In this document: positions 1 to 64,000 of the stretch, in pieces | How positions within the stretch are numbered: position 1 is the stretch's first letter | Layout of the letters: every line of letters starts with the position of its first letter | Origin: Clostridia bacterium | Lineage (GTDB): Bacteria; Bacillota; Clostridia; Oscillospirales; Acutalibacteraceae | DNA length: 64,000 bases | Direction of reading: 5' to 3' | Assembly (NCBI GenBank): GCA_017440755.1 | Contig: JAFSGP010000004.1 | Location: 1-64,000, forward strand | The notes under the pieces: generated by a model | Told to the model about the DNA's origin: nothing | The model's input: the letters and a program-made list of their open reading frames with translations, nothing else | Database searches by the model: none | Made by a program: the position numbers and the translations under genes

Positions 1-8
1 CTCCTCCT
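1..8 (-). promoter_or_regulatory. Ribosome-binding site of a gene beyond the left edge
   Basis: On the minus strand the first eight bases read AGGAGGAG, a strong Shine-Dalgarno sequence lying 22 bases after the rpsG stop. Its start codon falls outside the window. In most Firmicutes the gene after rpsG is fusA (elongation factor G), so that is the likely owner, but nothing of it is visible. Confidence 0.5.
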
Positions 9-30
9 TTTCCTTAATACTAACGGTCGA

Positions 31-501
31 TTACCAACGGAAGTGAGCGAACGCCTTGTTGGCCTCAGCCATCTTGTGGGTGTCGTCGCACTTCTTAGCG
101 GCACCGCCGTTACCGTTCAGGGCATCCAGAATCTCGGCTGCCAGGCGCTCCTTCATGGTGCGCTCGGAACGGTTGCGGGAATAGGTGGTCAACCAGCGCA
201 GACCCAGGGTCTGACGGCGGTCAGCGCGCACCTCGATGGGCACCTGATAGGTGGCACCACCGACGCGGCGAGCCTTAACCTCCAGCACGGGCATAATGTT
301 CTCCATAGCCTTTTCGAACACGCCCAGGGGCTCCTCGCCGGTCTTCTCATTGATGATGCTGAAAGCATCGTAGACGATCTTCTGGGCAACACCCTTCTTA
401 CCGTCCAGCATAATGTTGTTGATGAGCTTGGTCACCAACTTGGAATTGTAAAGCGGGTCGGGCAAAACATCGCGTTTTGCGGTAGAACCTCTTCTCGGCA
501 C
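31..501 (-). CDS. rpsG: 30S ribosomal protein S7
   Basis: Primary 16S-rRNA-binding protein that nucleates assembly of the 30S head. The protein begins [15 protein letters not shown] and continues [11 protein letters not shown], the classic S7 N-terminus, and includes the conserved segment around [13 protein letters not shown] chose the GTG start at 501 rather than the longer open frame up to 567. It gives 156 aa, the normal family length, and AAGGAGGG sits at 509-516, just upstream. The upstream extension has no family match. It follows rpsL in the usual str-operon order and is probably co-transcribed from the rpsL promoter; no terminator is visible in the 147 bases between them. S7 can act as a translational repressor of its own operon in other bacteria, which is not testable here. 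Confidence 0.98.
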
Positions 502-648
502 TTTACTTCCCTCCTTCATATTTATGATATCATAGGTACTCGAAAGTGACATACTTCCGTTGGCCAATAGAGAAGCAGCTCATACCCGCGCGAGACGCCC
601 GAATATATATAAACTGCCGCTACTATGTAGCCGCTGAGTGGATGTCAA

Positions 649-1077
649 TTACTTCTTGGCCGCACCGGCCTTGGGACGCTTGGCACCGTACTTGGAACGG
701 GCCTGCATACGATTGGCAACACCCTGGGTATCCAGAGTACCGCGCACGATGTGGTAACGCACACCGGGAAGGTCCTTAACACGACCACCACGGATCAGCA
801 CAACGCTGTGCTCCTGCAGGTTGTGGCCCTCGCCGGGAATGTAGGAAGTAACCTCGATTCCATTGGACAGACGGACACGGGCAACCTTACGCAGAGCGGA
901 GTTAGGCTTCTTAGGGGTAGAAGTCTTAACAGCCGTGCAGACGCCACGCTTCTGGGGAGAGTTCTGGTCGATAGCCACGCGCTTCTTAGAGTTCCAACCC
1001 TTCAGCAGAGCGGGAGCCTTCGCCTTCTTCTCCAGGTCCTGACGACCCTTGCGTACCAACTGGTTAAAAGTAGGCAT
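649..1077 (-). CDS. rpsL: 30S ribosomal protein S12
   Basis: Decoding-centre protein of the small subunit. The 142-aa product starts [12 protein letters not shown] and contains the hallmark [17 protein letters not shown] and [21 protein letters not shown] segments. The lysines that mutate in streptomycin resistance (in the PKKPNS and GRVKD regions) are in the susceptible form. The ATG start at 1077 has GGAGGTG seven bases upstream. It is the first gene of an rpsL-rpsG unit with its own promoter (1198-1227), separated from rpoC by a terminator and about 550 bases of palindromic repeats. No L7Ae-like gene lies between rpoC and rpsL, although many Firmicutes have one there. Confidence 0.98.
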
Positions 1078-1197
1078 AGTTTCACCTCCGATATAAAATT
1101 TATTTTAGGAGAGCGGTGCTCTCTTAAAACCATATATAATAGGGGCTTTTGTGTCCCTCGCAGATAGCCGCACTTGGACAGCATACCACGGTTACCT

Positions 1198-1227
1198 ATT
1201 GTATCATAGTGTGTGTGAGTTTGTCAA
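1198..1227 (-). promoter_or_regulatory. Promoter of rpsL-rpsG
   Basis: On the minus strand TTGACA (1227-1222) is followed after 18 bases by TACAAT (1203-1198). The transcript would have a leader of about 115 bases before rpsL, including a small GAGAGC/GCTCTC hairpin at 1109-1123. Confidence 0.75.
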
Positions 1228-1304
1228 GAGGTATTCTGCGATATTTTTAAAGGGATATCTTAAATTTAGCGAGGGAATTTTCCTGCTCGCAAAGGCACCC
1301 TGAA

Positions 1305-1760
1305 AATGTAGGGACAGGGCTCGCCCTGTCCGCTTTTGATTTATGTAAACCTTTTTCGGGAGGGGCAAGCCCCTCCCCTACGAGAGGATTGAGGTTTGTG
1401 CATTCCACCGTATCCCTCCACCATCGCAAGCGATGGTCCCCCTCCCTTTAGACAAGGGAGGCATCGTAGGGGACGGCGCCTTCGACGTCCCATCCTCATT
1501 GTGCACGCCCACAACAAATCCTGTCGTAGGGGACGGGTTTCCCGTCCCGTTTTCGTAGGGGCGATTCACGAATCGCCCGCGGACAGTCCGGAGGCCTGTC
1601 CCTACAAATGTCATTCGTACTCTGTGCAAACCTAAATCGTAGGGGACGACGCCCACATCGTCCCGCTTCACAAACGGCGGGGGCACCTTTGCGAGGCCGC
1701 ACCCCTCTGTCGGCTTCGCCGACATCTCCCCTTCCCCGAAGGGGAGTCTTCCCCTCCCCT
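1305..1760. repeat. Cluster of GTAGGGG-type palindromes between rpoC and rpsL
   Basis: This gene-free stretch is filled with GC-rich inverted repeats that carry or are bordered by GTAGGG/CCCTAC. Clear ones are GGACAGGGC/GCCCTGTCC (1312-1331), GGGAGGGGCAAGCCCCTCCC (1358-1377), GTAGGGGACGGGTTTCCCGTCCC near 1535 and the GGGGCGATTC/GAATCGCCC copy near 1558. The 24-base unit at 1358-1381 recurs exactly at 9689-9712 and 9738-9761. These look like REP-type elements; I see no transposase or conserved open frame. Confidence 0.75.
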
Positions 1761-1781
1761 ATGTTTTTCGTCGGTCAACGC

Positions 1782-1816
1782 AAAAAACGCCGAGGGGAAA
1801 TCCCTCGGCGTTTTTT
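1782..1816 (-). terminator. rpoBC terminator
   Basis: Perfect 9-bp stem CGCCGAGGG/CCCTCGGCG with a five-base loop, flanked by six A and six T so that it works in both directions. It begins 10 bases after the rpoC stop codon. Confidence 0.93.
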
Positions 1817-1825
1817 ATACAGAAC

Positions 1826-5548
<3,723 letters not shown>

Positions 5549-5565
5549 AATGCTGCCTCCTCCCC

Positions 5566-8500
5566 TCACATATCCTCGTCATCGGCATAGTCGGAGCCAT
5601 AGGACTCCTCCACAATCTCGCCCGACTCGTCCATCTCGCCCACGCCGTAGCCCTCGAACTCGTTCTCGTTGGCTACCAGGGAGAAGGCCTCGCTGTCGGG
5701 GTCAATCATACCGATGTCGTCATCGTCATCGAAGTTCTGCTTAAGATCAATCTCGTTCTTGTCGGCATCCAGCACGCGGATATCCAGACCCAGAGACTGC
5801 AGCTCCTTGACCAGCACCTTGAAGGACTCCGGTACACCGGACTGGGGTACGTTCTGCCCCTTGACGATGGCCTCGTAGGTCTTGACACGACCCACCACGT
5901 CGTCCGACTTGACCGTCAGAATCTCCTGCAGGGTGTAAGCGGCGCCGTAAGCTTCCAGCGCCCACACTTCCATCTCGCCGAAACGCTGACCGCCGAACTG
6001 AGCCTTACCACCCAGCGGCTGCTGGGTAACCAAGCTGTAGGGACCGGTGGAACGGGCGTGAATCTTATCGTCAACCAAGTGGTGCAGCTTCAGGTAGTAC
6101 ATATAACCCACGGTAACGGGGTTGTCGAACAATTCGCCGGTACGACCGTCGTATACGGGGGTCTTACCGTCGGTGGACTTGCCGGCCTCTTCCAGCATGG
6201 CGCGGATATCGTCCTCGTGAGCACCGTCAAAGACGGGGGTCATCACCTTGAAGCCCAGCGCCGCAGCGGCGTAGCCCAAGTTAACCTCCAGCACCTGACC
6301 GATGTTCATACGGGAGGGAACGCCCAAGGGGTTCAGCACGATATCCAGCGGCGTACCGTCGGGCAGGAAGGGCATATCCTCGCTGGGCAGAATGCGGGAC
6401 ACAACACCCTTGTTACCGTGACGACCCGCCATCTTATCGCCCACGCTGATCTTGCGCTTCTGAGCGATGTAGCAGCGGACCACCATGTTCACGCCGGGGG
6501 ACAGCTCGTCGCAGTTCTGGCGGGTGAACACCTTCACGTCCACAATGATACCATACTCGCCGTGAGGCACACGCAGGGAGGTGTCACGCACCTCGCGGGC
6601 CTTCTCGCCGAAGATGGCGCGGAGCAGACGCTCCTCAGCGGTCAGCTCGGTCTCACCCTTGGGGGTAACCTTACCGACCAGAATGTCGCCGGAATGCACC
6701 TCGGCACCGATGCGGATAATGCCGCGCTCGTCCAAATCCTTCAGCGCATCGTCACCCACGTTGGGAATGTCGCGGGTAATCTCTTCGGGACCCAGCTTGG
6801 TGTCACGGGATTCCACCTCGTACTCCTCAATGTGAATGGAGGTATACACGTCGTCACGGACAATCTTCTCATTGATGAGAACGGCGTCCTCGTAGTTATA
6901 GCCTTCCCAGGTCATGAAGCCGATGAGGGCATTCTTACCCAGAGAAATCTCACCGTTGTCGGTGGAGGGACCGTCGGCGATGACCTCGCGGACGTCCACG
7001 TGCTGATCCACGCTCACCACAGGGCGCTGGTTGATACAGGTGCCCTGGTTGGAACGGGAGAACTTAACCAAAGAATATACGTCGATCTCGCCGGTATCGT
7101 CGCGGCGCACCTTGACGGTGTCGGCGGATACGTAGGTGACGGTACCGGCGGCCTTAGCCAGCACGCAAACACCGGAGTCCACGCCCGCCTTGTACTCCAT
7201 ACCGGTGCCCACAATGGGGGACTCGGTCTTGAGCAGCGGCACAGCCTGACCCTGCATGTTGGAGCCCATCAGAGCACGGTTGGCGTCGTCGTTCTCCAAG
7301 AAGGGAATCATCGCGGTAGCTACGGACACAACCATCTTGGGGGATACGTCCATATAGTCTACGACGGAGGGATCCTCTTCCTTAAACTCGCCGCGGTGAC
7401 GGGTAGTAACCTTGGAGCGGACGAAACGGTTCTGCTCGTCCAGCGGCTCGTTGGCCTGCGCCACGATGAAGTCGTCCTCCATATCGGCGGGCATATAGAT
7501 TACCTCGTCGGTAACCACGCCGGTGGCCTTATCCACCTTGCGGTAGGGCGCCTCGATGAAGCCGTACTGATTGATACGGGCAAAAGACGCCAGATAGGAA
7601 ATCAAACCGATGTTGGGGCCTTCGGGGGTCTCGATGGGGCACATACGACCGTAATGGCTGTAGTGAACGTCACGAACCTCGAAACCGGCGCGGTCACGGG
7701 ACAGACCGCCGGGGCCCAGAGCAGACAGACGGCGCTTATGCTTCAGCTCCGCCAAGGGGTTGTTCTGGTCCATGAACTGGGACAGGGGCGAGGAGCCGAA
7801 GAACTCCTTGATCGCCGCCACCACAGGGCGAATGTTGATCAGCGCCTGAGGAGTGATAACGTCCATATCCTGCGCCTGCAGGGTCATACGCTCGCGCACC
7901 ACGCGCTCCATACGGGAGAAGCCGATGCGGAACTGGTTCTGCAGCAATTCACCCACCGAACGAATGCGGCGGTTGCCCAGATGGTCGATATCGTCAGAAG
8001 TACCGATGTGGTGACCCAAGCAGTTGAGGTAGTTGATGGAAACCAGGATATCGTCCACGGTGATGGTGTTGGGGATCAGCTCCTTCACACGGGAGGTCAG
8101 AGCGGCAATCAGCTCCTCCTCGGACAGCTCCTGCGCCAGAATCTCCTGCAGCACCGCAAAGCGCACCCGCTCGTTGACCGTCTTCTTGACGGCATCGTAC
8201 ACGGAGGCGGACACGAACTTGGACAGGTCCACCATGCCGGTGGAAACAATCTTCACCTCATGCTCTTCACCGTGCTCCTCCACGGTGACGAAGGCCACGG
8301 AAACACCCGCGTCCTCCATCTCCTGCGCCTTCTGGCGGGAGATGATCTCGCCGGGCTCACCCAGCATCTCACCGGTGGTGGGGTCGATCACGGGGCGGCT
8401 CAGGGTACAGCCGGCCAAACGATTGGACAGACCCAATTTCTTATTGTATTTATAGCGACCCACGCGAGAAATGTCATACCGACGGGGGTCAAAGAACAGG

Positions 8501-9273
8501 TTATCCAGATGCTGCTGAGAGTTTTCTACCGTCGCAGGCTCACCCGGACGCAGCTTGCGATAAATCTCCAACAGAGCTTCTTCTTTATTCTTGGTGGTAT
8601 CCTTGCCCAAGGTGGCGTGGATACGCTCGTCATCGCCGAAGAATTCCACGATCTGGGCATCGGTGCTCAGACCCATTGCACGGGCCAGAACGGTGACGGG
8701 AATCTTACGGTTTTTATCAATGCGGACGTAGAAAATGTCCGAAGAGTCAGTCTCATACTCCAGCCAGGCACCGCGGTTGGGGATAACGGTGGAGGAGTAC
8801 AGCTCTTTACCCAGCGTATCGTGGGTCATATCGAAATACACACCGGGGGAACGCACCAACTGGGAGACGATAATACGCTCCGCGCCGTTGATGACAAAGG
8901 TGCCGCTCTCGGTCATCAGGGGGAAATCGCCCATAAAGACCTCGGACTCTTTGATTTCGCCGGTCTCCTTGTTCAGCAGACGGACGCGCACGTACAACGG
9001 GGCCGCATAGGTCACGTCCCGCTCCTTGCACTCCTCTACGGTGTATTTGGGGTTCTCGTCGATACGGTAGCCGATGAAATCCAGCACCAGATTACCGTTG
9101 TAATCGGTGATGGCCGCGGTCTCGTCAAAGACCTCACGCAGACCGTCCTCCACGAACCACTGGTAGGAATTCTTTTGCACCTCAATGAGGTTGGGCATAT
9201 CCAGCACTTCATCGATTTTGGCAAAGCTCATACGCACGTTATTGCCCAGCTTTACCGGCTTGATATTCGTCAT
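5566..9273 (-). CDS. rpoB: DNA-directed RNA polymerase subunit beta
   Basis: Beta subunit, 1235 aa. The rifampicin pocket ([15 protein letters not shown], then [12 protein letters not shown]) carries the usual sensitive residues (D, H, S and L at the E. coli 516, 526, 531 and 533 equivalents). The C-terminal part has [21 protein letters not shown] take the ATG of [10 protein letters not shown] at 9273 as the start: AGGAG is upstream, and the four-codon longer GTG option would overlap that Shine-Dalgarno sequence. The gene ends in an acidic tail rich in D/E. It is not preceded by rplJ-rplL; the next gene upstream is a YdcF-family protein, so rpoBC has its own promoter at 9476-9504. Confidence 0.98.
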
Positions 9274-9475
9274 TAGCCCGTTCACTCCTGTCTTGTAATT
9301 TTTTCGCCGCAGGTTCCGGCTGCGACGAGGTGGATAACCACGTTTATATTGACTTTCTTCGCTTTGCTTACCGAAATTTGGTAGAACCGTTCAGCAAAAT
9401 TTTTCTTGCATTTTTTGCAGATGTGTGCTACAATAATGCTGAATAGCGAACCTAATCCCCATAATAAAGCAGTTT

Positions 9476-9504
9476 ATTATATTATATCGACCTGCTGTTG
9501 TCAA
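9476..9504 (-). promoter_or_regulatory. Consensus promoter of rpoBC
   Basis: Minus strand TTGACA (9504-9499), 17-base spacer, TATAAT (9481-9476): a perfect sigma-A consensus. A second overlapping TATAAT at 9486-9481 is too close to be the -10. The leader to rpoB is about 195 bases. The rest of the 9274-9805 gap holds this leader, a palindrome at 9503-9526 and repeats. Confidence 0.9.
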
Positions 9505-9526
9505 GCCTTTTTTCGAAAAAAGGCTT
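9503..9526. promoter_or_regulatory. Perfect 24-base palindrome overlapping the rpoB -35 box
   Basis: The sequence is AAGCCTTTTTTC followed by its exact reverse complement. It overlaps the outer two bases of the TTGACA box and extends upstream. On the plus strand it is followed by a run of T, so it may simply be a terminator shielding rpoB from plus-strand transcription; it could also be an operator. No protein partner can be named. Confidence 0.5.
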
Positions 9527-9659
9527 ATTTTTTTGCATTTCTTTCGATTTTTACCGAATAACGATAAAAATACGGTGCCACAGGTACATTTTCGTACACG
9601 CGGCACCGTTGTTTTGTTTTTTATCTCACGGAACGGATGAATCCGTTCCCTACGTCAAT

Positions 9660-9761
9660 CGTAGGGGCGGAAGCCCACATCCGCCCACGGGAGGGGCAAG
9701 CCCCTCCCCTACGATAAAAGGTTTGGACCGGAAAAGCGGGAGGGGCAAGCCCCTCCCCTAC
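9660..9761. repeat. Second cluster of GTAGGGG palindromes
   Basis: Two identical copies of the 24-base unit that includes GGGAGGGGCAAGCCCCTCCC (9689-9712 and 9738-9761), plus a related GTAGGGGCGGAAGCCC element at 9660. The same unit occurs at 1358-1381, so copies flank the rpoBC unit on both sides. Confidence 0.8.
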
Positions 9762-9773
9762 AGTCCTAAACCC

Positions 9774-9806
9774 TAACTCTTAACTCCTAACTCCTAACTC
9801 CTAACT
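9774..9806. repeat. Short tandem repeat of TAACTCC
   Basis: About four copies of a 7-base unit (CTAACTC/TAACTCC) run directly into the 3' end of the YdcF-family gene. A related CCTAAACCC lies just before it. This looks like a slippage-prone microsatellite; its function is unknown. Confidence 0.75.
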
Positions 9807-10579
9807 CAATAGCCAAGGATCCACAGGCGGCAAATGGCGGCGCACTCCCGCACCCAGTAGTTGAGCATCAGGTGGGGCGGAGAAAAGCACGCCACGCCCC
9901 CCACGTGGGTGGCTCCGGCGGCTCGGGCGTCCACCGCCGCCCGATACTGGTGAAACACCTGGGTGGCGATGGCTACGTTCTCACTCCAGCCCCGCTCCCG
10001 TATGATTTCCATAGAATAGGCAGTGTTCTCCCGCGTGTCGGTGGAGGTTTCCTCGCAGGCAATCCGCTCGGGGGAGACGCCGCGGTCGTTCACCAGATAG
10101 GCTTTCATCACGTACGCCTCGGTATAGGTCTCCCCCTCACCCAGACCGCCGGACACCACGCAATGGGAATCGGGGTGGGACAACAGCCAGTCCGCCGCCG
10201 CGTCCAAGCGGCTGCGCAGCATACGGCTGGGGCGGTCGCCGTATATCTTGGAGCCCAGCACGATGACGGTGGCTCCCTCGGCGGGCGGTTTCGCCGCCGC
10301 CGCAATCATCAGGGCGGAAAACACGCAGGCGGCCACCGCCACCACGCAAAGTAGCACCACAAGCACAACCGTCATGGGTTTCTCCCCCTTTTTCTTCCTT
10401 CTGTCTGCGGGCGGGCGGTACAGCCCCCAGCCAATCGCCCCCAGCGACACCACCGCGGGGACAGCCACACCCACACCGAAAATACCGTTGGCAATCAGCG
10501 GCAGCAGCGACCAGAACAGCATTGCACAACCTGCTACCAGCGCCACGGCTCGTCCTATCTTTTTCGTTTTTCCGTTCAT
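9806..10579 (-). CDS. YdcF/SanA (DUF218) family membrane protein
   Basis: The 257-aa protein starts with two hydrophobic hairpin segments (about residues 10-50), a basic stretch (RRKKKGEK), a further membrane segment (about 69-95), and then a soluble DUF218 domain. That domain begins ATVIVLGSKIYGDRPS and includes SHCVVSGGLGEGE, TRENTAYSM and the histidine segment TQVFHQYRA. Members of this family are linked to envelope integrity and peptidoglycan or polysaccharide metabolism, but the biochemical activity is not established. The ATG at 10579 has AGGAG upstream, with a probable promoter at 10611-10639. It stands alone between rpoB and the deacetylase. The gene end merges with a TAACTCC tandem repeat, and no clear terminator is seen. 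Confidence 0.85.
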   Translation of the reverse strand: MNGKTKKIGRAVALVAGCAMLFWSLLPLIANGIFGVGVAVPAVVSLGAIGWGLYRPPADRRKKKGEKPMTVVLVVLLCVVAVAACVFSALMIAAAAKPPAEGATVIVLGSKIYGDRPSRMLRSRLDAAADWLLSHPDSHCVVSGGLGEGETYTEAYVMKAYLVNDRGVSPERIACEETSTDTRENTAYSMEIIRERGWSENVAIATQVFHQYRAAVDARAAGATHVGGVACFSPPHLMLNYWVRECAAICRLWILGY

Positions 10580-10610
10580 GGTAATACTCCTGTTATTTCG
10601 TTATAGCCAA

Positions 10611-10639
10611 AGCATACCGCAAATCCCGTCGTTTGACAA
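10611..10639 (-). promoter_or_regulatory. Probable promoter of the YdcF-family gene
   Basis: Minus strand TTGTCA (10639-10634), 17 bases, TATGCT (10616-10611), ending 32 bases before the ATG. Confidence 0.5.
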
Positions 10640-10671
10640 CCACGTTAATTATATATTAATGATATATTAAA

Positions 10672-10702
10672 GAAAAACAGCCCGATGCATAGCCGAGCCG
10701 TT
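10672..10702 (-). terminator. Terminator of the deacetylase gene
   Basis: A stem of about 9-10 bp with three G-T pairs (AACGGCTCGG with TCGGGCTGTT) followed by TTTTTC. It starts at the stop codon of the deacetylase. Confidence 0.6.
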
Positions 10703-11789
10703 ATCCCTCATAATATATTTTGCCTGCCTCTAACCCGCAACGTGCCTGCAGCAGCTCCGTCACGGTAACGAAGGTATACCCTTGCTTCTTAAAACGGTCA
10801 ATCAACGCGGGGATAGAATCCACCGTTGATTTATGTATATCGTGGAGCAACACAATAGACCCGTCGGACAGACCGCCGCCATTGAAGGTCTTATTGAGTA
10901 TGGCATTGACGTTGCGGCTCTCCCAGTCGCGGGTATCGATATCCCACTGGATAATGGGAATCTGCTCGCTCTTGGCATACTGCACCACCTGATTGTCGCA
11001 GCTGCCGTAGGGGCACCGCATCACGGTGGGCTTATGACCGATGAGCTTGTTGATTTTATTGGCGCACAGGTCCATCTCCGCCTTCACCTGCGCCACGGTG
11101 GACATCGATTTGAGATTCTTATGGCTGTTGGAGTGGTTGCCTATCTCGTGTCCCTCGGACTGCATGCGCTTAATGATTTCGGGATAGCTGTCCACCCGCG
11201 TGCCCAGCACGAAAAAGGTAGCCGGCACCTTCCGCTCTTTCAGAATGTCCAGCAAAGCAGCGGTGTAAGGTCCCGGCCCGTCATCAAAGGTAAGCGCCAC
11301 GATTTTTTGGTCCTTATATGTGCTGACCTCGCTCTCCGCCGGCTTATCGGCGGGTTTCACAGCTGGTGTCTGGGTAACAGAGTTCTGTTCCTGCTGTTTT
11401 TTCTGCGCCACCTGTTGTTTCAGGTCTTTTACCGACTTTTCCAACTCCTCGATGATCTTTTCCTGCTCTTTGATGGTTTTATCCCGCTCGGCAATATCCG
11501 AGGACGCCGCCTCGTTGGCCGCCGCCCATTCTTTCTGCTTTTCTTCCAGCTCTGCCTGCTGCTGCGCCAATTCGCTCTGCACCTGTTCCAGACGGGACTG
11601 GGTGTCGGACAGTGCTGCCGCCTGCTCCGCCGCCAAGCGCCGCTGGTCGCCCAGGGTCAACACCGTATATATCGACAAGGTGCAAAGCCCGATAGCCAGC
11701 ACGCAAATGATGGCAATGCTCGCCACCTTCCACGCGTGGGAGGACCGCTGACCGTATCCGTGTACACTGATTCTCTCTTTTAATGCCAT
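10701..11789 (-). CDS. Membrane-anchored polysaccharide deacetylase (CE4/NodB)
   Basis: A 362-aa protein with an N-terminal membrane anchor (about 22-46), a long Gln/Glu/Lys coiled coil (about 48-125) acting as a stalk, a Pro/Ala/Lys linker and a C-terminal NodB domain facing the outside. The CE4 motifs are complete: TFDDGPG (catalytic base and metal Asp), HSNSH (metal histidines), RCPYGSCD, DTRDW and LLHDIH. The family removes N-acetyl groups from peptidoglycan or another cell-surface glycan using zinc or a similar metal. I start at the ATG at 11789, with AGGAGG upstream, not the 7-codon longer frame. It is monocistronic by position, with a promoter at 11823-11850 and a terminator at its end. 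Peptidoglycan is the likeliest substrate, but this is an inference. Confidence 0.9.
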   Translation of the reverse strand: MALKERISVHGYGQRSSHAWKVASIAIICVLAIGLCTLSIYTVLTLGDQRRLAAEQAAALSDTQSRLEQVQSELAQQQAELEEKQKEWAAANEAASSDIAERDKTIKEQEKIIEELEKSVKDLKQQVAQKKQQEQNSVTQTPAVKPADKPAESEVSTYKDQKIVALTFDDGPGPYTAALLDILKERKVPATFFVLGTRVDSYPEIIKRMQSEGHEIGNHSNSHKNLKSMSTVAQVKAEMDLCANKINKLIGHKPTVMRCPYGSCDNQVVQYAKSEQIPIIQWDIDTRDWESRNVNAILNKTFNGGGLSDGSIVLLHDIHKSTVDSIPALIDRFKKQGYTFVTVTELLQARCGLEAGKIYYEG

Positions 11790-11822
11790 GGTCCGTTCCT
11801 CCTCACACATACTCTTATTACC

Positions 11823-11850
11823 ATTCTACCACTACTTTTAGAAAAAGCAA
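11823..11850 (-). promoter_or_regulatory. Probable promoter of the deacetylase gene
   Basis: Minus strand TTGCTT (11850-11845), 16 bases, TAGAAT (11828-11823). It lies back to back with the degV promoter. Confidence 0.55.
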
Positions 11851-11901
11851 GGGCAAATGCCGTTTTTTGTCTTTTTATGAAGACGTTTTTTTCGTCAACG
11901 C

Positions 11902-11930
11902 TTGCACTTTTCGTCATATTGTGCTATACT
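11902..11930 (+). promoter_or_regulatory. Promoter of degV
   Basis: TTGCAC (11902-11907), 17-base spacer, TATACT (11925-11930); the gene starts 47 bases further on. Confidence 0.75.
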
Positions 11931-11977
11931 ACGGGGTGGTATGAAACAACCTGTGAACAGAAAGGAACCGATGCTAC

Positions 11978-12832
11978 ATGGCAAAACCGATTGTGCTTTG
12001 TGCTGACAGCACCTGCGACCTGAGTCCTGAACTAATTGAAAAATACAACGTCCACATTCTGCCGCTCCACGTCAATCTGGACGGCAACACCTACTCCGAC
12101 GGCGTGGACATTGTCCCCGACGACATCTATGCCGTATATCGGGAGAAGAAGATTCTCCCCACCACGGCGGCGCTGAATATGGACGAATTCATGGCGTTCG
12201 TCAACCCCTTTATCGAGGCGGGCAACGACGTTATCTGCATCACCATTGGCTCCGCCCTCTCCGCCACCTACAACAACTGCCGTCTGGCGGCGCTGGAGAC
12301 CCCCGGTCTGTATGCCATCGACAGTAACAACCTGTCTACCGGCTTCGGTCATGTGGTCATCGCCGCCGCCGAGCGCATTGCCGCCGGCATGCCGGTGGAG
12401 CAAATCGTGGAAGAGGTGCAGGCCCTCACCCAAAAGGTGGACGCCAGCTTCGTGGTAGATAATCTGGAGTTTCTGCATAAGGGCGGTCGCTGCTCTGCAG
12501 TGGCTATGCTGGGCGCCAACGTGCTCAAGCTGAAGCCCTGCATCGTGGTGAACACCGAGGGCGGCAAAATGGGCGTGGATAAAAAATACCGCGGCACCCT
12601 GGAGCGCTGCTTGGAAGAATACGTTGCCGACCGTCTGGCCGACCCCGACTCCATCTGCGCCGACCGCATCTTCATCACCCACTCCGGCATCTCGGAGGAG
12701 CGTATCGCACTGGTAAAGGCTGCTGTGGAAAAGCATATGTCGTTCGGCGAGATTCTGATTACCCGTGCGGGCTGCACCATCTCCTCCCACTGCGGTCCCA
12801 ACACCTTGGGCATTCTCTTCCTGCGCAAATAA
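11978..12832 (+). CDS. DegV family fatty-acid-binding protein
   Basis: The 284-aa protein starts MAKPIVLCADSTCDLSPELI, the typical DegV opening with the TDSTxDL-like loop. It also has KKILPTTAALN in place of the TSQPS loop, the SALSATYNN segment and the C-terminal lipid-pocket region. Family members bind a fatty acid and, as FakB, present it to the FakA kinase for phospholipid synthesis; no FakA gene is in the window. The start has AAAGGAACC upstream. A strong hairpin terminator follows directly, so the gene is monocistronic. Confidence 0.93.
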   Translation: MAKPIVLCADSTCDLSPELIEKYNVHILPLHVNLDGNTYSDGVDIVPDDIYAVYREKKILPTTAALNMDEFMAFVNPFIEAGNDVICITIGSALSATYNNCRLAALETPGLYAIDSNNLSTGFGHVVIAAAERIAAGMPVEQIVEEVQALTQKVDASFVVDNLEFLHKGGRCSAVAMLGANVLKLKPCIVVNTEGGKMGVDKKYRGTLERCLEEYVADRLADPDSICADRIFITHSGISEERIALVKAAVEKHMSFGEILITRAGCTISSHCGPNTLGILFLRK

Positions 12833-12842
12833 AAATTTTACC

Positions 12843-12874
12843 AAAAGCCACCCCTTTTTCGGGGTGGCTTTTAT
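12843..12874 (+). terminator. degV terminator
   Basis: 12-bp perfect stem AAAAGCCACCCC/GGGGTGGCTTTT with a TTTTTC loop, 10 bases after the stop codon. Confidence 0.92.
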
Positions 12875-12922
12875 CGTTTTTGTGGAAATTTTAACAATTT
12901 GTCGCTTTTTGGTGGTAAAGTG

Positions 12923-12951
12923 TTGACTTTTTAAAGCGGTGAGTATATAAT
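12923..12951 (+). promoter_or_regulatory. Promoter of serC-serA
   Basis: TTGACT (12923-12928), 17-base spacer, perfect TATAAT (12946-12951). The leader is about 50 bases and contains a small ACACC/GGTGT hairpin. Confidence 0.85.
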
Positions 12952-13010
12952 AAGCGTCAACACCTATGCATACTATATAGGGTGTAGAATTTGATTTGGA
13001 GGAATGAGAC

Positions 13011-14096
13011 ATGGCAAGAGTTTACAATTTTTCGGCCGGCCCTTCGATGCTGCCGGAGAGCGTACTGTCAAAAGCGGCTGCAGAGATGATGGATTATCAG
13101 GGCAGCGGACAGTCCGTTATGGAGATGTCTCATCGATCTAAGGTCTATCAGGGCATTTTCGATGAGACGGAAGCCCTGCTGCGGGAGGTTATGGAGATTC
13201 CCGACAACTACAAGGTGCTGTTCCTGCAGGGCGGTGCCTCCTCCCAGTTCGCGATGATTCCCATGAACCTGATGAACGGCAGCGGCAAGGCAGACTACGT
13301 GGTCACCGGTCAGTTCGCTAAAAAAGCCTACAAAGAGGCGGCTCGCTACGGCGAGGTTAAGGTGGTTGCCAGCTCAGAGGACAAGACCTTCTCCTACATA
13401 CCCAAGCTGGATCCCGCTACCTTCACCCCCGATGCGGATTATTTCTACATTTGTATGAACAACACCATTTTCGGCACCGTCTATCATGACCTGCCCGAGA
13501 CCGGTGACGTACCGCTGGTGGCGGACGCTTCTTCCTGCATTCTGTCCCGCCCCATCGACGTATCCAAGTTCGGCATCCTGTACGCCGGCGCCCAGAAGAA
13601 TATGGCGCCCGCCGGTGTGACGGTGGTGATTATTCGCGAGGACCTCATCGGCAAGACGATGGATAAGACTCCCACCATGTTCGACTATGCCGCCCATGCA
13701 GAGGCAGGCTCTATGTACAACACCCCGCCCTGCTGGTCCATCTATATGATGAAGCTGGTGCTGGAGTGGATTAAGAACGACGTGGGCGGTCTGGATAAGA
13801 TGCTGGAGCGCAACGAGAAGAAGGCGGCGCTGCTGTACGACTTCCTGGACAACTCCAAGCTGTTCAAGTCCCCCGTGGCGAAGGAGGACCGCTCCCTGAT
13901 GAACGTGCCCTTCGTCACCGGCGATGCCGACTTAGATGCAAAATTTGTAAAAGAGGCGGCCGCCGCAGGCTTCGTCAACATCAAGGGCCACCGCTCGGTG
14001 GGCGGTATGCGCGCCTCCATCTACAACGCTATGCCTTACGAGGGCGTGGAAAAGCTGGTCGCCTTTATGGCACAGTTTGAAAAGGAGAATGGGTAA
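13011..14096 (+). CDS. serC: Phosphoserine aminotransferase
   Basis: PLP enzyme that converts 3-phosphohydroxypyruvate and glutamate to O-phosphoserine, the second step of serine synthesis. The 361-aa protein opens MARVYNFSAGPSMLPESVL and has the PLP-binding GGASSQF loop (74-80), the DASS(C) segment (172-176) and the Schiff-base lysine K196 in GAQKNMAPAG. The C-terminus has the family signature GHRSVGGMRASIYNAM. The ATG start has GGAGG nine bases upstream. serA begins four bases after the stop, so the two are one operon. No serB phosphatase is nearby. Confidence 0.97.
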   Translation: MARVYNFSAGPSMLPESVLSKAAAEMMDYQGSGQSVMEMSHRSKVYQGIFDETEALLREVMEIPDNYKVLFLQGGASSQFAMIPMNLMNGSGKADYVVTGQFAKKAYKEAARYGEVKVVASSEDKTFSYIPKLDPATFTPDADYFYICMNNTIFGTVYHDLPETGDVPLVADASSCILSRPIDVSKFGILYAGAQKNMAPAGVTVVIIREDLIGKTMDKTPTMFDYAAHAEAGSMYNTPPCWSIYMMKLVLEWIKNDVGGLDKMLERNEKKAALLYDFLDNSKLFKSPVAKEDRSLMNVPFVTGDADLDAKFVKEAAAAGFVNIKGHRSVGGMRASIYNAMPYEGVEKLVAFMAQFEKENG

Positions 14097-14099
14097 GCA

Positions 14100-15260
14100 A
14101 TGAATATTTGTACGTTAAATAAAATTGCCGCCTGCGGTACCGACCGTCTGGGCGCAAACTATACCGTAACCGACGAGCTGACAGGCGCCGCGGGCGTACT
14201 GGTCCGCTCCGCCGCCATGCACGATATGGAGCTGCCGGACAGCCTGCTGGGTATCGCCCGCGCGGGTGCCGGTGTCAACAACATTCCCATCGACGCATGC
14301 AGCGAAAAGGGTATCGTGGTGTTCAACACCCCCGGTGCCAATGCCAACGCCGTAAAAGAGCTGGTGCTGGCGGGTCTGTTCCTCAGCTCCCGTAAAATCG
14401 TAGACGGCATCAACTGGGCCGCCACCCTCAAGGGGGAGGGCGACGCGGTAGGCAAGCTGGTGGAAAAGGGCAAGTCCTCCTACGTGGGTCCCGAACTGCT
14501 GGGCAAAAAGCTGGGCGTTATCGGTCTGGGCGCCATCGGTGTACTGGTGGCGAATGCCGCGGTCGCGCTGGGCATGGAAGTATACGGCTACGACCCCTAC
14601 CTGTCGGTAGATGCCGCGTGGAAGCTGTCCCGCCATATCGAGCATGCCACCAGTCTGGACGAAATTTACGCCGAATGCGACTATATTACCGTCCACGTAC
14701 CGCTGGTTCCCGATACCAAGGGAATGCTGAATGAAGCTGCTTTTGCCGCCATGAAGGACGGAGTGCGTATCCTCAACTTCTCCCGCGCCGGTCTGGTGGA
14801 CAGCGACGCCATGCTGGCGGCGCTGGCAAGCGGCAAGGTGGCCCGCTACGTGGTGGACTTCCCCACCGATGAGATGCTGGGTGTGGAGAACGTGGTTGCC
14901 ATTCCCCATCTGGGCGCTTCCACCCCCGAGAGCGAGGACAACTGTGCGGTGATGGCCGCCGACGAGCTGCGGGATTATCTGGAGAACGGTAACATCACCC
15001 ACTCGGTCAACTTCCCCGACGTGAAGGTGCCCCGTGTCGGCGATACCCGCCTGTGCGTGCTGCACCGCAATGTGCCCAACATTCTGGCACAGATTAGCTC
15101 GCTGGTAGCTGAAACCGGTGCCAACATCGAGTCGATGACCAACAAATCCCGCAAGGAATATGCCTACACGGTGCTGGACATCGTCGGCCCCGTGGCGGAG
15201 GGTATCGAAGATGCCATTATGAACATCGGCGATGCCATACTGCGGGTGCGTAAGCTTTAA
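14100..15260 (+). CDS. serA: D-3-phosphoglycerate dehydrogenase with ACT domain
   Basis: NAD-dependent first step of serine synthesis. The 386-aa protein has the 2-hydroxyacid dehydrogenase fold, with the dinucleotide motif GVIGLGAIG preceding GMEVYGYDPY, then HVPLVPDTKG, NFSRAGLVD and the catalytic-histidine region AIPHLGASTPE. The last 80 residues form an ACT domain (LCVLHRNVPNILAQISSL), which in this family senses serine for feedback inhibition. It is shorter than the roughly 525-aa three-domain form because it lacks the extra substrate-binding domain. It is translated from an ATG immediately after serC, with GGAG at the serC end. A large terminator follows. Confidence 0.95.
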   Translation: MNICTLNKIAACGTDRLGANYTVTDELTGAAGVLVRSAAMHDMELPDSLLGIARAGAGVNNIPIDACSEKGIVVFNTPGANANAVKELVLAGLFLSSRKIVDGINWAATLKGEGDAVGKLVEKGKSSYVGPELLGKKLGVIGLGAIGVLVANAAVALGMEVYGYDPYLSVDAAWKLSRHIEHATSLDEIYAECDYITVHVPLVPDTKGMLNEAAFAAMKDGVRILNFSRAGLVDSDAMLAALASGKVARYVVDFPTDEMLGVENVVAIPHLGASTPESEDNCAVMAADELRDYLENGNITHSVNFPDVKVPRVGDTRLCVLHRNVPNILAQISSLVAETGANIESMTNKSRKEYAYTVLDIVGPVAEGIEDAIMNIGDAILRVRKL

Positions 15261-15280
15261 TTTCTCTCGCTTTGAATATA

Positions 15281-15325
15281 GAAGGACCGTGTGCTCCTCG
15301 GAGTACACGGTCCTTCCTCTTTTTA
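15281..15325 (+). terminator. serCA terminator
   Basis: Long stem GAAGGACCGTGT/ACACGGTCCTTC with an internal CTCC/GGAG extension, followed by CTCTTTTT. It lies between the convergent serA and lysA genes. Confidence 0.88.
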
Positions 15326-15330
15326 TCCAC

Positions 15331-16644
15331 TTATTGGTCCAGCGCCAGCATATCCTCCAGCGTCTCTCGACGGACGGCAAGATAGTGCTTGCCGCCGCTG
15401 AGCATTACCACCGCCGGGCGGGGAATGCGGTTGTAGTTGGACGCCATCGAGTACTGGTAGGCACCGGTAGTCATAAAGGCGATGAGGTCGCCGCGGCGGA
15501 TATCCGACGGCAAGGAAACCTCCTCCTGCAGGATATCACCGCTCTCGCAGCAACGCCCCACCACCGAGCAGGTCATGTCCCGCTGGTCCAGCATGCGGGC
15601 GGCAGGCACCACCGTATACTCCGCGCCGTACAGCACGAAACGGGGGTTATCCGTCATGCCGCCATTGACAGACACGTAATTTTTATAACCGGGCAGCTTC
15701 TTCACCGCGCCCACGGTATACAGGGTCATGCCGGAATCCGCCACGATGCTGCGACCGGGCTCAAAGCTGATGAGCGGCATGGGGATACCATATTCCGCCA
15801 CCTTTTCCTTCACCCGCACACCTACCTCGCGGATAGCGGCGGCAATGTCAATGGTGGGGTCCTCCGCCACGTAGCGCACACCGTAACCGCCGCCCAAATC
15901 CAACTGCTCCGTCTCATAGCCGAAGCGGTCGCGAATATCTGCCAAGAAGGCTACCATCACGTCCACGGTAGCGATGTACACCGAGGAATCAAACACCTGA
16001 GACCCCACGTGGCAGTGGAAGCCTGCCAGACGCACGTTCGGCAGGGACAGCGCCAGCTCGGTGATTTCGTGAGCCTGTCCCAATTCGATAGCCGAACCGA
16101 ACTTACAGTCCACCTTACCCGTTGCCACCGCCTCGTAGGTGTGGGGGTCGATGCCGGGGGTGATGCGCAGAATCACCGCCTGGGTGCGTCCCATTTCCTC
16201 CGCTACGTCCTGAATGGCACGCAATTCGTCGGGACCGTCCACCACAAAATAGCCCACACCACAGTTGATAGCGTAGCGGATATCCGCGTCGGTCTTATTA
16301 TTGGAGTGGAAGTAGGCGCGCTCCAGCGGGAAGCCCGCCTTGCGGGCGGTAGCGATTTCGCCGGCGGACACCACGTCGATGCCCATACCCTCCTCCTTCA
16401 TGATTTCGCAGATGCGCTTGAAGGAGGCCGCCTTGGAGGCGTATAACACCTGCCCCTTGTCACCGAAAGCTTCCTTAACCGCCCCCAGATAGGTGCGGCA
16501 ACGCTCACGGATGCGGTCCTCGTCCATCAAATAGAGGGGCGTGCCGTATTTCTCCGCCAGCTCGGCGGTATTGTGTCCCGCGAACAGCAGCGTGCCGTCC
16601 TCGGACACGGAAATATTCTCACAGATACAATCCTTGGTTATCAC
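15331..16644 (-). CDS. lysA: Diaminopimelate decarboxylase
   Basis: PLP enzyme that makes L-lysine from meso-diaminopimelate. It is 437 aa with the alanine-racemase-type barrel: PLP lysine K71 in YASKAAS, the HSNNKT segment, the HCHVGSQV strand, the phosphate-binding DLGGGYGV loop, EPGRSIVA, and the catalytic CCESGD motif in the C-terminal beta domain. I use the GTG start at 16644, which has AAAGGAA upstream at a slightly long spacing. It is the last gene of dapA-ddh-lysA, 19 bases after ddh, and so lies under the lysine riboswitch upstream of dapA. Confidence 0.95.
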   Translation of the reverse strand: MITKDCICENISVSEDGTLLFAGHNTAELAEKYGTPLYLMDEDRIRERCRTYLGAVKEAFGDKGQVLYASKAASFKRICEIMKEEGMGIDVVSAGEIATARKAGFPLERAYFHSNNKTDADIRYAINCGVGYFVVDGPDELRAIQDVAEEMGRTQAVILRITPGIDPHTYEAVATGKVDCKFGSAIELGQAHEITELALSLPNVRLAGFHCHVGSQVFDSSVYIATVDVMVAFLADIRDRFGYETEQLDLGGGYGVRYVAEDPTIDIAAAIREVGVRVKEKVAEYGIPMPLISFEPGRSIVADSGMTLYTVGAVKKLPGYKNYVSVNGGMTDNPRFVLYGAEYTVVPAARMLDQRDMTCSVVGRCCESGDILQEEVSLPSDIRRGDLIAFMTTGAYQYSMASNYNRIPRPAVVMLSGGKHYLAVRRETLEDMLALDQ

Positions 16645-16663
16645 GATTGGAAATTCCTTTCAA

Positions 16664-17641
16664 TTACAACATCGTCGCCCGCAGCTCCTCCGCCGACAGG
16701 GGAGACAGCAGCGCAGGCGGAATATCAAACACCGTCTTGCAGCCATACTCCCCCTTCTGCGCCAGACGGTATACCGCCCGCGCATAGGCCACCAGCACGC
16801 TGGCGGTAAATTCGGGATTGGAGTCTAATTTCAGGCTATATTCGATAGCGTGCTTGTGCTCCCCGTTCCAGCCGGTACAGCCGGTGCGGATAACAAAGCC
16901 ACCGTGGGGAATGCCGCTGTGGTCCCGCTTCAGCTCCTCCTCGGAGAGGAAGGTAACGGTGGTATCGTAGTCAGCGAAATAGTTGGGCATCGTCTTGATT
17001 TCCTGCTCGATGCGGGCTTTATCCGCGCCCTCTTCCGCCACCACGTAGCACTCCCGCAGATGCTTCTGGCGGGTGGTAAGCGCGGGGTTTTCCCCCGCCC
17101 GCACCGCCGCCAGCGCGGCGTCCACAGGCACAGTATACTGGCGGGCGTCCTTTACCCCGTCAATGCGACGAATGGCATCGGAATGCCCCTGGCTGACCCC
17201 CCGCCCCCAGAAGGTGTAGTCCTTACCCTGCGGCAGGACGGCGGAGGCATACAGACGGTTAAGCGAGAACATACCCGGGTCCCAGCCGGCGGAAATGAGG
17301 GCGGTATGCCCCGTCTCTGCCGCCGCCGTGTTCACCCGCGCAAAGTGGGCGGGGATAGCGGCGTGGGTGTCAAAGCTGTCCACCACGTTAAACGTCTTGG
17401 CGAAGGTGGGGGTCATCTCCGGCAGGTCGGTGGCACTGCCGCCGCACAGAATCAACACGTCAATCTCGTCCTTGTGGGCGAGAATGTCGTCAATACGGTA
17501 CACGGGAGTATCCCCGTAGGGCTTGACGCTCGCGGGAGAGCGGCGGGTATAGATGCCGGTCAGGGTCGCATCGGCACACTGCTTTACCGCGCACTCAACT
17601 CCCCGCCCCAAGTTTCCGTAGCCATAGATTGCAATTTTCAC
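16664..17641 (-). CDS. ddh: meso-Diaminopimelate dehydrogenase
   Basis: NADP-dependent one-step route from tetrahydrodipicolinate and ammonia to meso-diaminopimelate, bypassing the acylated pathways. The 325-aa protein begins VKIAIYGYGNLGRGVE (Rossmann GxGxxG). It has the family segments CGGSATD, FNVVDSFDTHAAIPAH, ISAGWDPGMFSLNRLYA, GRGVSQGHSDAIRRIDGVKDARQYT and a C-terminal GWNGEHKHA. I chose the GTG at 17641, which has AAGGAGGG upstream; the longer frame reaches back into dapA without a ribosome site. It is the middle gene of the lysine operon. Confidence 0.95.
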   Translation of the reverse strand: MKIAIYGYGNLGRGVECAVKQCADATLTGIYTRRSPASVKPYGDTPVYRIDDILAHKDEIDVLILCGGSATDLPEMTPTFAKTFNVVDSFDTHAAIPAHFARVNTAAAETGHTALISAGWDPGMFSLNRLYASAVLPQGKDYTFWGRGVSQGHSDAIRRIDGVKDARQYTVPVDAALAAVRAGENPALTTRQKHLRECYVVAEEGADKARIEQEIKTMPNYFADYDTTVTFLSEEELKRDHSGIPHGGFVIRTGCTGWNGEHKHAIEYSLKLDSNPEFTASVLVAYARAVYRLAQKGEYGCKTVFDIPPALLSPLSAEELRATML

Positions 17642-17664
17642 AAGATTGCCCTCCTTTCGATGGG

Positions 17665-18549
17665 TCAAATCAGATTCTGCTCCTTCATCAAGCCAAGCAG
17701 AGTTTCGCGGTGGGCGTCCTCCATAGGAGTCAAGGGCAGGCGGAGATAATCCTCGCCATAGCCCATCGCCGCCATCGCCGCCTTGACGGGAATGGGGTTC
17801 ACCTCACAGAAGAGAGCGTCCACCAGCGGCAGATACATAAGCTGTGCCGCCGTTGCCTCGGCGGTGCGACCCGCCATATAGTCGTGACACATCTTAGAAG
17901 TCTCGGCGGGCAGCAGGTTGGACAGAACGGAAATCACGCCCTTACCGCCCAGAGACAGCACCGGCACAATCTGGTCGTCGTTGCCGGAATAAATGTCGAT
18001 ATTGTCCCCGCACAGGTGCGCCACCTGCGCAATCTGGGAGATGTTGCCACTGGCCTCCTTAATGCCCACGATGTTGGGGTGCTGCGCCAGCTTGGCCACC
18101 GTGGTCGGCAACAGGTTGCAGCCGGTACGGCCGGGCACGTTGTACAGAATGCAGGGCTTGGTGCTGGCGTCCGCAATAGCGGTAAAGGACTGAATGAGAC
18201 CCTGCTGGGTCGCCTTGTTATAGTAGGGGGTCACCAGCAGCATGGCGTCCGCCCCCACCTCGCAGGCATACTTGGTCAGTTCGATGGCGTAGGCGATGTC
18301 GTTGGAGCCGGTACCCGCAATCACAGGTACGCGACCCGCCACCCGCTCCACGCAGTAGCGGATAACCTCTTTATGCTCCGCGTCGGTAAGGGTGGAACCC
18401 TCGCCGGTGGTGCCTGCCACCACAATGGCGTCGATGCCCGCCTCAATCTGCCAGTCGATAAGCCGACCGAACCGGGGATAATCCACCCCATCGGCGGTCA
18501 AGGGGGTCACAATGGCGGTGGCGGCGCCGGTAAATACCGTGTTTTTCAT
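17665..18549 (-). CDS. dapA: 4-Hydroxy-tetrahydrodipicolinate synthase
   Basis: Condenses pyruvate with aspartate semialdehyde, the committed step of lysine/diaminopimelate synthesis. The 294-aa barrel protein has the pyruvate-binding GTTGEGSTL segment (46-54), the catalytic tyrosine Y136 in YNVPGRTG and the Schiff-base lysine K164 in GIKEASG. The ATG at 18549 follows AAGGAAGG. It is the first gene of the operon; 42 bases upstream is the terminator of a lysine riboswitch, so lysine is predicted to switch the whole operon off. dapB is not in the window. Confidence 0.97.
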   Translation of the reverse strand: MKNTVFTGAATAIVTPLTADGVDYPRFGRLIDWQIEAGIDAIVVAGTTGEGSTLTDAEHKEVIRYCVERVAGRVPVIAGTGSNDIAYAIELTKYACEVGADAMLLVTPYYNKATQQGLIQSFTAIADASTKPCILYNVPGRTGCNLLPTTVAKLAQHPNIVGIKEASGNISQIAQVAHLCGDNIDIYSGNDDQIVPVLSLGGKGVISVLSNLLPAETSKMCHDYMAGRTAEATAAQLMYLPLVDALFCEVNPIPVKAAMAAMGYGEDYLRLPLTPMEDAHRETLLGLMKEQNLI

Positions 18550-18591
18550 AGTTTACTACCTTCCTTTGCACAATATACGGACAGAGGCATG

Positions 18592-18622
18592 AAAAAAGGA
18601 TAGCAGCACGCAGGCAGCCATC
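18592..18622 (-). terminator. Riboswitch-controlled terminator upstream of dapA
   Basis: Minus strand GGATGGCTGC pairs with GCTGCTATCC (one wobble, one mismatch) and is followed by six T. It lies directly downstream of the L-box aptamer, as expected of the expression platform. Confidence 0.8.
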
Positions 18623-18639
18623 CACACAAAGTCCCCTAT

Positions 18640-18825
18640 CGGGGTGGTTTTGGATAGCCCTCCGCATTACTGCGACAACAGGACGGATATTCTCCGCACT
18701 GCCAGCCTATCGGGTGCCATGCCGACGACTTCGGCATCCGTCCCTTTCCCCCGCGGTCGCGGCGACCGCCTCAAGCAGGCTGTGAGCAGGGTACTATTGA
18801 CAAGATGCGCCTCTATCTACTATGG
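18640..18825 (-). promoter_or_regulatory. Lysine riboswitch (L-box)
   Basis: Read on the minus strand, the leader contains the conserved L-box blocks in order: GATAGAGGCGC, AGTA, GGGGGAAAGGG, GCCGAAG, GGCTGGCAGTG, GTCGCAGT and the closing GGAGGGCTATC that pairs with the opening GATAGAG region. A CCCCGATAGGGG hairpin and a terminator follow, then dapA. Lysine binding should favour the terminator and shut down dapA-ddh-lysA. Confidence 0.93.
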
Positions 18826-18829
18826 GTTG

Positions 18830-18858
18830 AGTGTACCACAAACAAAAAGCCTTGTCAA
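18830..18858 (-). promoter_or_regulatory. Promoter of the lysine operon
   Basis: Minus strand TTGACA (18858-18853), 17 bases, TACACT (18835-18830), placing the transcript start at the 5' end of the riboswitch. Confidence 0.75.
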
Positions 18859-18929
18859 CCCCTGAAATACAGGTGTTTTTTGTCCTGTAAAAAAATTTTT
18901 TCTTTTTTCTGTTTTTTTAGGTTTGCCTA

Positions 18930-18958
18930 TAGACTTTCCCGCGAAAATGCGGTATAGT
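18930..18958 (+). promoter_or_regulatory. Promoter of the compact paralogue gene
   Basis: TAGACT (18930-18935), 17 bases, TATAGT (18953-18958). It overlaps the upstream part of the open frame and so supports the downstream GTG start at 19007. Confidence 0.6.
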
Positions 18959-19006
18959 ATCATTATTCCACAGGATAAAATAATTGCCGAACAGGAGGTT
19001 TTCCGC

Positions 19007-20530
19007 GTGAAACAGTATATCAAGGACAAGAAGGTATGGGTTACCCCCAACCTGTGTAAGGATGGGTTCGAATTCGAGATACAGGTGCTGAAATACCACC
19101 CCTACGACACCGATAAGGTGCGAGAGAGCGTGGTGGGACAGGACATCGGCACCCCCAACAGCTACCGCGGACTGGTGAACGTCCACGCCGAGGAATGGAC
19201 CAACTCCCTGCACTTTGGGAACCCCGGCATCTTCGCCGACCCGCCCAAGACCCGTCAGGAGGCGGTGGAGCGCTACCGCCAGAAGCTGGAGGAGCGGTAT
19301 ATTAAGGGGAAGCCCCATCCTTGGCTGTCCTTCAACGGGCATTTTACCTGTCATCATTACGCAGGCGAGTTCGGCTTCGATTGCATCGGCTCGGAAATCG
19401 GCTGTCTGATTAAGAATAACCAGATGCAGATGGCGTTTAACCGCGGTGCCGCCCGCCAGTACCATCTGCCGTGGATGATTGACGTGTCCCCTTGGTACGA
19501 CGATTTCAGCATGCTGGATTACAGCGGCTGCTCCATCTGGGGTGTGGCCAGCGGTCCCGATTTCGGTCACTCTCTGTCCTATATCGAGCGAGAATATTAT
19601 CTCGCCTATATGTCGGGCGCCACCCAGATTACCGCCGAGGCGGCGGGTATCACCGCCTTCTACCCCGAGGAGAACGAAAACGGACACTACAAGCTCTCCC
19701 CCCACGGCGAACTGTGCAAATCCTTCTACGAATTCACCAAGCGCAACCCCGACATCGGTATCCCCTATACCCCCTTTGCTCTGTTCCTCGACCTGTACCA
19801 CGGCTGTAACTACGGCAGCCCCTTCAAGGGCAAGGCCTTCGAGGTGTTCCCCTATGAGCGGGGTGACTGGTTCACCTATAACCTGATGGACCTGTTCTAT
19901 AAGGGCGGCTGCTGGGAGACCTGGGACCGTCCCGAGCTGGGCTCTCTGGGCGCCAGCCCCTACGGCGACAGCTTGGACGTGCTGGTACAGACCGCCTCTC
20001 TCGAGGTGATGCAGAGCTATCCTGTGCTGATTCTCTCCGGCTGCCTGTCCCTCTCCGATGCGGAGCGGGAAAAGGTGTACGCCTACGTGGAGAATGGCGG
20101 CACGCTGGTGATGAACGCCGCCTACACCGAGCAGCTGCCGAAATACACCGACAGCGGCGACTACGGCGCCGGTCGGGTGATTCGCTTCGGTCCCGATTGG
20201 TCGATTCATGGTCTGCGCAACATCCTGCCGAAGCTGGCAGAGGAGTATCTGCCCTTTACCGTCAGCGGCAACGTGGACTATATGGTGAACGTAAAGGAGA
20301 ACAGCCTCATCCTCACGGTGATGAACCATGAGGGAATCACCAAGATGCCTCGCGAGCTGCCGGAGGTAGACCTGTCCAAGACCCAGATGGTAAACGTTTT
20401 GCTCAAAGAGGACGCTCCTCTCGCTTCCGTACGAGAGTTGTACGCCGACACCGCCCTGCCCACTATGGCACAGCAGAATCTACTGATGGAGCCCGGTGCT
20501 ATCCGCATACTGGAGTTTACGTTCCAATAA
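19007..20530 (+). CDS. Uncharacterised glycosidase-like protein, compact cytosolic form (family A paralogue 1)
   Basis: I do not recognise a named family. This 507-aa protein has no signal peptide. It is the shortest of eight related proteins in the window. Residues 1-310 look like a barrel domain containing GSE (E130), RGAARQY (146-152), DVSPW (159-163), the helix REYYLAYMSGA and a second acidic residue E211 in AEAAG. Residues 315-415 carry SPYGDSLDVL and YVENGGTLVMN, resembling the Rossmann-like domain that follows the barrel in GH42 enzymes. A beta domain closes the protein (MVNVKENSLILTVMNHEG). The GTG start is chosen because AGGAGG is seven bases upstream and the promoter lies inside the longer frame. 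It is the only member on the plus strand, convergent with the main cluster. A glycoside hydrolase role is an inference from architecture and neighbours. Confidence 0.7.
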   Translation: MKQYIKDKKVWVTPNLCKDGFEFEIQVLKYHPYDTDKVRESVVGQDIGTPNSYRGLVNVHAEEWTNSLHFGNPGIFADPPKTRQEAVERYRQKLEERYIKGKPHPWLSFNGHFTCHHYAGEFGFDCIGSEIGCLIKNNQMQMAFNRGAARQYHLPWMIDVSPWYDDFSMLDYSGCSIWGVASGPDFGHSLSYIEREYYLAYMSGATQITAEAAGITAFYPEENENGHYKLSPHGELCKSFYEFTKRNPDIGIPYTPFALFLDLYHGCNYGSPFKGKAFEVFPYERGDWFTYNLMDLFYKGGCWETWDRPELGSLGASPYGDSLDVLVQTASLEVMQSYPVLILSGCLSLSDAEREKVYAYVENGGTLVMNAAYTEQLPKYTDSGDYGAGRVIRFGPDWSIHGLRNILPKLAEEYLPFTVSGNVDYMVNVKENSLILTVMNHEGITKMPRELPEVDLSKTQMVNVLLKEDAPLASVRELYADTALPTMAQQNLLMEPGAIRILEFTFQ

Positions 20531-20538
20531 AAGATAAG

Positions 20539-20570
20539 AAATCCCGCTGTCCTGTGACAGCGGGATTTTC
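20539..20570 (+). terminator. Bidirectional terminator between convergent genes
   Basis: 13-bp perfect stem AAATCCCGCTGTC/GACAGCGGGATTT with a CTGT loop; A and T runs on both sides serve the plus-strand gene and the minus-strand hydrolase. Confidence 0.92.
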
Positions 20571-20579
20571 CTTGTTCTT

Positions 20580-21314
20580 TTATACACCGCAGGCCTTGCA
20601 GATGAAGTCCACCACCGGGGTAGGATCCTCCAGACCGTGGGGGTGATGGTCGCAACCGGGCTTCAGGTACACCGTGATGGGGATACCCGCCGCCTCGTAG
20701 GCTTCTTTGACGAAAATGCCGTTTTCGATATAGGGCACGGTGTTGTCGCTGTCCCCCGCCACCATAATGGTGGGCAGCTTCGCCGCCACCAGCTGGGGCA
20801 GCTTATCCAGCGGCATCTCACGGTAGGACAGCAGGCGGGACACCGACTCGATATTCAGGGCGTTCAGGATTTCCGGAATAGCCGCACCCTCACCCAGCAC
20901 CTCGCCCACGCCGAAGCCGCAAGGACAGCTCATGTAGTTGACCACGGGGGCGTCCAGATACAGGCACTTGACCAGCTCCGGATACTTTGCCGCCAGCTTG
21001 ATGGCAATCAGACCGCCGCAGCTCATACCCACCGGCACCATCTTATCGCACAGACCGTACTCCTTCTGCACCCAGCGGACAAACCGTGCCTGGCGGTCCA
21101 GATTGTCGTCGGTACCCCAACGGTTGGTGTTGCGAATGCAGCACAGGTGGAAGCCCTTCTTGAGCAGTTCCACCTCAGTGGCAGGGAATGCGCCCCAATA
21201 ATGGGTCTTCAGCAGCAGCTGTCCGTTAGCCGTGCCGGGGTTGGGACAGGTGACAAAAGCCTCCATATCCTCAAACATGTGACGATGAAATTCAAATCCA
21301 CTCCAAGTTTCCAT
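20580..21314 (-). CDS. Alpha/beta-hydrolase (probable carbohydrate or ester deacylase)
   Basis: The 244-aa intracellular protein has the alpha/beta-hydrolase triad: nucleophile Ser in GMSCGG, Asp in the AGDSDNTVP segment and His in the GCDHHPHGLED segment. No signal peptide is present. I start at the second of two ATGs (21314) because it lies eight bases from AAGGAGG; the first is too close. A promoter is visible at 21359-21386, so it can be expressed independently although it ends the long minus-strand cluster. Its position with glycosidases suggests removal of acyl groups from sugars. The exact substrate is not visible. Confidence 0.75.
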   Translation of the reverse strand: METWSGFEFHRHMFEDMEAFVTCPNPGTANGQLLLKTHYWGAFPATEVELLKKGFHLCCIRNTNRWGTDDNLDRQARFVRWVQKEYGLCDKMVPVGMSCGGLIAIKLAAKYPELVKCLYLDAPVVNYMSCPCGFGVGEVLGEGAAIPEILNALNIESVSRLLSYREMPLDKLPQLVAAKLPTIMVAGDSDNTVPYIENGIFVKEAYEAAGIPITVYLKPGCDHHPHGLEDPTPVVDFICKACGV

Positions 21315-21358
21315 TGCCATTTCCTCCTTTTTGCCGTACACGACGGCTGTTCAAGGGC

Positions 21359-21386
21359 ATTATACCACACACGGCATACAATGCAA
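21359..21386 (-). promoter_or_regulatory. Promoter of the alpha/beta-hydrolase gene
   Basis: Minus strand TTGCAT (21386-21381), 16 bases, TATAAT (21364-21359). Confidence 0.7.
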
Positions 21387-21403
21387 CGGTTTTCTTCCTG
21401 TTT

Positions 21404-21943
21404 TTAGGGATTTTCCTCGTTTTTTTGCGTGTTTTTGCGGTCGTACAGCAGCATGCCTGCCACGGTAAACACCAGCAGCGGAATGTGGGTCAACAATCCG
21501 TTGTAAGACTTGGACAGCACGTCATAGGTGCACCACAGCACCATATTAACGATGGTCCAGAAGCGATACTTGGCGCCGCTCTTCTGAATGATGCACATGA
21601 TAAAGGTGAGGGAGGCGATGATCACCAGCACGCCCAACCAGGTAAGACCACCCACCCACAGGTTCACCGCAATGATGGACACCGCATAGCAAACCAGCAA
21701 CCACGCAGGCAACGGCTTATTCTTGCGCTCAAAGAAATAGTTGATAAAGGTCTGCGCCGCTCCCAAATACAGAGTCGCCGCCCCGTTGATGCCGCTGCCG
21801 GCGAGCAAATAACCCGTCGCTACAATGGCGTTGGCAAAGCACACCAGTGCCAGAATGGTCTTCATACCGGCATTCTTCAAAATAGATGCCAAAATCATAC
21901 AGATAAGACCAATAATACTGAAAGCATACGATAAAATTTGCAA
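21404..21943 (-). CDS. YgjV-family small membrane protein
   Basis: The 179-aa protein is almost entirely hydrophobic, with about six predicted membrane segments starting at residues 4, 28, 56, 81, 104 and 155. Residue pattern and length match the YgjV (Imp-YgjV) inner-membrane family, whose function is unknown. The start is a TTG at 21943 with GGAGGA seven bases upstream; the ATG in that gap is in another frame. It follows the GH20-like gene by 20 bases and is probably co-transcribed with it. A role in sugar uptake is possible but not shown by the sequence. Confidence 0.7.
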   Translation of the reverse strand: MQILSYAFSIIGLICMILASILKNAGMKTILALVCFANAIVATGYLLAGSGINGAATLYLGAAQTFINYFFERKNKPLPAWLLVCYAVSIIAVNLWVGGLTWLGVLVIIASLTFIMCIIQKSGAKYRFWTIVNMVLWCTYDVLSKSYNGLLTHIPLLVFTVAGMLLYDRKNTQKNEENP

Positions 21944-21963
21944 TTTTCATTCCTCCAATGATG

Positions 21964-23862
21964 TTAAATACGGTCAATGGGGCAAGCCGAAATGATGGGA
22001 TGCCACTTATCCACGCTGGTGTGGAGGTTGCGTCCCTCCTCATTGCGCCCGTCGTAGAACAGCCGCTCCTCCTCTAACTCGGGCAGGCTGTCCACCCGAC
22101 CCGCCAAATAATCGTGGACACGGTCGGCGGCGGTCTTAATGCGCCGCTCCAAGCCACCGAAACGAATCTCGATGATTTCCAGACCGATAGGCTTGCTCTC
22201 GGTGAGCCAGTAGTTGCGGTAGGTATAAATCAGTTTCTCCAAACGGGCAAGAGTCTCAGGGATGATGCGATCGGCGATATCCGCCATGGTCGCCTTGTCC
22301 CCCGCCTTGTAGGCGGCGGTCAGGTTAACGCCCATCGCCGCCTTCAGCTCCAGCACCTCGCACAGCGCTGCCTCCATCTCGAACAGATAGGCAAAGGCGG
22401 GGTTGCGAGTCGCCGCCTCACGCAGTTTGACGGCGGTCTCCGCAAAATAGGGCGGGAAGGTCTCCGGGTCCAGATGCTTATCAAACAAACCCACCAGCAC
22501 GTCCTGATGGAGCAGGTACTTGGAGGGGTTGCGGGAGCCGCAACCCGGCGCTTTGTTGCCGGGGGTGAAGTTGGGATAGTCCAGCAGCTGGAAATCGTCG
22601 TAGCTCGCCCCGCCGGTACAGGTGGGGAAGCGAGTGGCGCACCATTCGTCGTCGTTGCGGCCCGCATAGCAATCCTCCGCAAACACCAAAAGGGTATTCA
22701 GCACCGACATAAAGGCGCACTCCGAGCCGTTAGAGCCCCACACAGTGACCATAATCTTACGGATACCGTTATCCCGACAGGCCCGCAGCTGGTCACGGGA
22801 CACCCACTGGCTGAACAGGTTCATCGGCACGTAGCCCGCCCACTTGGTGGCACCGCCGGCAAACCACACAGGGTTGCGGAACTCATTGTGCAGACGGCAC
22901 ATCTCGGAGGTAATCTTGTAAAAATTGCCGTAATCCCAGTAAATAAGCTCCATATTCTCAGGGACGCTGTCGATGACGTTCTGCGGCATATGGGCGTCGG
23001 TCATCTGCTCCGCCGCATAGTAATAATCGTGTTCGAAGGCGGAACAGAAGTGCATATCGCTCCACATCATCGGGGTGAAGCCGTATTTCTTGCAGATGGC
23101 GTTGACCTTTTCCATATGGCGACCCAGCAGCTCCACACGGTCAACCAGACCGTGCTGCTGCTTGTAGCGACCGTAGCCCACCATCCACGCCTCGTCAAAG
23201 CCGATGTTCACCCGACGGGAGGTGAAGCACTCCGCCAGAGATTTAAACATCGCCTCGATGAGATTGTAGGTCTCCGGCTCGTCAATCAGCAGAATGTCAT
23301 CGTAGTCGGTTATCTTGCCAAAGGCGGCCCAGCGGGTCACGTTCCACAGATGCGCCAGCACCTGAATGCAGGGGGTCAGCTCCACGCCGAACTTGTCGCC
23401 GTAGGCCGCCATCTCCTTCATCTCCGCCTTGGTGTATTTGCCCCGCAGATAACCAAAGTAGGGATAGCCGTCGATCTCAAACACGTCCTCCGCATACAGC
23501 TGGACGGAGTTGTAGCCCATCAGCGCCAGATGGCGAACGCATTTCTTGAAGGTATCTACCGTCATCACCGCATTGCGGGCCACGTCGTACATCACACACA
23601 GGTCCTCGTAGACAGGATTTTCGCTGACATTCTCCTTGCTATCAAAGGTGTCCACAATGCGGGACACGGCTCGGAACAGCTCCACCCGCTGGGAATACCG
23701 CAGGGTGATGCCGTCAGCAGTATACGTGACGGACAAGCCCTCGCCGCCCTTCTCCACCGTCACGGGGGTACCGTCGGCGGCTATCTCAAATCCCGCTAAG
23801 GGCGCCACCTCCGCCAAAGCGGACAGCAGCTCGTCGGACAGGTTAATAAAATGCAGTTTCAT
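21964..23862 (-). CDS. GH20-like beta-N-acetylhexosaminidase (copy 1)
   Basis: A 632-aa cytosolic protein related to GH20 exo-hexosaminidases, which release terminal GlcNAc or GalNAc by substrate-assisted catalysis. Residues 1-85 form the small N-terminal alpha/beta domain. The barrel follows with HLALMGYNSVQLYAED, PYFGYLRGKYTKAEM and the catalytic Asp-Glu pair D223-E224 in NIGFDEAW. The aromatic pocket segments are MMWSDM, YWDYGNFY and VTVWGSNG. The C-terminal 170 residues are helical. The usual GGDE motif is GFDE here. No signal peptide. The start is the ATG at 23862, seven codons into the open frame, with AAGGAGG upstream. It has its own promoter (23903-23931). Three close paralogues are in the window. 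Confidence 0.85.
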   Translation of the reverse strand: MKLHFINLSDELLSALAEVAPLAGFEIAADGTPVTVEKGGEGLSVTYTADGITLRYSQRVELFRAVSRIVDTFDSKENVSENPVYEDLCVMYDVARNAVMTVDTFKKCVRHLALMGYNSVQLYAEDVFEIDGYPYFGYLRGKYTKAEMKEMAAYGDKFGVELTPCIQVLAHLWNVTRWAAFGKITDYDDILLIDEPETYNLIEAMFKSLAECFTSRRVNIGFDEAWMVGYGRYKQQHGLVDRVELLGRHMEKVNAICKKYGFTPMMWSDMHFCSAFEHDYYYAAEQMTDAHMPQNVIDSVPENMELIYWDYGNFYKITSEMCRLHNEFRNPVWFAGGATKWAGYVPMNLFSQWVSRDQLRACRDNGIRKIMVTVWGSNGSECAFMSVLNTLLVFAEDCYAGRNDDEWCATRFPTCTGGASYDDFQLLDYPNFTPGNKAPGCGSRNPSKYLLHQDVLVGLFDKHLDPETFPPYFAETAVKLREAATRNPAFAYLFEMEAALCEVLELKAAMGVNLTAAYKAGDKATMADIADRIIPETLARLEKLIYTYRNYWLTESKPIGLEIIEIRFGGLERRIKTAADRVHDYLAGRVDSLPELEEERLFYDGRNEEGRNLHTSVDKWHPIISACPIDRI

Positions 23863-23902
23863 CTTGCAGTCCTCCTTGTTCATCGTTCACTATGCTGCTC
23901 TC

Positions 23903-23931
23903 ATTATAGCGAATCAACCGCCTGTTTTCAA
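23903..23931 (-). promoter_or_regulatory. Promoter of GH20-like copy 1
   Basis: Minus strand TTGAAA (23931-23926), 17 bases, perfect TATAAT (23908-23903). It shows that the minus-strand cluster is not a single transcript. Confidence 0.8.
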
Positions 23932-23978
23932 GGAATCAGCCACCATTTACCTGTATATTGTCTAGAATCATGTGCATC

Positions 23979-25877
23979 TTATACCCCGTCCATATGGGAG
24001 CCGGAGACCAGTGGACCCCAGCGACCCGTACCGATATTCAGGTTTCGACCGCCCTCTTTGCGTCCGTCAAAAAACAGCCGCTCCTCCTCCAGCTCGGGCA
24101 GGCTCGCCACCGCGCCGTCCAGATACCGCCGAATGCGGTGAATCGCACTCTGTATCCGCTGCCGCAAGCCGCCGAAGCGGATATCCAACACCTCGTAGCC
24201 GATGATGCGGTTCTCCCGCTCCCAGTGGTCGCGGAACACCTCGAAGAAGCTGTCCAACCGCCGCAGAATCTCCGGCAGCACCTCCTCGGCGATGCGGGTC
24301 ATCGCCGCCCTGTCACCGCTGTCATAGGCGGCCTTCAGGTCGATGCCTACGGTGGTTTTTACCACCAGCACGTCCGCCAGAGAGGCTAACATCTCGAACA
24401 TATACGCCCAGCGAGGGTTTCTCTCTCCTGCCGCCCGCAACTTGTCCACCGTGGCAGCGAAATGGGCGGGATAGGTGTCGGGGTCCACGTGTTTATCAAA
24501 CAGCCCCATCAGCACGTCCTGATGCAGCAGGTACTTGGAGGGGTTGCGGGAGCCCGCTCCCGGCGCCTCGTTGCCGGGGGTGAAGTTGATCTCGTCCAGA
24601 ACGAGGAAATCCTCGTACACACCGTCACAGCAGGTGGCAAAACGGGCGGCACACCATTCGTCGTCGTTGCGGTCGGCATAGCAATCCTCTGCATACATCT
24701 GCAAGGTGGGCAGAACCGACATCACCGCGCACTCGGAGCCGTTAGAGCCCCACACGGTAACAATAATCTTGTCAATGCCGTTGTCCCGACAGGCCCGTAG
24801 CTGCTCGCGGGAGCACCAGAGGCTAAACTGATTCATCGGCGCGTAGCCCGCCCACTTGGTAGCGCCGCCGGCGAACCAAATGGTATTGGGAAACTCCCGA
24901 TGCAGCTTCGCCATCTTGTTAACGATAGGATAGAAATTGCCGTAATCCCAGTAGACCAGGCTCATCTCGGGGGGCGCAATCGCCAGCACGTCGGCGGGCA
25001 TATGGGGGTTCTCCAGCTCCTCGGCGGCATAGTAATAGTCGTTGTGGTCGAAGGCAGCGGAGAAATACATATCGCTCCACATCATAGGCGAAAAGCCGTG
25101 GACACGCACAATCTCCATCACCTTATTCAGATGGGTTTTGAGTATCTCGGTGCGCTCCACGTAGCCATGCTTCTTAAAATACTTGCCGCAGCCCAGCATC
25201 CACGCCTCGTCCATGCCCACGTTGATGCGGCGGGAGGTAAAGCACTCGGACACGGTGGCGAACATCGCCTCGATGAGCTTGTAGGTCTCCGGCTCGTCCA
25301 CCAGCAGGATATCCTCGCAGTCGTGCATCTTGCGGTGGGCGGACCACCGCATCGCCTGCAACAGATGAGCCAGCACCTGAATGCAGGGGATCAGCTCAAT
25401 GCCGAAGCGGGCGGCGTAGGCATCGAACTCCTTCAGCTCCGCCTTGGTGTACCGCCCACGCATATAGCCGAAGTAGGGATACCCCTCCACCTCGTAGCAA
25501 TCCTCCACGTACAGCATCATCGAGGTGTAGCCCATCAGCGCCAGGTGGCGGATATTCTGCTTGACGGTATCCGCCGTCTGCACCGCGTTGGCGGACACCT
25601 CGTACATCACGCACAGGTCGCTGTAGGCGGGCACTTCCACCACGTTCTCGCGGCTGTCAAAGGTATCCGCCAGCCGCCCCACGGCGCGAAAAAACTCCGC
25701 CTTTTGGCTGTAACGAATGGTGACACCGTCGGCGGTGTACACCACCTGCAAGCCTTTGTCACACCGCTCCACGGTGACGGGGAAGCCGTCCTCACACAGG
25801 GTAAACCCCACAACGTCCGCCACCTCTGCCAAAGCGGACAACAGTTCCTCCGACAGGTTCAAAAACCGCCATTTCAT
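23979..25877 (-). CDS. GH20-like beta-N-acetylhexosaminidase (copy 2)
   Basis: 632 aa, collinear with copy 1 without large gaps. The catalytic pair is D223-E224 in NVGMDEAWMLG, and the pocket segments MMWSDM, YWDYGNFY and VTVWGSNG are kept, so it should be active. Copies 1 and 2 are the most similar pair in the C-terminal half (for example the GNEAPGAGSRNPSKYLLHQD versus GNKAPGCGSRNP segments), suggesting a recent tandem duplication. Cytosolic. Start at 25877, preceded by GGAGAGGAGAG. Upstream lies a palindrome overlapping a possible promoter (25901-25948). Substrate differences between the copies cannot be read from the sequence. Confidence 0.85.
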   Translation of the reverse strand: MKWRFLNLSEELLSALAEVADVVGFTLCEDGFPVTVERCDKGLQVVYTADGVTIRYSQKAEFFRAVGRLADTFDSRENVVEVPAYSDLCVMYEVSANAVQTADTVKQNIRHLALMGYTSMMLYVEDCYEVEGYPYFGYMRGRYTKAELKEFDAYAARFGIELIPCIQVLAHLLQAMRWSAHRKMHDCEDILLVDEPETYKLIEAMFATVSECFTSRRINVGMDEAWMLGCGKYFKKHGYVERTEILKTHLNKVMEIVRVHGFSPMMWSDMYFSAAFDHNDYYYAAEELENPHMPADVLAIAPPEMSLVYWDYGNFYPIVNKMAKLHREFPNTIWFAGGATKWAGYAPMNQFSLWCSREQLRACRDNGIDKIIVTVWGSNGSECAVMSVLPTLQMYAEDCYADRNDDEWCAARFATCCDGVYEDFLVLDEINFTPGNEAPGAGSRNPSKYLLHQDVLMGLFDKHVDPDTYPAHFAATVDKLRAAGERNPRWAYMFEMLASLADVLVVKTTVGIDLKAAYDSGDRAAMTRIAEEVLPEILRRLDSFFEVFRDHWERENRIIGYEVLDIRFGGLRQRIQSAIHRIRRYLDGAVASLPELEEERLFFDGRKEGGRNLNIGTGRWGPLVSGSHMDGV

Positions 25878-25900
25878 CGCACTCTCTCCTCTCCCAAAAG

Positions 25901-25948
25901 AAAACCGCTATGATATCTAATCATAGCGGTTTTTCTTTGATTTTACAA
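25901..25948 (-). promoter_or_regulatory. Palindrome overlapping a promoter between GH20-like copies 3 and 2
   Basis: AAAACCGCTATGA and its exact reverse complement flank a 7-base loop (25901-25933). On the minus strand the hairpin is followed by TTTTCTTTT and would terminate copy 3. The same stretch contains TTGTAA (25948-25943), 17 bases and TATGAT (25925-25920), a possible promoter for copy 2 whose -10 lies within one arm. It could therefore be a terminator, an operator, or both. Confidence 0.6.
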
Positions 25949-25975
25949 GCCTTTTACACCACTTTTTGGCGGATT

Positions 25976-27868
25976 TTAGCAGTTTTTCACCGCGGTGCGC
26001 GCCATGTCGTCAATGTTGGTGATGTTCGTGTTTAAGTTGCGGGGGGTGTTGTTATTGCCGTCGTAGAACAGGCGCTGCTCCTCTAATTCGGGAATGGAGG
26101 AGGTCTTACCATCCAGATATTCCTGAATCGTCACGATAGCGGTGCCGATGCGGTGGCACAGACCCGCCAGCGCCGACTCGCAGAACTCGATGCCGAACAC
26201 CTTATTCTCTGCCAGCCAGTGTACACGCAGTTCGCGGTTGAAATTCTCCATACGGCGGGCAATCTCAGGCAGAACGGTTTCCGCAATATCCCGCATGGTC
26301 GCCTTGTCCCCGCTGTCGTAGGCGGCCTTCAGATTTGTGCCCACCGCCGCTTTCAGCTCCAGCACCTCGGCATCCGCCGCCAGCATATCGAAGAGATACT
26401 GCCAACGGGGGTTGCGCTCACCCGCCTCACGCAGCTTTTTGCCGATATCGGCAAAGTGCTGGGGATAGGTCTCGGGGTCCTGATGGCGGTCGAACAGACC
26501 CAGCAGCACATCCTGATGCAACAGGTAGGTGCCGGCGTTGCGGGAACCGCAGCCGGGCGCGGGGTTGTCGGGGGTGAAATTGATGTAATCCAGCAACAGG
26601 AAATCCTCAAAGTCGCCGTCCACACAGGTGCGGAAACGCTTTGCCAGCCACTCGTTTTCGTTATTATCCACATAGCAGGTCTCGGCGTACAGCTGGATGG
26701 TGGGCCACACCGCCATATTGGAGCTCATGCCGCCGTCGGTGGTCCAGCAGGTCACCATCACCTTGTCGATGCCGGTGTCCTTGCAGGCGCGCAGCTGGTC
26801 GCGGGACACCCACATGCTGAACAGGTTCATAGGGGCATAGCCCGCCCACTTGGTGGCGCCGCCGGCAAACCAGATGGTGTTGTTGAACTCCTTGTGGAGC
26901 TTCATCATCTTATAGTTGCCATCGTAGAACCCGCCGTACTCCCAATACACCAGTTCGGTGCCTGCCGGCACGCTGTCGATGATATTTTGGGGCATGTGGG
27001 GGTCCTCCAGCTGGGTGGGATAGTAGTATCCCTTATGTCCGAAGGCGTTGTTGATGTACATATCGCTCCAGGCGTGGATGCAAAAACCGTACTTGTCGCC
27101 GATTTCCTTCACCTTCGCCAGATGGGACTGCATAATCTCCCACCGCTCCACCATACCGTGGTTTTTCAGATAGTTGCCGGCGCCCAGCAGACGTGCCTCG
27201 TCCATACCGATGTTGATGCGACGGGAGGTGAAGCACTTCGCCACCGTGGAGAACATCGCCTCGATAAGCTCGTAGGTCTTCGGCTCATCCACCAGCAGAA
27301 TGTCGGTGCAGTCACGCACACTCTGGAACACATCCCAGCGCATAATCTGGTTGAGGTGTGCCAGCACCTGAATGCAGGGAATCAGCTCGATGCCGAAGCG
27401 CAAACCGTAGGCGTCCAGCTCCTTCATCTCCGCCATCGTGTAGCGACCGCGCATATGACCGAAATAGGGATAGCCCTCCACCTCATAGGTGTCCTCGGTA
27501 TATAGCTCCACCATCGTATAGCCCATCAGCGCCAGATGGCGAATAGCCGTCTTAACCCCCTCCACACTCATCACGCTGCCACGGGAGCAGTCGTACATGA
27601 CGCCCAAGTCCTCATACCGGGGGATTTCCCGCACATTCTCCTTGCTTTCGGCGGTCTCCACCAGACGGCTGATGGCGCGGAATAACTCCGTCTTTTTGTT
27701 GTAGCCGATGGTAGCGCCGTCGGCGGTATAGGTCACGGAAAGACCCTTGTCGATGGCTTCCACCGTAACAGGCAGACCGTCCTCGGACAGCTCGATATGT
27801 AAAATATCGGTCAGCTCCGCTACCGCGGACAGCAGTTCGTCATTCAGGTTTAAAAAGTGCAGTTTCAT
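25976..27868 (-). CDS. GH20-like beta-N-acetylhexosaminidase (copy 3)
   Basis: 630 aa, cytosolic, same layout as copies 1 and 2. The catalytic pair D223-E224 is in NIGMDEARLLG; Arg replaces the Trp seen after DEA in the other three. The pocket loop VTCWTTDGGMSSN also differs from the VTVWGSNGSE of copies 1 and 2, so a shifted specificity is possible. The start is at 27868 (MKLHFLNLND), with GGAGAGGAG upstream, not the 18-codon longer frame. It begins five bases after the end of the upstream 960-aa gene, implying translational coupling. A hairpin with terminator character follows the stop. Confidence 0.85.
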   Translation of the reverse strand: MKLHFLNLNDELLSAVAELTDILHIELSEDGLPVTVEAIDKGLSVTYTADGATIGYNKKTELFRAISRLVETAESKENVREIPRYEDLGVMYDCSRGSVMSVEGVKTAIRHLALMGYTMVELYTEDTYEVEGYPYFGHMRGRYTMAEMKELDAYGLRFGIELIPCIQVLAHLNQIMRWDVFQSVRDCTDILLVDEPKTYELIEAMFSTVAKCFTSRRINIGMDEARLLGAGNYLKNHGMVERWEIMQSHLAKVKEIGDKYGFCIHAWSDMYINNAFGHKGYYYPTQLEDPHMPQNIIDSVPAGTELVYWEYGGFYDGNYKMMKLHKEFNNTIWFAGGATKWAGYAPMNLFSMWVSRDQLRACKDTGIDKVMVTCWTTDGGMSSNMAVWPTIQLYAETCYVDNNENEWLAKRFRTCVDGDFEDFLLLDYINFTPDNPAPGCGSRNAGTYLLHQDVLLGLFDRHQDPETYPQHFADIGKKLREAGERNPRWQYLFDMLAADAEVLELKAAVGTNLKAAYDSGDKATMRDIAETVLPEIARRMENFNRELRVHWLAENKVFGIEFCESALAGLCHRIGTAIVTIQEYLDGKTSSIPELEEQRLFYDGNNNTPRNLNTNITNIDDMARTAVKNC

Positions 27869-27873
27869 TTTGT

Positions 27874-30756
27874 TTACTCCTCTCCAAATATCAGCTTGTA
27901 GTCGGCATAAATTTCGTTCCAATTGGCGTAGGTGCCGCCCAAATACACGTCCCCGTCGGTGGTCTGCACCACGTGGCGGTTGTCCTCCCCGTAGGGAGAA
28001 TCGTACAGGGTCGCGGCAGAATTGTACAGCTGTCCCATCACGTCCTTAACGGGGGCATTCAGCACCACCGCGGCGGGCGCTCGCTGTGCCAGCTCCTGCA
28101 GGTCGGCACCGCCGCAGAGGGCGCCGCCCACATTCAACGCCCAATCCAGCTCGGGCACCTGTGCCGCCAGCTCCAGCATCTTGTCGGTGCTCAGCAGTAC
28201 GGGGCGGTTGATAAAGGCGGTGCGCACGCCGTATGCCTTGCAGCGGCGCTGTACGTGGGTCCAGACCGCTTTCAGGTCCTCCTTGAGGGCATCTACCGTA
28301 GAGGTGCCGTTGCGGGTAAGGGTGACGAACACCGTATCCGCAGGGCAGAGGAACAGACGGTCGAGAATGGTATCCAGCCGCTTGTAGGATTTCTCCTGCC
28401 ACTCGGGGAACACCGTCTCAAAGTTAAAGTCGGGGAAGTGGTTGCAAAGAGAAGTCAAGTCCACCGACACCTTCACGTTTTTCAGCCGCAGATAGCGGGC
28501 GTCCCGCTGCACCTGTTCCTCACTTGCTCGCTCAAAATACTCGCCGTCCACCAACACGGTATCGAAATACTGGTCGAAGGTGGGATTCTCCAGCAGGAAA
28601 TCCTTCACGGAACGGACGTCGGCAGGCATCTTCACGCCGCATTTGCGGGCGGGGGCGGCAGGGTTCACCTCATCGGCCAAAGTTAGCGGCTTCTTCAGCG
28701 TCACCTCGAACAGTTGCACGTCCAGAGCGGGAATTGTATGGCTGCCCTTGCCCAACACGGTGTCGTTGTCCACCGTGTGATTCATCGGATAATAGCCCAC
28801 CATCTCGGGAGAGCCGTCCGCCAGAGAGATTTCCTTCACCGCCGCAATATCCCCTAACAGGTCATATGCCTGCGCGGTGGAGGTGTTGTTGTTTACCAGC
28901 ACACGGAGGGTCTTTTCGTCCTTGACGGTGACCACGTACTGCAGAGCCTCGTTTGAGGTCTTGACCAGCGTGTAGGGGGTGAACAAATCCCCCAGATACG
29001 CCTTGATAAACGCTGCGAAATCATAGGGAATGCCCACGCTCATCTCCACGGTGTTGGTCAGGTCGGTGAGGGTGTCCTTCTCCTGCAGACCGTCCTGCGC
29101 CAGAATCACCGTCACACTACCCTCGCCGTGGGGGGTGGTGATGATAACAGGCTGTTCGCCCGCAGCCGCTACCACCTGTGCGTCGGCGGTAAGCTGAGCG
29201 GACAGTACCCGCAGCCCGTCGGCGGGGTATACCTGCCCCCCATAGGTGACCGCGGCGCCGCCCATCTCCACCCAGTCGCCGAGGCGGGAGATGCCGAAGA
29301 AAGCGGTGTAATCCTTATCATACTGCTTAAGCGCCGCCTCGTATTGCGCCACCGTATCCGCGAACACCACGGTGTGACCGCCGTTTTCCACAAAGGTGCG
29401 GAGCTTGTCGTACAATTCATAGGTGAGGTGGGTACCGTTTACCACCAGAGCGGTATCGTACCGCCCCAGCACCGCGCCGCTCACGTCGCTGAGCAGCACG
29501 TCGGTAATTTCGCCGTAGGGGGTGGCCGACAGGAAGCCCCGTTCGTCCTGATAGAAGCCCGCATCCGCATAGCCGGGATACAGCATATTAAACAGCGCAT
29601 TCATCTGCCAGTCGCCGGCGGCATAGGGGATGTTGCCCCACGCCTGATACAGCTTGCGGGTGTACAGATGACGAGGCGGCAACCAACCGGTAAAGGCATC
29701 CGCCACCACCGCCACGGGGGTATACATCACACCGGGGCGACCAATTTTCTTAATCAAGCGGTTGGCGTATTGGTTGATATGCCCCAAGGGGGATAATTTA
29801 CCGAAAATCGGCACGTTCTCGGTGGAGGAGGGCAATTTTTTGCGGTACATCTCCTCGTTGTCGTCGGTAAACCAAGTCTGCTCAAAGCCGAACATCTCAC
29901 AGCCGTACATATACTCGGTGTACATCAACCGTTTCATCAAGCTCAGGCTGGTGCCCTCCTCGGGACCGCGCGCCGTGGGAGCGGTGCCACCGCTGGACTC
30001 GTAGGTCTTGTAGCCCCAACGGTTCCACACCGACACGTTACCGCCGCAGAGAATGCCGTACTGCTTGGACGCGCCACGCAGGAAGCCATACCACATCTGG
30101 GGATTGGGCAAAGACTGGGCGGACTCGCAGTTGAGCATCATCGCATACCCCTGACGGGCAAAATAATGCACCGTGGTCAGAGCGCACAGGATGGTGCACT
30201 TGTTGTAGAAATTGTCCGCAATCTCCTCAAAATACTCCTCGAACGCCTTATACTGTCCCAGACGGGTCTTGGGACCCGCGGCGTTGTCCTCGCGGCTGAC
30301 ATAGCCGCCGATGTACCAGCCGTCGGTCTCGCCGATGTCATAGCCGAGAAAATGGTCGCCCAGTACCTCCTGCATCAGTCCGTGCCATTCTTTCGGGATG
30401 GAGAAATACCCGTAATCGCGAAGATTCTGGTCCTCCCGTATGCCGGGAGCGATACCCCAAAAGCCGTAGAGGTAGGCGCCCGCCGCCGCTATCTTTTCCA
30501 CCAATTCGGGGAAGTTATCCGCATATTTGGTGGTCCAATTAAGCCAAAACCCCTTGCCGATGTCATAGTCCTCGGTGTACTGCTTGATGGTTTTGTCAAT
30601 ATCCAGCAGCTGCTTATAGTCCAGCGTATGGGGGAAATAGCGGGCGGAGGTAAACTGAATCTCATCCCCCAATGCCTCTCGCGTCACCACACGGTTTGGC
30701 CGCTTGTCAAAAGCGGGGTATTTCTTCGGGTCAACCGAATGGGCATAGATTTTCAT
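27874..30756 (-). CDS. Uncharacterised glycosidase-like protein, long cytosolic form (paralogue 2)
   Basis: 960 aa, no signal peptide, family not recognised. Residues 1-390 form a barrel-like region with GYDIGETDGWYIG (E143), CES (E211), RGASKQYG (227-234), GNVSVW and the second invariant Glu E292 in GFEQTWF. Residues 400-560 hold ATPYGEITDVLLSD and FVENGGHTVVFAD (GH42-like Rossmann domain). A beta domain with YVVTVKDEKTLRVLVNNNT follows. From about 755 a second barrel-like domain begins (FDQYFDTVLVDGEYFER) that loosely resembles sugar isomerase/epimerase barrels. ATG at 30756 follows AAGGAGG; the 18-codon extension into the upstream gene is unlikely. It starts 14 bases after the 952-aa paralogue and is coupled to GH20-like copy 3. 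Confidence 0.7.
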   Translation of the reverse strand: MKIYAHSVDPKKYPAFDKRPNRVVTREALGDEIQFTSARYFPHTLDYKQLLDIDKTIKQYTEDYDIGKGFWLNWTTKYADNFPELVEKIAAAGAYLYGFWGIAPGIREDQNLRDYGYFSIPKEWHGLMQEVLGDHFLGYDIGETDGWYIGGYVSREDNAAGPKTRLGQYKAFEEYFEEIADNFYNKCTILCALTTVHYFARQGYAMMLNCESAQSLPNPQMWYGFLRGASKQYGILCGGNVSVWNRWGYKTYESSGGTAPTARGPEEGTSLSLMKRLMYTEYMYGCEMFGFEQTWFTDDNEEMYRKKLPSSTENVPIFGKLSPLGHINQYANRLIKKIGRPGVMYTPVAVVADAFTGWLPPRHLYTRKLYQAWGNIPYAAGDWQMNALFNMLYPGYADAGFYQDERGFLSATPYGEITDVLLSDVSGAVLGRYDTALVVNGTHLTYELYDKLRTFVENGGHTVVFADTVAQYEAALKQYDKDYTAFFGISRLGDWVEMGGAAVTYGGQVYPADGLRVLSAQLTADAQVVAAAGEQPVIITTPHGEGSVTVILAQDGLQEKDTLTDLTNTVEMSVGIPYDFAAFIKAYLGDLFTPYTLVKTSNEALQYVVTVKDEKTLRVLVNNNTSTAQAYDLLGDIAAVKEISLADGSPEMVGYYPMNHTVDNDTVLGKGSHTIPALDVQLFEVTLKKPLTLADEVNPAAPARKCGVKMPADVRSVKDFLLENPTFDQYFDTVLVDGEYFERASEEQVQRDARYLRLKNVKVSVDLTSLCNHFPDFNFETVFPEWQEKSYKRLDTILDRLFLCPADTVFVTLTRNGTSTVDALKEDLKAVWTHVQRRCKAYGVRTAFINRPVLLSTDKMLELAAQVPELDWALNVGGALCGGADLQELAQRAPAAVVLNAPVKDVMGQLYNSAATLYDSPYGEDNRHVVQTTDGDVYLGGTYANWNEIYADYKLIFGEE

Positions 30757-30770
30757 GGGAGTTATCCTCC

Positions 30771-33629
30771 TTAGAATATCGCCTTGTAATCGGCATAGAT
30801 TTGGTTCCAATCCTCATAGGTGGCGGCGAAATACACCGTGCTGTCCGCCGTCGCAGTGGTTTCCACCAGTTGCCGCAGAGAAGCGGCGCTGTCAGAGGGG
30901 GCAACAGGTGCATAGGCATTATACACCTGCCCCAAGCGGTCGGTGTGGGGCGCGCTGAGCAGGAAATGCCGCACGCCGTAGCGAGCCGTCAGGTCCGCAG
31001 GCTCGGCGCACGCCAGTATGGCGCCACAGGTGTTGAGACCCAATTCCAGACCCGCCACCTCCTGCGCCAGCGAGAACATAGCATCAGGAGATAGGGTGAG
31101 AGGGCGATTCTGGCACACCGCCTGCACGCCGTTTGCACCACAGCGGCGGACAATGTGCGCCCACAGCGCCTTTATCGCCGGTTTCTGCTGGTGCACCTCG
31201 GTGCCGTAGGCGGGGCGAATCCAAGTGGTATACACGCTGTCTGCATCGTACAGGAACAGCTTATCCAGCATATCATCCACCATCTTGTAGGTGCGCTCCT
31301 GCTTGGCAGGATATAAGGGGTTGACATCCAAATCGGGGCAAAGATTACTCAGCGACAGCAGGTCGAGAGAGAGTTTCACTCCCGTCTGATGCAGGTAGAA
31401 GGCTTCTTTTTCCGCCGCGGCTTTATCCATCCGCAGCAGATATTCGCCGCTGACCGTCAGCGTGTCGAAATACTGGGAGAAAGAGGGATGCTCCAACAGA
31501 AAATCCTTGGCGGTGGCGTAGCCGGTGGGCATCTTCACCGCCGTTTTCACACGGCGCGGAGCAGGGTTGCTCTCCGCCGCCAATTCCAGCGGGCTGTTCA
31601 GCGTCACGGTGAACATCTGCATCTCCAGAGCGGGAACCGTATAGGTGCCCTCGCCGCCGGCGGTGGTGTTGTCCACCGACACCACCTTGGGGTAGTAACC
31701 CACCATGGCAGGAGAGCCGTCATCCAGCGAAATCTCCTCCACCGCGGCAATGTCCCCCACCAAGTCATAGCTCTGCGCCGTGTGGGTGTTGTTGGTCACC
31801 AACACACGCAGATGGGTTTCGTCCTGTACGGTAACAATGTACTCCAGTGCCTCATTGGTGGGCTTCACCAAGCAGAAGTCACGGAAACAGCTGTCCAAAT
31901 AGTCCTTGAGGAAGGGCGCAAAATCGTACAGCGTGACAATATCCTCGTTGCGGTTGTTGGACAGAGAAAGAGGCTGCTCCGTGGACACCAAGCCGTCCTT
32001 CGCCAGCACCACCGTCGCCTTGCCCGCTCCCGCAGGGCGGGTAATCAGTAGCGGCAGGTCGCCCGCGGCCGCCTCCACCGTGGCATCGGGGGTGAGGGTG
32101 GCAGTAAGCACCGTCAGCCCCTCCGCTTCCGTTTCGCCCGTGAAGGCGTCTACGCCGAAGAAAGCGCTTATATCGGCATAGGGCGCCAGCTTATCCGCGT
32201 ACTGCCGCACCGTATCGGCGAACAGCACCACGTGACCGCCGTCGGTGACGTAGGTGCGGAGTTTATCAAACAGCTCATAGGTGAGCGTGGTGTCGCTGAG
32301 CAACAGTGCCATGGGGTAGCGGTTCAGCACCGCGCCATCCGCATCGCTGAGCAGCACATCCGCTATTTCGCCGTAGGGCGTAGCGGTGAGGAAACCCCGC
32401 TCGTCCTGATAGAATCCCGAATTCTCATAGCCGGGGTACAGCATGGAAAACAGAGTGTGTAACTGATGGTCGCCCGTATTGTAGGGCAGGTTGCCCCATG
32501 CTTGGTACAGGCTGGAGGTATACAGATACCGCGGCGGCAACCAGCCCGCAAAGGTATCTATCATCACCGCCAGCGGAGTATACATTCCGCCGGGACGGTC
32601 TATCTTGTTCATCAGACGGTTGGCATACTGGGTGATATGACCCAGCGGAGACAGCTTGCCGAAAATCGGCACATTCGCGGTGGAAGAGGGCTGTTTCATA
32701 CGACTGCGCTCGCTGTTGTCGTCGGTGAAATAGCTAGTTTCGTACCCCAGAAACTCACAGCCATACATATACTCCGCATACAGAATACGCTTGAGCAGGC
32801 TCAGGCTGGTGCCCTCCTCGGGACCGAAATCGCCCCAACCCAGCGGGTCGTCCTTACTGCCGCTGGACTCATAGGTCTTGTAGCCCCACGCGTTCCACAC
32901 CGAGGCGTTGCCCGCGGTGAGGATGCCGTACTGCTTGGAGGCACCACGGATAAAAGCATACCACATCTGGGGGTTGGGCAGGCTCTGCGCCGCCTCGCAG
33001 GAAAGAATGGTGGCGAAGCCGTCCTTGGCATAGTAATGCACCGTCGGCAGAGCGCAAAGAATGGTCATCTTGCTGTGGCACTTTTTCGCCAGCGGCTCGA
33101 AGTACTCCTCGAACGCCTTATACTGCCCCAAGCGGTTCTTCTCCCCCTTGGCGGAATCTTGGCGGCTGATGAAAGAGCCGATGTACCAACCGTCTCCCTC
33201 TCCCATCTCGTAGCCCAGAAAGTGGTCGCCCAGCACCGATTCCATCAGCTGATGGAATTCATCCGGCAGGGGAACGTCACCGAAGTCGCGCACGTTACTA
33301 TCATAGGGAATCTCGTTGCCGCCAAGACCCCAAAAGCCGTAGAGATACAGCCCCTTCTCCGCCATCAGCCGCACCATATCCCCCTTGTTGTCCGCCAACA
33401 GGGTGGTGTTGTTCAGCCAGAAGCAATCGCCTACGTCATAATCCTCGGTGTAGTCGCGAATGGTCTCTTCCATATCGTACAGGGTTTTATAATCGTCGGT
33501 GTGCTTAAAATAGCGAGGGCCCGAAAAATGAATCTTGTTTCCCAGAGCCTCACGGGTGACCACCTTGTTAATGCGCTTGGCAAAGGCAGGGTATTTCTCG
33601 GGGTCCACGGGAAAAGCATATATCTTCAT
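30771..33629 (-). CDS. Uncharacterised glycosidase-like protein, long cytosolic form (paralogue 3)
   Basis: 952 aa, closest to its downstream neighbour: the openings MKIYAFPVDPEKYPAF and VVTREALG are nearly shared, so the pair is a tandem duplication. Family features present are GYEMGEGDGWYIG, E212 in SCEAAQ, RGASKQYG (228-235), NASVW, E297 in GYETSYF, ATPYGEIADVLLSD and YVTDGGHVVLFAD. The beta domain is IVTVQDETHLRVLVTNNT and the C-terminal barrel-like domain begins near FSQYFDTLTVSGEYL. Cytosolic. ATG at 33629 with AAGGAGG upstream. It sits 11 bases after the sialate-esterase-type gene, so expression with it is likely. Confidence 0.7.
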   Translation of the reverse strand: MKIYAFPVDPEKYPAFAKRINKVVTREALGNKIHFSGPRYFKHTDDYKTLYDMEETIRDYTEDYDVGDCFWLNNTTLLADNKGDMVRLMAEKGLYLYGFWGLGGNEIPYDSNVRDFGDVPLPDEFHQLMESVLGDHFLGYEMGEGDGWYIGSFISRQDSAKGEKNRLGQYKAFEEYFEPLAKKCHSKMTILCALPTVHYYAKDGFATILSCEAAQSLPNPQMWYAFIRGASKQYGILTAGNASVWNAWGYKTYESSGSKDDPLGWGDFGPEEGTSLSLLKRILYAEYMYGCEFLGYETSYFTDDNSERSRMKQPSSTANVPIFGKLSPLGHITQYANRLMNKIDRPGGMYTPLAVMIDTFAGWLPPRYLYTSSLYQAWGNLPYNTGDHQLHTLFSMLYPGYENSGFYQDERGFLTATPYGEIADVLLSDADGAVLNRYPMALLLSDTTLTYELFDKLRTYVTDGGHVVLFADTVRQYADKLAPYADISAFFGVDAFTGETEAEGLTVLTATLTPDATVEAAAGDLPLLITRPAGAGKATVVLAKDGLVSTEQPLSLSNNRNEDIVTLYDFAPFLKDYLDSCFRDFCLVKPTNEALEYIVTVQDETHLRVLVTNNTHTAQSYDLVGDIAAVEEISLDDGSPAMVGYYPKVVSVDNTTAGGEGTYTVPALEMQMFTVTLNSPLELAAESNPAPRRVKTAVKMPTGYATAKDFLLEHPSFSQYFDTLTVSGEYLLRMDKAAAEKEAFYLHQTGVKLSLDLLSLSNLCPDLDVNPLYPAKQERTYKMVDDMLDKLFLYDADSVYTTWIRPAYGTEVHQQKPAIKALWAHIVRRCGANGVQAVCQNRPLTLSPDAMFSLAQEVAGLELGLNTCGAILACAEPADLTARYGVRHFLLSAPHTDRLGQVYNAYAPVAPSDSAASLRQLVETTATADSTVYFAATYEDWNQIYADYKAIF

Positions 33630-33640
33630 ATGAATCCTCC

Positions 33641-35140
33641 TTATTCCTCAAAAAAGTCGGTGCGGAAAGGCGCTGCGGGCAGCCCCTCTCCGTTGAACAG
33701 GCTCAGACGGAACTGGTCGGCAAAGCCGTACCGTGCGTGCACGGGACTAGGCACCTGCTCGCTTGTCAGCACAAGAGTGGCGCCCTCCACCGTGGCGGTG
33801 GCGGGATAGAACACCCCGTCCTCGCCGCACAGCATAAAGTCGGGGTTCTCCCCTAAACTAAGCGCCGTAGCGTGGGTAAAGGCGACCCGCACGGTGTTCC
33901 CCACCACACAGTGGCTCGCATAGATGGGACCGCAATATTCCGCGTCCCCGCCGTACAGCACGCGGCTCGCCGCCAACCACAGACGGTCGCCGAACTGCCG
34001 CTTGTACATCGGGTGAATGTTGCCGTACTCGCCGATATCGCCGCTGGTGATGAGGTACACATCCTCCTGCTCCTTGGCGATACGCACCTGCGCCTCTACG
34101 ATACGCGCCCAGCTGAAGGGCGGGTCACAGATATAGGGCGCCAGCTGTACGGTGAAAATGGGCAAGTGCTCGTCACGGAAGTCCCGACGGCACTGCTCGG
34201 CATAAGCTTCAAACATATCGAAATAGTAGGGAGCATCTCCACGGCTGCTCTCCCCCTGATACCACAGCACGCCACGCAAGGCATAGGGTACGATGGTGGC
34301 AGTCATATGCTCGTACAGGTTGCCGGGCCAGTTTTGCCAGCGGGGACCGAAGGGCGGCTCCTTAGGCCAGTCAATGCAGTTGTACCGCCCGAAGGCATAG
34401 GGACCCAACTCCCGTGCCTTCGCCACCGCATCGGCGGACAGGCACTGAGCGTCCAGCTCGTCCCGATAGGCATCGTAAACCGCGTTATACTCGTCCATAT
34501 TCAGGCTTTCCAGCGCCTTCCGCGCCCGCTCCCGTGCCATCGCCAGACGGGGGTCGGTCTCCACCGTCTCCTTGGCAATCCACGGCTCGATGCGGGTGCC
34601 GCCGAAGTTACAGCTGATCACACCCACCGCAACCCCTTCTTCCGCCTGCAGATGGCGGGCGAAATAGAAGCCGATGGCAGAGAAACGAAGCGCCGTGTCG
34701 GGGGTACACACCTGCCAAGGGGTGTCCACCGACCGCACCGCCTCAAAGTGCCAGTTGTAGCGGTCCTGCCCCGCCTCGCTGCGGCGAGCCACCGTGAAAA
34801 AGCGAATATTCGGCAGGTCGGCGGCAGCCGCTGCCTCAAAGCCGTCCTCGGCGGAAAACAGCGGATGCTCCATATTGGACTGCCCTGCCGCCAGCCAAAC
34901 CTCGCCTATCATCACGTCGGTGAGGGTAACCTCGCCAAAGGCATCCGTTACCGTCATTGTATAGGGACCACCTGCCTCCATAGGCGGTAGCTCCACCAAG
35001 AACTTACCGCCCTCGCACAATGCGCTGGCGGTGGCATCGCCGATGTGGACGGTGACAATACCGCCGCCCTCGCCCCATACACGAATCGGCTTCTGCCGCT
35101 GGAGCACCATATGGTCGCTGAATAATGCGGATACTTTCAT
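33641..35140 (-). CDS. Sialate O-acetylesterase-type SGNH esterase
   Basis: 499 aa with the hallmarks of the sialate O-acetylesterase family: MVLQRQKPIRVWG near the N-terminus, the nucleophile Ser88 in LAAGQSNME, WYQGES (293-298), His376 in NIHPMYKRQFGDR and the C-terminal LPAAPFRTD. Family members remove O-acetyl groups from sialic acids or from plant polysaccharides. There is no signal peptide, so the substrate would be an imported oligosaccharide. The residue two before the catalytic His is Asn, where many bacterial members have Asp; this position also varies in other members. ATG at 35140, with GGAG 10-11 bases upstream. A 197-base gap separates it from the Gfo/Idh/MocA gene; I see no convincing promoter there. 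Confidence 0.88.
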   Translation of the reverse strand: MKVSALFSDHMVLQRQKPIRVWGEGGGIVTVHIGDATASALCEGGKFLVELPPMEAGGPYTMTVTDAFGEVTLTDVMIGEVWLAAGQSNMEHPLFSAEDGFEAAAAADLPNIRFFTVARRSEAGQDRYNWHFEAVRSVDTPWQVCTPDTALRFSAIGFYFARHLQAEEGVAVGVISCNFGGTRIEPWIAKETVETDPRLAMARERARKALESLNMDEYNAVYDAYRDELDAQCLSADAVAKARELGPYAFGRYNCIDWPKEPPFGPRWQNWPGNLYEHMTATIVPYALRGVLWYQGESSRGDAPYYFDMFEAYAEQCRRDFRDEHLPIFTVQLAPYICDPPFSWARIVEAQVRIAKEQEDVYLITSGDIGEYGNIHPMYKRQFGDRLWLAASRVLYGGDAEYCGPIYASHCVVGNTVRVAFTHATALSLGENPDFMLCGEDGVFYPATATVEGATLVLTSEQVPSPVHARYGFADQFRLSLFNGEGLPAAPFRTDFFEE

Positions 35141-35337
35141 TTGTTATTTTCTCCTTTGTATCCCCTGTTGTCAACGTATTTTCTCCTGCTTTCAGGACAA
35201 AACAGAATTTTTTTACCATTTAAAAGAATATATGAAGAAAAGGCGTTCCTTGCCCGAAATCAAGCCTGTTGATTCTCTCTATTTGCTTGGTTTTCCGTCT
35301 GCCGACGGAAGGGTAAGGATCGCCCTTTCCTCATTCA

Positions 35338-36588
35338 TTACTCTTCAATTTCAATAATCTTGTTTAGACCGTACTTCTGGTCTACAATGTCGGTACGCTC
35401 CATCCACTTGCCGTTGGTAAAGTCCGGCACGGCGACGGGTGCGCCACCGGCAGCGATGGACATCTCGCTGAGCACAGCAATGCTCATCCAGGTAACGGTG
35501 TCATAGGTGTCGATGGGAGGATTGATGCCCAGCTTGACCGCGTTGATGAAGGCGCGGAATACCTGGGTATCCATACCGCCGTGACCGTCGTTGACGGTGT
35601 AGCCCTTCCACAGGGGGTGGAGATACTCCTCCTCGTACTTCTCGGCACAGCCCCACATCTCTTTGCCCTTAAACTCGTACTTGGCATCCTGCTGGTCGAT
35701 GTACAGAGAGTCGTTCAGCTCAAAATAGTTCGCCTTGGTGCCGCGAACGGTGAAGTTGCGGCTGTAAGTACGGGGCAGGGTGGTATCCAGAGTCAGAGAG
35801 ATCATCTCGCCGTTGGCGCAGATGATGTTGGTCTTGACCACGTCCGCCTGACGCCACTCTACGTTCGCCAGCTCGTGGTCAGCGCCCTTGCGGGAGATGA
35901 CGTACTCGTGCAATCCCTTAGCGGCGGGGGTCGCCACAGAGGTCAGGGACAGCAGACGGTTGCCGTTGTTGATGTTAAGAATCTTACAAATCGGACCCAG
36001 CTCGTGGGTGGGATAGTTGTGGCAGTTGCGGTGCAGGTAGTTGCGCAGACGGTAGTGGCGCTTCTCCTTGCCGGTGACGATCTCGTCACGCAGGTCGTGC
36101 ATATAACCACCCTCGCAGTGCACCACGTCGCCGAAGATACCCTTCTTGACCATGTTGAGGATCATCAGTTCCCGCTTGCCGTAGCAGCAGTTCTCCAACA
36201 TCATACAGGGAATGCCTGTCTCCTCGTAGGTGTGAATCAGGCGCCAACAGTCGTTCAGAGAGTAGGCGCAGCCTACCTCCATACCCACCGGCTTGCCCGC
36301 CTTCATCGCGTCCACGGCAATGTCCACGTGGGACTCCCAGCTGGACATAATGATGATAGCGTCCACGTTGTCCATGGTGAGCAAATCCTTGTAGTTGGTG
36401 GTACCGAAGGGCACGTAGCCGTGCTTCTCCTCAATGAGCTTCTGCGCCTCTTCCACGCGGTCCTGGTACAGGTCGCACACCGCCACCAGATCCACCTCTT
36501 CCTCGCTCAGAGGCAGCAGAGCAAACTTCAGCATGCCGATGCCACGGCCGCCGAAGCCGATCATACCCAAACGCAATTTGTCGCTCAT
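35338..36588 (-). CDS. Gfo/Idh/MocA-family protein, GH109-like
   Basis: 416 aa with an N-terminal NAD-binding fold (GMIGFGGRGIGML, then DLVAVCDLYQDR) and a C-terminal alpha/beta domain. The segments NYPTHELGPICKILNINNGNRLLSLTSVAT and HRN resemble GH109 enzymes, which use tightly bound NAD to cleave alpha-GalNAc by transient oxidation. A plain sugar dehydrogenase remains possible. GGEVGCAYSL-type EKP loop residues are altered to GKPVGMEVGCAYSL. Cytosolic. ATG at 36588 with GGAGGAAAA upstream, preferred over the 8-codon longer frame. It sits 60 bases after GH20-like copy 4, fitting a route that removes both alpha- and beta-linked HexNAc. Confidence 0.75.
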   Translation of the reverse strand: MSDKLRLGMIGFGGRGIGMLKFALLPLSEEEVDLVAVCDLYQDRVEEAQKLIEEKHGYVPFGTTNYKDLLTMDNVDAIIIMSSWESHVDIAVDAMKAGKPVGMEVGCAYSLNDCWRLIHTYEETGIPCMMLENCCYGKRELMILNMVKKGIFGDVVHCEGGYMHDLRDEIVTGKEKRHYRLRNYLHRNCHNYPTHELGPICKILNINNGNRLLSLTSVATPAAKGLHEYVISRKGADHELANVEWRQADVVKTNIICANGEMISLTLDTTLPRTYSRNFTVRGTKANYFELNDSLYIDQQDAKYEFKGKEMWGCAEKYEEEYLHPLWKGYTVNDGHGGMDTQVFRAFINAVKLGINPPIDTYDTVTWMSIAVLSEMSIAAGGAPVAVPDFTNGKWMERTDIVDQKYGLNKIIEIEE

Positions 36589-36648
36589 AATGTTTTCCTC
36601 CCATTTCTCCATACAAAAGGTGCTATATGTAAAAACAAATTATAGCCG

Positions 36649-38541
36649 TTAAATATAATCAACTTGGCAGCCCGACACGGTCAGCCCCCACTTGTTGATG
36701 TTGGTGTTCAGGTTGGTGCCCTCGGGGGCGCCGTCGTAGCGCAGACGGGTCTGCGCAAGCTCGGGCAGGCTGTCCACCTCGCCGTCCAGATACGCATGAA
36801 TCCGCTCACGGGCGGTAATGAGCCGCCGCTCGATACCGCCAAAGCGCACGTCCAGCACGTCCAGACCGAAGGGCTTGTTGTCGTGCAGCCACTGCTTGTG
36901 ATACACCGCAATATAGTCCGCCAGACGCCGCTGAATCTCCGGAATCACCTCGTCGGCGATGCGGGTCATCTCCCCGCGGTCATCGGCATCGTAGGCCGCC
37001 TTCAGCCGAATGCCCACGTCACACTTCACTTCCAGCACGTGGCACAGGGCGGACAAGCTGTCAAACAGGTAGCTCCACCGGGGGTTGCGCCCGCCCGCCT
37101 CCGCCAACACCTGCGCCCGCTCGGCAAAGTGGGCGGGGAAGGTCTCAGCGTCTGCGTGCTTATCGAACAGACCCATCAGCACGTCCTGGTGCAACAGGTA
37201 TTTGGAGGGGTTGCGGGAACCGCAACCCGGTGCCTTGTTGCCGGGGGTGAAATTGGGGGTGTCCAGCAGCAGGAAGTCCTCGTAGGAGGCGCCCACGCAG
37301 GTGGCAAAGCGACGGGACACGTGCTCGTCGGCGTTGTTATTGGCGTAGCAGTCCTCGGCGAACATCTGAATGGTGGGGAGCGCCGCCATGTGGCTGCACT
37401 CCTGTCCGTTGTCGCCCCAGCAGGTGACCATCACCTTGGTGATGCCGTTGTCACGGCAGGCGCGCAGCTGGTCACGGGACACCCACAGGCTAAACTGGTT
37501 CATCGGCGCATAACCCGCCCAGATGGTGGCGCCGCCCGCAAACCAGATGGGATTCTTAAACTCCATATGCATCTTGCACATACGGTTGGCACGCTCGTAG
37601 AAGTTGCCGTAATCCCAATAGATGAGATCCACCTCTTCGGGCACGCTGTCGATAATGTGCTGCGGCACGTGTCCGTCCTCCAGAGAGGCCAGATAATAGT
37701 AGCCCTTTTCGTTGGCGGCGGCATCGAAATACATATCGCTCCACATCAGCGGCTCAATGCCCAATTCCTTGCAGATAGCCATCACCTTTTGGGTATGGGA
37801 CTGCATAATCTTCCACTTTTCTACATAGCCGTTGCGGCGGTAGTAGTTGCCGCTGCCCAGCGTCCACGCCTCATCCATGCCCAAATGCACGCGGTTGGTG
37901 GTGAGGGTATCCCGCCACATAGTCAGCATACTGCGGATAAGGTCGTAGGTCTTGGGCTCGTCCACCAGCAGGATAGCGTCACAGTCGTGCACCTCGCGGA
38001 ATGCGGGCCAGCGCATCGCGTTCATCAGGTGCGCCAACACCTGAATGTAGGGCACCAGCTCGATGCCGAAACGCAGACAGTAGGCGTCGATCGCCTGCAG
38101 CTCCTCTTTGTTGTAGCGACCGCGCATATAGCCGAAGTAGGGATACTCCTCCAGCTCGTAGGTATCCTCCATATAGAGGAACATGGTATTATAGCCCATC
38201 AGCGCCAGATGGCGCACACGCAGTTTGGCGGACTCCACCGTTGCCACCGCGTTGCGGGAGCAGTCGAACATCGCCGCCAGGTCCTCGTAGGCGGGGGTTT
38301 CCGCTACATCCTCACGGCTGTCCGCCCGCTCCACCAGCAAGCCGATGGCGCGGAACAGCTGCACCTTTTTCTCATAAGTAATGGTAGCGTCGTCCGCCCC
38401 GAAGGTCACCGACAGACCGCTGCCCTCCTTCTTTACGTACACGGGCAGGCCGTCGTCGCACAGTTCCACCCCCAGAATAGGGGCGACCTCCGCCACTGCC
38501 GCCAGCAGGTCAGCGGAAAGGTCCGCAAAATACAATTTCAT
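36649..38541 (-). CDS. GH20-like beta-N-acetylhexosaminidase (copy 4)
   Basis: 630 aa, cytosolic, collinear with the other three copies but the most diverged. The catalytic pair is D223-E224 in HLGMDEAWTLGSG. The pocket segments are LMWSDM, YWDYGNFY and VTCWGDNGQE. The ANRVHLG strand replaces the SRR(V/I)N seen in the others. The ATG at 38541 has GGAGAG upstream. It follows the 958-aa paralogue by 14 bases, the same order (long paralogue, long paralogue, GH20-like) as seen at 33.6-26.0 kb. Confidence 0.85.
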   Translation of the reverse strand: MKLYFADLSADLLAAVAEVAPILGVELCDDGLPVYVKKEGSGLSVTFGADDATITYEKKVQLFRAIGLLVERADSREDVAETPAYEDLAAMFDCSRNAVATVESAKLRVRHLALMGYNTMFLYMEDTYELEEYPYFGYMRGRYNKEELQAIDAYCLRFGIELVPYIQVLAHLMNAMRWPAFREVHDCDAILLVDEPKTYDLIRSMLTMWRDTLTTNRVHLGMDEAWTLGSGNYYRRNGYVEKWKIMQSHTQKVMAICKELGIEPLMWSDMYFDAAANEKGYYYLASLEDGHVPQHIIDSVPEEVDLIYWDYGNFYERANRMCKMHMEFKNPIWFAGGATIWAGYAPMNQFSLWVSRDQLRACRDNGITKVMVTCWGDNGQECSHMAALPTIQMFAEDCYANNNADEHVSRRFATCVGASYEDFLLLDTPNFTPGNKAPGCGSRNPSKYLLHQDVLMGLFDKHADAETFPAHFAERAQVLAEAGGRNPRWSYLFDSLSALCHVLEVKCDVGIRLKAAYDADDRGEMTRIADEVIPEIQRRLADYIAVYHKQWLHDNKPFGLDVLDVRFGGIERRLITARERIHAYLDGEVDSLPELAQTRLRYDGAPEGTNLNTNINKWGLTVSGCQVDYI

Positions 38542-38555
38542 AATTAAATCTCTCC

Positions 38556-41432
38556 TTAGAACAACAACCGATAGTCCGCATAGATCTCGTTCCAGTCGGC
38601 GTAGTCCGCCGCCAGATACACCAGCCCGTCGGTTACCACCGACAGGCTGTGGGCTACCTCCGCCTCAAAGCCGGAGCCGACAATGGGAGCATAGCCGTTC
38701 TGCCGATTGCCCGCCGCCGTACGGGTGGGGGCAGACAGGAACAGGTGCCGCAGCGGGAAATCCTCCCCAATCTCCTCCGGGGTATGGGGACTGTTGTGCC
38801 GCAGGGAAATCCCTGCCGAGGTGCACCAGCCAAGCTCCACCCCGTCGGTGTCAACCGCCGCCTTATACTGGGTGGCGATGGGCATCGTCAGCCCGCGGTT
38901 GCGACAGATGAGAATGGCCTCGGTGCCTGCCAATTTCTCTCCGATATAGCGATACACCGCGGGCAAATAGTCCCGCAAATGCTCCGGTCCGGGGGTGGTG
39001 GAAACCACCACGGCCTCTAAAGGATACTGTACCACTTTTTCCAGTATCAGGTCAAGCCTTTTGTAAGATTCTGCCAATATTTTCGGGTATTTTTCATGAA
39101 AAGACAAATCGGGGAACCAATTCATCAGGCGGGTCAGGTCCACCGCCACTTTTATGCCCACCCGACGCAGGTAATCCGCCTCTTTTTTGACCGTTTCGAG
39201 GTCGGTGCGCTCTACGTAGGTGGCGTCCACCAGTACCGCATCAAAATACTGGTCAAAAGAGGGGGTCTCCAACAGAAAATCCTGTATACTGCGACTGCCG
39301 ATGGGCATTTTTACGCCCACAGAGGGGGTGGGAGCGGGATTGCTCTCCGCCTGCAGCTCCACCCCACAGTCAGTGGTCACCGTATACAGATGTACGTCCC
39401 CCGCGGCGATGGTGTAGGCACCCTCCCCGATCGGGTCGTCTGATACGGTAACGCAGGCGGGGTAATATCCCACCGCCTTGTCAGCGCCGTCCTCCATGGG
39501 AATCCGCTGTGCCGCAGACAGACCCAGGGGGGACGTCAAATCATACTTCTGTGCCGCATAGGTGTTATTCACCACCTGCAGCATAAAGGTGTTTTCCTCT
39601 TTCACCGTCACCATATACTGCAGGTCACGGTTGGTGGGCTTTACCAACGCCAGACGGTCGTACAGGTCGCCCAGATACGCCTTGACAAAGGGGGTCAGGT
39701 CGTAGGGACGGGTGATGGGATTATTCCGCAGGTTGGCGGGGGTGGGATTCTCGTCCGCCACCTCCAGCCCGTCCTCGGTGAGCAGCACCGTCACCCTGCC
39801 CGCGCCACGGGTGACGGTATACAGTGCCGGCTGTCCCTCCACCATTGCCTCCACCACCGCATCGGCGGTGAGGGTGGCGGATAATAGACGCAGGTCCTTC
39901 ACAGGGTAAGTATTACCACCGTAGAGGGCGAACCCGCTCACCGAACGGGTCTTGCCCGTCTGCTCCAGACCGAAATAGGTCAGATAGTCCTCGTCGTAGG
40001 CGGACAGGGTCTGCGCCGCCTGCAACAGGGCGGAGGCGCACACCACCAGATGCCCGCCCTCCTCGGTGAAGCGGCGCAGTTTATCATACACCTCTAAGGT
40101 GATACCCGTGCCATTGGTTACCAGCATCAGGGGATAGCGACGCAGTACCGCACCGTCCGCATCGCTGAGCAACACGTCGGTCAATTCGCCGTAGGGGGTA
40201 GCGGTGAGGAATCCGCTCTCGTCCTCGTAAAAACCGGCATTCTCGTAGCCGGGATACAGCATAGAAAACAGCGCATGCAGCTGGTGGTCACCCGCTCCGT
40301 AGGGGATACTGCCCCACACCTCGTACAGCTTGGGAGTGTACAGGAAACGGGGAGGATTCCACCCCGCAAAGGTGTCGGTCATCACCGCCACAGGGGTGTA
40401 CATCACACCGGGGTAGCCCAGCTTGTTAATCAGCCGATTGGCATACTGCTGCACCTCGCCGATGGGAGAAATCTCCCCCGGCTGTGCCGCCATCTCGGGG
40501 GTCACCAGACCCAGCACGTGCCGCTCGCTGTCGTCATTGCAGAACCAGCCGTTCTCATACCCCAAAAAGACGCAGTTGTACATATACTCGTTCCACAGGA
40601 TACGGCGCATCAGACTCAGGCTGGTGCCGCTGTCCGCACTGCCCCGCTCCCCTGCATCGGGGACGAACTCCGGTCCGTAGGTCTTATAGCTGTTGAGATT
40701 CCACACCGACACGTTGCCGGAGGTGAGCAGCCCGTACTGCTTGGAGGCGCCACGAATAAAAGCATACCACATCTGGGGGTTGGGCAGAGCCTGTGCCGCC
40801 TCGCAGGACAGCAGGGTGGCATACCCACTGCGGGCATAGTAATGCACCAAAGCGGAGGAGCACAGCACCGTCATACAGTTATGGCTGTCCGCCGCAATGC
40901 GGCTGTGCCACCGCTCGAAGTTCTTGCACTGCTCCACGCGGGTCTTGGGGTGGACGGCGGCGTCCTCACGGCTGACAAAGGCGCCGATATACCGACCGTC
41001 CTGCTCCCCCATCTCGTAGCCAAAGAAGCGGTCGCCCAGCTCCGCCATCAGGCGGTTATGCACCCGCTCGCTGACGGAAAACTCGCCCCAGGTATTGGTG
41101 GCAAGGTTCGCCTCGGCGCCCGGCTCGTAGCCCCAGGCGCCGTAGAGATACAGCCCTCTGTCCCGCACCGCGTCAATGAGCTCGTCCACGTTCTCCGACA
41201 GAAAGTCCTTCCAGTTGAGCCAAAAACACCTGCCAATCTCATGCTGCACCGTGTAGCGGTCCAGCTCGTTGTCGATGCAAACCATACGCCCTGTGGCGGG
41301 GTCCACCGTCACAAAGCGGGAAGCGGAAAACTGCACCTTGTTATCCATGGTGTCATAGGTTACCGCCTTAGCGGCCCGTTTTTCATACCGCGGGTATTTT
41401 TTGGGGTCCACGTAGTGTCGGTACGCTTTCAT
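38556..41432 (-). CDS. Uncharacterised glycosidase-like protein, long cytosolic form (paralogue 4)
   Basis: 958 aa, no signal peptide, family not recognised. It shares with the other long forms GYEMGEQDGRYIG, E211 in SCEAAQ, RGASKQYG (228-235), GNVSVW, E293 in GYENGWF, ATPYGELTDVLLSD, FTEEGGHLVVCAS and YMVTVKEENTFMLQVVNNT. The C-terminal barrel-like domain begins FDQYFDAVLVDATYVER. It is closest to its upstream neighbour (both use MK-Y-HY-DPKKYP and DNKVQF near the start). ATG at 41432 follows GAGGTGA; the gap to the upstream gene is 11 bases. Its copy of the GH42-like domain lacks any obvious catalytic motif, as is usual for that domain. Confidence 0.7.
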   Translation of the reverse strand: MKAYRHYVDPKKYPRYEKRAAKAVTYDTMDNKVQFSASRFVTVDPATGRMVCIDNELDRYTVQHEIGRCFWLNWKDFLSENVDELIDAVRDRGLYLYGAWGYEPGAEANLATNTWGEFSVSERVHNRLMAELGDRFFGYEMGEQDGRYIGAFVSREDAAVHPKTRVEQCKNFERWHSRIAADSHNCMTVLCSSALVHYYARSGYATLLSCEAAQALPNPQMWYAFIRGASKQYGLLTSGNVSVWNLNSYKTYGPEFVPDAGERGSADSGTSLSLMRRILWNEYMYNCVFLGYENGWFCNDDSERHVLGLVTPEMAAQPGEISPIGEVQQYANRLINKLGYPGVMYTPVAVMTDTFAGWNPPRFLYTPKLYEVWGSIPYGAGDHQLHALFSMLYPGYENAGFYEDESGFLTATPYGELTDVLLSDADGAVLRRYPLMLVTNGTGITLEVYDKLRRFTEEGGHLVVCASALLQAAQTLSAYDEDYLTYFGLEQTGKTRSVSGFALYGGNTYPVKDLRLLSATLTADAVVEAMVEGQPALYTVTRGAGRVTVLLTEDGLEVADENPTPANLRNNPITRPYDLTPFVKAYLGDLYDRLALVKPTNRDLQYMVTVKEENTFMLQVVNNTYAAQKYDLTSPLGLSAAQRIPMEDGADKAVGYYPACVTVSDDPIGEGAYTIAAGDVHLYTVTTDCGVELQAESNPAPTPSVGVKMPIGSRSIQDFLLETPSFDQYFDAVLVDATYVERTDLETVKKEADYLRRVGIKVAVDLTRLMNWFPDLSFHEKYPKILAESYKRLDLILEKVVQYPLEAVVVSTTPGPEHLRDYLPAVYRYIGEKLAGTEAILICRNRGLTMPIATQYKAAVDTDGVELGWCTSAGISLRHNSPHTPEEIGEDFPLRHLFLSAPTRTAAGNRQNGYAPIVGSGFEAEVAHSLSVVTDGLVYLAADYADWNEIYADYRLLF

Positions 41433-41443
41433 CGGAAATCACC

Positions 41444-44314
41444 TCAACCAAACAGATAGCGATAGTCGGCATACACCTCGTCCCAGTCGGCGTAATCCGC
41501 CGCCAGATACACATCACCCTCTACCTTGTCCAGAGCCGCTTTAATCTCCGCCTCAAAGCCGGAGCCAACCACGGGAATGTTACCGTTCTGGGGATTGCCG
41601 GTCACCGTAAAGGTGGGGGCGGACAGCAACAGAGCGGAGAAGGTGTACTCCTTCTTCACCTCGTCCACGTCCAGCGGACCGGGGATACGATGCCCCAAGG
41701 CGGCAGAGGTATCCCACGCCAGGGACACGCCCGCCATCTCCGCTACGGGACCTAACTGCCCCGCCATATTGGTGGTAATGCCGCGGTTGCGGCAATAAAG
41801 TTTTATATCCGCAGGCAGCTTCTCCAGCAGATACGCCGCCAAATCCTGCAGCGCCAGACCCATATCCGAGCCGCCGGTGTTACTGGGCAGGTTGCGGGCG
41901 ATAAAGACGGCGTCTCCGTCGTACAGAGCGTATTTATCCAAAATCTTATCCAAACGGGCAAAGGAAGCCGCCCGCATCTCAGGATACTCGCGGTCAAACC
42001 GCAAATCGGGGAAGGTGTTGAGCATACGGGTGAAATCCACCGACAGCTTAACGCCGTAGCGGTGCAGCCACGCTGCCTCCTCCGCCAGGAACTCCTTATC
42101 CATTCGCTCCAGATAGTAGGCGTCCACCAGCAGCGTATCGAAATACTGCTCAAAGGAGGGGTGCTCAATAAGGAAATCGCGGATACTCATCACGTCCATG
42201 GGCAGCTTGACACCTACCTTGCGGTCACGGGCGACAGGCAGGCTTTCCGCCTGCAGCTCCAGCGCCGTAGCCACCGTGATCTCGTACATCACCACGTCAC
42301 CTGCGGCGATGGTATAGGCACCCTCACCCGCCACAGCGGTGGGATCCACCTCCACACAGGCGGGATAGTAACCCACCGTATCCTGCACGTTATCCTCAAT
42401 GAGGATAGGTTTGATGGCGGCAATGCCCACATCGCCGCCCACAATATCATACCGCTGGGCAGTGAAGGTATTGTTGGTCACCTGCAGCAGCAGAGTGTTC
42501 TCGTCCTTGACGGTGACGATATATTGCAGTTCCTCGTTGGTGGGTTTCACCAGCGTGTAGCTGTCGAAGCAGTCGCCCAGATACCGCTCCACAAAGGGAG
42601 TCCAGGCGTAAGCCTGGGGAATGGGCTGCTCCTGCTCACGCGTGGCTACGGCGGGAGTCTCCTGCCGCTCCAGACCGCTCTCCGCCAGAATCACCGTCAC
42701 CTTGCCCGCTCCGTGAGCGGTGGTGAGAATAGCCGGCTTGCCCTCTACGGTGGCCTCCACCACCGCATCGGCGGCGGGAGCGGCATTCACGAGGGTTAGG
42801 TCGGACACCGGATACTCTTCGCCGCCATATACGGCGGTGCCGCTGACGGCGGTCTTGCCGCCCGCCATCTCGATGCCGCAGTAGGACAGCATCTCCTCAC
42901 GATTGGCCGCGTTCAGCACGGTGGGCGCCCACAGCACCAGATGCCCGCCATTATCCACAAAGCAGCGCACCTTGTCCTCTACCTCGGCGGTCAGTTCGGT
43001 GTCGTTGACCATTACCAGCATGCGATACTGGCCCAGAATCGCCGCGTCCGCATCGCTGAGCAACGCGTCCGCAATCTCGCCGTAGCGGGTCTTGCACAGG
43101 AAACCGGTCTCGTCAAAGAAGCGACCCGCGTCCTCGTAGCGAGGATACAGCATCGTAAACAGAGCGTGGGTCTGGAAGTCACCGGTGTTGTAGGGGATAT
43201 CGCCCCACACCTCGTACAGCTTGGGGCTGTACAGGTGGGAGGGCGGGTTCCAGCCCGCGTTGTAGTTCATCATAAACGCCACAGGGGTGTACATCACACC
43301 GGGGCGACCCAGGGAGTTAACCAGCTTGTTGGCATAGGTCTGCACCTGCCCGATGGGGGTGAAGCCTGCAGGAGCGTACACGTCCTCCGGCTTAACCGTG
43401 GAGAGAATATGGCTCTCGCTGTCGTCGTTGTCAAACCAGCTGTTCTCAAAGCCCAGGAACACGCAGTTATACATATACTCGTTCCACAGGATACGGCGCA
43501 TCAGGCTCAGGCTGGTGCCCTTGTCCGGCGCGCCGTTGGGCAGACCGGGTTCGCCGTAATACTTGTAGCCCGTCTTATTCCACACCGACACGTTGCCGGA
43601 GGGCAGAATCCCATACTGCTTGGAGGCACCACGGATAAAGGCGTACCACATCTGGGAGTTGGGCAGTGCCTGCGCCGCCTCGCAGGAGAGCAGAGTGGCA
43701 TAGCCGCCGCGGGCATAGTAGTGGATCAGCGCTAAAGAGGCGAGGATAGTCATCTTGTCGTGGAACAGGGTGGCCATCTGCCCGTGATAGTGGTCGAAGT
43801 TCTTCATCTGTCCCGTGCGGGTCTTGGGGTAAGCGGAGCCGTCCTCACGGCTGACGTAGGCGCCGATATAGCGCCCGTCCTGCTCGCCCATCTCGTAGCC
43901 GAAGAAGTTTTCTCCCATAATGGAGCGGATTTTCTCGTCCAGCTCCTTACTGTAGCGGAATTCGCCCCAAGAGGAGTCTACGTCGCAGCTCTTGATGCCG
44001 CCGGGCACAAAGCCCCAGCCGCCGTAGAGGTACAGATCGTGGGCTTTCAGCGCCTCGAGCATCTCCTCTACGTTATCCGCCAGAAAGTTTTTATAATGCA
44101 GCCAAAAACACCGACCCATATCGTAATCCCGAGTATACTTGCGAATGGTCTCCTCGATACCGTACAGACGGTTGGTCTTGGGGTCCAGCGGGAAGCTGCG
44201 GCACACCGCAAACTGCACCTTGTTATCCAGCAGTTCGTGAGTCACAGGCTTCTCCGCCCGCTTGCGATAGGTGGGGTATTTCTTGGGGTCTAAGTAATGG
44301 TTGTACACTTTCAT
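41444..44314 (-). CDS. Uncharacterised glycosidase-like protein, long cytosolic form (paralogue 5)
   Basis: 956 aa and the first gene of the run that continues down to 26.0 kb. Shared features are GYEMGEQDGRYIG, E212 in SCEAAQ, RGASKQYG (229-236), GNVSVW, E290 in GFENSWF, TRYGEIADALLSD, FVDNGGHLVLWAP and YIVTVKDENTLLLQVTNNT. The C-terminal barrel-like domain begins FEQYFDTLLVDAYYLER. The usual TPYG of the middle domain is TRYG here. ATG at 44314 has GAGGTGA upstream. Only 67 bases separate it from the terminator of the preceding lipoprotein gene, and no clear promoter is visible there, so read-through or a weak promoter must drive it. Confidence 0.7.
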   Translation of the reverse strand: MKVYNHYLDPKKYPTYRKRAEKPVTHELLDNKVQFAVCRSFPLDPKTNRLYGIEETIRKYTRDYDMGRCFWLHYKNFLADNVEEMLEALKAHDLYLYGGWGFVPGGIKSCDVDSSWGEFRYSKELDEKIRSIMGENFFGYEMGEQDGRYIGAYVSREDGSAYPKTRTGQMKNFDHYHGQMATLFHDKMTILASLALIHYYARGGYATLLSCEAAQALPNSQMWYAFIRGASKQYGILPSGNVSVWNKTGYKYYGEPGLPNGAPDKGTSLSLMRRILWNEYMYNCVFLGFENSWFDNDDSESHILSTVKPEDVYAPAGFTPIGQVQTYANKLVNSLGRPGVMYTPVAFMMNYNAGWNPPSHLYSPKLYEVWGDIPYNTGDFQTHALFTMLYPRYEDAGRFFDETGFLCKTRYGEIADALLSDADAAILGQYRMLVMVNDTELTAEVEDKVRCFVDNGGHLVLWAPTVLNAANREEMLSYCGIEMAGGKTAVSGTAVYGGEEYPVSDLTLVNAAPAADAVVEATVEGKPAILTTAHGAGKVTVILAESGLERQETPAVATREQEQPIPQAYAWTPFVERYLGDCFDSYTLVKPTNEELQYIVTVKDENTLLLQVTNNTFTAQRYDIVGGDVGIAAIKPILIEDNVQDTVGYYPACVEVDPTAVAGEGAYTIAAGDVVMYEITVATALELQAESLPVARDRKVGVKLPMDVMSIRDFLIEHPSFEQYFDTLLVDAYYLERMDKEFLAEEAAWLHRYGVKLSVDFTRMLNTFPDLRFDREYPEMRAASFARLDKILDKYALYDGDAVFIARNLPSNTGGSDMGLALQDLAAYLLEKLPADIKLYCRNRGITTNMAGQLGPVAEMAGVSLAWDTSAALGHRIPGPLDVDEVKKEYTFSALLLSAPTFTVTGNPQNGNIPVVGSGFEAEIKAALDKVEGDVYLAADYADWDEVYADYRYLFG

Positions 44315-44381
44315 TGCTATCACCTCATTGTTGAACGCCGATTTTTCTATCTGTATGCAAAGTCCCGTAGGACACTATGCC

Positions 44382-44439
44382 AAAAAAACAGTAAACGCCA
44401 CCGTCGGAACCGATTTTACTCTCTTCCGACAGTGGCGTT
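44382..44439 (-). terminator. Terminator of the first lipoprotein paralogue gene
   Basis: Minus strand AACGCCACTGTCGGAA pairs with TTCCGACGGTGGCGTT (one wobble), followed by TACTGTTTTTTT. It separates the surface-protein genes from the cytosolic enzyme genes. Confidence 0.88.
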
Positions 44440-44467
44440 CATAAAACAAAACTCCTTTGTAAAGTTA

Positions 44468-46642
44468 TTACCTTACTACAAACTCGATGACAGCAATCCC
44501 TCCGGGAGCCAACGTGACGGTCTGCTCCTTAGAAGCACTTAATTGATTGCCGCTTATCCAATCCTTTGCCGCCTTCACCGTTCCCTTGCCGGTGTAGGTG
44601 ACGTTGACATATTTCGTGTGGCTCTTATCCACCGTTTCGGCGGAATCGTAGGCCTTAAACACACCGTCGTTGTTGATGAGGGTCAGCACAAAGCCTTTGT
44701 CATTCACGTTGACGATGTACTGCACCCGCTCGTCGATGGAGAAGGGAATCTGCTCTTTCAGCAGGTCATCCATAATGGCTCCCAAACCGTCCACCTTATA
44801 GGCATCGCCGTAGACAATGACCTTGCCCTTGCCGATGCTACCTGTATTGCGATAGGTGGCGGGAAAATCCTTAGTATATGCAGAGTTGAGCACCAACGTA
44901 CCGCCGTTCTGCACATAATTGGTGTATTTGAGCCGCATGGTGGGGGTCAGGTCCACGTCGCCCGCCAGAATGATAACAGGATAGGTGTTCAGCACCTTTT
45001 CGTCCGCCCGATCGGTGAGAATATCCACCGTGTCGCCGTAGGGGGTATTCACCTGCTGTTTGCCGTCGTCCCGAACGTTCTGGTTGGGGTAATTGTTGGG
45101 GTACAGCAGACGGAACAGGTTGTCAATCATCCAGTCGCCCTCGGTGAACACAAACCGCTCGAACACCTTGTAGTTGCCGTCGTTGGCCATCCAATGACCA
45201 TAGGGCAGACCGTGGTCACGGGGAATCACGATACCGAAGGGCACCATCGTCACGCCGCGGTCGGGGTTACGCTGGGTGAAGGCGTAAAATTCCTGATTCA
45301 TCTTACCATGAGGTGTCAGAGTGTAACTGTCGCCCGCTTGGTTAAGGGTAGGATAGCAGGCGCTCTCTGCGCCGCCCTCGTTGATGAGCCACTGCGCACC
45401 GGACATATACGCCATATAATAGGCACGGCGGGCAGCGGAAACCGACTGCCCCGCATACTCGTGGTTAACCACGTTGGAGTGGAAGCTGTCGTCGTGGCGG
45501 TGCATGGTTTCGTCACCGGTGTAGTTAATCATGCCCGTCCAGTTCCACAGGCTGAAATCCACATACCACGCGTCCACGCCGCCCAGACCCATGGCCTCGT
45601 TATACTGCTTAGCCGCACCGCGGGTGAAAGCCACACTCAGCTGGGGAGCGTTCACGTTTGCACCTATTTCGCAACTGATATAGTCATACCCTGCCTCAGC
45701 AGTATAGTGCTGCCAACGGGTGAAACTATCCATCGAGGCATAAGCACCGAACGCCTGCGTTGCCATTTGACTCTTCAGCCACGCAATCACGTTGTCCGTT
45801 GCCTGTTTTCGATTGCTGGGCTCGCTGCCGTCAAGGCCTCCACCGTAGTTGCAGTGGCTTGGCCATTCAGCAGTATACAGAGAAGCATAAAAAGGAGATC
45901 CGGTATCTCCCAATTTTTGCTTATTTATCGTTATGCTGAGCAAGCCACGGTTGTACTGCTGCTTACCTAATATCTGCACCTGATAGACGAAATCCTTATC
46001 CTCATAGCCAAGGAAGCCCTTCATTTGCCACGCCTCCACGTTGCGAATGTAATCGCGAATCAGGCTGTTCGCAGGAACAGGGGGCTTAGTCACCGTTTCG
46101 TCCTCGTCATCGGCGGGAGGCGCTGTGGTGGGCTTCACATTGGTTGCCGACTGGGTAGGCGCCGTTCCCGACGTCGTGGGTAGATTCGCTCCACCGTCAT
46201 CGGCGGGAGGCGCTGTGGTGGGTTTCACATTGGTTACCGACTGGGTAGGCACCGTTCCCGACATCGTAGGTAGGTTGGGGTTATAGTCGTGGGCGGTGGG
46301 GCGCGTTGTGGTGGACGCAGTCACTCTGGTACGGGTGCCGGTGACCAGGTTTTTCGTGGTATGGGACGTACTGCCGCCGACGGCGGTGGCAGCCTGCGTA
46401 GTGGTGTTAGAAGACGACGTACTATCGTTCGTGTCCGCAGAGGTGGTATCGCCGCCCGTTTCCTGCGTGTCGGTATCCTCCCCCGCCGGCTGCTCTTCGG
46501 GAGCAGCTGTGGAAACGGAAATATCCGACGAATCGCTCTCGCTCGGCGCGGACACAGCGGGTTCGGTGCCGCAACCCACCAAGGAAAGCAGTATCCCCGC
46601 CATCAATAATAAGGAAATCATACGGATACTGTGAATCTTCAT
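44468..46642 (-). CDS. Lipoprotein glycosidase-like protein (paralogue 6)
   Basis: 724 aa. A lipoprotein signal (MKIHSIRM, hydrophobic core, lipobox LVGC with Cys24) is followed by a 165-residue Ser/Thr/Pro-rich tether. The tether includes a duplicated 30-residue unit (NLPT-SGT-PTQS-TNVKPTTAPPADD). The domain from about 195 on has E325 in SCEIGANVN, RGAAKQYN (341-348), DFSLWNW, RRAYYMAYMSGAQW, E422 in NEGGAES, NTPYGDTVDILTD, YVQNGGTLVLNSAYT and a beta domain (YIVNVNDKGFVLTLINNDG). It lacks the second barrel of the long forms and resembles the compact 507-aa protein. ATG at 46642 with GGGGAGG upstream; promoter at 46691-46719. It should act on the outer face of the membrane. Substrate unknown. 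Confidence 0.72.
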   Translation of the reverse strand: MKIHSIRMISLLLMAGILLSLVGCGTEPAVSAPSESDSSDISVSTAAPEEQPAGEDTDTQETGGDTTSADTNDSTSSSNTTTQAATAVGGSTSHTTKNLVTGTRTRVTASTTTRPTAHDYNPNLPTMSGTVPTQSVTNVKPTTAPPADDGGANLPTTSGTAPTQSATNVKPTTAPPADDEDETVTKPPVPANSLIRDYIRNVEAWQMKGFLGYEDKDFVYQVQILGKQQYNRGLLSITINKQKLGDTGSPFYASLYTAEWPSHCNYGGGLDGSEPSNRKQATDNVIAWLKSQMATQAFGAYASMDSFTRWQHYTAEAGYDYISCEIGANVNAPQLSVAFTRGAAKQYNEAMGLGGVDAWYVDFSLWNWTGMINYTGDETMHRHDDSFHSNVVNHEYAGQSVSAARRAYYMAYMSGAQWLINEGGAESACYPTLNQAGDSYTLTPHGKMNQEFYAFTQRNPDRGVTMVPFGIVIPRDHGLPYGHWMANDGNYKVFERFVFTEGDWMIDNLFRLLYPNNYPNQNVRDDGKQQVNTPYGDTVDILTDRADEKVLNTYPVIILAGDVDLTPTMRLKYTNYVQNGGTLVLNSAYTKDFPATYRNTGSIGKGKVIVYGDAYKVDGLGAIMDDLLKEQIPFSIDERVQYIVNVNDKGFVLTLINNDGVFKAYDSAETVDKSHTKYVNVTYTGKGTVKAAKDWISGNQLSASKEQTVTLAPGGIAVIEFVVR
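46107..46277. repeat. 90-base tandem repeat in the lipoprotein tether
   Basis: Two near-identical units with a 90-base period (46107 and 46197) encode the duplicated 30-residue part of the Thr/Pro-rich tether. Differences are scattered single bases. Confidence 0.85.
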
Positions 46643-46690
46643 GAAAGACGTCCTCCCCATGCTGTAATCTGCCGCCGTACGGCTACCAAA

Positions 46691-46719
46691 AATATACCAA
46701 AAAAAAGCAAAAAAGGCAA
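46691..46719 (-). promoter_or_regulatory. Promoter of lipoprotein paralogue 6
   Basis: Minus strand TTGCCT (46719-46714), 17 bases, TATATT (46696-46691). It lies after the hairpins that follow paralogue 7. Confidence 0.55.
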
Positions 46720-46771
46720 CACTTTCCTATTAATAAAACAGACATTTTCTACTGAAAACTTGCCTTTTTGA

Positions 46772-46846
46772 CATTTCCAAGCCCGAAATCTGCATAAAAA
46801 CCAATTTCGGGTTTGGAAATGCCCCAGCAGGAAAACCTGCCGGGGC
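46772..46846 (-). terminator. Double hairpin between the two lipoprotein genes
   Basis: GCCCCGGCAGG TTTT CCTGCTGGGGC (46846-46821, minus strand, one wobble) is followed directly by an 18-base inverted repeat with one mismatch (46804-46821 with 46772-46789). Together they form a compact structured 3' end of the paralogue 7 transcript. The T tracts are short, so this may stabilise mRNA as much as terminate it. Confidence 0.7.
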
Positions 46847-46878
46847 AAGTCAGTTGCTATTGATTCCGCAGTGAGGAA

Positions 46879-48972
46879 TTACAGAACAAACTCAATAACT
46901 GCGATATCACCGGGAGCTACCGTGATGGTCTGCTCCTTTGAGGTTTTCAACTTTTCTCCGGTCATCCAATCACATACCTCCGTCACCTCTTCGGAGCCGG
47001 TGTATTTGACATTAACCGTCTTAGTCTTGCTCTTATCCACAACCTCGGCGGAATCGTAGGTCTTAAACACACCCTCGTTGTTGATGAGAGTCAATATCAA
47101 ACTATCGTCCGTGACATTGACGATGTACTCAATCGTCTCGTCAATGGCGAAGGGGATGTGCTCTTCCAGCAGAGTGTCCAGAATAGCACCCAGACCATCC
47201 ACCTTATAGTCGCCCCCGTAAACATATACTTTTCCCTCACCCACGGTGCCCGTTTTACGGTAAGCCGCAGGGAAATCTTTCGTATATGCAGAATTCAAAA
47301 CCAAAGTGCCGCCCTGCTGTACATATTCCGTATACTTGATTCGTGCAACGGGAGTCAAATCCACATCACCCGCCAGAATAATAACGGGATAGCTGTTCAG
47401 CACCACTTGTTCAGCACGATCGGTAATAATGTCAACGGTATCACCATAGGGGGTATTCACCTGCTGCTTGCTATCATCCTTAACGCTCTGATAAGGATAG
47501 TTGTCAGGATACAGCAAACGGAACAGGTTGTCGATCATCCAGTCACCGTCGGTGAACACAAACCGCTCAAACACCTTGTAATCGCCGTCGTTGGCCATCC
47601 AGTGACCATAGGGCAAACCGTGGTCGCGGGGAATGACAATACCAAAAGGAACAACGGTCACACCGCGATCGGGATTACGCTGAGTGAAGTCAAAGAATTC
47701 TTTGTTCATCTCGCCGTGAGGAGACAACTTGTAGCTTTTGCCCGACTCGTTAAGCTCAGGATAGCAAGCCGTCTCAGCGCCGCCCTCATTGGTCATCCAT
47801 CGCGCACCGGCCATGTATGACATATAGTAGGTGCGACGGGCAGCCGAAATCGACTGACCGGCATTTTCGTGGTTAACTACATCATTGTGGAAGCTATCCT
47901 CATGACGATGCATCGTCTCGTCGCCGGTATAGTTAATCATACCTTTCCAACTCCACATACTGAAGTAGGAGTACCACGCATTTACACTACCCAGACCGGC
48001 CGCCTCGCTATACTGCTTTGCCGCACCGCGAGCGAAAGCAACGCTCAACTGAGGAGCGTTGACGTTGGCACCGATTTCGCAACCAATATAGTCATAGCCT
48101 GCCTCCGCAGCGTAGTGCTCATAGCGAGTAAAACTATCCATAGAGGAGTAGGGACCGGTTGTCTGCGTTGCCATTTGACTCTTCAGCCATGCAACCACAT
48201 TGTTAGCAGCTTGCGTACGATCGGCAGGCTCATTACCGTTCAAACTCTCACCGTAGTTGCAGTGGTTGGGCCACTCAGAGGTGTACAGAGAGGCGTAAAA
48301 CAGCGACGCGGAATTGCCAAGTTTTTCGTTGACGATGGTTTGGCTGAGCATACCGCGATCATATTGCTTTTTACCCAAAATCTGAATTAGGTAAACAAAA
48401 TCCATATCTTCATAGCCGATGAAGCCCTTCATACGCCACAAATCAGCATTCGGAACGTACTTGGAAATAAGGCCGTTATTTGTTGGGGTCTTGTCAGGGT
48501 TCTCCTTATCGGAAGAAGGAGAGGTAGTCGTCGGCGTTGCAGGAGAACCGGTCGATGACGACGGATTCGTAGCCAAGCTGTCAGAAGTTGTGACAGAGGA
48601 AATCGCATTACCCTTTATGGTAACCAATGTCTTAGTGGGATAGGAGCCGGTTATACCGTTTCCGTTGGATGCAACACTCCCCGTCGTCGTAGTCGAATCG
48701 GGGGCAGCATCCGTAGTGGTGTCCGCGTCCGTTGAATCTGCGGTAGTGGTATCCGCACCCTCTTCAGTGCCGACAGTAGTGTTGTCGGTACCTTCAGTGG
48801 TATCTTCAGTGGTATCTACTGTGGTCTGCTCCTCGGAGTCAGTAGGTGCAGAAGATACGTCGGAATTATCGGGGTCGGACACAACGGGCTTCGTGTCACA
48901 AGCTACCAAGGAAAGCAGCAATACAGCTACAGATAGCAGTGACAAGAATCTGATTAAAGTGTTTCTCAGCAT
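46879..48972 (-). CDS. Lipoprotein glycosidase-like protein (paralogue 7)
   Basis: 697 aa, a close tandem copy of the preceding gene product. Lipobox SLVAC with Cys25, then an acidic and Thr-rich tether (about 26-165). The catalytic-like domain has E299 in GCEIGANVN, RGAAKQYS (315-322), E396 in NEGGAE, NTPYGDTVDIITD and YVQQGGTLVLNSAYT. The tethers of the two proteins differ completely, while the domains are nearly collinear (the RNPDRGVT and VPFGIVIPRDHGLPYGHWMAN stretches are shared). The strand DVSPW/DFSLW of relatives reads YFSMWSW here. ATG at 48972 has GGAGGA six bases upstream. A weak -10 (TATAAT, 49016-49011) lies upstream. Extracellular, membrane-anchored. Confidence 0.72.
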   Translation of the reverse strand: MLRNTLIRFLSLLSVAVLLLSLVACDTKPVVSDPDNSDVSSAPTDSEEQTTVDTTEDTTEGTDNTTVGTEEGADTTTADSTDADTTTDAAPDSTTTTGSVASNGNGITGSYPTKTLVTIKGNAISSVTTSDSLATNPSSSTGSPATPTTTSPSSDKENPDKTPTNNGLISKYVPNADLWRMKGFIGYEDMDFVYLIQILGKKQYDRGMLSQTIVNEKLGNSASLFYASLYTSEWPNHCNYGESLNGNEPADRTQAANNVVAWLKSQMATQTTGPYSSMDSFTRYEHYAAEAGYDYIGCEIGANVNAPQLSVAFARGAAKQYSEAAGLGSVNAWYSYFSMWSWKGMINYTGDETMHRHEDSFHNDVVNHENAGQSISAARRTYYMSYMAGARWMTNEGGAETACYPELNESGKSYKLSPHGEMNKEFFDFTQRNPDRGVTVVPFGIVIPRDHGLPYGHWMANDGDYKVFERFVFTDGDWMIDNLFRLLYPDNYPYQSVKDDSKQQVNTPYGDTVDIITDRAEQVVLNSYPVIILAGDVDLTPVARIKYTEYVQQGGTLVLNSAYTKDFPAAYRKTGTVGEGKVYVYGGDYKVDGLGAILDTLLEEHIPFAIDETIEYIVNVTDDSLILTLINNEGVFKTYDSAEVVDKSKTKTVNVKYTGSEEVTEVCDWMTGEKLKTSKEQTITVAPGDIAVIEFVL

Positions 48973-49010
48973 ATTTGGTCCTCCATTCATTACATACAAT
49001 CCTAATACAA

Positions 49011-49016
49011 ATTATA
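49011..49016 (-). promoter_or_regulatory. Possible -10 box of paralogue 7
   Basis: TATAAT on the minus strand 39 bases before the ATG, without a convincing -35 box. Confidence 0.3.
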
Positions 49017-49150
49017 TTCGTTGAAGCGTGATAAGAAAAGGTAAAATTCTACTTTTTTATTGACAGAAACTACTATTCGTAAATTAATGAAGATATTTCA
49101 GTACTACTATCGTTTTCACGCCCAAATATAATATGCTGAATTTTGAAATA

Positions 49151-49181
49151 CCCCGGCAGGCGAAACAACCTCCTGCCGGGG
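49151..49181 (-). terminator. CCCCGGCAGG hairpin after the secreted paralogue gene
   Basis: Perfect 10-bp stem CCCCGGCAGG/CCTGCCGGGG with an 11-base loop, followed by a moderately T-rich TATTTCAAAATT. The same stem core occurs after paralogue 7 (46821-46846). Confidence 0.7.
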
Positions 49182-49213
49182 CAAGTCAACACAATTAAGT
49201 CATGCGAGAACTA

Positions 49214-51115
49214 TTACAGAACAAACTCGATGATGGCCAGGTCACCAGGACCGATGGTCAGAGTCTGCTTTGCATTGGTGTCCTCGATGATCTCACCGGA
49301 GATCCAATCGTTCACCTGAGAAACCTCGCCAACACCGGTGTACTCGATGGTCACGTCCATAATGGCATCGGGATCCATCTCCTCCACCTTATCCATCTCG
49401 TTGATGATGCCGTTGTTGTTGAACACGGACACAATCACGCTGTCGTCGGTGAAGTTGACAATGTACTGCACGTTGTCAGAGGAAACCTTAACGGGAACAA
49501 ACTCGTTCTCCAGCTGCTGCAGGATAGCGGGCAGATCCGCCACGGAGTAATCCTCGGTGCCGTATACGATCACACGGCCCTCGCCAACCTTGTGCTCGCC
49601 AACAGGCAGGTTGCCGATAGCGGTGCCGGCAAAGTCAGCCAGATACGCAATGTTCAGAACCAGCGTGCCGCCGTTGTTGACGTAGTCAACGTAGCGCTTC
49701 TGCTCGCCCTCGTTGAAGTCAATACCGCCGGTGAACACCAGAGCCTTGTAGGCATCCAGAATGTTGGCGTTGGCGTTCTGCATCAGAACGTCAAAGGTCT
49801 CGCCGTAAGGAGTAGCGGTCTGCTGACCAACCTCCAGCTCAACCGCAGCAGGATAGCCGTTGGGCCACAGGAGCTTCATGATGTCAATGTTCATATTGTC
49901 ATAGGTTTCCATCTTGAATGACTCGAAGGGCTGGGGCTCTTTCCAGTCGGCGAAAGGCATACCATGCTCATAGTCGATAACCAGAGCGAAGGGCACGTAG
50001 GTAGTGCCGCGGTTGTTGTTGCGCTGTACGAAATCGTAGAACTCCTGGAACATCTCGCCGTGCAGGGACAGCTCATAAACGCCGTTCTCGTCCACCACGT
50101 CGGTGAAAGCGGCCTGACCGCCGGCCTCGTTGATCAGCCACTTGGCGCCGGACATGTAGACCATGTAGTAACCACGGCGGCAAGCGGAGATGGACTGACC
50201 GGACAGGGGATTAGAGTGAGGAGCGGCGTTGTACATATTCTGGTTGATGTCGGAGTAGTTGACCATACCGGAATCGGCACCCCACAGGGAGTAGTCGATC
50301 CACCAGGAATCAACGGAGCCGTTGCCCATATCCTGCTTGAACTGCTTCGCAGCGCCGCGGGTGAAGGCAATACGCATACCGAAGGAGCCGACGCCAACAC
50401 CGATCTCGTGACCGATCAGATCCCAACCATTCTCAGCCACATAGTGCTGCATAGTGGTGTAGGAGTCCATCACGGCCTTGGGCAGTTCTGCGTTGTACTT
50501 CTGGTCGCCCTTGATACTGCCGTCATCGGTGTGCTTACCGATGCGGGAGTTCAGCCACAGCTTGATGACATCGATGGCATCCTGACGGGTCTCGATCTCC
50601 TTGCCGATCCACTCAGTAGCCTTGGGGAACTCGATGGCATACACGTCGTTGGTGAACCACTCGTAGGTCTCGGTGCCGTGCTCGAAGTCCAAGCAGGTAT
50701 CACCGATGCGCTGCTCCAGGGTGGACTTATCCTGCAGCATGGTGACAAAGGGAGCGTAGCCGTGGCGCTGGATCTCAACGATAAAGTCCTTGCTTACCTC
50801 GCCATTGTCGATGGTGGGAATGTTATCGAAGGTCGCGGCCTTCACAGCATTCTCGTTCATATAGTGGTCGCGGGGGTTGGTGGTACCGACCTCGTCGCCG
50901 TAGGCGTTCACGCCTGCGTTGGCATAGTCGGTGCTGGCAGCGCCAAAGGTGTCGGTGACAGCCGCATCAGCGCTGGTGCCTTCCAGATACTGGGGGTTGG
51001 AAACGGAAACGGAGGGAGCATCGTTCTGCGCGGGAGCGCCGGTCACGATAAGAGCCACTACCAGTACCGCTGCCAGGCCAGCAACTGCAAGACGCTTAAA
51101 AATCTTGCTGGTCAT
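49214..51115 (-). CDS. Secreted glycosidase-like protein (paralogue 8)
   Basis: 633 aa with a cleavable signal peptide (KIFKRLAV then a hydrophobic core, probable cut after GAPA, residue 29) and no lipobox. It is the most diverged family member. It has a different N-terminal 200 residues (including VEIQRHGYAPFVTML), then E237 in GHEIGVGVG, RGAAKQFK (253-260), DYSLWGAD, RRGYYMVYMSGAKW, E330 in NEAGGQA, ATPYGETFDVLMQ and YVNNGGTLVLNIAYL. The beta domain is YIVNFTDDSVIVSVFNNNG. There is no anchor, so it may be free or held by another surface protein such as the giant one. ATG at 51115 with AAAGGAG upstream, 21 bases after the solute-binding-protein gene. Confidence 0.72.
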   Translation of the reverse strand: MTSKIFKRLAVAGLAAVLVVALIVTGAPAQNDAPSVSVSNPQYLEGTSADAAVTDTFGAASTDYANAGVNAYGDEVGTTNPRDHYMNENAVKAATFDNIPTIDNGEVSKDFIVEIQRHGYAPFVTMLQDKSTLEQRIGDTCLDFEHGTETYEWFTNDVYAIEFPKATEWIGKEIETRQDAIDVIKLWLNSRIGKHTDDGSIKGDQKYNAELPKAVMDSYTTMQHYVAENGWDLIGHEIGVGVGSFGMRIAFTRGAAKQFKQDMGNGSVDSWWIDYSLWGADSGMVNYSDINQNMYNAAPHSNPLSGQSISACRRGYYMVYMSGAKWLINEAGGQAAFTDVVDENGVYELSLHGEMFQEFYDFVQRNNNRGTTYVPFALVIDYEHGMPFADWKEPQPFESFKMETYDNMNIDIMKLLWPNGYPAAVELEVGQQTATPYGETFDVLMQNANANILDAYKALVFTGGIDFNEGEQKRYVDYVNNGGTLVLNIAYLADFAGTAIGNLPVGEHKVGEGRVIVYGTEDYSVADLPAILQQLENEFVPVKVSSDNVQYIVNFTDDSVIVSVFNNNGIINEMDKVEEMDPDAIMDVTIEYTGVGEVSQVNDWISGEIIEDTNAKQTLTIGPGDLAIIEFVL

Positions 51116-51136
51116 GGGGCAAACTCCTTTCTGTTA

Positions 51137-52912
51137 TTAGAATTTCCACTGTTTGAGAACAGCTTCCATAGTTGCCTTCTTGTTGGCCAGAACGGTGGAC
51201 CAAGAGTTACCGTTGGAAACCACCTCGGTGATGCCGGGGAACTGACCGTTGCCGACCCAGCCGCCCCACAGGTTGTTGGCGACCACGTCGTAGTCCTTGC
51301 TCAGCAGCTCGGTGGAGTAAGCAATCTGCTCCTTGGTCAGAGTGCCCTTGTCGCCGCTGCCGATGCTAGCCAGCTTCTCACCATACTTGCGGGTGTAAGC
51401 GGTGTCGGTGAAGGGCAGGGTCTCCAACCAGGGGTAGTTCAGGAACGCCCACTTACGCAGCTCGATCATGTAGGCGCCGCCCTCGGGGTTCTGAGCACCC
51501 TTGATCAGACCGAAGGTCTGCTGCAGGGTCAGGTTGTAGTAATGCTCGGAGTTGTTGTCCAGCTTAGGCAGTACGCACCACTCCAGCTGGCCCTTCAGAC
51601 GGGCATCGTTCATCTCGTTGGTCATACCCCAACCGGCGGTCATGGACATAACCACGTTACCCTTACCTACGTCACCGGGGGTGGTGAAGCCGGCGGAGCG
51701 GGTACCGTTGACACCCATCTGATACATAATGTTCATCAGGGTCTTGTACTTGGAGTTGGTGATGTTCAGCTTGTAGCCGCGGGCACGGTTGTACTCAACC
51801 ATTTCCAGACCGGTGATAGCACCGATGTCGCCGGGCACGAAGCCGTAACGGGTCACTTTACCCTCTTTGTCGATCTTAACGGTCTTGTCTGCAATGTTCT
51901 GCAGCTCTTTCAGAGTCCACTTGTTCTCGCGCCACAGCTCCAGAGGAGTCTTGAGGCCGGCCGCCTTGATGATGGTGGGATCGTAGTACAGCAGCTCAGC
52001 GATCTGCATATACTCAACAGAAAAGTAGGTGCCGCCGTTGATCTGATACTTCGCAGTCAGAGAACGAACATCGTCCCAAATCTTGGAAGAGAAGTCGATG
52101 TAATTGCCGTAGGGAACCACCAGACCGGAGGCAATAGCGGCGGGATACATCTTGATGGCGTTCCACTCGACCAGGTCGGGAGCGGAGCCGGAAGCGACAA
52201 CGGCCGCCAGAGCGTCCATATAGTTGTCGTGGGTCGCCTGATACCACTTGGTCTCTAAGCCCACGTCCTTGTAAACCTTACGCAGGTCGGGCTTGGAACC
52301 ACCGTAGCAGTTGTCAGACTGCTGGTCACGCCAAGAGAAGACGGTGACCACGTTGTTGGCCAGCTTACGGGTGGGCATAGCCACGTTCTTGTTCTGCTCC
52401 TTGAACTTGTTGCGGTCAATCACGTCATTGGTGTCACCGGGATCCTCATCGCCCAGCTGGTTGGTGGTAGAGCCGGTGGGAGCCGCCGTGGTGTTACCAC
52501 CGCCGGTGGCCGTAGCCGACGTCTTGCTGCCACCAATCGGACGGGTGATTATGCCGGGTCTGTTGCCGCTGGGAGCAGCCGTGGCAGTACCGTTGGTAGT
52601 GCTGTTCTTGCCATCGGTAGTGGTGTTCTTATCGCTAGTGGGGGTGGAACCATCGCCGGTAGTGGTGGAACCATCGCCGGTGGTGGTGGAGGCGTCGCCC
52701 TCCGTAGTGGTGTCGTCACCCGCAGTGGTGGTGGTGTCGTTGTCCCCATTCTCCTCGGTGGGAGCGTTGGGAGCGTCCGTCACGTCGCTGTAATCACTGG
52801 TGTCGGGATCGGACAGTTCAGGCTCTTCGCCGCAGCCTGCCATAACGGTTACCAGCATAACAGCTGCCATCGCCAGCATGGCCAAACGAAGCCAAAACTT
52901 GTTGTTCATCAT
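51137..52912 (-). CDS. ABC-transporter solute-binding lipoprotein (family 1, sugar type)
   Basis: 591 aa. Lipobox VMAGC with Cys27, an acidic and Thr-rich tether (about 28-165, with repeated TTTGDGS units), then a family-1 extracellular solute-binding domain. The domain includes TVFSWRDQQSDN, ASGSAPDLVEWNAIKMYPAAIASGLV, ELLYYDPTIIKAAGL-type hinge regions and MSMTAGWGMTNEM. This type captures oligosaccharides for an ABC importer. The start is the first of two adjacent ATGs (52912), with AAAGGAG upstream. No permease or ATPase gene lies nearby, so it relies on components elsewhere. Three hairpins precede it, possibly setting its expression relative to the giant gene upstream. Confidence 0.9.
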   Translation of the reverse strand: MMNNKFWLRLAMLAMAAVMLVTVMAGCGEEPELSDPDTSDYSDVTDAPNAPTEENGDNDTTTTAGDDTTTEGDASTTTGDGSTTTGDGSTPTSDKNTTTDGKNSTTNGTATAAPSGNRPGIITRPIGGSKTSATATGGGNTTAAPTGSTTNQLGDEDPGDTNDVIDRNKFKEQNKNVAMPTRKLANNVVTVFSWRDQQSDNCYGGSKPDLRKVYKDVGLETKWYQATHDNYMDALAAVVASGSAPDLVEWNAIKMYPAAIASGLVVPYGNYIDFSSKIWDDVRSLTAKYQINGGTYFSVEYMQIAELLYYDPTIIKAAGLKTPLELWRENKWTLKELQNIADKTVKIDKEGKVTRYGFVPGDIGAITGLEMVEYNRARGYKLNITNSKYKTLMNIMYQMGVNGTRSAGFTTPGDVGKGNVVMSMTAGWGMTNEMNDARLKGQLEWCVLPKLDNNSEHYYNLTLQQTFGLIKGAQNPEGGAYMIELRKWAFLNYPWLETLPFTDTAYTRKYGEKLASIGSGDKGTLTKEQIAYSTELLSKDYDVVANNLWGGWVGNGQFPGITEVVSNGNSWSTVLANKKATMEAVLKQWKF

Positions 52913-52952
52913 AAAACTCCTTTCTCCATTTAACACTTTTGCCATTATATTG

Positions 52953-53043
52953 TCATGCCGGACAGTGCTGTCGGCATGAGTCCAAAGGATGTTGGGTGGG
53001 CGGTGAAAACCGCCCGTCTGCCGCCGCCCCGCAGAGCGGCGGC
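52953..53043 (-). promoter_or_regulatory. Three consecutive hairpins between the giant gene and the solute-binding-protein gene
   Basis: Stems are GCCGCCGC/GCGGCGGC (53020-53043), GGGCGGT/ACCGCCC with a GAAA-type tetraloop (52998-53015) and TCATGCCGGACAG/CTGTCGGCATGA (52953-52979, one bulge). No T run follows any of them. They may act as an mRNA processing or stability element, or as a partial terminator. Confidence 0.6.
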
Positions 53044-53067
53044 AAACACGGTTACAAGTTTCTGTTA

Positions 53068-56000
53068 TTACTTGTTGGTAACCTTACGGTTGTAGTAGCC
53101 GATGGCAACCACAACACACAGCATAGCAGCGCCAAGGATATATACCCACAGGCTGCTGCGCTCGCCGGTAGAGGGCGAAGTGCCGGGGAAGTTGCCGTCT
53201 GCACCGGGGAAGGTCAGACCGGGTATGTTGTTCAAGTCGCCGCCGATAACTTCAAAGTCGATCGCGCCGTCGAAGTTGACATCAACGCCGTCAAAGAGAC
53301 CGTCGCCGTTCAGATCGATGGCCATGCCGTTGACGAAGCCGGTGCCGGCCAAGTCAACACCTACGCCGTCCATGATGCCGTCAGCGTCCAGATCAAGGGC
53401 AACACCCTCACTGATGCCGTCGCCATTCATATCTACACCGTCGAACAGACCATCGCCATCGAAGTCCACACCATAGATGACAAATTCAACGATGCCGTCA
53501 GCACCCATATCGATGCCAATGCCGTCGCAAACACCGTCGCCGTTGATATCGTAATAGTCAACTACGCCATCCCAGTCGATGTCAATGCCATCCCAGATGC
53601 CGTCGCCGTTCACATCAATGCCTTCCAACACGCCGTCGAACAGGCCGTCGCCATTCACGTCGACACCCAGACCATCAATGACTAAGTCACCGTCGATATC
53701 AATACCGTCGAAGCGACCATCGCCATTCACGTCGATAGCATCAATAATGCCGTCGAAGTCCAGATCCAGACCATCGAAGATGCCGTCGCCGTCGATATCA
53801 ATCAGCATACCGTCATATACGCCGTCGCCATCCAGATCAATACCGATACCGTCGATGATGCCATCGCCGTCGATATCAATGCCGTCCTTAATCGGCTCCT
53901 CTTCTTCGGGGGCGATTACAGTGGTCACCAGATAGGTAGCCTGCTCCACAGAGCCGAGATAAACCTTCAGACCGGCAACCTTGCTCATTTTGTCCACGTT
54001 ACCGAAGGCCTGAGCATCCTTGGCATCGCTAAAGATGATGCGGTAGCCGCCACGGACATCCACGATATCGCGGAAATCGGTGGAGCTCATCGGTGCCAAC
54101 AAGGTGATCAGGTTCTCACCGTCCGCGTTGGTGGTGATGGTCACCTTGCTCTCGTCAGTGGATACCAACAGGTTGGTATCCAAGGGATAGTTCATCTCAT
54201 TGACGATCAAGCTAACAGCCGACTTGGCAGAGCAGAAGGTATCCACATATGCCGTGGTGTCATTCTTAAAGGTGATAATGAACTCCTTGAGCATGGACAG
54301 ATCCCACTTGCCGGTCTCGAACACATTGGTGTCTACCACAACCCAGCCGGTGAAGTTGGCCGGTACGTGAATGGTATCATCATTAGTGAACAAATAAGCC
54401 GTAGTCAGTGCTATATTCTCATCCACCAAACGATACATACAACTGGGATCGCCGTTGGGTTCTATCTTGACCGTTTTCCCGTTGTTCAGCAGAATAGACA
54501 GGTTAATATCCGCGGCCGCATCCTCGGTGGTAATCCAGAAGCCCAAACCGGTAAATTCTTTCAGCTTGGATACTTCCTGAACGCCGAAGGGATCGTCCTC
54601 ATGTTTCGCCTTATCCAGCGGGAAGTGAACCGCACCATTGGCAGCCGCCTGAATGTACAGTGAATAACTGTCGTTGCTAAAGTCACTGTTGTACTCCAGC
54701 TTGGTGCCCTTGCTGTCGGTCCAAGCGATAGGACCGTTAGCAGCGGAGGAGCCGAGACCGCCCTCACCGAAGGTGCGATCCAAGCTATTAAATACCACAT
54801 TGGTCACAGGAGGTTTGGGGAATTCGCATCCCATAGACTCGATGAAATCGCGAGCATTGCTGAAGAAACCGATTTCATCGACCTGCAAGCTAGCGGTTAC
54901 AGCCTTACTGGCGTAATACAGGTTCAGGTTGCTCACCGCAGCCGGATCCAGCTTCTGATCGGAGGCCGCCTGTCCTACAGGTACACCCCAGTGGTGAATC
55001 AGCGACTCATAAGGGATGATGACCCAACCCGCGAAGCCTTTGGGAATATCCACCATCTCCTTGACCTTGATAAGTGAAGAAGTTGCCTGACCGTTCTGTA
55101 TGTAGTAGCAGGTGCCGCCCTCAGCCAGTTTCCAACAACGGGTGGTGGCAACGCCATCCTCACCGACAGCCGAATCGTACAGCATCAGACGCATCTTCAT
55201 ATCGGAGAGAGAACCGGATTCTTCCGTGGAAAGCCAGAAAGCGTAGCCTTCATCGGTAGCAAGTCCGTTATCCGTTGTACTGAAGGTCATCTCCGTTGCC
55301 AGCTCAGTATCATACTTGAACCAGTTCAATCCGCTACCATAACCGGAGAGGCCCTCCTTCGCCAGCTTAAAGTAACCATTAGAAATGGTAGGAATAGGAG
55401 CTTTGCTGTTGAAGTTGACAGCCGTATGGAATGCCTTGTTGTCGGCGGTCTTACCGTCGAGTCCGCCGCTCAAGTTGGTATCGCTGATACCGGCGCCATC
55501 GGGCATAGGCAGTTTGGTAACACCCACATCAACACGCTGGTTTTTCGCGTTCAGCTTACCTGCCAGCGCCTTTTCCGTGAAGTTCTCAATGTTGTGAGTG
55601 AATCCAATATTATCGATGTACAGCTGCTCGTTATAAGTGTAAGAATGCTGGAACCATACCTTGTCAGCCGTACCGGGCTTCATCTTCACGTAGCCGCCCC
55701 AATGACTCTCCATAGCCGCAAAAGGCAACACTACGAAGCCTTGGAAGTTTCCGGGGATATATACGGAACCATCCGCCGTACATACGCGATCGATTACCTT
55801 GCCGGTCTTAGTGTTAACCAAGCGGTAGACCTGGGTACCATTCATCCGCATACAGACCTCGGCACCGTCGGCATCCTTACCATACAGCAGTACGGTGATG
55901 GGATGTCCCTCCGTGAACATACCGCTGGTATCAATCCAGAATACCATCGCATTCTCATCGGAGTAGCCGGTGGGGTTAAAGGACATCTTCACCGTGGTAA

Positions 56001-59000
56001 CCGTACCGTCGCCGCCACGATCCCACCACAGGGAGTTGCCGGAGAAGTTGGGCTTGCCCAGATTCTCGTTAACTACGCGGGAGAAGCCGGCGTTGCCCTC
56101 TTCGGACTCGTGATCCAGCAGATCGGTGTACATCTTCTCGTCGAAGTCAACCGCAATGTTGTAATCAGAGGGAGTAGGATTGCTCAAATCGGGGGCTGTA
56201 TCGTCCTGACCGCCGCTAAAGTCGGGCGCGGGACCGCCCACATTGGACTGCATATCCTTCTCCGCCGCCACATCAGAATTGATCTTGCCCTTCATTGCCT
56301 CGGAAATGAACGCATCGACATCGTTTGTGAAACCGAAGTTATCCATCTCGAAGAAAGAACCATAGGCGCCGCCATGGCCTAAGAAGAACTCGTTTGCCGT
56401 ACCGGAAACCAGCTCATTCTTCTTCAGCTCAAGGAGCTTTCCGGTCTTGGGGTCGATCGTGGACTTCCAGTGGTCGTGAGTGATCGTGTCGAAAGGAATG
56501 ATATACCATCCTTCAAAGCCGGCATCGTAGGGAACGCCGTTACCACTGTCCACGGTAACTTCGCCCTTCTTGCCATCTTTGGACACAGTATAGATGGATT
56601 TGCCAGCCAACGGTTTCAAGCAACTGCCATCGCCGTTTTTGTTGATCTGACCAAATACATACAGCGTCAAAGAACCGTTCGCGGTGTTGTGGCTCGCATC
56701 CAGATAGAACACCAAAGCTTCTTCGTCGCCGTTGCCGGTGGGCTTGAACTTAAGCTGCGAAGAATTCAAGCCGGGAGTAGCTCCGCGATCCAAAATCAAA
56801 GCGTTGCCGGTATAACCACAATCCGCCATTATATAAGTTGCCTTAGGATTGGAATTGGCAAGGGGATTGCGTCCGTCAAAGTTAAGAACGACGGTGTAAT
56901 CGCCCTCCTCCAAGCCGCAGTTATCACAGAAGCCATTGAGCCACTTGTGCCCCAGAGCCACACCTTGGGTTGCAGCACAAACCTTACAGGTCTTGGGATA
57001 CTCACAATCGGCAGGTTTCCAGTCATGCTCGCCGGTGGCGGGCTCGAATACCATCTGGCAGACGGAGCAATACGCATCCGCGCCACAGGTAGCCTCTACC
57101 TTCTTATGGGTTCCGACAGGCTCGCCTTCCGTAGCGCCACACACGGTACAGGTCTTGGGATAGCCACAGTTGGCATCCTTCCAGGGATGCTTGCCGGTGG
57201 CCTTATCCTTGCCAACCTCACCACAGGCAGAGCAGAACTGATCTCTACCGCAAGTAGCCTTGATCCACGTATGCTCACCCTTCGCACAAGCAGCACAATC
57301 AAAGCCCTTGATGTACTTGTTGCCGTCTACAGCGGCAGCGGCAAAGGTTTCAACATCCTTAGTGAAACCAAACTGGTCGAAAACAATACCCGCGTCATTA
57401 AAATAGGTTAATTCGACCTCGACACCGGCCAAATCTTCCATAGTGCCGGTATAAGGACCGTTGCCATTATCGTATTTCCACATGGTATCATAGTCCGCAT
57501 CGTTGATGGGAACAACGACCCAACCGCGAGTACCGCTGGAAAAACGGAGATTCAGGTTCTCATGGACGGCCGTTTCGATAACCTTGCCATCAATGATCTT
57601 GTATACAGGATGTCCCTTACCGATAACATAACCATTGCCGTTTATGTCTCTGGGGATAAAACGCACAGAGAATTCACCGCTATATCCCGATTCGGTAGCA
57701 TCATAGTAGAACACCAGTGCTTTGTGAGCTGCTGTACCATTTGTATCAAAATTGATGCTCTTTATGGTAACAGCAGAGTCGGAACGGAAGAACTTCAGTG
57801 CCTGACCAAAGGGAGTTTTATTCTTAACCAATTCATAACTACCCTTGGTAGCCGTGCCTATATTCGCCTTGTTTGCACTAAAGGACTGGGCAACAGTGTA
57901 AATTTCCTGACCGCACTTGGTGCAGGCATTGTTTTTCCAACTATGGTTGCCTTCACGCTTGCCCTCGGTCTTGCCGCAACCTTTACAGGTCTTGGGTGCG
58001 CCGCAATTCGCCTTAGCCCAATCGTGCTGGTTGCCGGTATAGCCGTCCAGCTCCTCGTTACCGGCAGCCACCATCTCGGCGTAAGCATCCATAGACTCGG
58101 TAAAGCCGAACTGGTCCAGAACGATGGAACCGCCGGAAACCAATCTAACGTCTATAGAGGCGATGTCCGCCGCCGTGCCGTAGAAAACTTGGTCGCCGCC
58201 ACCATAGGACCACAGCGTGCTCACATCGACGATGCCGGCCTCTTTTGCAGCAGCGCCGTACTTATTCACATCGATGGGAAGGATAATCCAACCGGAGGAA
58301 CCCTTCTTCAGGGTCATGGTAAAGTTCTCGGAGAACAAGGTGTTGTTATTTTCTTTCTTAACACCATTAATAATAGAAGTGACAGGGTGACCATAGGTGA
58401 GAACATCACCGTTTTGGTCAGTGTGTACGCCCTTGAAGACGACACCGCAACCGCCCTTGTAACGGGGGAAGATGTTCACCTTTACGTCAGCAGTTGCTTC
58501 AGCCGCATCATACCAGAAATACAGCGCCTCAGAGCCGGCAGGACCGACGGTGGAGAATTTCAGGTTAGTGTAATCCTTGCCGGTCACTAACTTGATGGAA
58601 TCGCCAAAGGGGGAGGCACAAGGCAGCTTGGTGAAATCTGCACCGGAAACATAGTCCTTGAAGTTCTCACCCACGGTGTTGGCAGGCAGATTGCCGCACT
58701 TCTCACACTTGCCGTCAGCGCCCCACTTGTGACCCGCAGGCTCTTCGCCAAAGGTCATGCCGCACTTCTCGCAACGCTCCTTCTCCACGCAAGAGGCGAG
58801 CAGCTTCTTGTGGTCGCCGGTGGGCGTACCCTGCTGGGCGCTACACACAGTACAAATCTGGGGGTAGCCGCAGTTGGGCGCATCCTTGTCCCAAGCGTGC
58901 ACACCGGTAGCGGGAGCATCGGGGTCCACCGCGTTACACACAGAGCAATAGCCGGGCTTTACACAAGTAGCCGCGATGGAGAAATCGTGGTTACCGGTAG

Positions 59001-62000
59001 CCTTATCGTCACCCTCGGCACCACAGACGGAGCAATACTCATCCACACCACAGGTGGCAGGCACCCAAGTGTGGTGGCCGGTGGCCTTGCCGTCGCCGAT
59101 CTCGCCGCAGTTGGAGCAGAACTCGTCCTTACCGCAGTTGGCGGGCACCCAAGTGTGGTGGCCGCCGCAAATGTCCACATAGCCGGGGATAAACTTGTTA
59201 CCCGCAACAGCTGCCGCCACAAAGGTGTCTACATCTTTGGTGAAGCCAAACTGGTCCAAGACTATGGCAGCATCATTAAAATGAAGGAACTGCACCTGTA
59301 CGCTGGCCAGACCCTCGATGGTGCCGGTATAGTTGCTGCCAATAACATCTCTCGGCCACTGCGAAGAGGAATACAGACCGGCATCAATAGGAACGATTAA
59401 CCAACCGCGAGTTCCCTTTTCGAACACGAAGTTCATATTGTCACCGATAGTACTTTCAACAACCTGACCGTCAATGACCTGAATGACAGGATGGCCGTTG
59501 CAAAGCGCATAACCGGTACCATCAACATCCTTAGGCACGACATACAGCTTAAACTGACCGTCAAAGCCAGACATCGTGGTGTCGAAATAGAATACCATCG
59601 CCTCATATCCGGCAGCACCATTAACATCAAAGTTAATGCCGTCAATATTAACCACTTTATCCGAACGGAAGAACTTCAGCGCCTGTCCGTAGGGAGTAAT
59701 GCCGGAGACGAGCTCGTAGCAGCCTTCGGTAGCAGATCCAATGTTAGCGTTATTGCTGCTAAAATCCTGAGCAATAGTGTAAATCTCATGACCGCAGGTA
59801 GTACAAACATTGCCGGAGAACGTATGAGAACCCTGACGCTCGCCTTCGGTCTTACCGCAGTTCTTACAAGTCTTGGGCGCGCCGCAGGTAGCAGGCTGCC
59901 AGTCGTGCTGAACCGCCACATAACCGGGGATACCCTCGTTGCCCGCTACAGCCGCAGCCGCAAAGGCATCCATATCCTCCGTGAAGCCGAACTGGTCCAA
60001 AATCACGTTGGTGCCACTGTTTGCCGCACGCACCGCAATACCGGCAATGCCCTTCATCGTGGCGGAATGTGCACCGCCCCACAAAGTCCAGCTGTGGACA
60101 GCGCCAATGGGAAGCATCACCCAGCCGGAGGTACCGGCGGGCAAGGTCATGGTGAAGTTGGAGTTGATCAGCGTGGTGTTGTTGTCGTTCAGCACGCCGT
60201 TAATCACCGTAACAGTAGGATGACCGCCCTGAATGGTGGTGCCGGCGCCATCTAAGTTGACGGGAGCAAAGGCCAGCACCGCATTGGCGGAGGAGGCGCT
60301 GTTGTCATAGTAAAACACCAGTGCCTCGTCGTTTTCAGTGCCGATGGCATCGCTGAACATAATGTGCTGGAAGTTGTGGGAATTCGTGCTATTGCCCAAG
60401 GAGGACAGGTACGTAATCTGCAGAGAGTTGCCGAACACAGCGCCACAAGGCAACACCTTGCCGTTGACAAAGTCGTCGCTCTTGGCATTATCGAAATTCT
60501 CGGCAATCACGTACAGAGGCTTGTCAATACCGCAAACCTCGCACTTGTTGTTGGCATCCCACTTGTGACCCAGCGCCTCGCCATCCTTATGGTCGCAGAC
60601 CCTACAGATCTTGGGAGCGGTACAGGTAGCCGCCTTGTAGTCATGCGCACCGGTGGCAGCGTTCAGCAAAGCACCGCAAACGGTACAATTCTGGTCAGCG
60701 CCACAGGTGGCAGCAGGTCCGGGGGTATGTAAGCCGGTGGGCTCACCCTCGGTAATGTCACAAACCCTACAGGTCCTGGGGGCGCCACAGGTAGCATCGG
60801 CGAAATCGTGAAAGCCGGTGGGCAGACCCTGGGCCAGACCGCAGATCTGGCAGACCTTGGGCAGAGCGCAGGTAGCGTCTTTCCAAGAGTGCGCGTTATC
60901 CTCGCAGACGTCTGCATTCTCACAGCCGGGCAGGTTCACGTTGCCCGCAGAAGCGAACGCGGTGAACTGTGCCACATCGGAGGTGAAACCAAACTGGTCC
61001 ACCACGATAGCTGCATCCGCATAATGAACAAACGTTAACTCCACGCCGGCAACGTCCTTCGTGGTTCCATCCCAAGAACCGGTGCCATCACCGAGCCAAG
61101 TCTCATCTGCCTGAGGTAAAGGAAGAACAACCCAACCCTTCGAGCTCTTGGGTAACTTCAGGTTCATATTATCGGTAATAACCATCGGAGATACTACCCC
61201 ATCGATAACGGTGTAGTAGGTATAACCGGCACCCAAGGTCGCAAAACGACCGCTTGCAGTATAAGGGCGCAAGCGAATAGGCGCATCTCCATTAAATCCG
61301 GAAACGGTGTTGTCGTAGTAGAAGACAATCGCCTTATGGTCGGCAGTGCCTGCATCATCAAAATCCATTTTGATGATGCATTCGTAACCCAATCGTGTAT
61401 ACTTCAGTGCCTGACCGAAAGGATAGGCGGCATCGGAAACCAACGTCCAAGCGCCATTGGGGCCGGTCACAGAAGCATCGTCGAAGTTCTCGGCAATGTC
61501 ATACACGCCGGCATTACAGGTCTTGCAAACACCCTTGTACCAGTTGTGACCCATTGCAACACCTTCGGTCTCGCCGCAGTCCTTACAGGTCTTGGGGGCG
61601 GTGCAGGTGGCATCGGACCAGTCGTGCTTCAGCTCCGACTCAGGCTGTACTGCTTCGCAAACCTTACAGGTATCCGCGGTCAGGCAATCGCCATCGCTGA
61701 TATAGCTGTGTTCGCCCGCCTCGCGGGGAGCGGTACAAACCGTACAAGTGGTAGCCTTGGTGCAATCCTTCTCCGCCCAGCTGTGACCCAGAGCCTCGCC
61801 GTCGGGGATCCCGCAGACAGAGCAGGTCTTGGGCGTGGTGCAGGTGGCATCCTGCCACTTATGACCGTAAACTGCGCAGGGCTGACGACGGTTGGCTACC
61901 AGACGAGCCTCGAAAGCCGCCGTAGCGAAATCCAAGGTCAGGTCGCCGATCGCAAAGCCGATATCATCCAGATACAGCGTGCCATCGGTGGTGGGGGTCA

Positions 62001-62604
62001 GAACGGCAGAAGTCACCGTACCGCCGGCCAACGCACCGTCAAAGCCGCAGTAGTCATAGTTCATATCGATGGCGATAACACCCACGAAACCGGCAGGGAT
62101 GGTCATCGCGCCATTGGAATCGACAGCGAGCATCAGGAGCCCCTCGGGGTTGGCATCCGGGAAAGCCAGATTAAAGGAATCGCTCTCACTGATCGGAGCC
62201 AACTTGATGGTATTGTTGCCATCGCTCAATTCGATAACAACCGCCGCATCCGCCGTCAGGTCGGACGCGTCCACCCAGAAGAAGAGCGCCGTCTCATCCT
62301 CATAACCGGTGGCAGGGAACGACAGAGTCGCCGCGCTGCCCGCGGTCATCGCCCACTTATACGCGTTGCCGCTCAGTGCGTGGGACGAAACGATGGATAC
62401 GCTGTCGGTCGGTGTCCAGGCATCGTCCGCCGTCAAACCGTCGGCGTCCAGAACGACATTATAATGCGCGTCGCTGGGAGACGTGTCTGCAAAGGACCAC
62501 ACAGCGGTGGTAAGGAACTGCGTCGCCACCAATACGACGGCCAGCACAGCGGCCAGCACGCGGTTGGAAAGCTTCTTAGCTCCCGCCTTGCTAAACAAGT
62601 TCAT
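53068..62604 (-). CDS. Giant cell-surface protein with carbohydrate-binding-like modules and calcium-type repeats
   Basis: 3178 aa. Signal peptide (residues 1 to about 38, ending SFA-DTS). Ten modules of about 180-200 residues follow, each a beta-sandwich-like unit with the signatures (A/L)VF(Y/W)(Y/W)(D/I), GW(V/I)(V/I)(L/I)P and (D/V)(Q/N/D)(F/I)GF. The first seven are separated by six linkers of Cys/His knuckles (H-W/F, TC, PKTC, CG pattern) at about residues 241-370, 560-695, 895-942, 1145-1315, 1525-1572 and 1768-1905. Near 2905-3120 runs an uninterrupted DxDGDGxxDG-type repeat, then SPSTGE (53161-53178), a membrane helix and a basic tail, matching a sortase signal. Start at 62604 with AAGGAGG upstream, not the 37-codon longer frame. 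Likely a glycan-binding scaffold; no catalytic domain is seen. Confidence 0.82.
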   Translation of the reverse strand: MNLFSKAGAKKLSNRVLAAVLAVVLVATQFLTTAVWSFADTSPSDAHYNVVLDADGLTADDAWTPTDSVSIVSSHALSGNAYKWAMTAGSAATLSFPATGYEDETALFFWVDASDLTADAAVVIELSDGNNTIKLAPISESDSFNLAFPDANPEGLLMLAVDSNGAMTIPAGFVGVIAIDMNYDYCGFDGALAGGTVTSAVLTPTTDGTLYLDDIGFAIGDLTLDFATAAFEARLVANRRQPCAVYGHKWQDATCTTPKTCSVCGIPDGEALGHSWAEKDCTKATTCTVCTAPREAGEHSYISDGDCLTADTCKVCEAVQPESELKHDWSDATCTAPKTCKDCGETEGVAMGHNWYKGVCKTCNAGVYDIAENFDDASVTGPNGAWTLVSDAAYPFGQALKYTRLGYECIIKMDFDDAGTADHKAIVFYYDNTVSGFNGDAPIRLRPYTASGRFATLGAGYTYYTVIDGVVSPMVITDNMNLKLPKSSKGWVVLPLPQADETWLGDGTGSWDGTTKDVAGVELTFVHYADAAIVVDQFGFTSDVAQFTAFASAGNVNLPGCENADVCEDNAHSWKDATCALPKVCQICGLAQGLPTGFHDFADATCGAPRTCRVCDITEGEPTGLHTPGPAATCGADQNCTVCGALLNAATGAHDYKAATCTAPKICRVCDHKDGEALGHKWDANNKCEVCGIDKPLYVIAENFDNAKSDDFVNGKVLPCGAVFGNSLQITYLSSLGNSTNSHNFQHIMFSDAIGTENDEALVFYYDNSASSANAVLAFAPVNLDGAGTTIQGGHPTVTVINGVLNDNNTTLINSNFTMTLPAGTSGWVMLPIGAVHSWTLWGGAHSATMKGIAGIAVRAANSGTNVILDQFGFTEDMDAFAAAAVAGNEGIPGYVAVQHDWQPATCGAPKTCKNCGKTEGERQGSHTFSGNVCTTCGHEIYTIAQDFSSNNANIGSATEGCYELVSGITPYGQALKFFRSDKVVNIDGINFDVNGAAGYEAMVFYFDTTMSGFDGQFKLYVVPKDVDGTGYALCNGHPVIQVIDGQVVESTIGDNMNFVFEKGTRGWLIVPIDAGLYSSSQWPRDVIGSNYTGTIEGLASVQVQFLHFNDAAIVLDQFGFTKDVDTFVAAAVAGNKFIPGYVDICGGHHTWVPANCGKDEFCSNCGEIGDGKATGHHTWVPATCGVDEYCSVCGAEGDDKATGNHDFSIAATCVKPGYCSVCNAVDPDAPATGVHAWDKDAPNCGYPQICTVCSAQQGTPTGDHKKLLASCVEKERCEKCGMTFGEEPAGHKWGADGKCEKCGNLPANTVGENFKDYVSGADFTKLPCASPFGDSIKLVTGKDYTNLKFSTVGPAGSEALYFWYDAAEATADVKVNIFPRYKGGCGVVFKGVHTDQNGDVLTYGHPVTSIINGVKKENNNTLFSENFTMTLKKGSSGWIILPIDVNKYGAAAKEAGIVDVSTLWSYGGGDQVFYGTAADIASIDVRLVSGGSIVLDQFGFTESMDAYAEMVAAGNEELDGYTGNQHDWAKANCGAPKTCKGCGKTEGKREGNHSWKNNACTKCGQEIYTVAQSFSANKANIGTATKGSYELVKNKTPFGQALKFFRSDSAVTIKSINFDTNGTAAHKALVFYYDATESGYSGEFSVRFIPRDINGNGYVIGKGHPVYKIIDGKVIETAVHENLNLRFSSGTRGWVVVPINDADYDTMWKYDNGNGPYTGTMEDLAGVEVELTYFNDAGIVFDQFGFTKDVETFAAAAVDGNKYIKGFDCAACAKGEHTWIKATCGRDQFCSACGEVGKDKATGKHPWKDANCGYPKTCTVCGATEGEPVGTHKKVEATCGADAYCSVCQMVFEPATGEHDWKPADCEYPKTCKVCAATQGVALGHKWLNGFCDNCGLEEGDYTVVLNFDGRNPLANSNPKATYIMADCGYTGNALILDRGATPGLNSSQLKFKPTGNGDEEALVFYLDASHNTANGSLTLYVFGQINKNGDGSCLKPLAGKSIYTVSKDGKKGEVTVDSGNGVPYDAGFEGWYIIPFDTITHDHWKSTIDPKTGKLLELKKNELVSGTANEFFLGHGGAYGSFFEMDNFGFTNDVDAFISEAMKGKINSDVAAEKDMQSNVGGPAPDFSGGQDDTAPDLSNPTPSDYNIAVDFDEKMYTDLLDHESEEGNAGFSRVVNENLGKPNFSGNSLWWDRGGDGTVTTVKMSFNPTGYSDENAMVFWIDTSGMFTEGHPITVLLYGKDADGAEVCMRMNGTQVYRLVNTKTGKVIDRVCTADGSVYIPGNFQGFVVLPFAAMESHWGGYVKMKPGTADKVWFQHSYTYNEQLYIDNIGFTHNIENFTEKALAGKLNAKNQRVDVGVTKLPMPDGAGISDTNLSGGLDGKTADNKAFHTAVNFNSKAPIPTISNGYFKLAKEGLSGYGSGLNWFKYDTELATEMTFSTTDNGLATDEGYAFWLSTEESGSLSDMKMRLMLYDSAVGEDGVATTRCWKLAEGGTCYYIQNGQATSSLIKVKEMVDIPKGFAGWVIIPYESLIHHWGVPVGQAASDQKLDPAAVSNLNLYYASKAVTASLQVDEIGFFSNARDFIESMGCEFPKPPVTNVVFNSLDRTFGEGGLGSSAANGPIAWTDSKGTKLEYNSDFSNDSYSLYIQAAANGAVHFPLDKAKHEDDPFGVQEVSKLKEFTGLGFWITTEDAAADINLSILLNNGKTVKIEPNGDPSCMYRLVDENIALTTAYLFTNDDTIHVPANFTGWVVVDTNVFETGKWDLSMLKEFIITFKNDTTAYVDTFCSAKSAVSLIVNEMNYPLDTNLLVSTDESKVTITTNADGENLITLLAPMSSTDFRDIVDVRGGYRIIFSDAKDAQAFGNVDKMSKVAGLKVYLGSVEQATYLVTTVIAPEEEEPIKDGIDIDGDGIIDGIGIDLDGDGVYDGMLIDIDGDGIFDGLDLDFDGIIDAIDVNGDGRFDGIDIDGDLVIDGLGVDVNGDGLFDGVLEGIDVNGDGIWDGIDIDWDGVVDYYDINGDGVCDGIGIDMGADGIVEFVIYGVDFDGDGLFDGVDMNGDGISEGVALDLDADGIMDGVGVDLAGTGFVNGMAIDLNGDGLFDGVDVNFDGAIDFEVIGGDLNNIPGLTFPGADGNFPGTSPSTGERSSLWVYILGAAMLCVVVAIGYYNRKVTNK
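53230..53893. repeat. Coding repeat of DGDG calcium-type motifs
   Basis: About 25 imperfect units of 24-30 bases encode alternating (D/N)GDGxxDG(I/V) and xxDxDGDG blocks over roughly 215 residues. Each block resembles the calcium loop of EF-hand, dockerin or thrombospondin type-3 repeats. The repeat keeps one reading frame throughout and is protein-coding, not a CRISPR array. Confidence 0.85.
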
Positions 62605-62688
62605 TTCATCTACCTCCTTAAAAAATGGCATACTGAGCCTTACCCTCTCCTTTGGTAAAACTCTAATACTAACAAAATTAAACTCTTC

Positions 62689-62722
62689 TTTTTCGGCGCA
62701 CATGAAAAATGGCACCGAAAAA
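62689..62722 (-). promoter_or_regulatory. Leader hairpin of the giant gene
   Basis: Minus strand TTTTTCGGTGC pairs with GCGCCGAAAAA (11 bp, one wobble) around a 12-base loop, 85 bases before the start codon. A weaker GCCCA/TGGGC hairpin followed by TTTTT lies at 62788-62807 and could end the GH95 transcript or attenuate this one. Confidence 0.5.
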
Positions 62723-62873
62723 GCATTTTACGTCCATAAAACCCTTATCAGCTCCTCTGTATGGTATTTTTGGCATAAAAAGCGGGTAAAAAGCCCATAA
62801 TTTGGGCGTTTTTCTGCATCTTTCAACCAAAAATGGGCGCACTACGGCACATTTAACCATTTTTATCATACAG

Positions 62874-62882
62874 ATTATAGCA
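62874..62882 (-). promoter_or_regulatory. Extended -10 promoter of the giant gene
   Basis: Minus strand TGCTATAAT, an extended -10 element with a perfect TATAAT. No good -35 box is present. The predicted leader is about 260 bases. The 62605-62951 gap contains this promoter and the leader hairpins and no gene. Confidence 0.6.
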
Positions 62883-62951
62883 GATTTTGTTTAATTCGTA
62901 TTTACACAATATTGCAAAACGTTTGTATTATATTAACGGATTTGGGAATTA

Positions 62952-64000
62952 TTACTTTTCAGTAGCAATAACCCACTCATCGGCTTGCGGAGTCAGGAGA
63001 TAGACTGTTTCAGGCTGCAGAGAGCACGGTTTTTCCGTACCGTTGCAAACCAGATTGACAGGGGTTTTCGCATCAAAAGCAGCACCGGTCACCAGACGGG
63101 CAGACTGTATTTTGCCATCCGTCCACGTGATATCCACCGACAGGTCGCCGGGAGCGCGCAAGCCCTTAACTTCGCCGTTTTTCCAGTTGGTAGGCAGGCA
63201 GGGAAGCAGCAGCACCTTATCCTTATAGCACTGCAGCAGCAGCTCCACCACCGCGGCGCTGAAACCAAAGTTGCCGTCTATCTGGAAGAAGCCGAAGGCG
63301 TTCTCGTTAAGCGGCTTTTCGTGGGCGGTGCGGGTATCCGGCAGTTCGTCGTCTGCCACGTAGAAATCGAAGCCGTTGTACTTAACAGAAGCGAGTATGA
63401 AATATTGCAGCAGCTCGGTGACCTGCTCGCGCCGTCCGAAGCGGGCCGCCAAGGCGATAGCCCAAGCGCGGCTCCAGCCCAAACGGCCGCCGCCGTTGGC
63501 CAGACGCCAATCGTAGGCCTTTTTCGCGCCCTCCAGCAAAACGGGGTCATCCATATAGATGTCACCGGGGTACACGCCGTAGATGTGGGACAGGTGACGG
63601 TGACCGGGGTCGGTCTCCTCGTATGCCTTGTCGTATTCCAACAGCATACCCTTGTCATCCAGCGTGAACCAACGCATACGGGCGCGGGCCGCCTTTGCCT
63701 GCGCCAGCAGGTCGCTGTCTACGCCCAGCGCCGCACAGCCGGCGGCATAGTTATCCAGCAATTCCGCTATCATACAGATGTCCGAGGCGGAGGAGGTCGC
63801 CACCGAGGTGACCTCCTTCTTGCCGTTCACCACCGTATAGAAGGTGTTTTCCGGCGAGGTGGAGGGACAGGTTACCAGCTGACCCTTTTCGTCCTCTACC
63901 ATCCAACTCAGGCAGAACCGCACCGCCCCCTCCATGATGGGCAGAGCGTGGTCGCGGAGGAACGTCTTATCCAGCGTATAGCGATAGTGGTTGTAAATAT
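62952..64000 (-). CDS. GH95 alpha-L-fucosidase, C-terminal part
   Basis: Partial gene; the reading frame continues past the right edge (upstream in-frame residues include NHYRYTLDKTFLRDHALPIMEG). About 349 residues are visible. GH95 signatures are TCPSTSPENTF, DPGHRHLSHIYGVYPGDI, RLGWSRAWAIALAARFGRR, FGFFQIDGNFG (containing the Asp equivalent to the catalytic acid region of GH95) and LLLPCLPTNWKNGEVKGLRAPG. GH95 enzymes mostly remove alpha-1,2-linked L-fucose from milk or mucin-type glycans by inversion. The signal peptide and the NxN catalytic segment lie outside the window, so location and full activity cannot be judged. It precedes the giant surface-protein gene by 347 bases on the same strand. 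Confidence 0.88.
   Translation of the reverse strand, partial: IYNHYRYTLDKTFLRDHALPIMEGAVRFCLSWMVEDEKGQLVTCPSTSPENTFYTVVNGKKEVTSVATSSASDICMIAELLDNYAAGCAALGVDSDLLAQAKAARARMRWFTLDDKGMLLEYDKAYEETDPGHRHLSHIYGVYPGDIYMDDPVLLEGAKKAYDWRLANGGGRLGWSRAWAIALAARFGRREQVTELLQYFILASVKYNGFDFYVADDELPDTRTAHEKPLNENAFGFFQIDGNFGFSAAVVELLLQCYKDKVLLLPCLPTNWKNGEVKGLRAPGDLSVDITWTDGKIQSARLVTGAAFDAKTPVNLVCNGTEKPCSLQPETVYLLTPQADEWVIATEK

Follow-up and report, generated by a model that had tools for sequence, protein, structure and literature searches.

Eight paralogues and their genomic setting

The window analysed here is a stretch of 64,000 nucleotides from the genome of a gut bacterium of the Clostridia, in which an earlier note had recognised eight paralogues of an unassigned, GH42-like protein family. 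An ORF check of the window finds all eight family ORFs at the coordinates listed below, and in an all-against-all BLASTP comparison every pair among the eight proteins is linked at E<=1e-12, such that the genes are indeed homologous and lie in one locus. The motifs by which they had been grouped, TPYG(D/E)xxD(V/I)L, GG(T/H)xV and the YxVxVxD...N pattern, are all present in the alignment. The features of the locus, with positions in the window, are as follows.

19007..20530, plus strand: p1, subfamily A, compact form of 507 aa (basis BLASTP and a predicted model, pLDDT 91.3)
20580..21341, minus strand: alpha/beta hydrolase, a conserved neighbour
21964..27922, minus strand: three GH20C-type hexosaminidase genes (21964, 23979, 25976)
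27874..30756, minus strand: p2, subfamily B, 960 aa counted from an internal ATG (basis BLASTP and tree)
30771..33629, minus strand: p3, subfamily B, 952 aa, structure modelled
32595..33629, minus strand: catalytic-type barrel of p3 (residues 1-345), containing E144, E212, R228, R281 and E297
31560..32594, minus strand: p3 residues 346-690, which comprise an amidotransferase/Rossmann-like part and the beta domain
30774..31559, minus strand: p3 residues 691-952, xylose-isomerase/epimerase-like barrel without metal ligands
33641..35140, minus strand: SASA-type carbohydrate acetylesterase
35338..36612, minus strand: GH109-like oxidoreductase-fold enzyme
36649..38541, minus strand: fourth GH20C-type hexosaminidase gene
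38556..41432, minus strand: p4, subfamily B, 958 aa (basis BLASTP and tree)
41444..44314, minus strand: p5, subfamily B, 956 aa counted from an internal ATG (basis BLASTP and tree)
44468..46660, minus strand: p6 of subfamily A, with an N-terminus resembling a lipobox (LVGC; signal assessed by eye) and a linker rich in Thr and Ser
46879..48999, minus strand: p7 of subfamily A, likewise with an N-terminus resembling a lipobox (LVAC; signal assessed by eye) and a linker rich in Thr and Ser
49214..51115, minus strand: p8 of subfamily A, beginning with a hydrophobic signal segment (assessed by eye)
51137..52945, minus strand: solute-binding-protein-like lipoprotein (type judged by eye) without a Pfam match, which is conserved as a neighbour of A-type genes
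62952..63935, minus strand: GH95 gene, truncated where the window ends

The treatment of the eight as one family holds as far as homology is concerned, but they fall into two ancient, well-separated subfamilies with different predicted locations. Subfamily A comprises p1, p6, p7 and p8 (the genes at 19007, 44468, 46879 and 49214) and subfamily B p2 to p5 (27874, 30771, 38556 and 41444). BLASTP identity is 32-62% within A and 44-56% within B, and between the two it is 23-30%, with E values of 1e-12 to 1e-21 that are far beyond chance; a genome search adds two further A copies on other contigs (C16 and C20). The gene at 19007 has a GTG start inside a longer ORF (18923-20530), and the true starts of the genes at 27874 and 41444 are probably the internal ATG codons at 30756 and 44314, respectively. 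No export signal was seen at the N-terminus of p1 or is visible in the B proteins; judging from sequence, the A forms would be mostly exposed at the cell surface and the B forms retained inside the cell.

The cluster is preceded upstream by genes for ABC permeases and for a solute-binding protein, together with a DUF5696 gene. A DHDPS gene at 17665 was considered as a sign of a sialic-acid pathway and rejected, since it is dapA, situated beside DAP dehydrogenase.

Distribution and history

Matches at E < 1e-100 are limited, across 97 relatives of this genome, to one of nine congeners and a single additional genome from the order, with weaker family matches in further genomes. The named relatives of the family belong to the Bacillota, Bacteroidota (Bacteroides neonati, Cyclobacteriaceae), Armatimonadota, Latescibacterota, Planctomycetota and Verrucomicrobiota; a single-protein scan of viral contigs found none. 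In the congener carrying the locus the whole region, from rpoBC to GH95, is preserved in identical order, so that the local expansion described earlier has been retained by another species of the genus as well.

In the tree the A/B split has support of 100/99, and p2, p3, p4, p5 and p8 each pair with an ortholog in the second species, where p1 also has an ortholog, 87% identical. The p6 and p7 genes stem from a later duplication, p7 being the recent duplicate of p6. The ortholog dN/dS values of 0.09-0.37 indicate purifying selection, and therefore that the copies are maintained.

Searches for a known family

In the Pfam scan none of the eight proteins matches PF02449 (GH42) or PF14871 (GHL6, GH151) at E<=1, and the matches obtained at that threshold are mostly fragments of GH42M, the GLMA second domain, DUF4350, DUF4159 and ABC_transp_aux, in the Rossmann part and all below cut-off. 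The NCBIfam scan of the eight gave nothing but chance-level matches far under cut-off. When the barrel of 35 diverse members was scanned against Pfam, only scattered chance-level matches appeared (none better than E 0.02 and none shared by more than two members), and no glycosidase chain among the PDB sequences, GH164 chains included, is matched by the barrel profile; in a whole-profile search GH164 appears at E 0.37, confined to the Rossmann part. The statement that the proteins carry no diagnostic sequence of a named family is thus borne out for Pfam, NCBIfam and PDB sequences, and a strong match to one characterised family, which the earlier note had named as the outcome that would speak against it, did not occur.

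Profile-profile comparison matches the Rossmann part and the beta domain to GH42 at 97.6%, from a GH42 alignment in which one antisense ORF was included (the barrel test used a rebuilt alignment), and to GH151 at 95.8%. The barrel is not significantly matched either to GH42 (1.5%) or, with reversed-profile controls, to GH151, and we rejected any family assignment from these barrel alignments because they are not significant.

CAZy families without Pfam models exist, and with a comparison that covered Pfam, NCBIfam and PDB sequences the family might coincide with an existing CAZy family that has neither a Pfam model nor a solved structure. We consider this less likely than not, given the lack of any match in the three collections and a literature on such architecture that gave only GH164, GH42, GH5 and GH35-type examples.

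Predicted structures

Models were predicted for one A copy (p1, pLDDT 91.3) and one B copy (p3, pLDDT 88.1). The best structural match of p1 by VIA is GH164 (Z 19.3 over 407 residues, 4.0 A, 12% identity), accompanied by GH42 (Z up to 18.8 over ~400 residues), a GH35-type beta-1,2-glucosyltransferase (Z 17.8), GH151 (Z 14.4) and GH98 (Z 14.3), the matches spanning ~400 residues at ~3.5-5 A and 10-13% identity. The GH98 Pfam model, PF08306, gave zero matches, controls included, and GH98 was set aside as a relative on that account. For p3, Foldseek likewise ranks GH164 first (E 5e-13). Both models are predicted to share the barrel, Rossmann and beta-domain architecture of GH164, GH42 and GH151, in agreement with the three-domain, GH42-like organisation proposed from sequence, and folds differing between copies, another outcome named as contrary, were not encountered in the A and B copies that were folded.

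For the long forms the core domains are as had been claimed, but the B forms carry an extra C-terminal domain of ~260 residues that had been missed. In p3, residues 691-952 form a barrel like those of xylose isomerase and psicose 3-epimerase (AP_endonuc_2 fold; Z 22.9, 2.6 A over 243 residues), and faint PF01261 matches persist in two distantly related members of the B clade. When 14 complete C-terminal domains of B type are aligned, the expected Glu, Asp, His and Glu prove not to be conserved at the positions that we take, from general knowledge of the fold, to be those of the metal ligands; a profile alignment to intact homologues, weak at E 0.014, agrees on this loss. The extra barrel is more likely to be structural or substrate-binding than to be a second isomerase.

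A candidate active site

One Glu (E130 in p1, E212 in p3) and two Arg (R228 and R281 in p3) are invariant in 42 of 42 relatives. A further Glu (p1 E63, p3 E144), lying after the preceding strand in a GExDG(R/W)Y or xEW motif, is present in every row reaching that point, as read by eye in a stretch that aligns poorly. A third (p1 E211, p3 E297) is found in 33 of the 42 relatives, including all eight window copies. In p1, E63, E130 and E211 are candidate active-site acids.

The barrel strands of the p3 model (34-36, 69-72, 95-100, 137-141, 188-192, 206-213, 238-242 and 293-294) alternate with helices, and counted in this way E144 follows beta4, E212 lies on beta6 and E297 follows beta8; against such a count speaks the A form, which is without sequence for the first two strands. 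The catalytic residues of GH164 are situated on beta4 and beta7, with Asn-159 preceding the acid/base Glu-160 (PMC7105311), and those of GH151 on beta4 and beta6 (PMC10154630). The strand count in the B model, taken together with the use of beta4 and beta6 by GH151, therefore favours a GH151-like pair of glutamates, and the two universal glutamates (E144 and E212 in p3, E63 and E130 in p1) are most likely the catalytic pair. On the model their tentative placement would be that of the GH151 residues, beta4 and beta6, rather than the beta4 and beta7 of GH42 and GH164. The description of the family as GH42-like but unassigned stands with respect to its predicted fold and to the absence of Pfam and PDB matches, but the invariant carboxylates are apparently not placed as in GH42.

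The same residues could be read in terms of clan GH-A, the family being a far branch of GH42/GH164 with E130/E212 as the beta4 acid/base and E211/E297 as the beta7 nucleophile, and hence a retaining beta-glycosidase. GH164 and GH42 are the best structural matches, VIA aligns the first strand of p1 with GH42 beta1 (1kwg residue 1), a sub-significant alignment of the B barrels with GH42 (E 0.034) places E212 on the GH42 acid/base, and all eight window copies keep E211/E297. However, that residue is absent from 9 of the 42 relatives, the alternation of eight strands and helices in the B model has E297 following beta8, and the putative acid/base lacks the preceding Asn found in GH164; we regard a clan GH-A site as less likely than the GH151-like pair, but as a serious competitor to it.

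More improbable still is that the proteins are non-catalytic, glycosidase-derived components for glycan binding or scaffolding, as could be suggested by the apparent surface attachment of three A copies, the position of p8 beside a solute-binding-type gene, the loss of the metal site in the B C-terminal barrel and the absence of E297 from some relatives. Binding alone would not need E144, E212, R228 and R281, which are kept in all eight copies and across phyla, and the B copies, having no visible export signal, fit such a role poorly.

Glycan context and interpretation

The neighbours reported earlier, GH20, GH109, GH95 and a SASA esterase, are confirmed and find echoes in other phyla. A count restricted to GH20, GH95, GH109 and SASA gives, for 23 loci outside the genus, 7 hits against 0.88 expected (P 4e-5), and 5 of the 23 loci have a hit against 0.86 expected (P 0.001), in a test that presupposes an even density of genes. 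GH109 taken alone at the 23 loci is not significantly enriched (P 0.13); what looked like a GH109 next to the family member of one locus (L028) was left uncounted, no PF21252 match being placeable there. Individual arrangements include SusC/SusD - family - GH2 - GH95 in Bacteroides neonati, GH20 - family - GH95-like - SusC/SusD in a Cyclobacteriaceae locus, SASA - GH20 - family in a planctomycete and family - GFO/IDH - ceramidase-like - GH109 in Paenibacillus. Because CAZyme genes cluster anyway, the enrichment supports the view that the family lies in glycan-use loci more firmly than it supports any substrate. The genome, 86% complete, has no GH42 or GH35 match; a "missing beta-galactosidase" as a clue to specificity was rejected on account of this incompleteness and of the presence of GH2.

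Overall, the original observation is confirmed and its interpretation partly supported. We lean, on balance, towards regarding the eight as a glycoside-hydrolase-type family of GH42/GH164/GH151 architecture, with surface A and internal B forms, whose putative activity would be directed at HexNAc-rich fucosylated glycans. The expansion of the family could then serve to deal with different versions of a mucin-like glycan that is HexNAc-rich, fucosylated and O-acetylated: the surface A forms (the lipoproteins p6 and p7 and the signal-bearing p8) would trim the glycan outside the cell, the fragments would be imported by ABC transporters, and the B forms would work inside together with the four GH20C hexosaminidases, the GH109-like enzyme, the acetylesterase and GH95. 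Whether the family is also new to CAZy, by virtue of its GH42/GH164 architecture, Glu/Glu beta4/beta6 site and two-barrel form, we would answer with a tentative "possibly", within a comparison that covered Pfam, NCBIfam and PDB sequences.

If confirmed, these proposals would describe a multi-phylum glycosidase family that is unrecognised by Pfam and NCBIfam and has a conserved, catalytic-looking site, of which family one genome uses eight versions at a single locus, and in which a sugar-isomerase fold has been reused as a metal-free accessory domain. The 507-aa p1, and p3 with or without its extra barrel, are ready targets for establishing which bond in HexNAc-rich glycans is cut.

Comparison with known systems

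The GH164 enzyme Bs164, a beta-mannosidase of Bacteroides salyersiae, has the three-domain architecture and overall fold in common with the family. It differs in that the family barrel does not match it in sequence, in its use of beta4/beta7 where beta4/beta6 is favoured here, in the Asn that precedes its acid/base, and in lacking the C-terminal isomerase-like barrel of the B forms. With the GH42 beta-galactosidases the family shares the arrangement of barrel, trimerisation (Rossmann) and beta domains, whereas its barrel is unrecognised by PF02449 or by profile comparison. The GH151 alpha-L-fucosidase (6tvk) likewise has the three domains, and the profile match of the Rossmann and beta domains; its Glu acid/base on beta6 may, if the strand count is right, have a counterpart in the invariant Glu of the family, whereas its nucleophile is an Asp on beta4 where the family has a Glu after beta4, and the family barrel shows neither a PF14871 match nor a significant profile match. 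The C-terminal domain of the B forms has the fold of xylose isomerase and psicose 3-epimerase, with the metal ligands E, D, H and E replaced, and sits behind a glycosidase-type core. The likely identity, as predicted from these comparisons, is a glycosidase family of GH42/GH164/GH151 shape together with a new two-barrel variant.

Gene neighbourhood of the family

The glycan cluster is bordered, at the side of copy p1, by housekeeping genes that continue to rpoBC, the nearest of which immediately adjoin p1. The window also carries a very large protein.

16664-18549: dapA and diaminopimelate dehydrogenase
53068-62715: 3215-aa protein

The latter contains repeated Cys-rich modules and DxDGDG-type repeats, with a membrane anchor region at the C-terminus, and a Pfam search of it gave no match. 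Relatives of this protein also adjoin other A-type genes, one of them on a further contig of the same genome (C20, locus L074) and another at locus L009 of the second species.

L074:10639-18459: A-type gene cluster on C20

At both loci the A-type gene adjoins a solute-binding-type gene and is accompanied by GFO/IDH oxidoreductases and a stand-alone AP_endonuc_2 protein that retains its metal ligands; on C20 an AraC regulator is additionally present. This arrangement represents an unfused counterpart of the B-type fusion and perhaps constitutes an oxidative sugar pathway.

Two further genes belong to locus L072.

L072:3299-5494: DUF5696 protein, encoded upstream of GH95 between genes of the ABC permease and Yip1 types
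L072:9565-12618: 1017-aa protein with a solute-binding domain

A gene related to the first occupies the same locus end in the second species. In the second, the solute-binding domain is confined to residues about 618-936, and nothing in Pfam matches the N-terminal 600 residues.

Additional copies in other genomes

L014:13436-16339: additional B-type copy, second species
L029:1759-3873 and 9524-11635: two family copies, Phycisphaeraceae MAG

The additional B-type copy, 38% identical to p4 and without an ortholog in the window, reflects either a gain in the second species or a loss in the window's genome. Since the Phycisphaeraceae MAG carries the family twice, with the copies within 10 kb, multi-copy occurrence extends beyond this genus.

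Follow-up and report, generated by a model that had tools for sequence, protein, structure and literature searches.

In the gut Clostridia, the amylosomes of R. bromii contain Sas20, a non-catalytic, multi-domain polysaccharide binder with two starch-binding domains (accessible part of PMC9112005). A mucin-degrading cohesin-dockerin system was described in 2026 for Limousia, a Clostridia genus of the animal gut, and the available text of that report (PMC12997984) presents mucin-type enzymes, a sortase-anchored component and scaffoldins with several cohesins. Among the carbohydrate-binding modules (CBMs), CBM11 (CtCBM11; PDB 1v0a and 6r3m) is a beta-jelly-roll that stands as an accessory module beside catalytic domains, and a tyrosine of its binding cleft is Y151 (excerpt of PMC5686792). 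With regard to wall anchoring, the substrates of sortase SrtB in C. difficile carry the motif (S/P)PXTG, and SPSTG peptides are reported as cleaved in the accessible part of PMC4155245.

Here, we describe a 3178-residue surface protein for which our search of the open-access literature recognised no paper. The window, which is the whole stretch of 64,000 nucleotides that was analysed, corresponds to bases 1-64000 of contig C18 in the draft genome of a Clostridia bacterium (1.80 Mb in 40 contigs, 85.6% complete), the rpoB gene of which is nearest (82%) to that of an uncultured Clostridia bacterium from sheep colon, followed by Clostridia, Oscillospiraceae and Ruminococcus-type MAGs. We consider it fairly probable that this is a wall-anchored, non-catalytic and multivalent glycan-capture protein, probably for host (mucin-type) oligosaccharides.

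The surface protein and its locus

The gene is a single intact frame with an ATG at 62604 and a stop codon at 53068-53070, inside an open reading frame (53068..62715, minus) that is open throughout. The sequence AAGGAGG lies 8 bases before the ATG, and 3178 residues is therefore the likely length of the protein, in line with the preliminary description. From the N- to the C-terminus, the parts of the protein, preceded and followed by the neighbouring genes, are:

62952..63998, minus: preceding gene, GH95 by Pfam, ended by the window edge (whole, 845 residues, in locus L110)
62613..62619, minus: Shine-Dalgarno sequence AAGGAGG, read from the sequence
53068..62604, minus: surface-protein gene, 3178 residues (open frame, AAGGAGG 8 bases upstream of ATG)
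62488..62604, minus: signal peptide, residues about 1-39 (basic start, hydrophobic stretch, ...VWSFA-D; by eye)
61879..62475, minus: module A, residues 44-242 (leave-one-out profile 51 bits)
61516..61878, minus: Cys/His linker 1 (four C-x5-C-x2-C units and a CxxC half-unit)
60925..61512, minus: module B, residues 365-560 (146 bits)
60532..60924, minus: Cys/His linker 2 (four units and a half-unit)
59911..60516, minus: module C, residues 697-898 (122 bits)
59794..59907, minus: Cys/His linker 3 (one unit and a half-unit)
59173..59784, minus: module D, residues 941-1144 (186 bits)
58696..59169, minus: Cys/His linker 4 (five units and a half-unit)
58033..58680, minus: module E, residues 1309-1524 (97 bits)
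57913..58026, minus: Cys/His linker 5 (one unit and a half-unit)
57301..57906, minus: module F, residues 1567-1768, modelled (AlphaFold2 pLDDT 85.8, pTM 0.87; best fold match CBM11)
56917..57297, minus: Cys/His linker 6, last part modelled (four units and a half-unit; AlphaFold2 pLDDT 94.3, pTM 0.63)
56269..56904, minus: module G, residues 1901-2112 (98 bits)
55519..56169, minus: module H, residues 2146-2362 (96 bits)
54823..55437, minus: module I, residues 2390-2594 (64 bits)
54205..54810, minus: module J, residues 2599-2800, the most divergent (28 bits, against at most 4.1 bits in 200 shuffles)
53920..54183, minus: C-terminal domain K, residues about 2808-2895 (blastp, 38-49% identity to five other module proteins, L049, L056, L058, L050 and L046)
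53230..53892, minus: Asp/Gly-rich rod with DxDGDG-like repeats, residues about 2905-3125 (without equivalent in the sister species' counterpart)
53071..53178, minus: sorting signal, SPSTGE, hydrophobic stretch and basic tail (sequence; TIGR01167 14.1 bits, cut-off 15.9)
51137..52945, minus: next gene, for the sugar-binding lipoprotein of an ABC importer (phmmer to the Lin1841 protein 5ysb, E 1.7e-5)
49214-51115, 46879-48999 and 44468-46660, minus: three paralogues, each secreted or a lipoprotein, in an unnamed enzyme-like family (blastp)

The linkers precede modules B to G only, and modules H, I and J come without them. A Pfam scan of the whole protein gave no match down to a threshold of E 1, and NCBIfam gave nothing useful apart from the weak match to LPXTG_anchor.

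The gene is flanked by gaps of 347 and 122 bases. Its neighbours on the same strand are the GH95 gene, the sugar-binding lipoprotein, seven paralogues, four GH20 genes, a GH109-like gene and a SASA esterase, and the protein is thus located inside a glycosidase locus, as had been proposed. Beyond the GH95 gene follow two sets of ABC permeases, a DUF5696 protein (L110:5300-7495, 459 bits), which lies within this upstream transport part, and a binding protein, with an amylase gene farther upstream. Promoter and terminator scans of the locus stayed near the shuffled level and gave no support for an operon.

The seven paralogues (27874-33629, 38556-44323 and 44468-51115, minus) comprise four proteins of about 955 residues without a visible export signal and the three secreted or lipoprotein forms, their relatedness being about 25% over 280-440 residues. 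Searches that covered the members variously gave no Pfam or NCBIfam match over the cut-off and no PDB match. Weak matches to GLMA, DUF4350 and ABC_transp_aux hint that they may represent an undescribed glycosidase-like family.

The enzyme families GH20, GH95 and GH109-like, together with the sialic-acid-esterase-like family, fit the sugars N-acetylhexosamine, fucose and sialic acid. This locus content, and the sialidase-type fusions described below, suggest host glycans as the probable ligand, judging from enzyme families rather than from binding. An alternative that we rate as quite improbable is that the protein captures plant or microbial glycans. The amylase gene could be read in this way, as could the ruminant and rabbit gut samples from which some of the nearest rpoB relatives come and, in the excerpted literature, the binding of beta-glucans by CBM11 itself. 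However, the specificities of the GH20, GH95, GH109-like and sialic-acid-esterase-like families agree better with host sugars, and sialidase-type domains are found on module proteins of the same genome.

The modules and their likeness to CBM11

The ten modules (A-J) are related to each other and about 200 residues long. In a leave-one-out test, a profile built on the remaining nine recovered each of them with 28 to 199 bits, the best of 200 shuffles per module reaching 4 to 10 bits, and the count of ten in the preliminary description thereby stands. Modules B to F are mutually 28-56% identical, and the most divergent modules include A and J. In an alignment of 50 modules, three aromatic positions are conserved, namely W/Y67 (90%), W/Y129 (94%) and W/Y143 (91%).

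One of the ten modules, F, was modelled by AlphaFold2 with the other nine as the alignment. The predicted structure is a beta-jelly-roll of 15 strands with a C-terminal helix, the fold type of CBM11. In a Foldseek search of the PDB with this model, CBM11 ranks first (E 7e-6, TM-score 0.46 by query), and VIA-align gives Z 11.7 and rmsd 3.3 over 151 aligned residues at 10% identity, the identity to the CBM11 entries being 7-10%. CBM11 was also the first match (E 0.0096) when a 50-row module profile was compared with PDB sequences, a result that is independent of the structure model and in which the alignment follows the stretch 'IPFSSF...GTLDL...FVVDNI'. The structure search with module F and the profile search thus agree on CBM11, the profile match being weak, and together they support beta-sandwich modules of the CBM type; the earlier statement that the modules resemble no named CBM needs to be corrected accordingly.

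The assignment has to be worded with care. A Pfam scan of the 50 modules gave no CBM over the cut-off; at E 0.5 they matched 18 Pfam families, of which CBM_11 was not one. We therefore call the module CBM11-like rather than a tested CBM11. By these sequence models the modules fall outside the family, and we take CBM11 as something that they may work like rather than as their family. For the cleft residue Y151 of CBM11, the profile alignment shows no counterpart that is clearly conserved.

Furthermore, the same fold lists contain CBM22, CBM29, CBM30 and CBM-type domains of agarases, as well as reelin, meprin, NDUFAF1 and a gingipain adhesin domain (Z 9.3-10.7, about 1 to 2.4 Z below CBM11). Since the last four are, by their titles, not glycan binders, the fold alone is no proof of sugar binding. 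It is conceivable, although unlikely in our judgement, that the protein is an adhesin, the modules of which would recognise a protein, of host or bacterial origin, instead of a glycan, for attachment to the mucosa or to neighbouring cells. The shared fold of the gingipain K3 adhesin, reelin and meprin domains could point in this direction, but CBM11 is the best match both by structure and by sequence profile.

The domain company of the module also bears on this question. The two genomes with the strong form of the module, our own and that of a sister species in the same genus (G007), contain 15 other module reading frames, and 14 of these, all except L058:2208-5852, were scanned against Pfam. 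In some (L047, L049, L057), the module occurs with LRR/MBG (BspA-type LRR), Ig domains and choline-binding repeats, which are typical of surface adhesion proteins. In other proteins, some of them from distant relatives, it is fused to sialidase-type, GH97 or esterase domains, which argues against the adhesin reading. Thus, one protein (L053) combines a BNR sialidase-type domain over the cut-off with a GDSL esterase, an F5/8-type domain, a dockerin and the module, and another (L052) has a BNR sialidase-type domain over the cut-off, CHB_HEX repeats, a dockerin and the module, the dockerins of both reaching the dockerin cut-off. Nine of the 20 module reading frames in distant relatives were scanned: GH97_N (L108), DLH/S9 (L107) and an esterase (L098) are over the cut-off, L090 has a GDSL match below it, L094 has fn3, and the rest of the nine gave no match. 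The module is thus found as an accessory domain beside BNR sialidase-type, GH97_N and esterase domains, in the manner of carbohydrate-binding modules.

The module profile identified 38 stretches in our genome and 21 in G007, and among the 300 genomes of the family and 391 of the class that were searched, no others yielded the strong form. At E 1e-5, matches were obtained in 11 of the 300 family genomes (our own and G007 included) and in 5 of the 391 class genomes (our own included), those outside the two genomes scoring 26-70 bits. Module F had no match in plasmid records. A four-module alignment confirmed no relative in GTDB contigs and viral contigs, from which our own and near records were possibly left out. 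At E 1e-5, the module was found in none of the 26 genomes of the nearest rpoB relatives that were searched (80 loci among the matches listed; the search had no positive control).

Linkers, rod and the part shared with a sister species

The locus is kept in G007, with identities of 80% for GH95, 73% for the binding protein, 79-92% for GH20, 93% for the GH109-like protein and 59-61% for the secreted paralogues. The counterpart of the surface protein has 1942 residues with eight modules, domain K and the sequence SPDTGD, and it contains no C-x5-C-x2-C unit and no DxDGDG repeat. Its modules 6, 7 and 8 pair with H, I and J at 45, 47 and 40% identity. In the module tree, the pairings of H and I are supported by 99/98 and 98/90, whereas J is a long branch of unsure placement; modules B to F fall within one group of 13 modules (100/100), in which D pairs with F and C with E. 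Taken together, the pairings of H, I and J and the shared domain K and anchor indicate that the C-terminal part, from H through I, J and K to the anchor, is a shared core. By sequence comparison, the N-terminal stretch with the linkers differs between the two species.

The surface-protein gene itself is fast-evolving, being 40% identical to its G007 counterpart over the C-terminal part as against 59-93% for most neighbours. Rapid change of this kind would suit an adhesin, but the conserved position in a glycan-use locus argues for glycan capture, the reading that we prefer. A module protein beside a member of the secreted-paralogue family recurs on other contigs of both genomes (C20 in our own, 44%, and C34 in G007, 41%), so that module proteins with secreted enzyme-like neighbours are seen at two loci in each of the two species.

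The six Cys/His-rich linkers claimed previously are all present, and they contain 19 exact C-x5-C-x2-C units and six CxxC half-units; in 200 shuffles of the whole protein, the unit occurred 0.07 times on average and once at most. A model of the end of linker 6 (two units and the half-unit) has short beta stretches. It had no significant match in the PDB, the best being a TFIIB chain (7ui9_M, Foldseek E 2.3; 23 columns, rmsd 1.7, 30% identity), and none of 107 chains reached Z 2 or more; this lack of a significant match does not imply a new fold. Many of the weak matches are known zinc proteins. The CxxC knuckles resemble the zinc ribbons of the TFIIB type, but the linkers are repeated C-x5-C-x2-C units that would be situated outside the cell, and the match is not significant. 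Because each unit has three cysteines and a nearby conserved histidine, we infer that a metal site, which may hold zinc, is likelier than disulphides alone.

The Cys/His repeat has 58 matches in our genome, including proteins without the module (for example C30:44355-45017), and it is present in 17 of the 291 class genomes sampled, our own included. This spread suggests a general spacer of these bacteria rather than a part of the glycan device, that is, a reused spacer without a significant structural match. As an observation in its own right, a protein of more than 2300 residues (L203:3132-10067) with LRR-like repeats and a long, near-identical Cys/His array runs off the end of contig C27, and contig C36 starts within such an array (L204:3-1526), so that the two contigs may join in one gene.

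In the rod near the C-terminus, which the preliminary description had also noted, the Asp-repeat pattern is matched 11 times. Linkers and rod are both missing from the syntenic counterpart in G007 and therefore do not belong to the conserved core, and we dropped the idea that they are essential parts; the best reading is that they are lineage-specific spacers.

Anchoring, scaffolding and comparison with known systems

The C-terminus has the SPSTG-E motif, a hydrophobic stretch and a basic tail which, with the signal peptide, is the layout of a sortase substrate, and the proposed anchor is thus borne out by the sequence even though the LPXTG model stays below its cut-off. SPxTG ends were also found in 5 of the 15 other module proteins. 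A search of the genome for sortase domains (PF04203) located three places: one is class C over the cut-off, another matches the class B family alone and scores 121 bits there (cut-off 153.75), and the third is unclear in class. In the class-B-like sortase (L055:2960-5227), the N-terminal part is long and the tail is rich in Thr. By analogy with C. difficile, where SPSTG is cleaved according to the available part of PMC4155245, it may act on the SPSTG of the surface protein; the comparison is across genera, and the sortase here differs from SrtB in its long N-terminal part and in its score below the class B cut-off.

The preliminary description had spoken of a wall-anchored glycan trap or scaffold. 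The anchor motif and the sortases agree with the first part, but no cohesin was found that would support a scaffold. The cohesin model (PF00963) identifies three places in our genome, two of them over the cut-off, and the surface protein is not among them; with no Pfam family at E 1 in the protein either, we dropped it as a cohesin scaffold. The least probable of the readings considered here is a scaffoldin-like protein that would hold the secreted enzyme paralogues by protein contacts. Such a role might be suggested by the cohesins, by the dockerins at six places in the genome (four over the cut-off) and by the next-gene pairing with secreted enzymes at two loci. In addition, a G007 protein (L057:5171-9856) has a cohesin-type N-terminal domain followed by two modules; this domain matches the proteins of our genome that have the three Pfam cohesin matches (blastp E 1e-15 to 1e-31), and Pfam lists no cohesin for it at E 0.01. 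However, a Pfam scan at E up to 1 found no dockerin in the two secreted neighbours that were scanned.

Some other proteins of the genome are of interest in themselves. The proteins L053:3176-9808 and L052:5513-10729, with their sialidase-type domain, dockerin and module, look together with the cohesins on contigs C2, C4 and C39 like a small mucinolysome-type system. The fragment on C39, which is ended by the contig edge, has a cohesin below the cut-off (22.6 bits) and then a module start that blastp detects (E 4e-7) and the 195-position module profile does not. A secreted protein of 520 residues (L198:4197-5759) contains a cohesin at 35.6 bits together with a dockerin at 30.1 bits and is a possible adaptor between scaffold parts.

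Our preferred hypothesis is that of a wall-bound glycan-capture protein. After export by the signal peptide, the protein would probably be fixed to the peptidoglycan by a class-B-type sortase at SPSTG, and its ten CBM11-like jelly-roll modules in a row may bind mucin or related host-type glycans multivalently. Substrate would thereby be held near the secreted enzyme-like paralogues and the binding protein of the ABC importer that are encoded alongside, and the GH20, GH95 and GH109-like enzymes could finish the imported oligosaccharides, with the Cys/His linkers and the Asp/Gly rod as putative spacers.

We also put forward, tentatively and with considerable doubt, a bolder hypothesis. The modules could represent a new carbohydrate-binding family that is specialised in mucin-type glycans of the host, and they could form the core of a system like the mucinolysome, with cohesins and dockerins, in a gut genus not yet described. 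The cell wall would then display ten lectin-like modules, spaced by knuckle stalks that are stabilised by metal and match no solved structure, and this array would concentrate glycans without being a scaffoldin. The idea of such a system is not new, since that of Limousia is already described; the new part is the module array. In the accessible text of PMC12997984, the Limousia mucinolysome resembles what we see here in its cohesin-dockerin organisation, its mucin-type enzymes, its sortase-anchored component and its origin in an animal-gut genus of Clostridia. It rests on scaffoldins with several cohesins, however, whereas the surface protein has CBM11-like modules and no cohesin, and the term CBM11 is absent from the available main text of that report.

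Compared with CBM11, which shares the jelly-roll and the profile stretch and is likewise an accessory module beside catalytic domains, the module is here present in ten copies in one non-catalytic wall protein, and the locus suggests host glycans rather than beta-glucan. If the preferred reading is right, our findings add a family of CBM11-like modules that went unrecognised by the Pfam models used here. They also raise the question of whether mucin glycans are held at the wall of Gram-positive gut bacteria by long non-catalytic arrays, apart from cohesin scaffolds.

The protein may work like Sas20 or the Sus-type surface binders. According to the accessible part of PMC9112005, Sas20 is likewise a non-catalytic, multi-domain polysaccharide binder of a surface system in the gut Clostridia, but the surface protein differs from it in that no cohesin or dockerin was found and in having ten modules of another family and a sorting signal of its own. 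The earlier suggestion of a counterpart to the starch-binding surface proteins for another glycan is plausible from the content of the locus, which points to a host glycan as the probable target. If so, the protein would do for host glycans what the starch-binding surface proteins do for starch in gut Clostridia.
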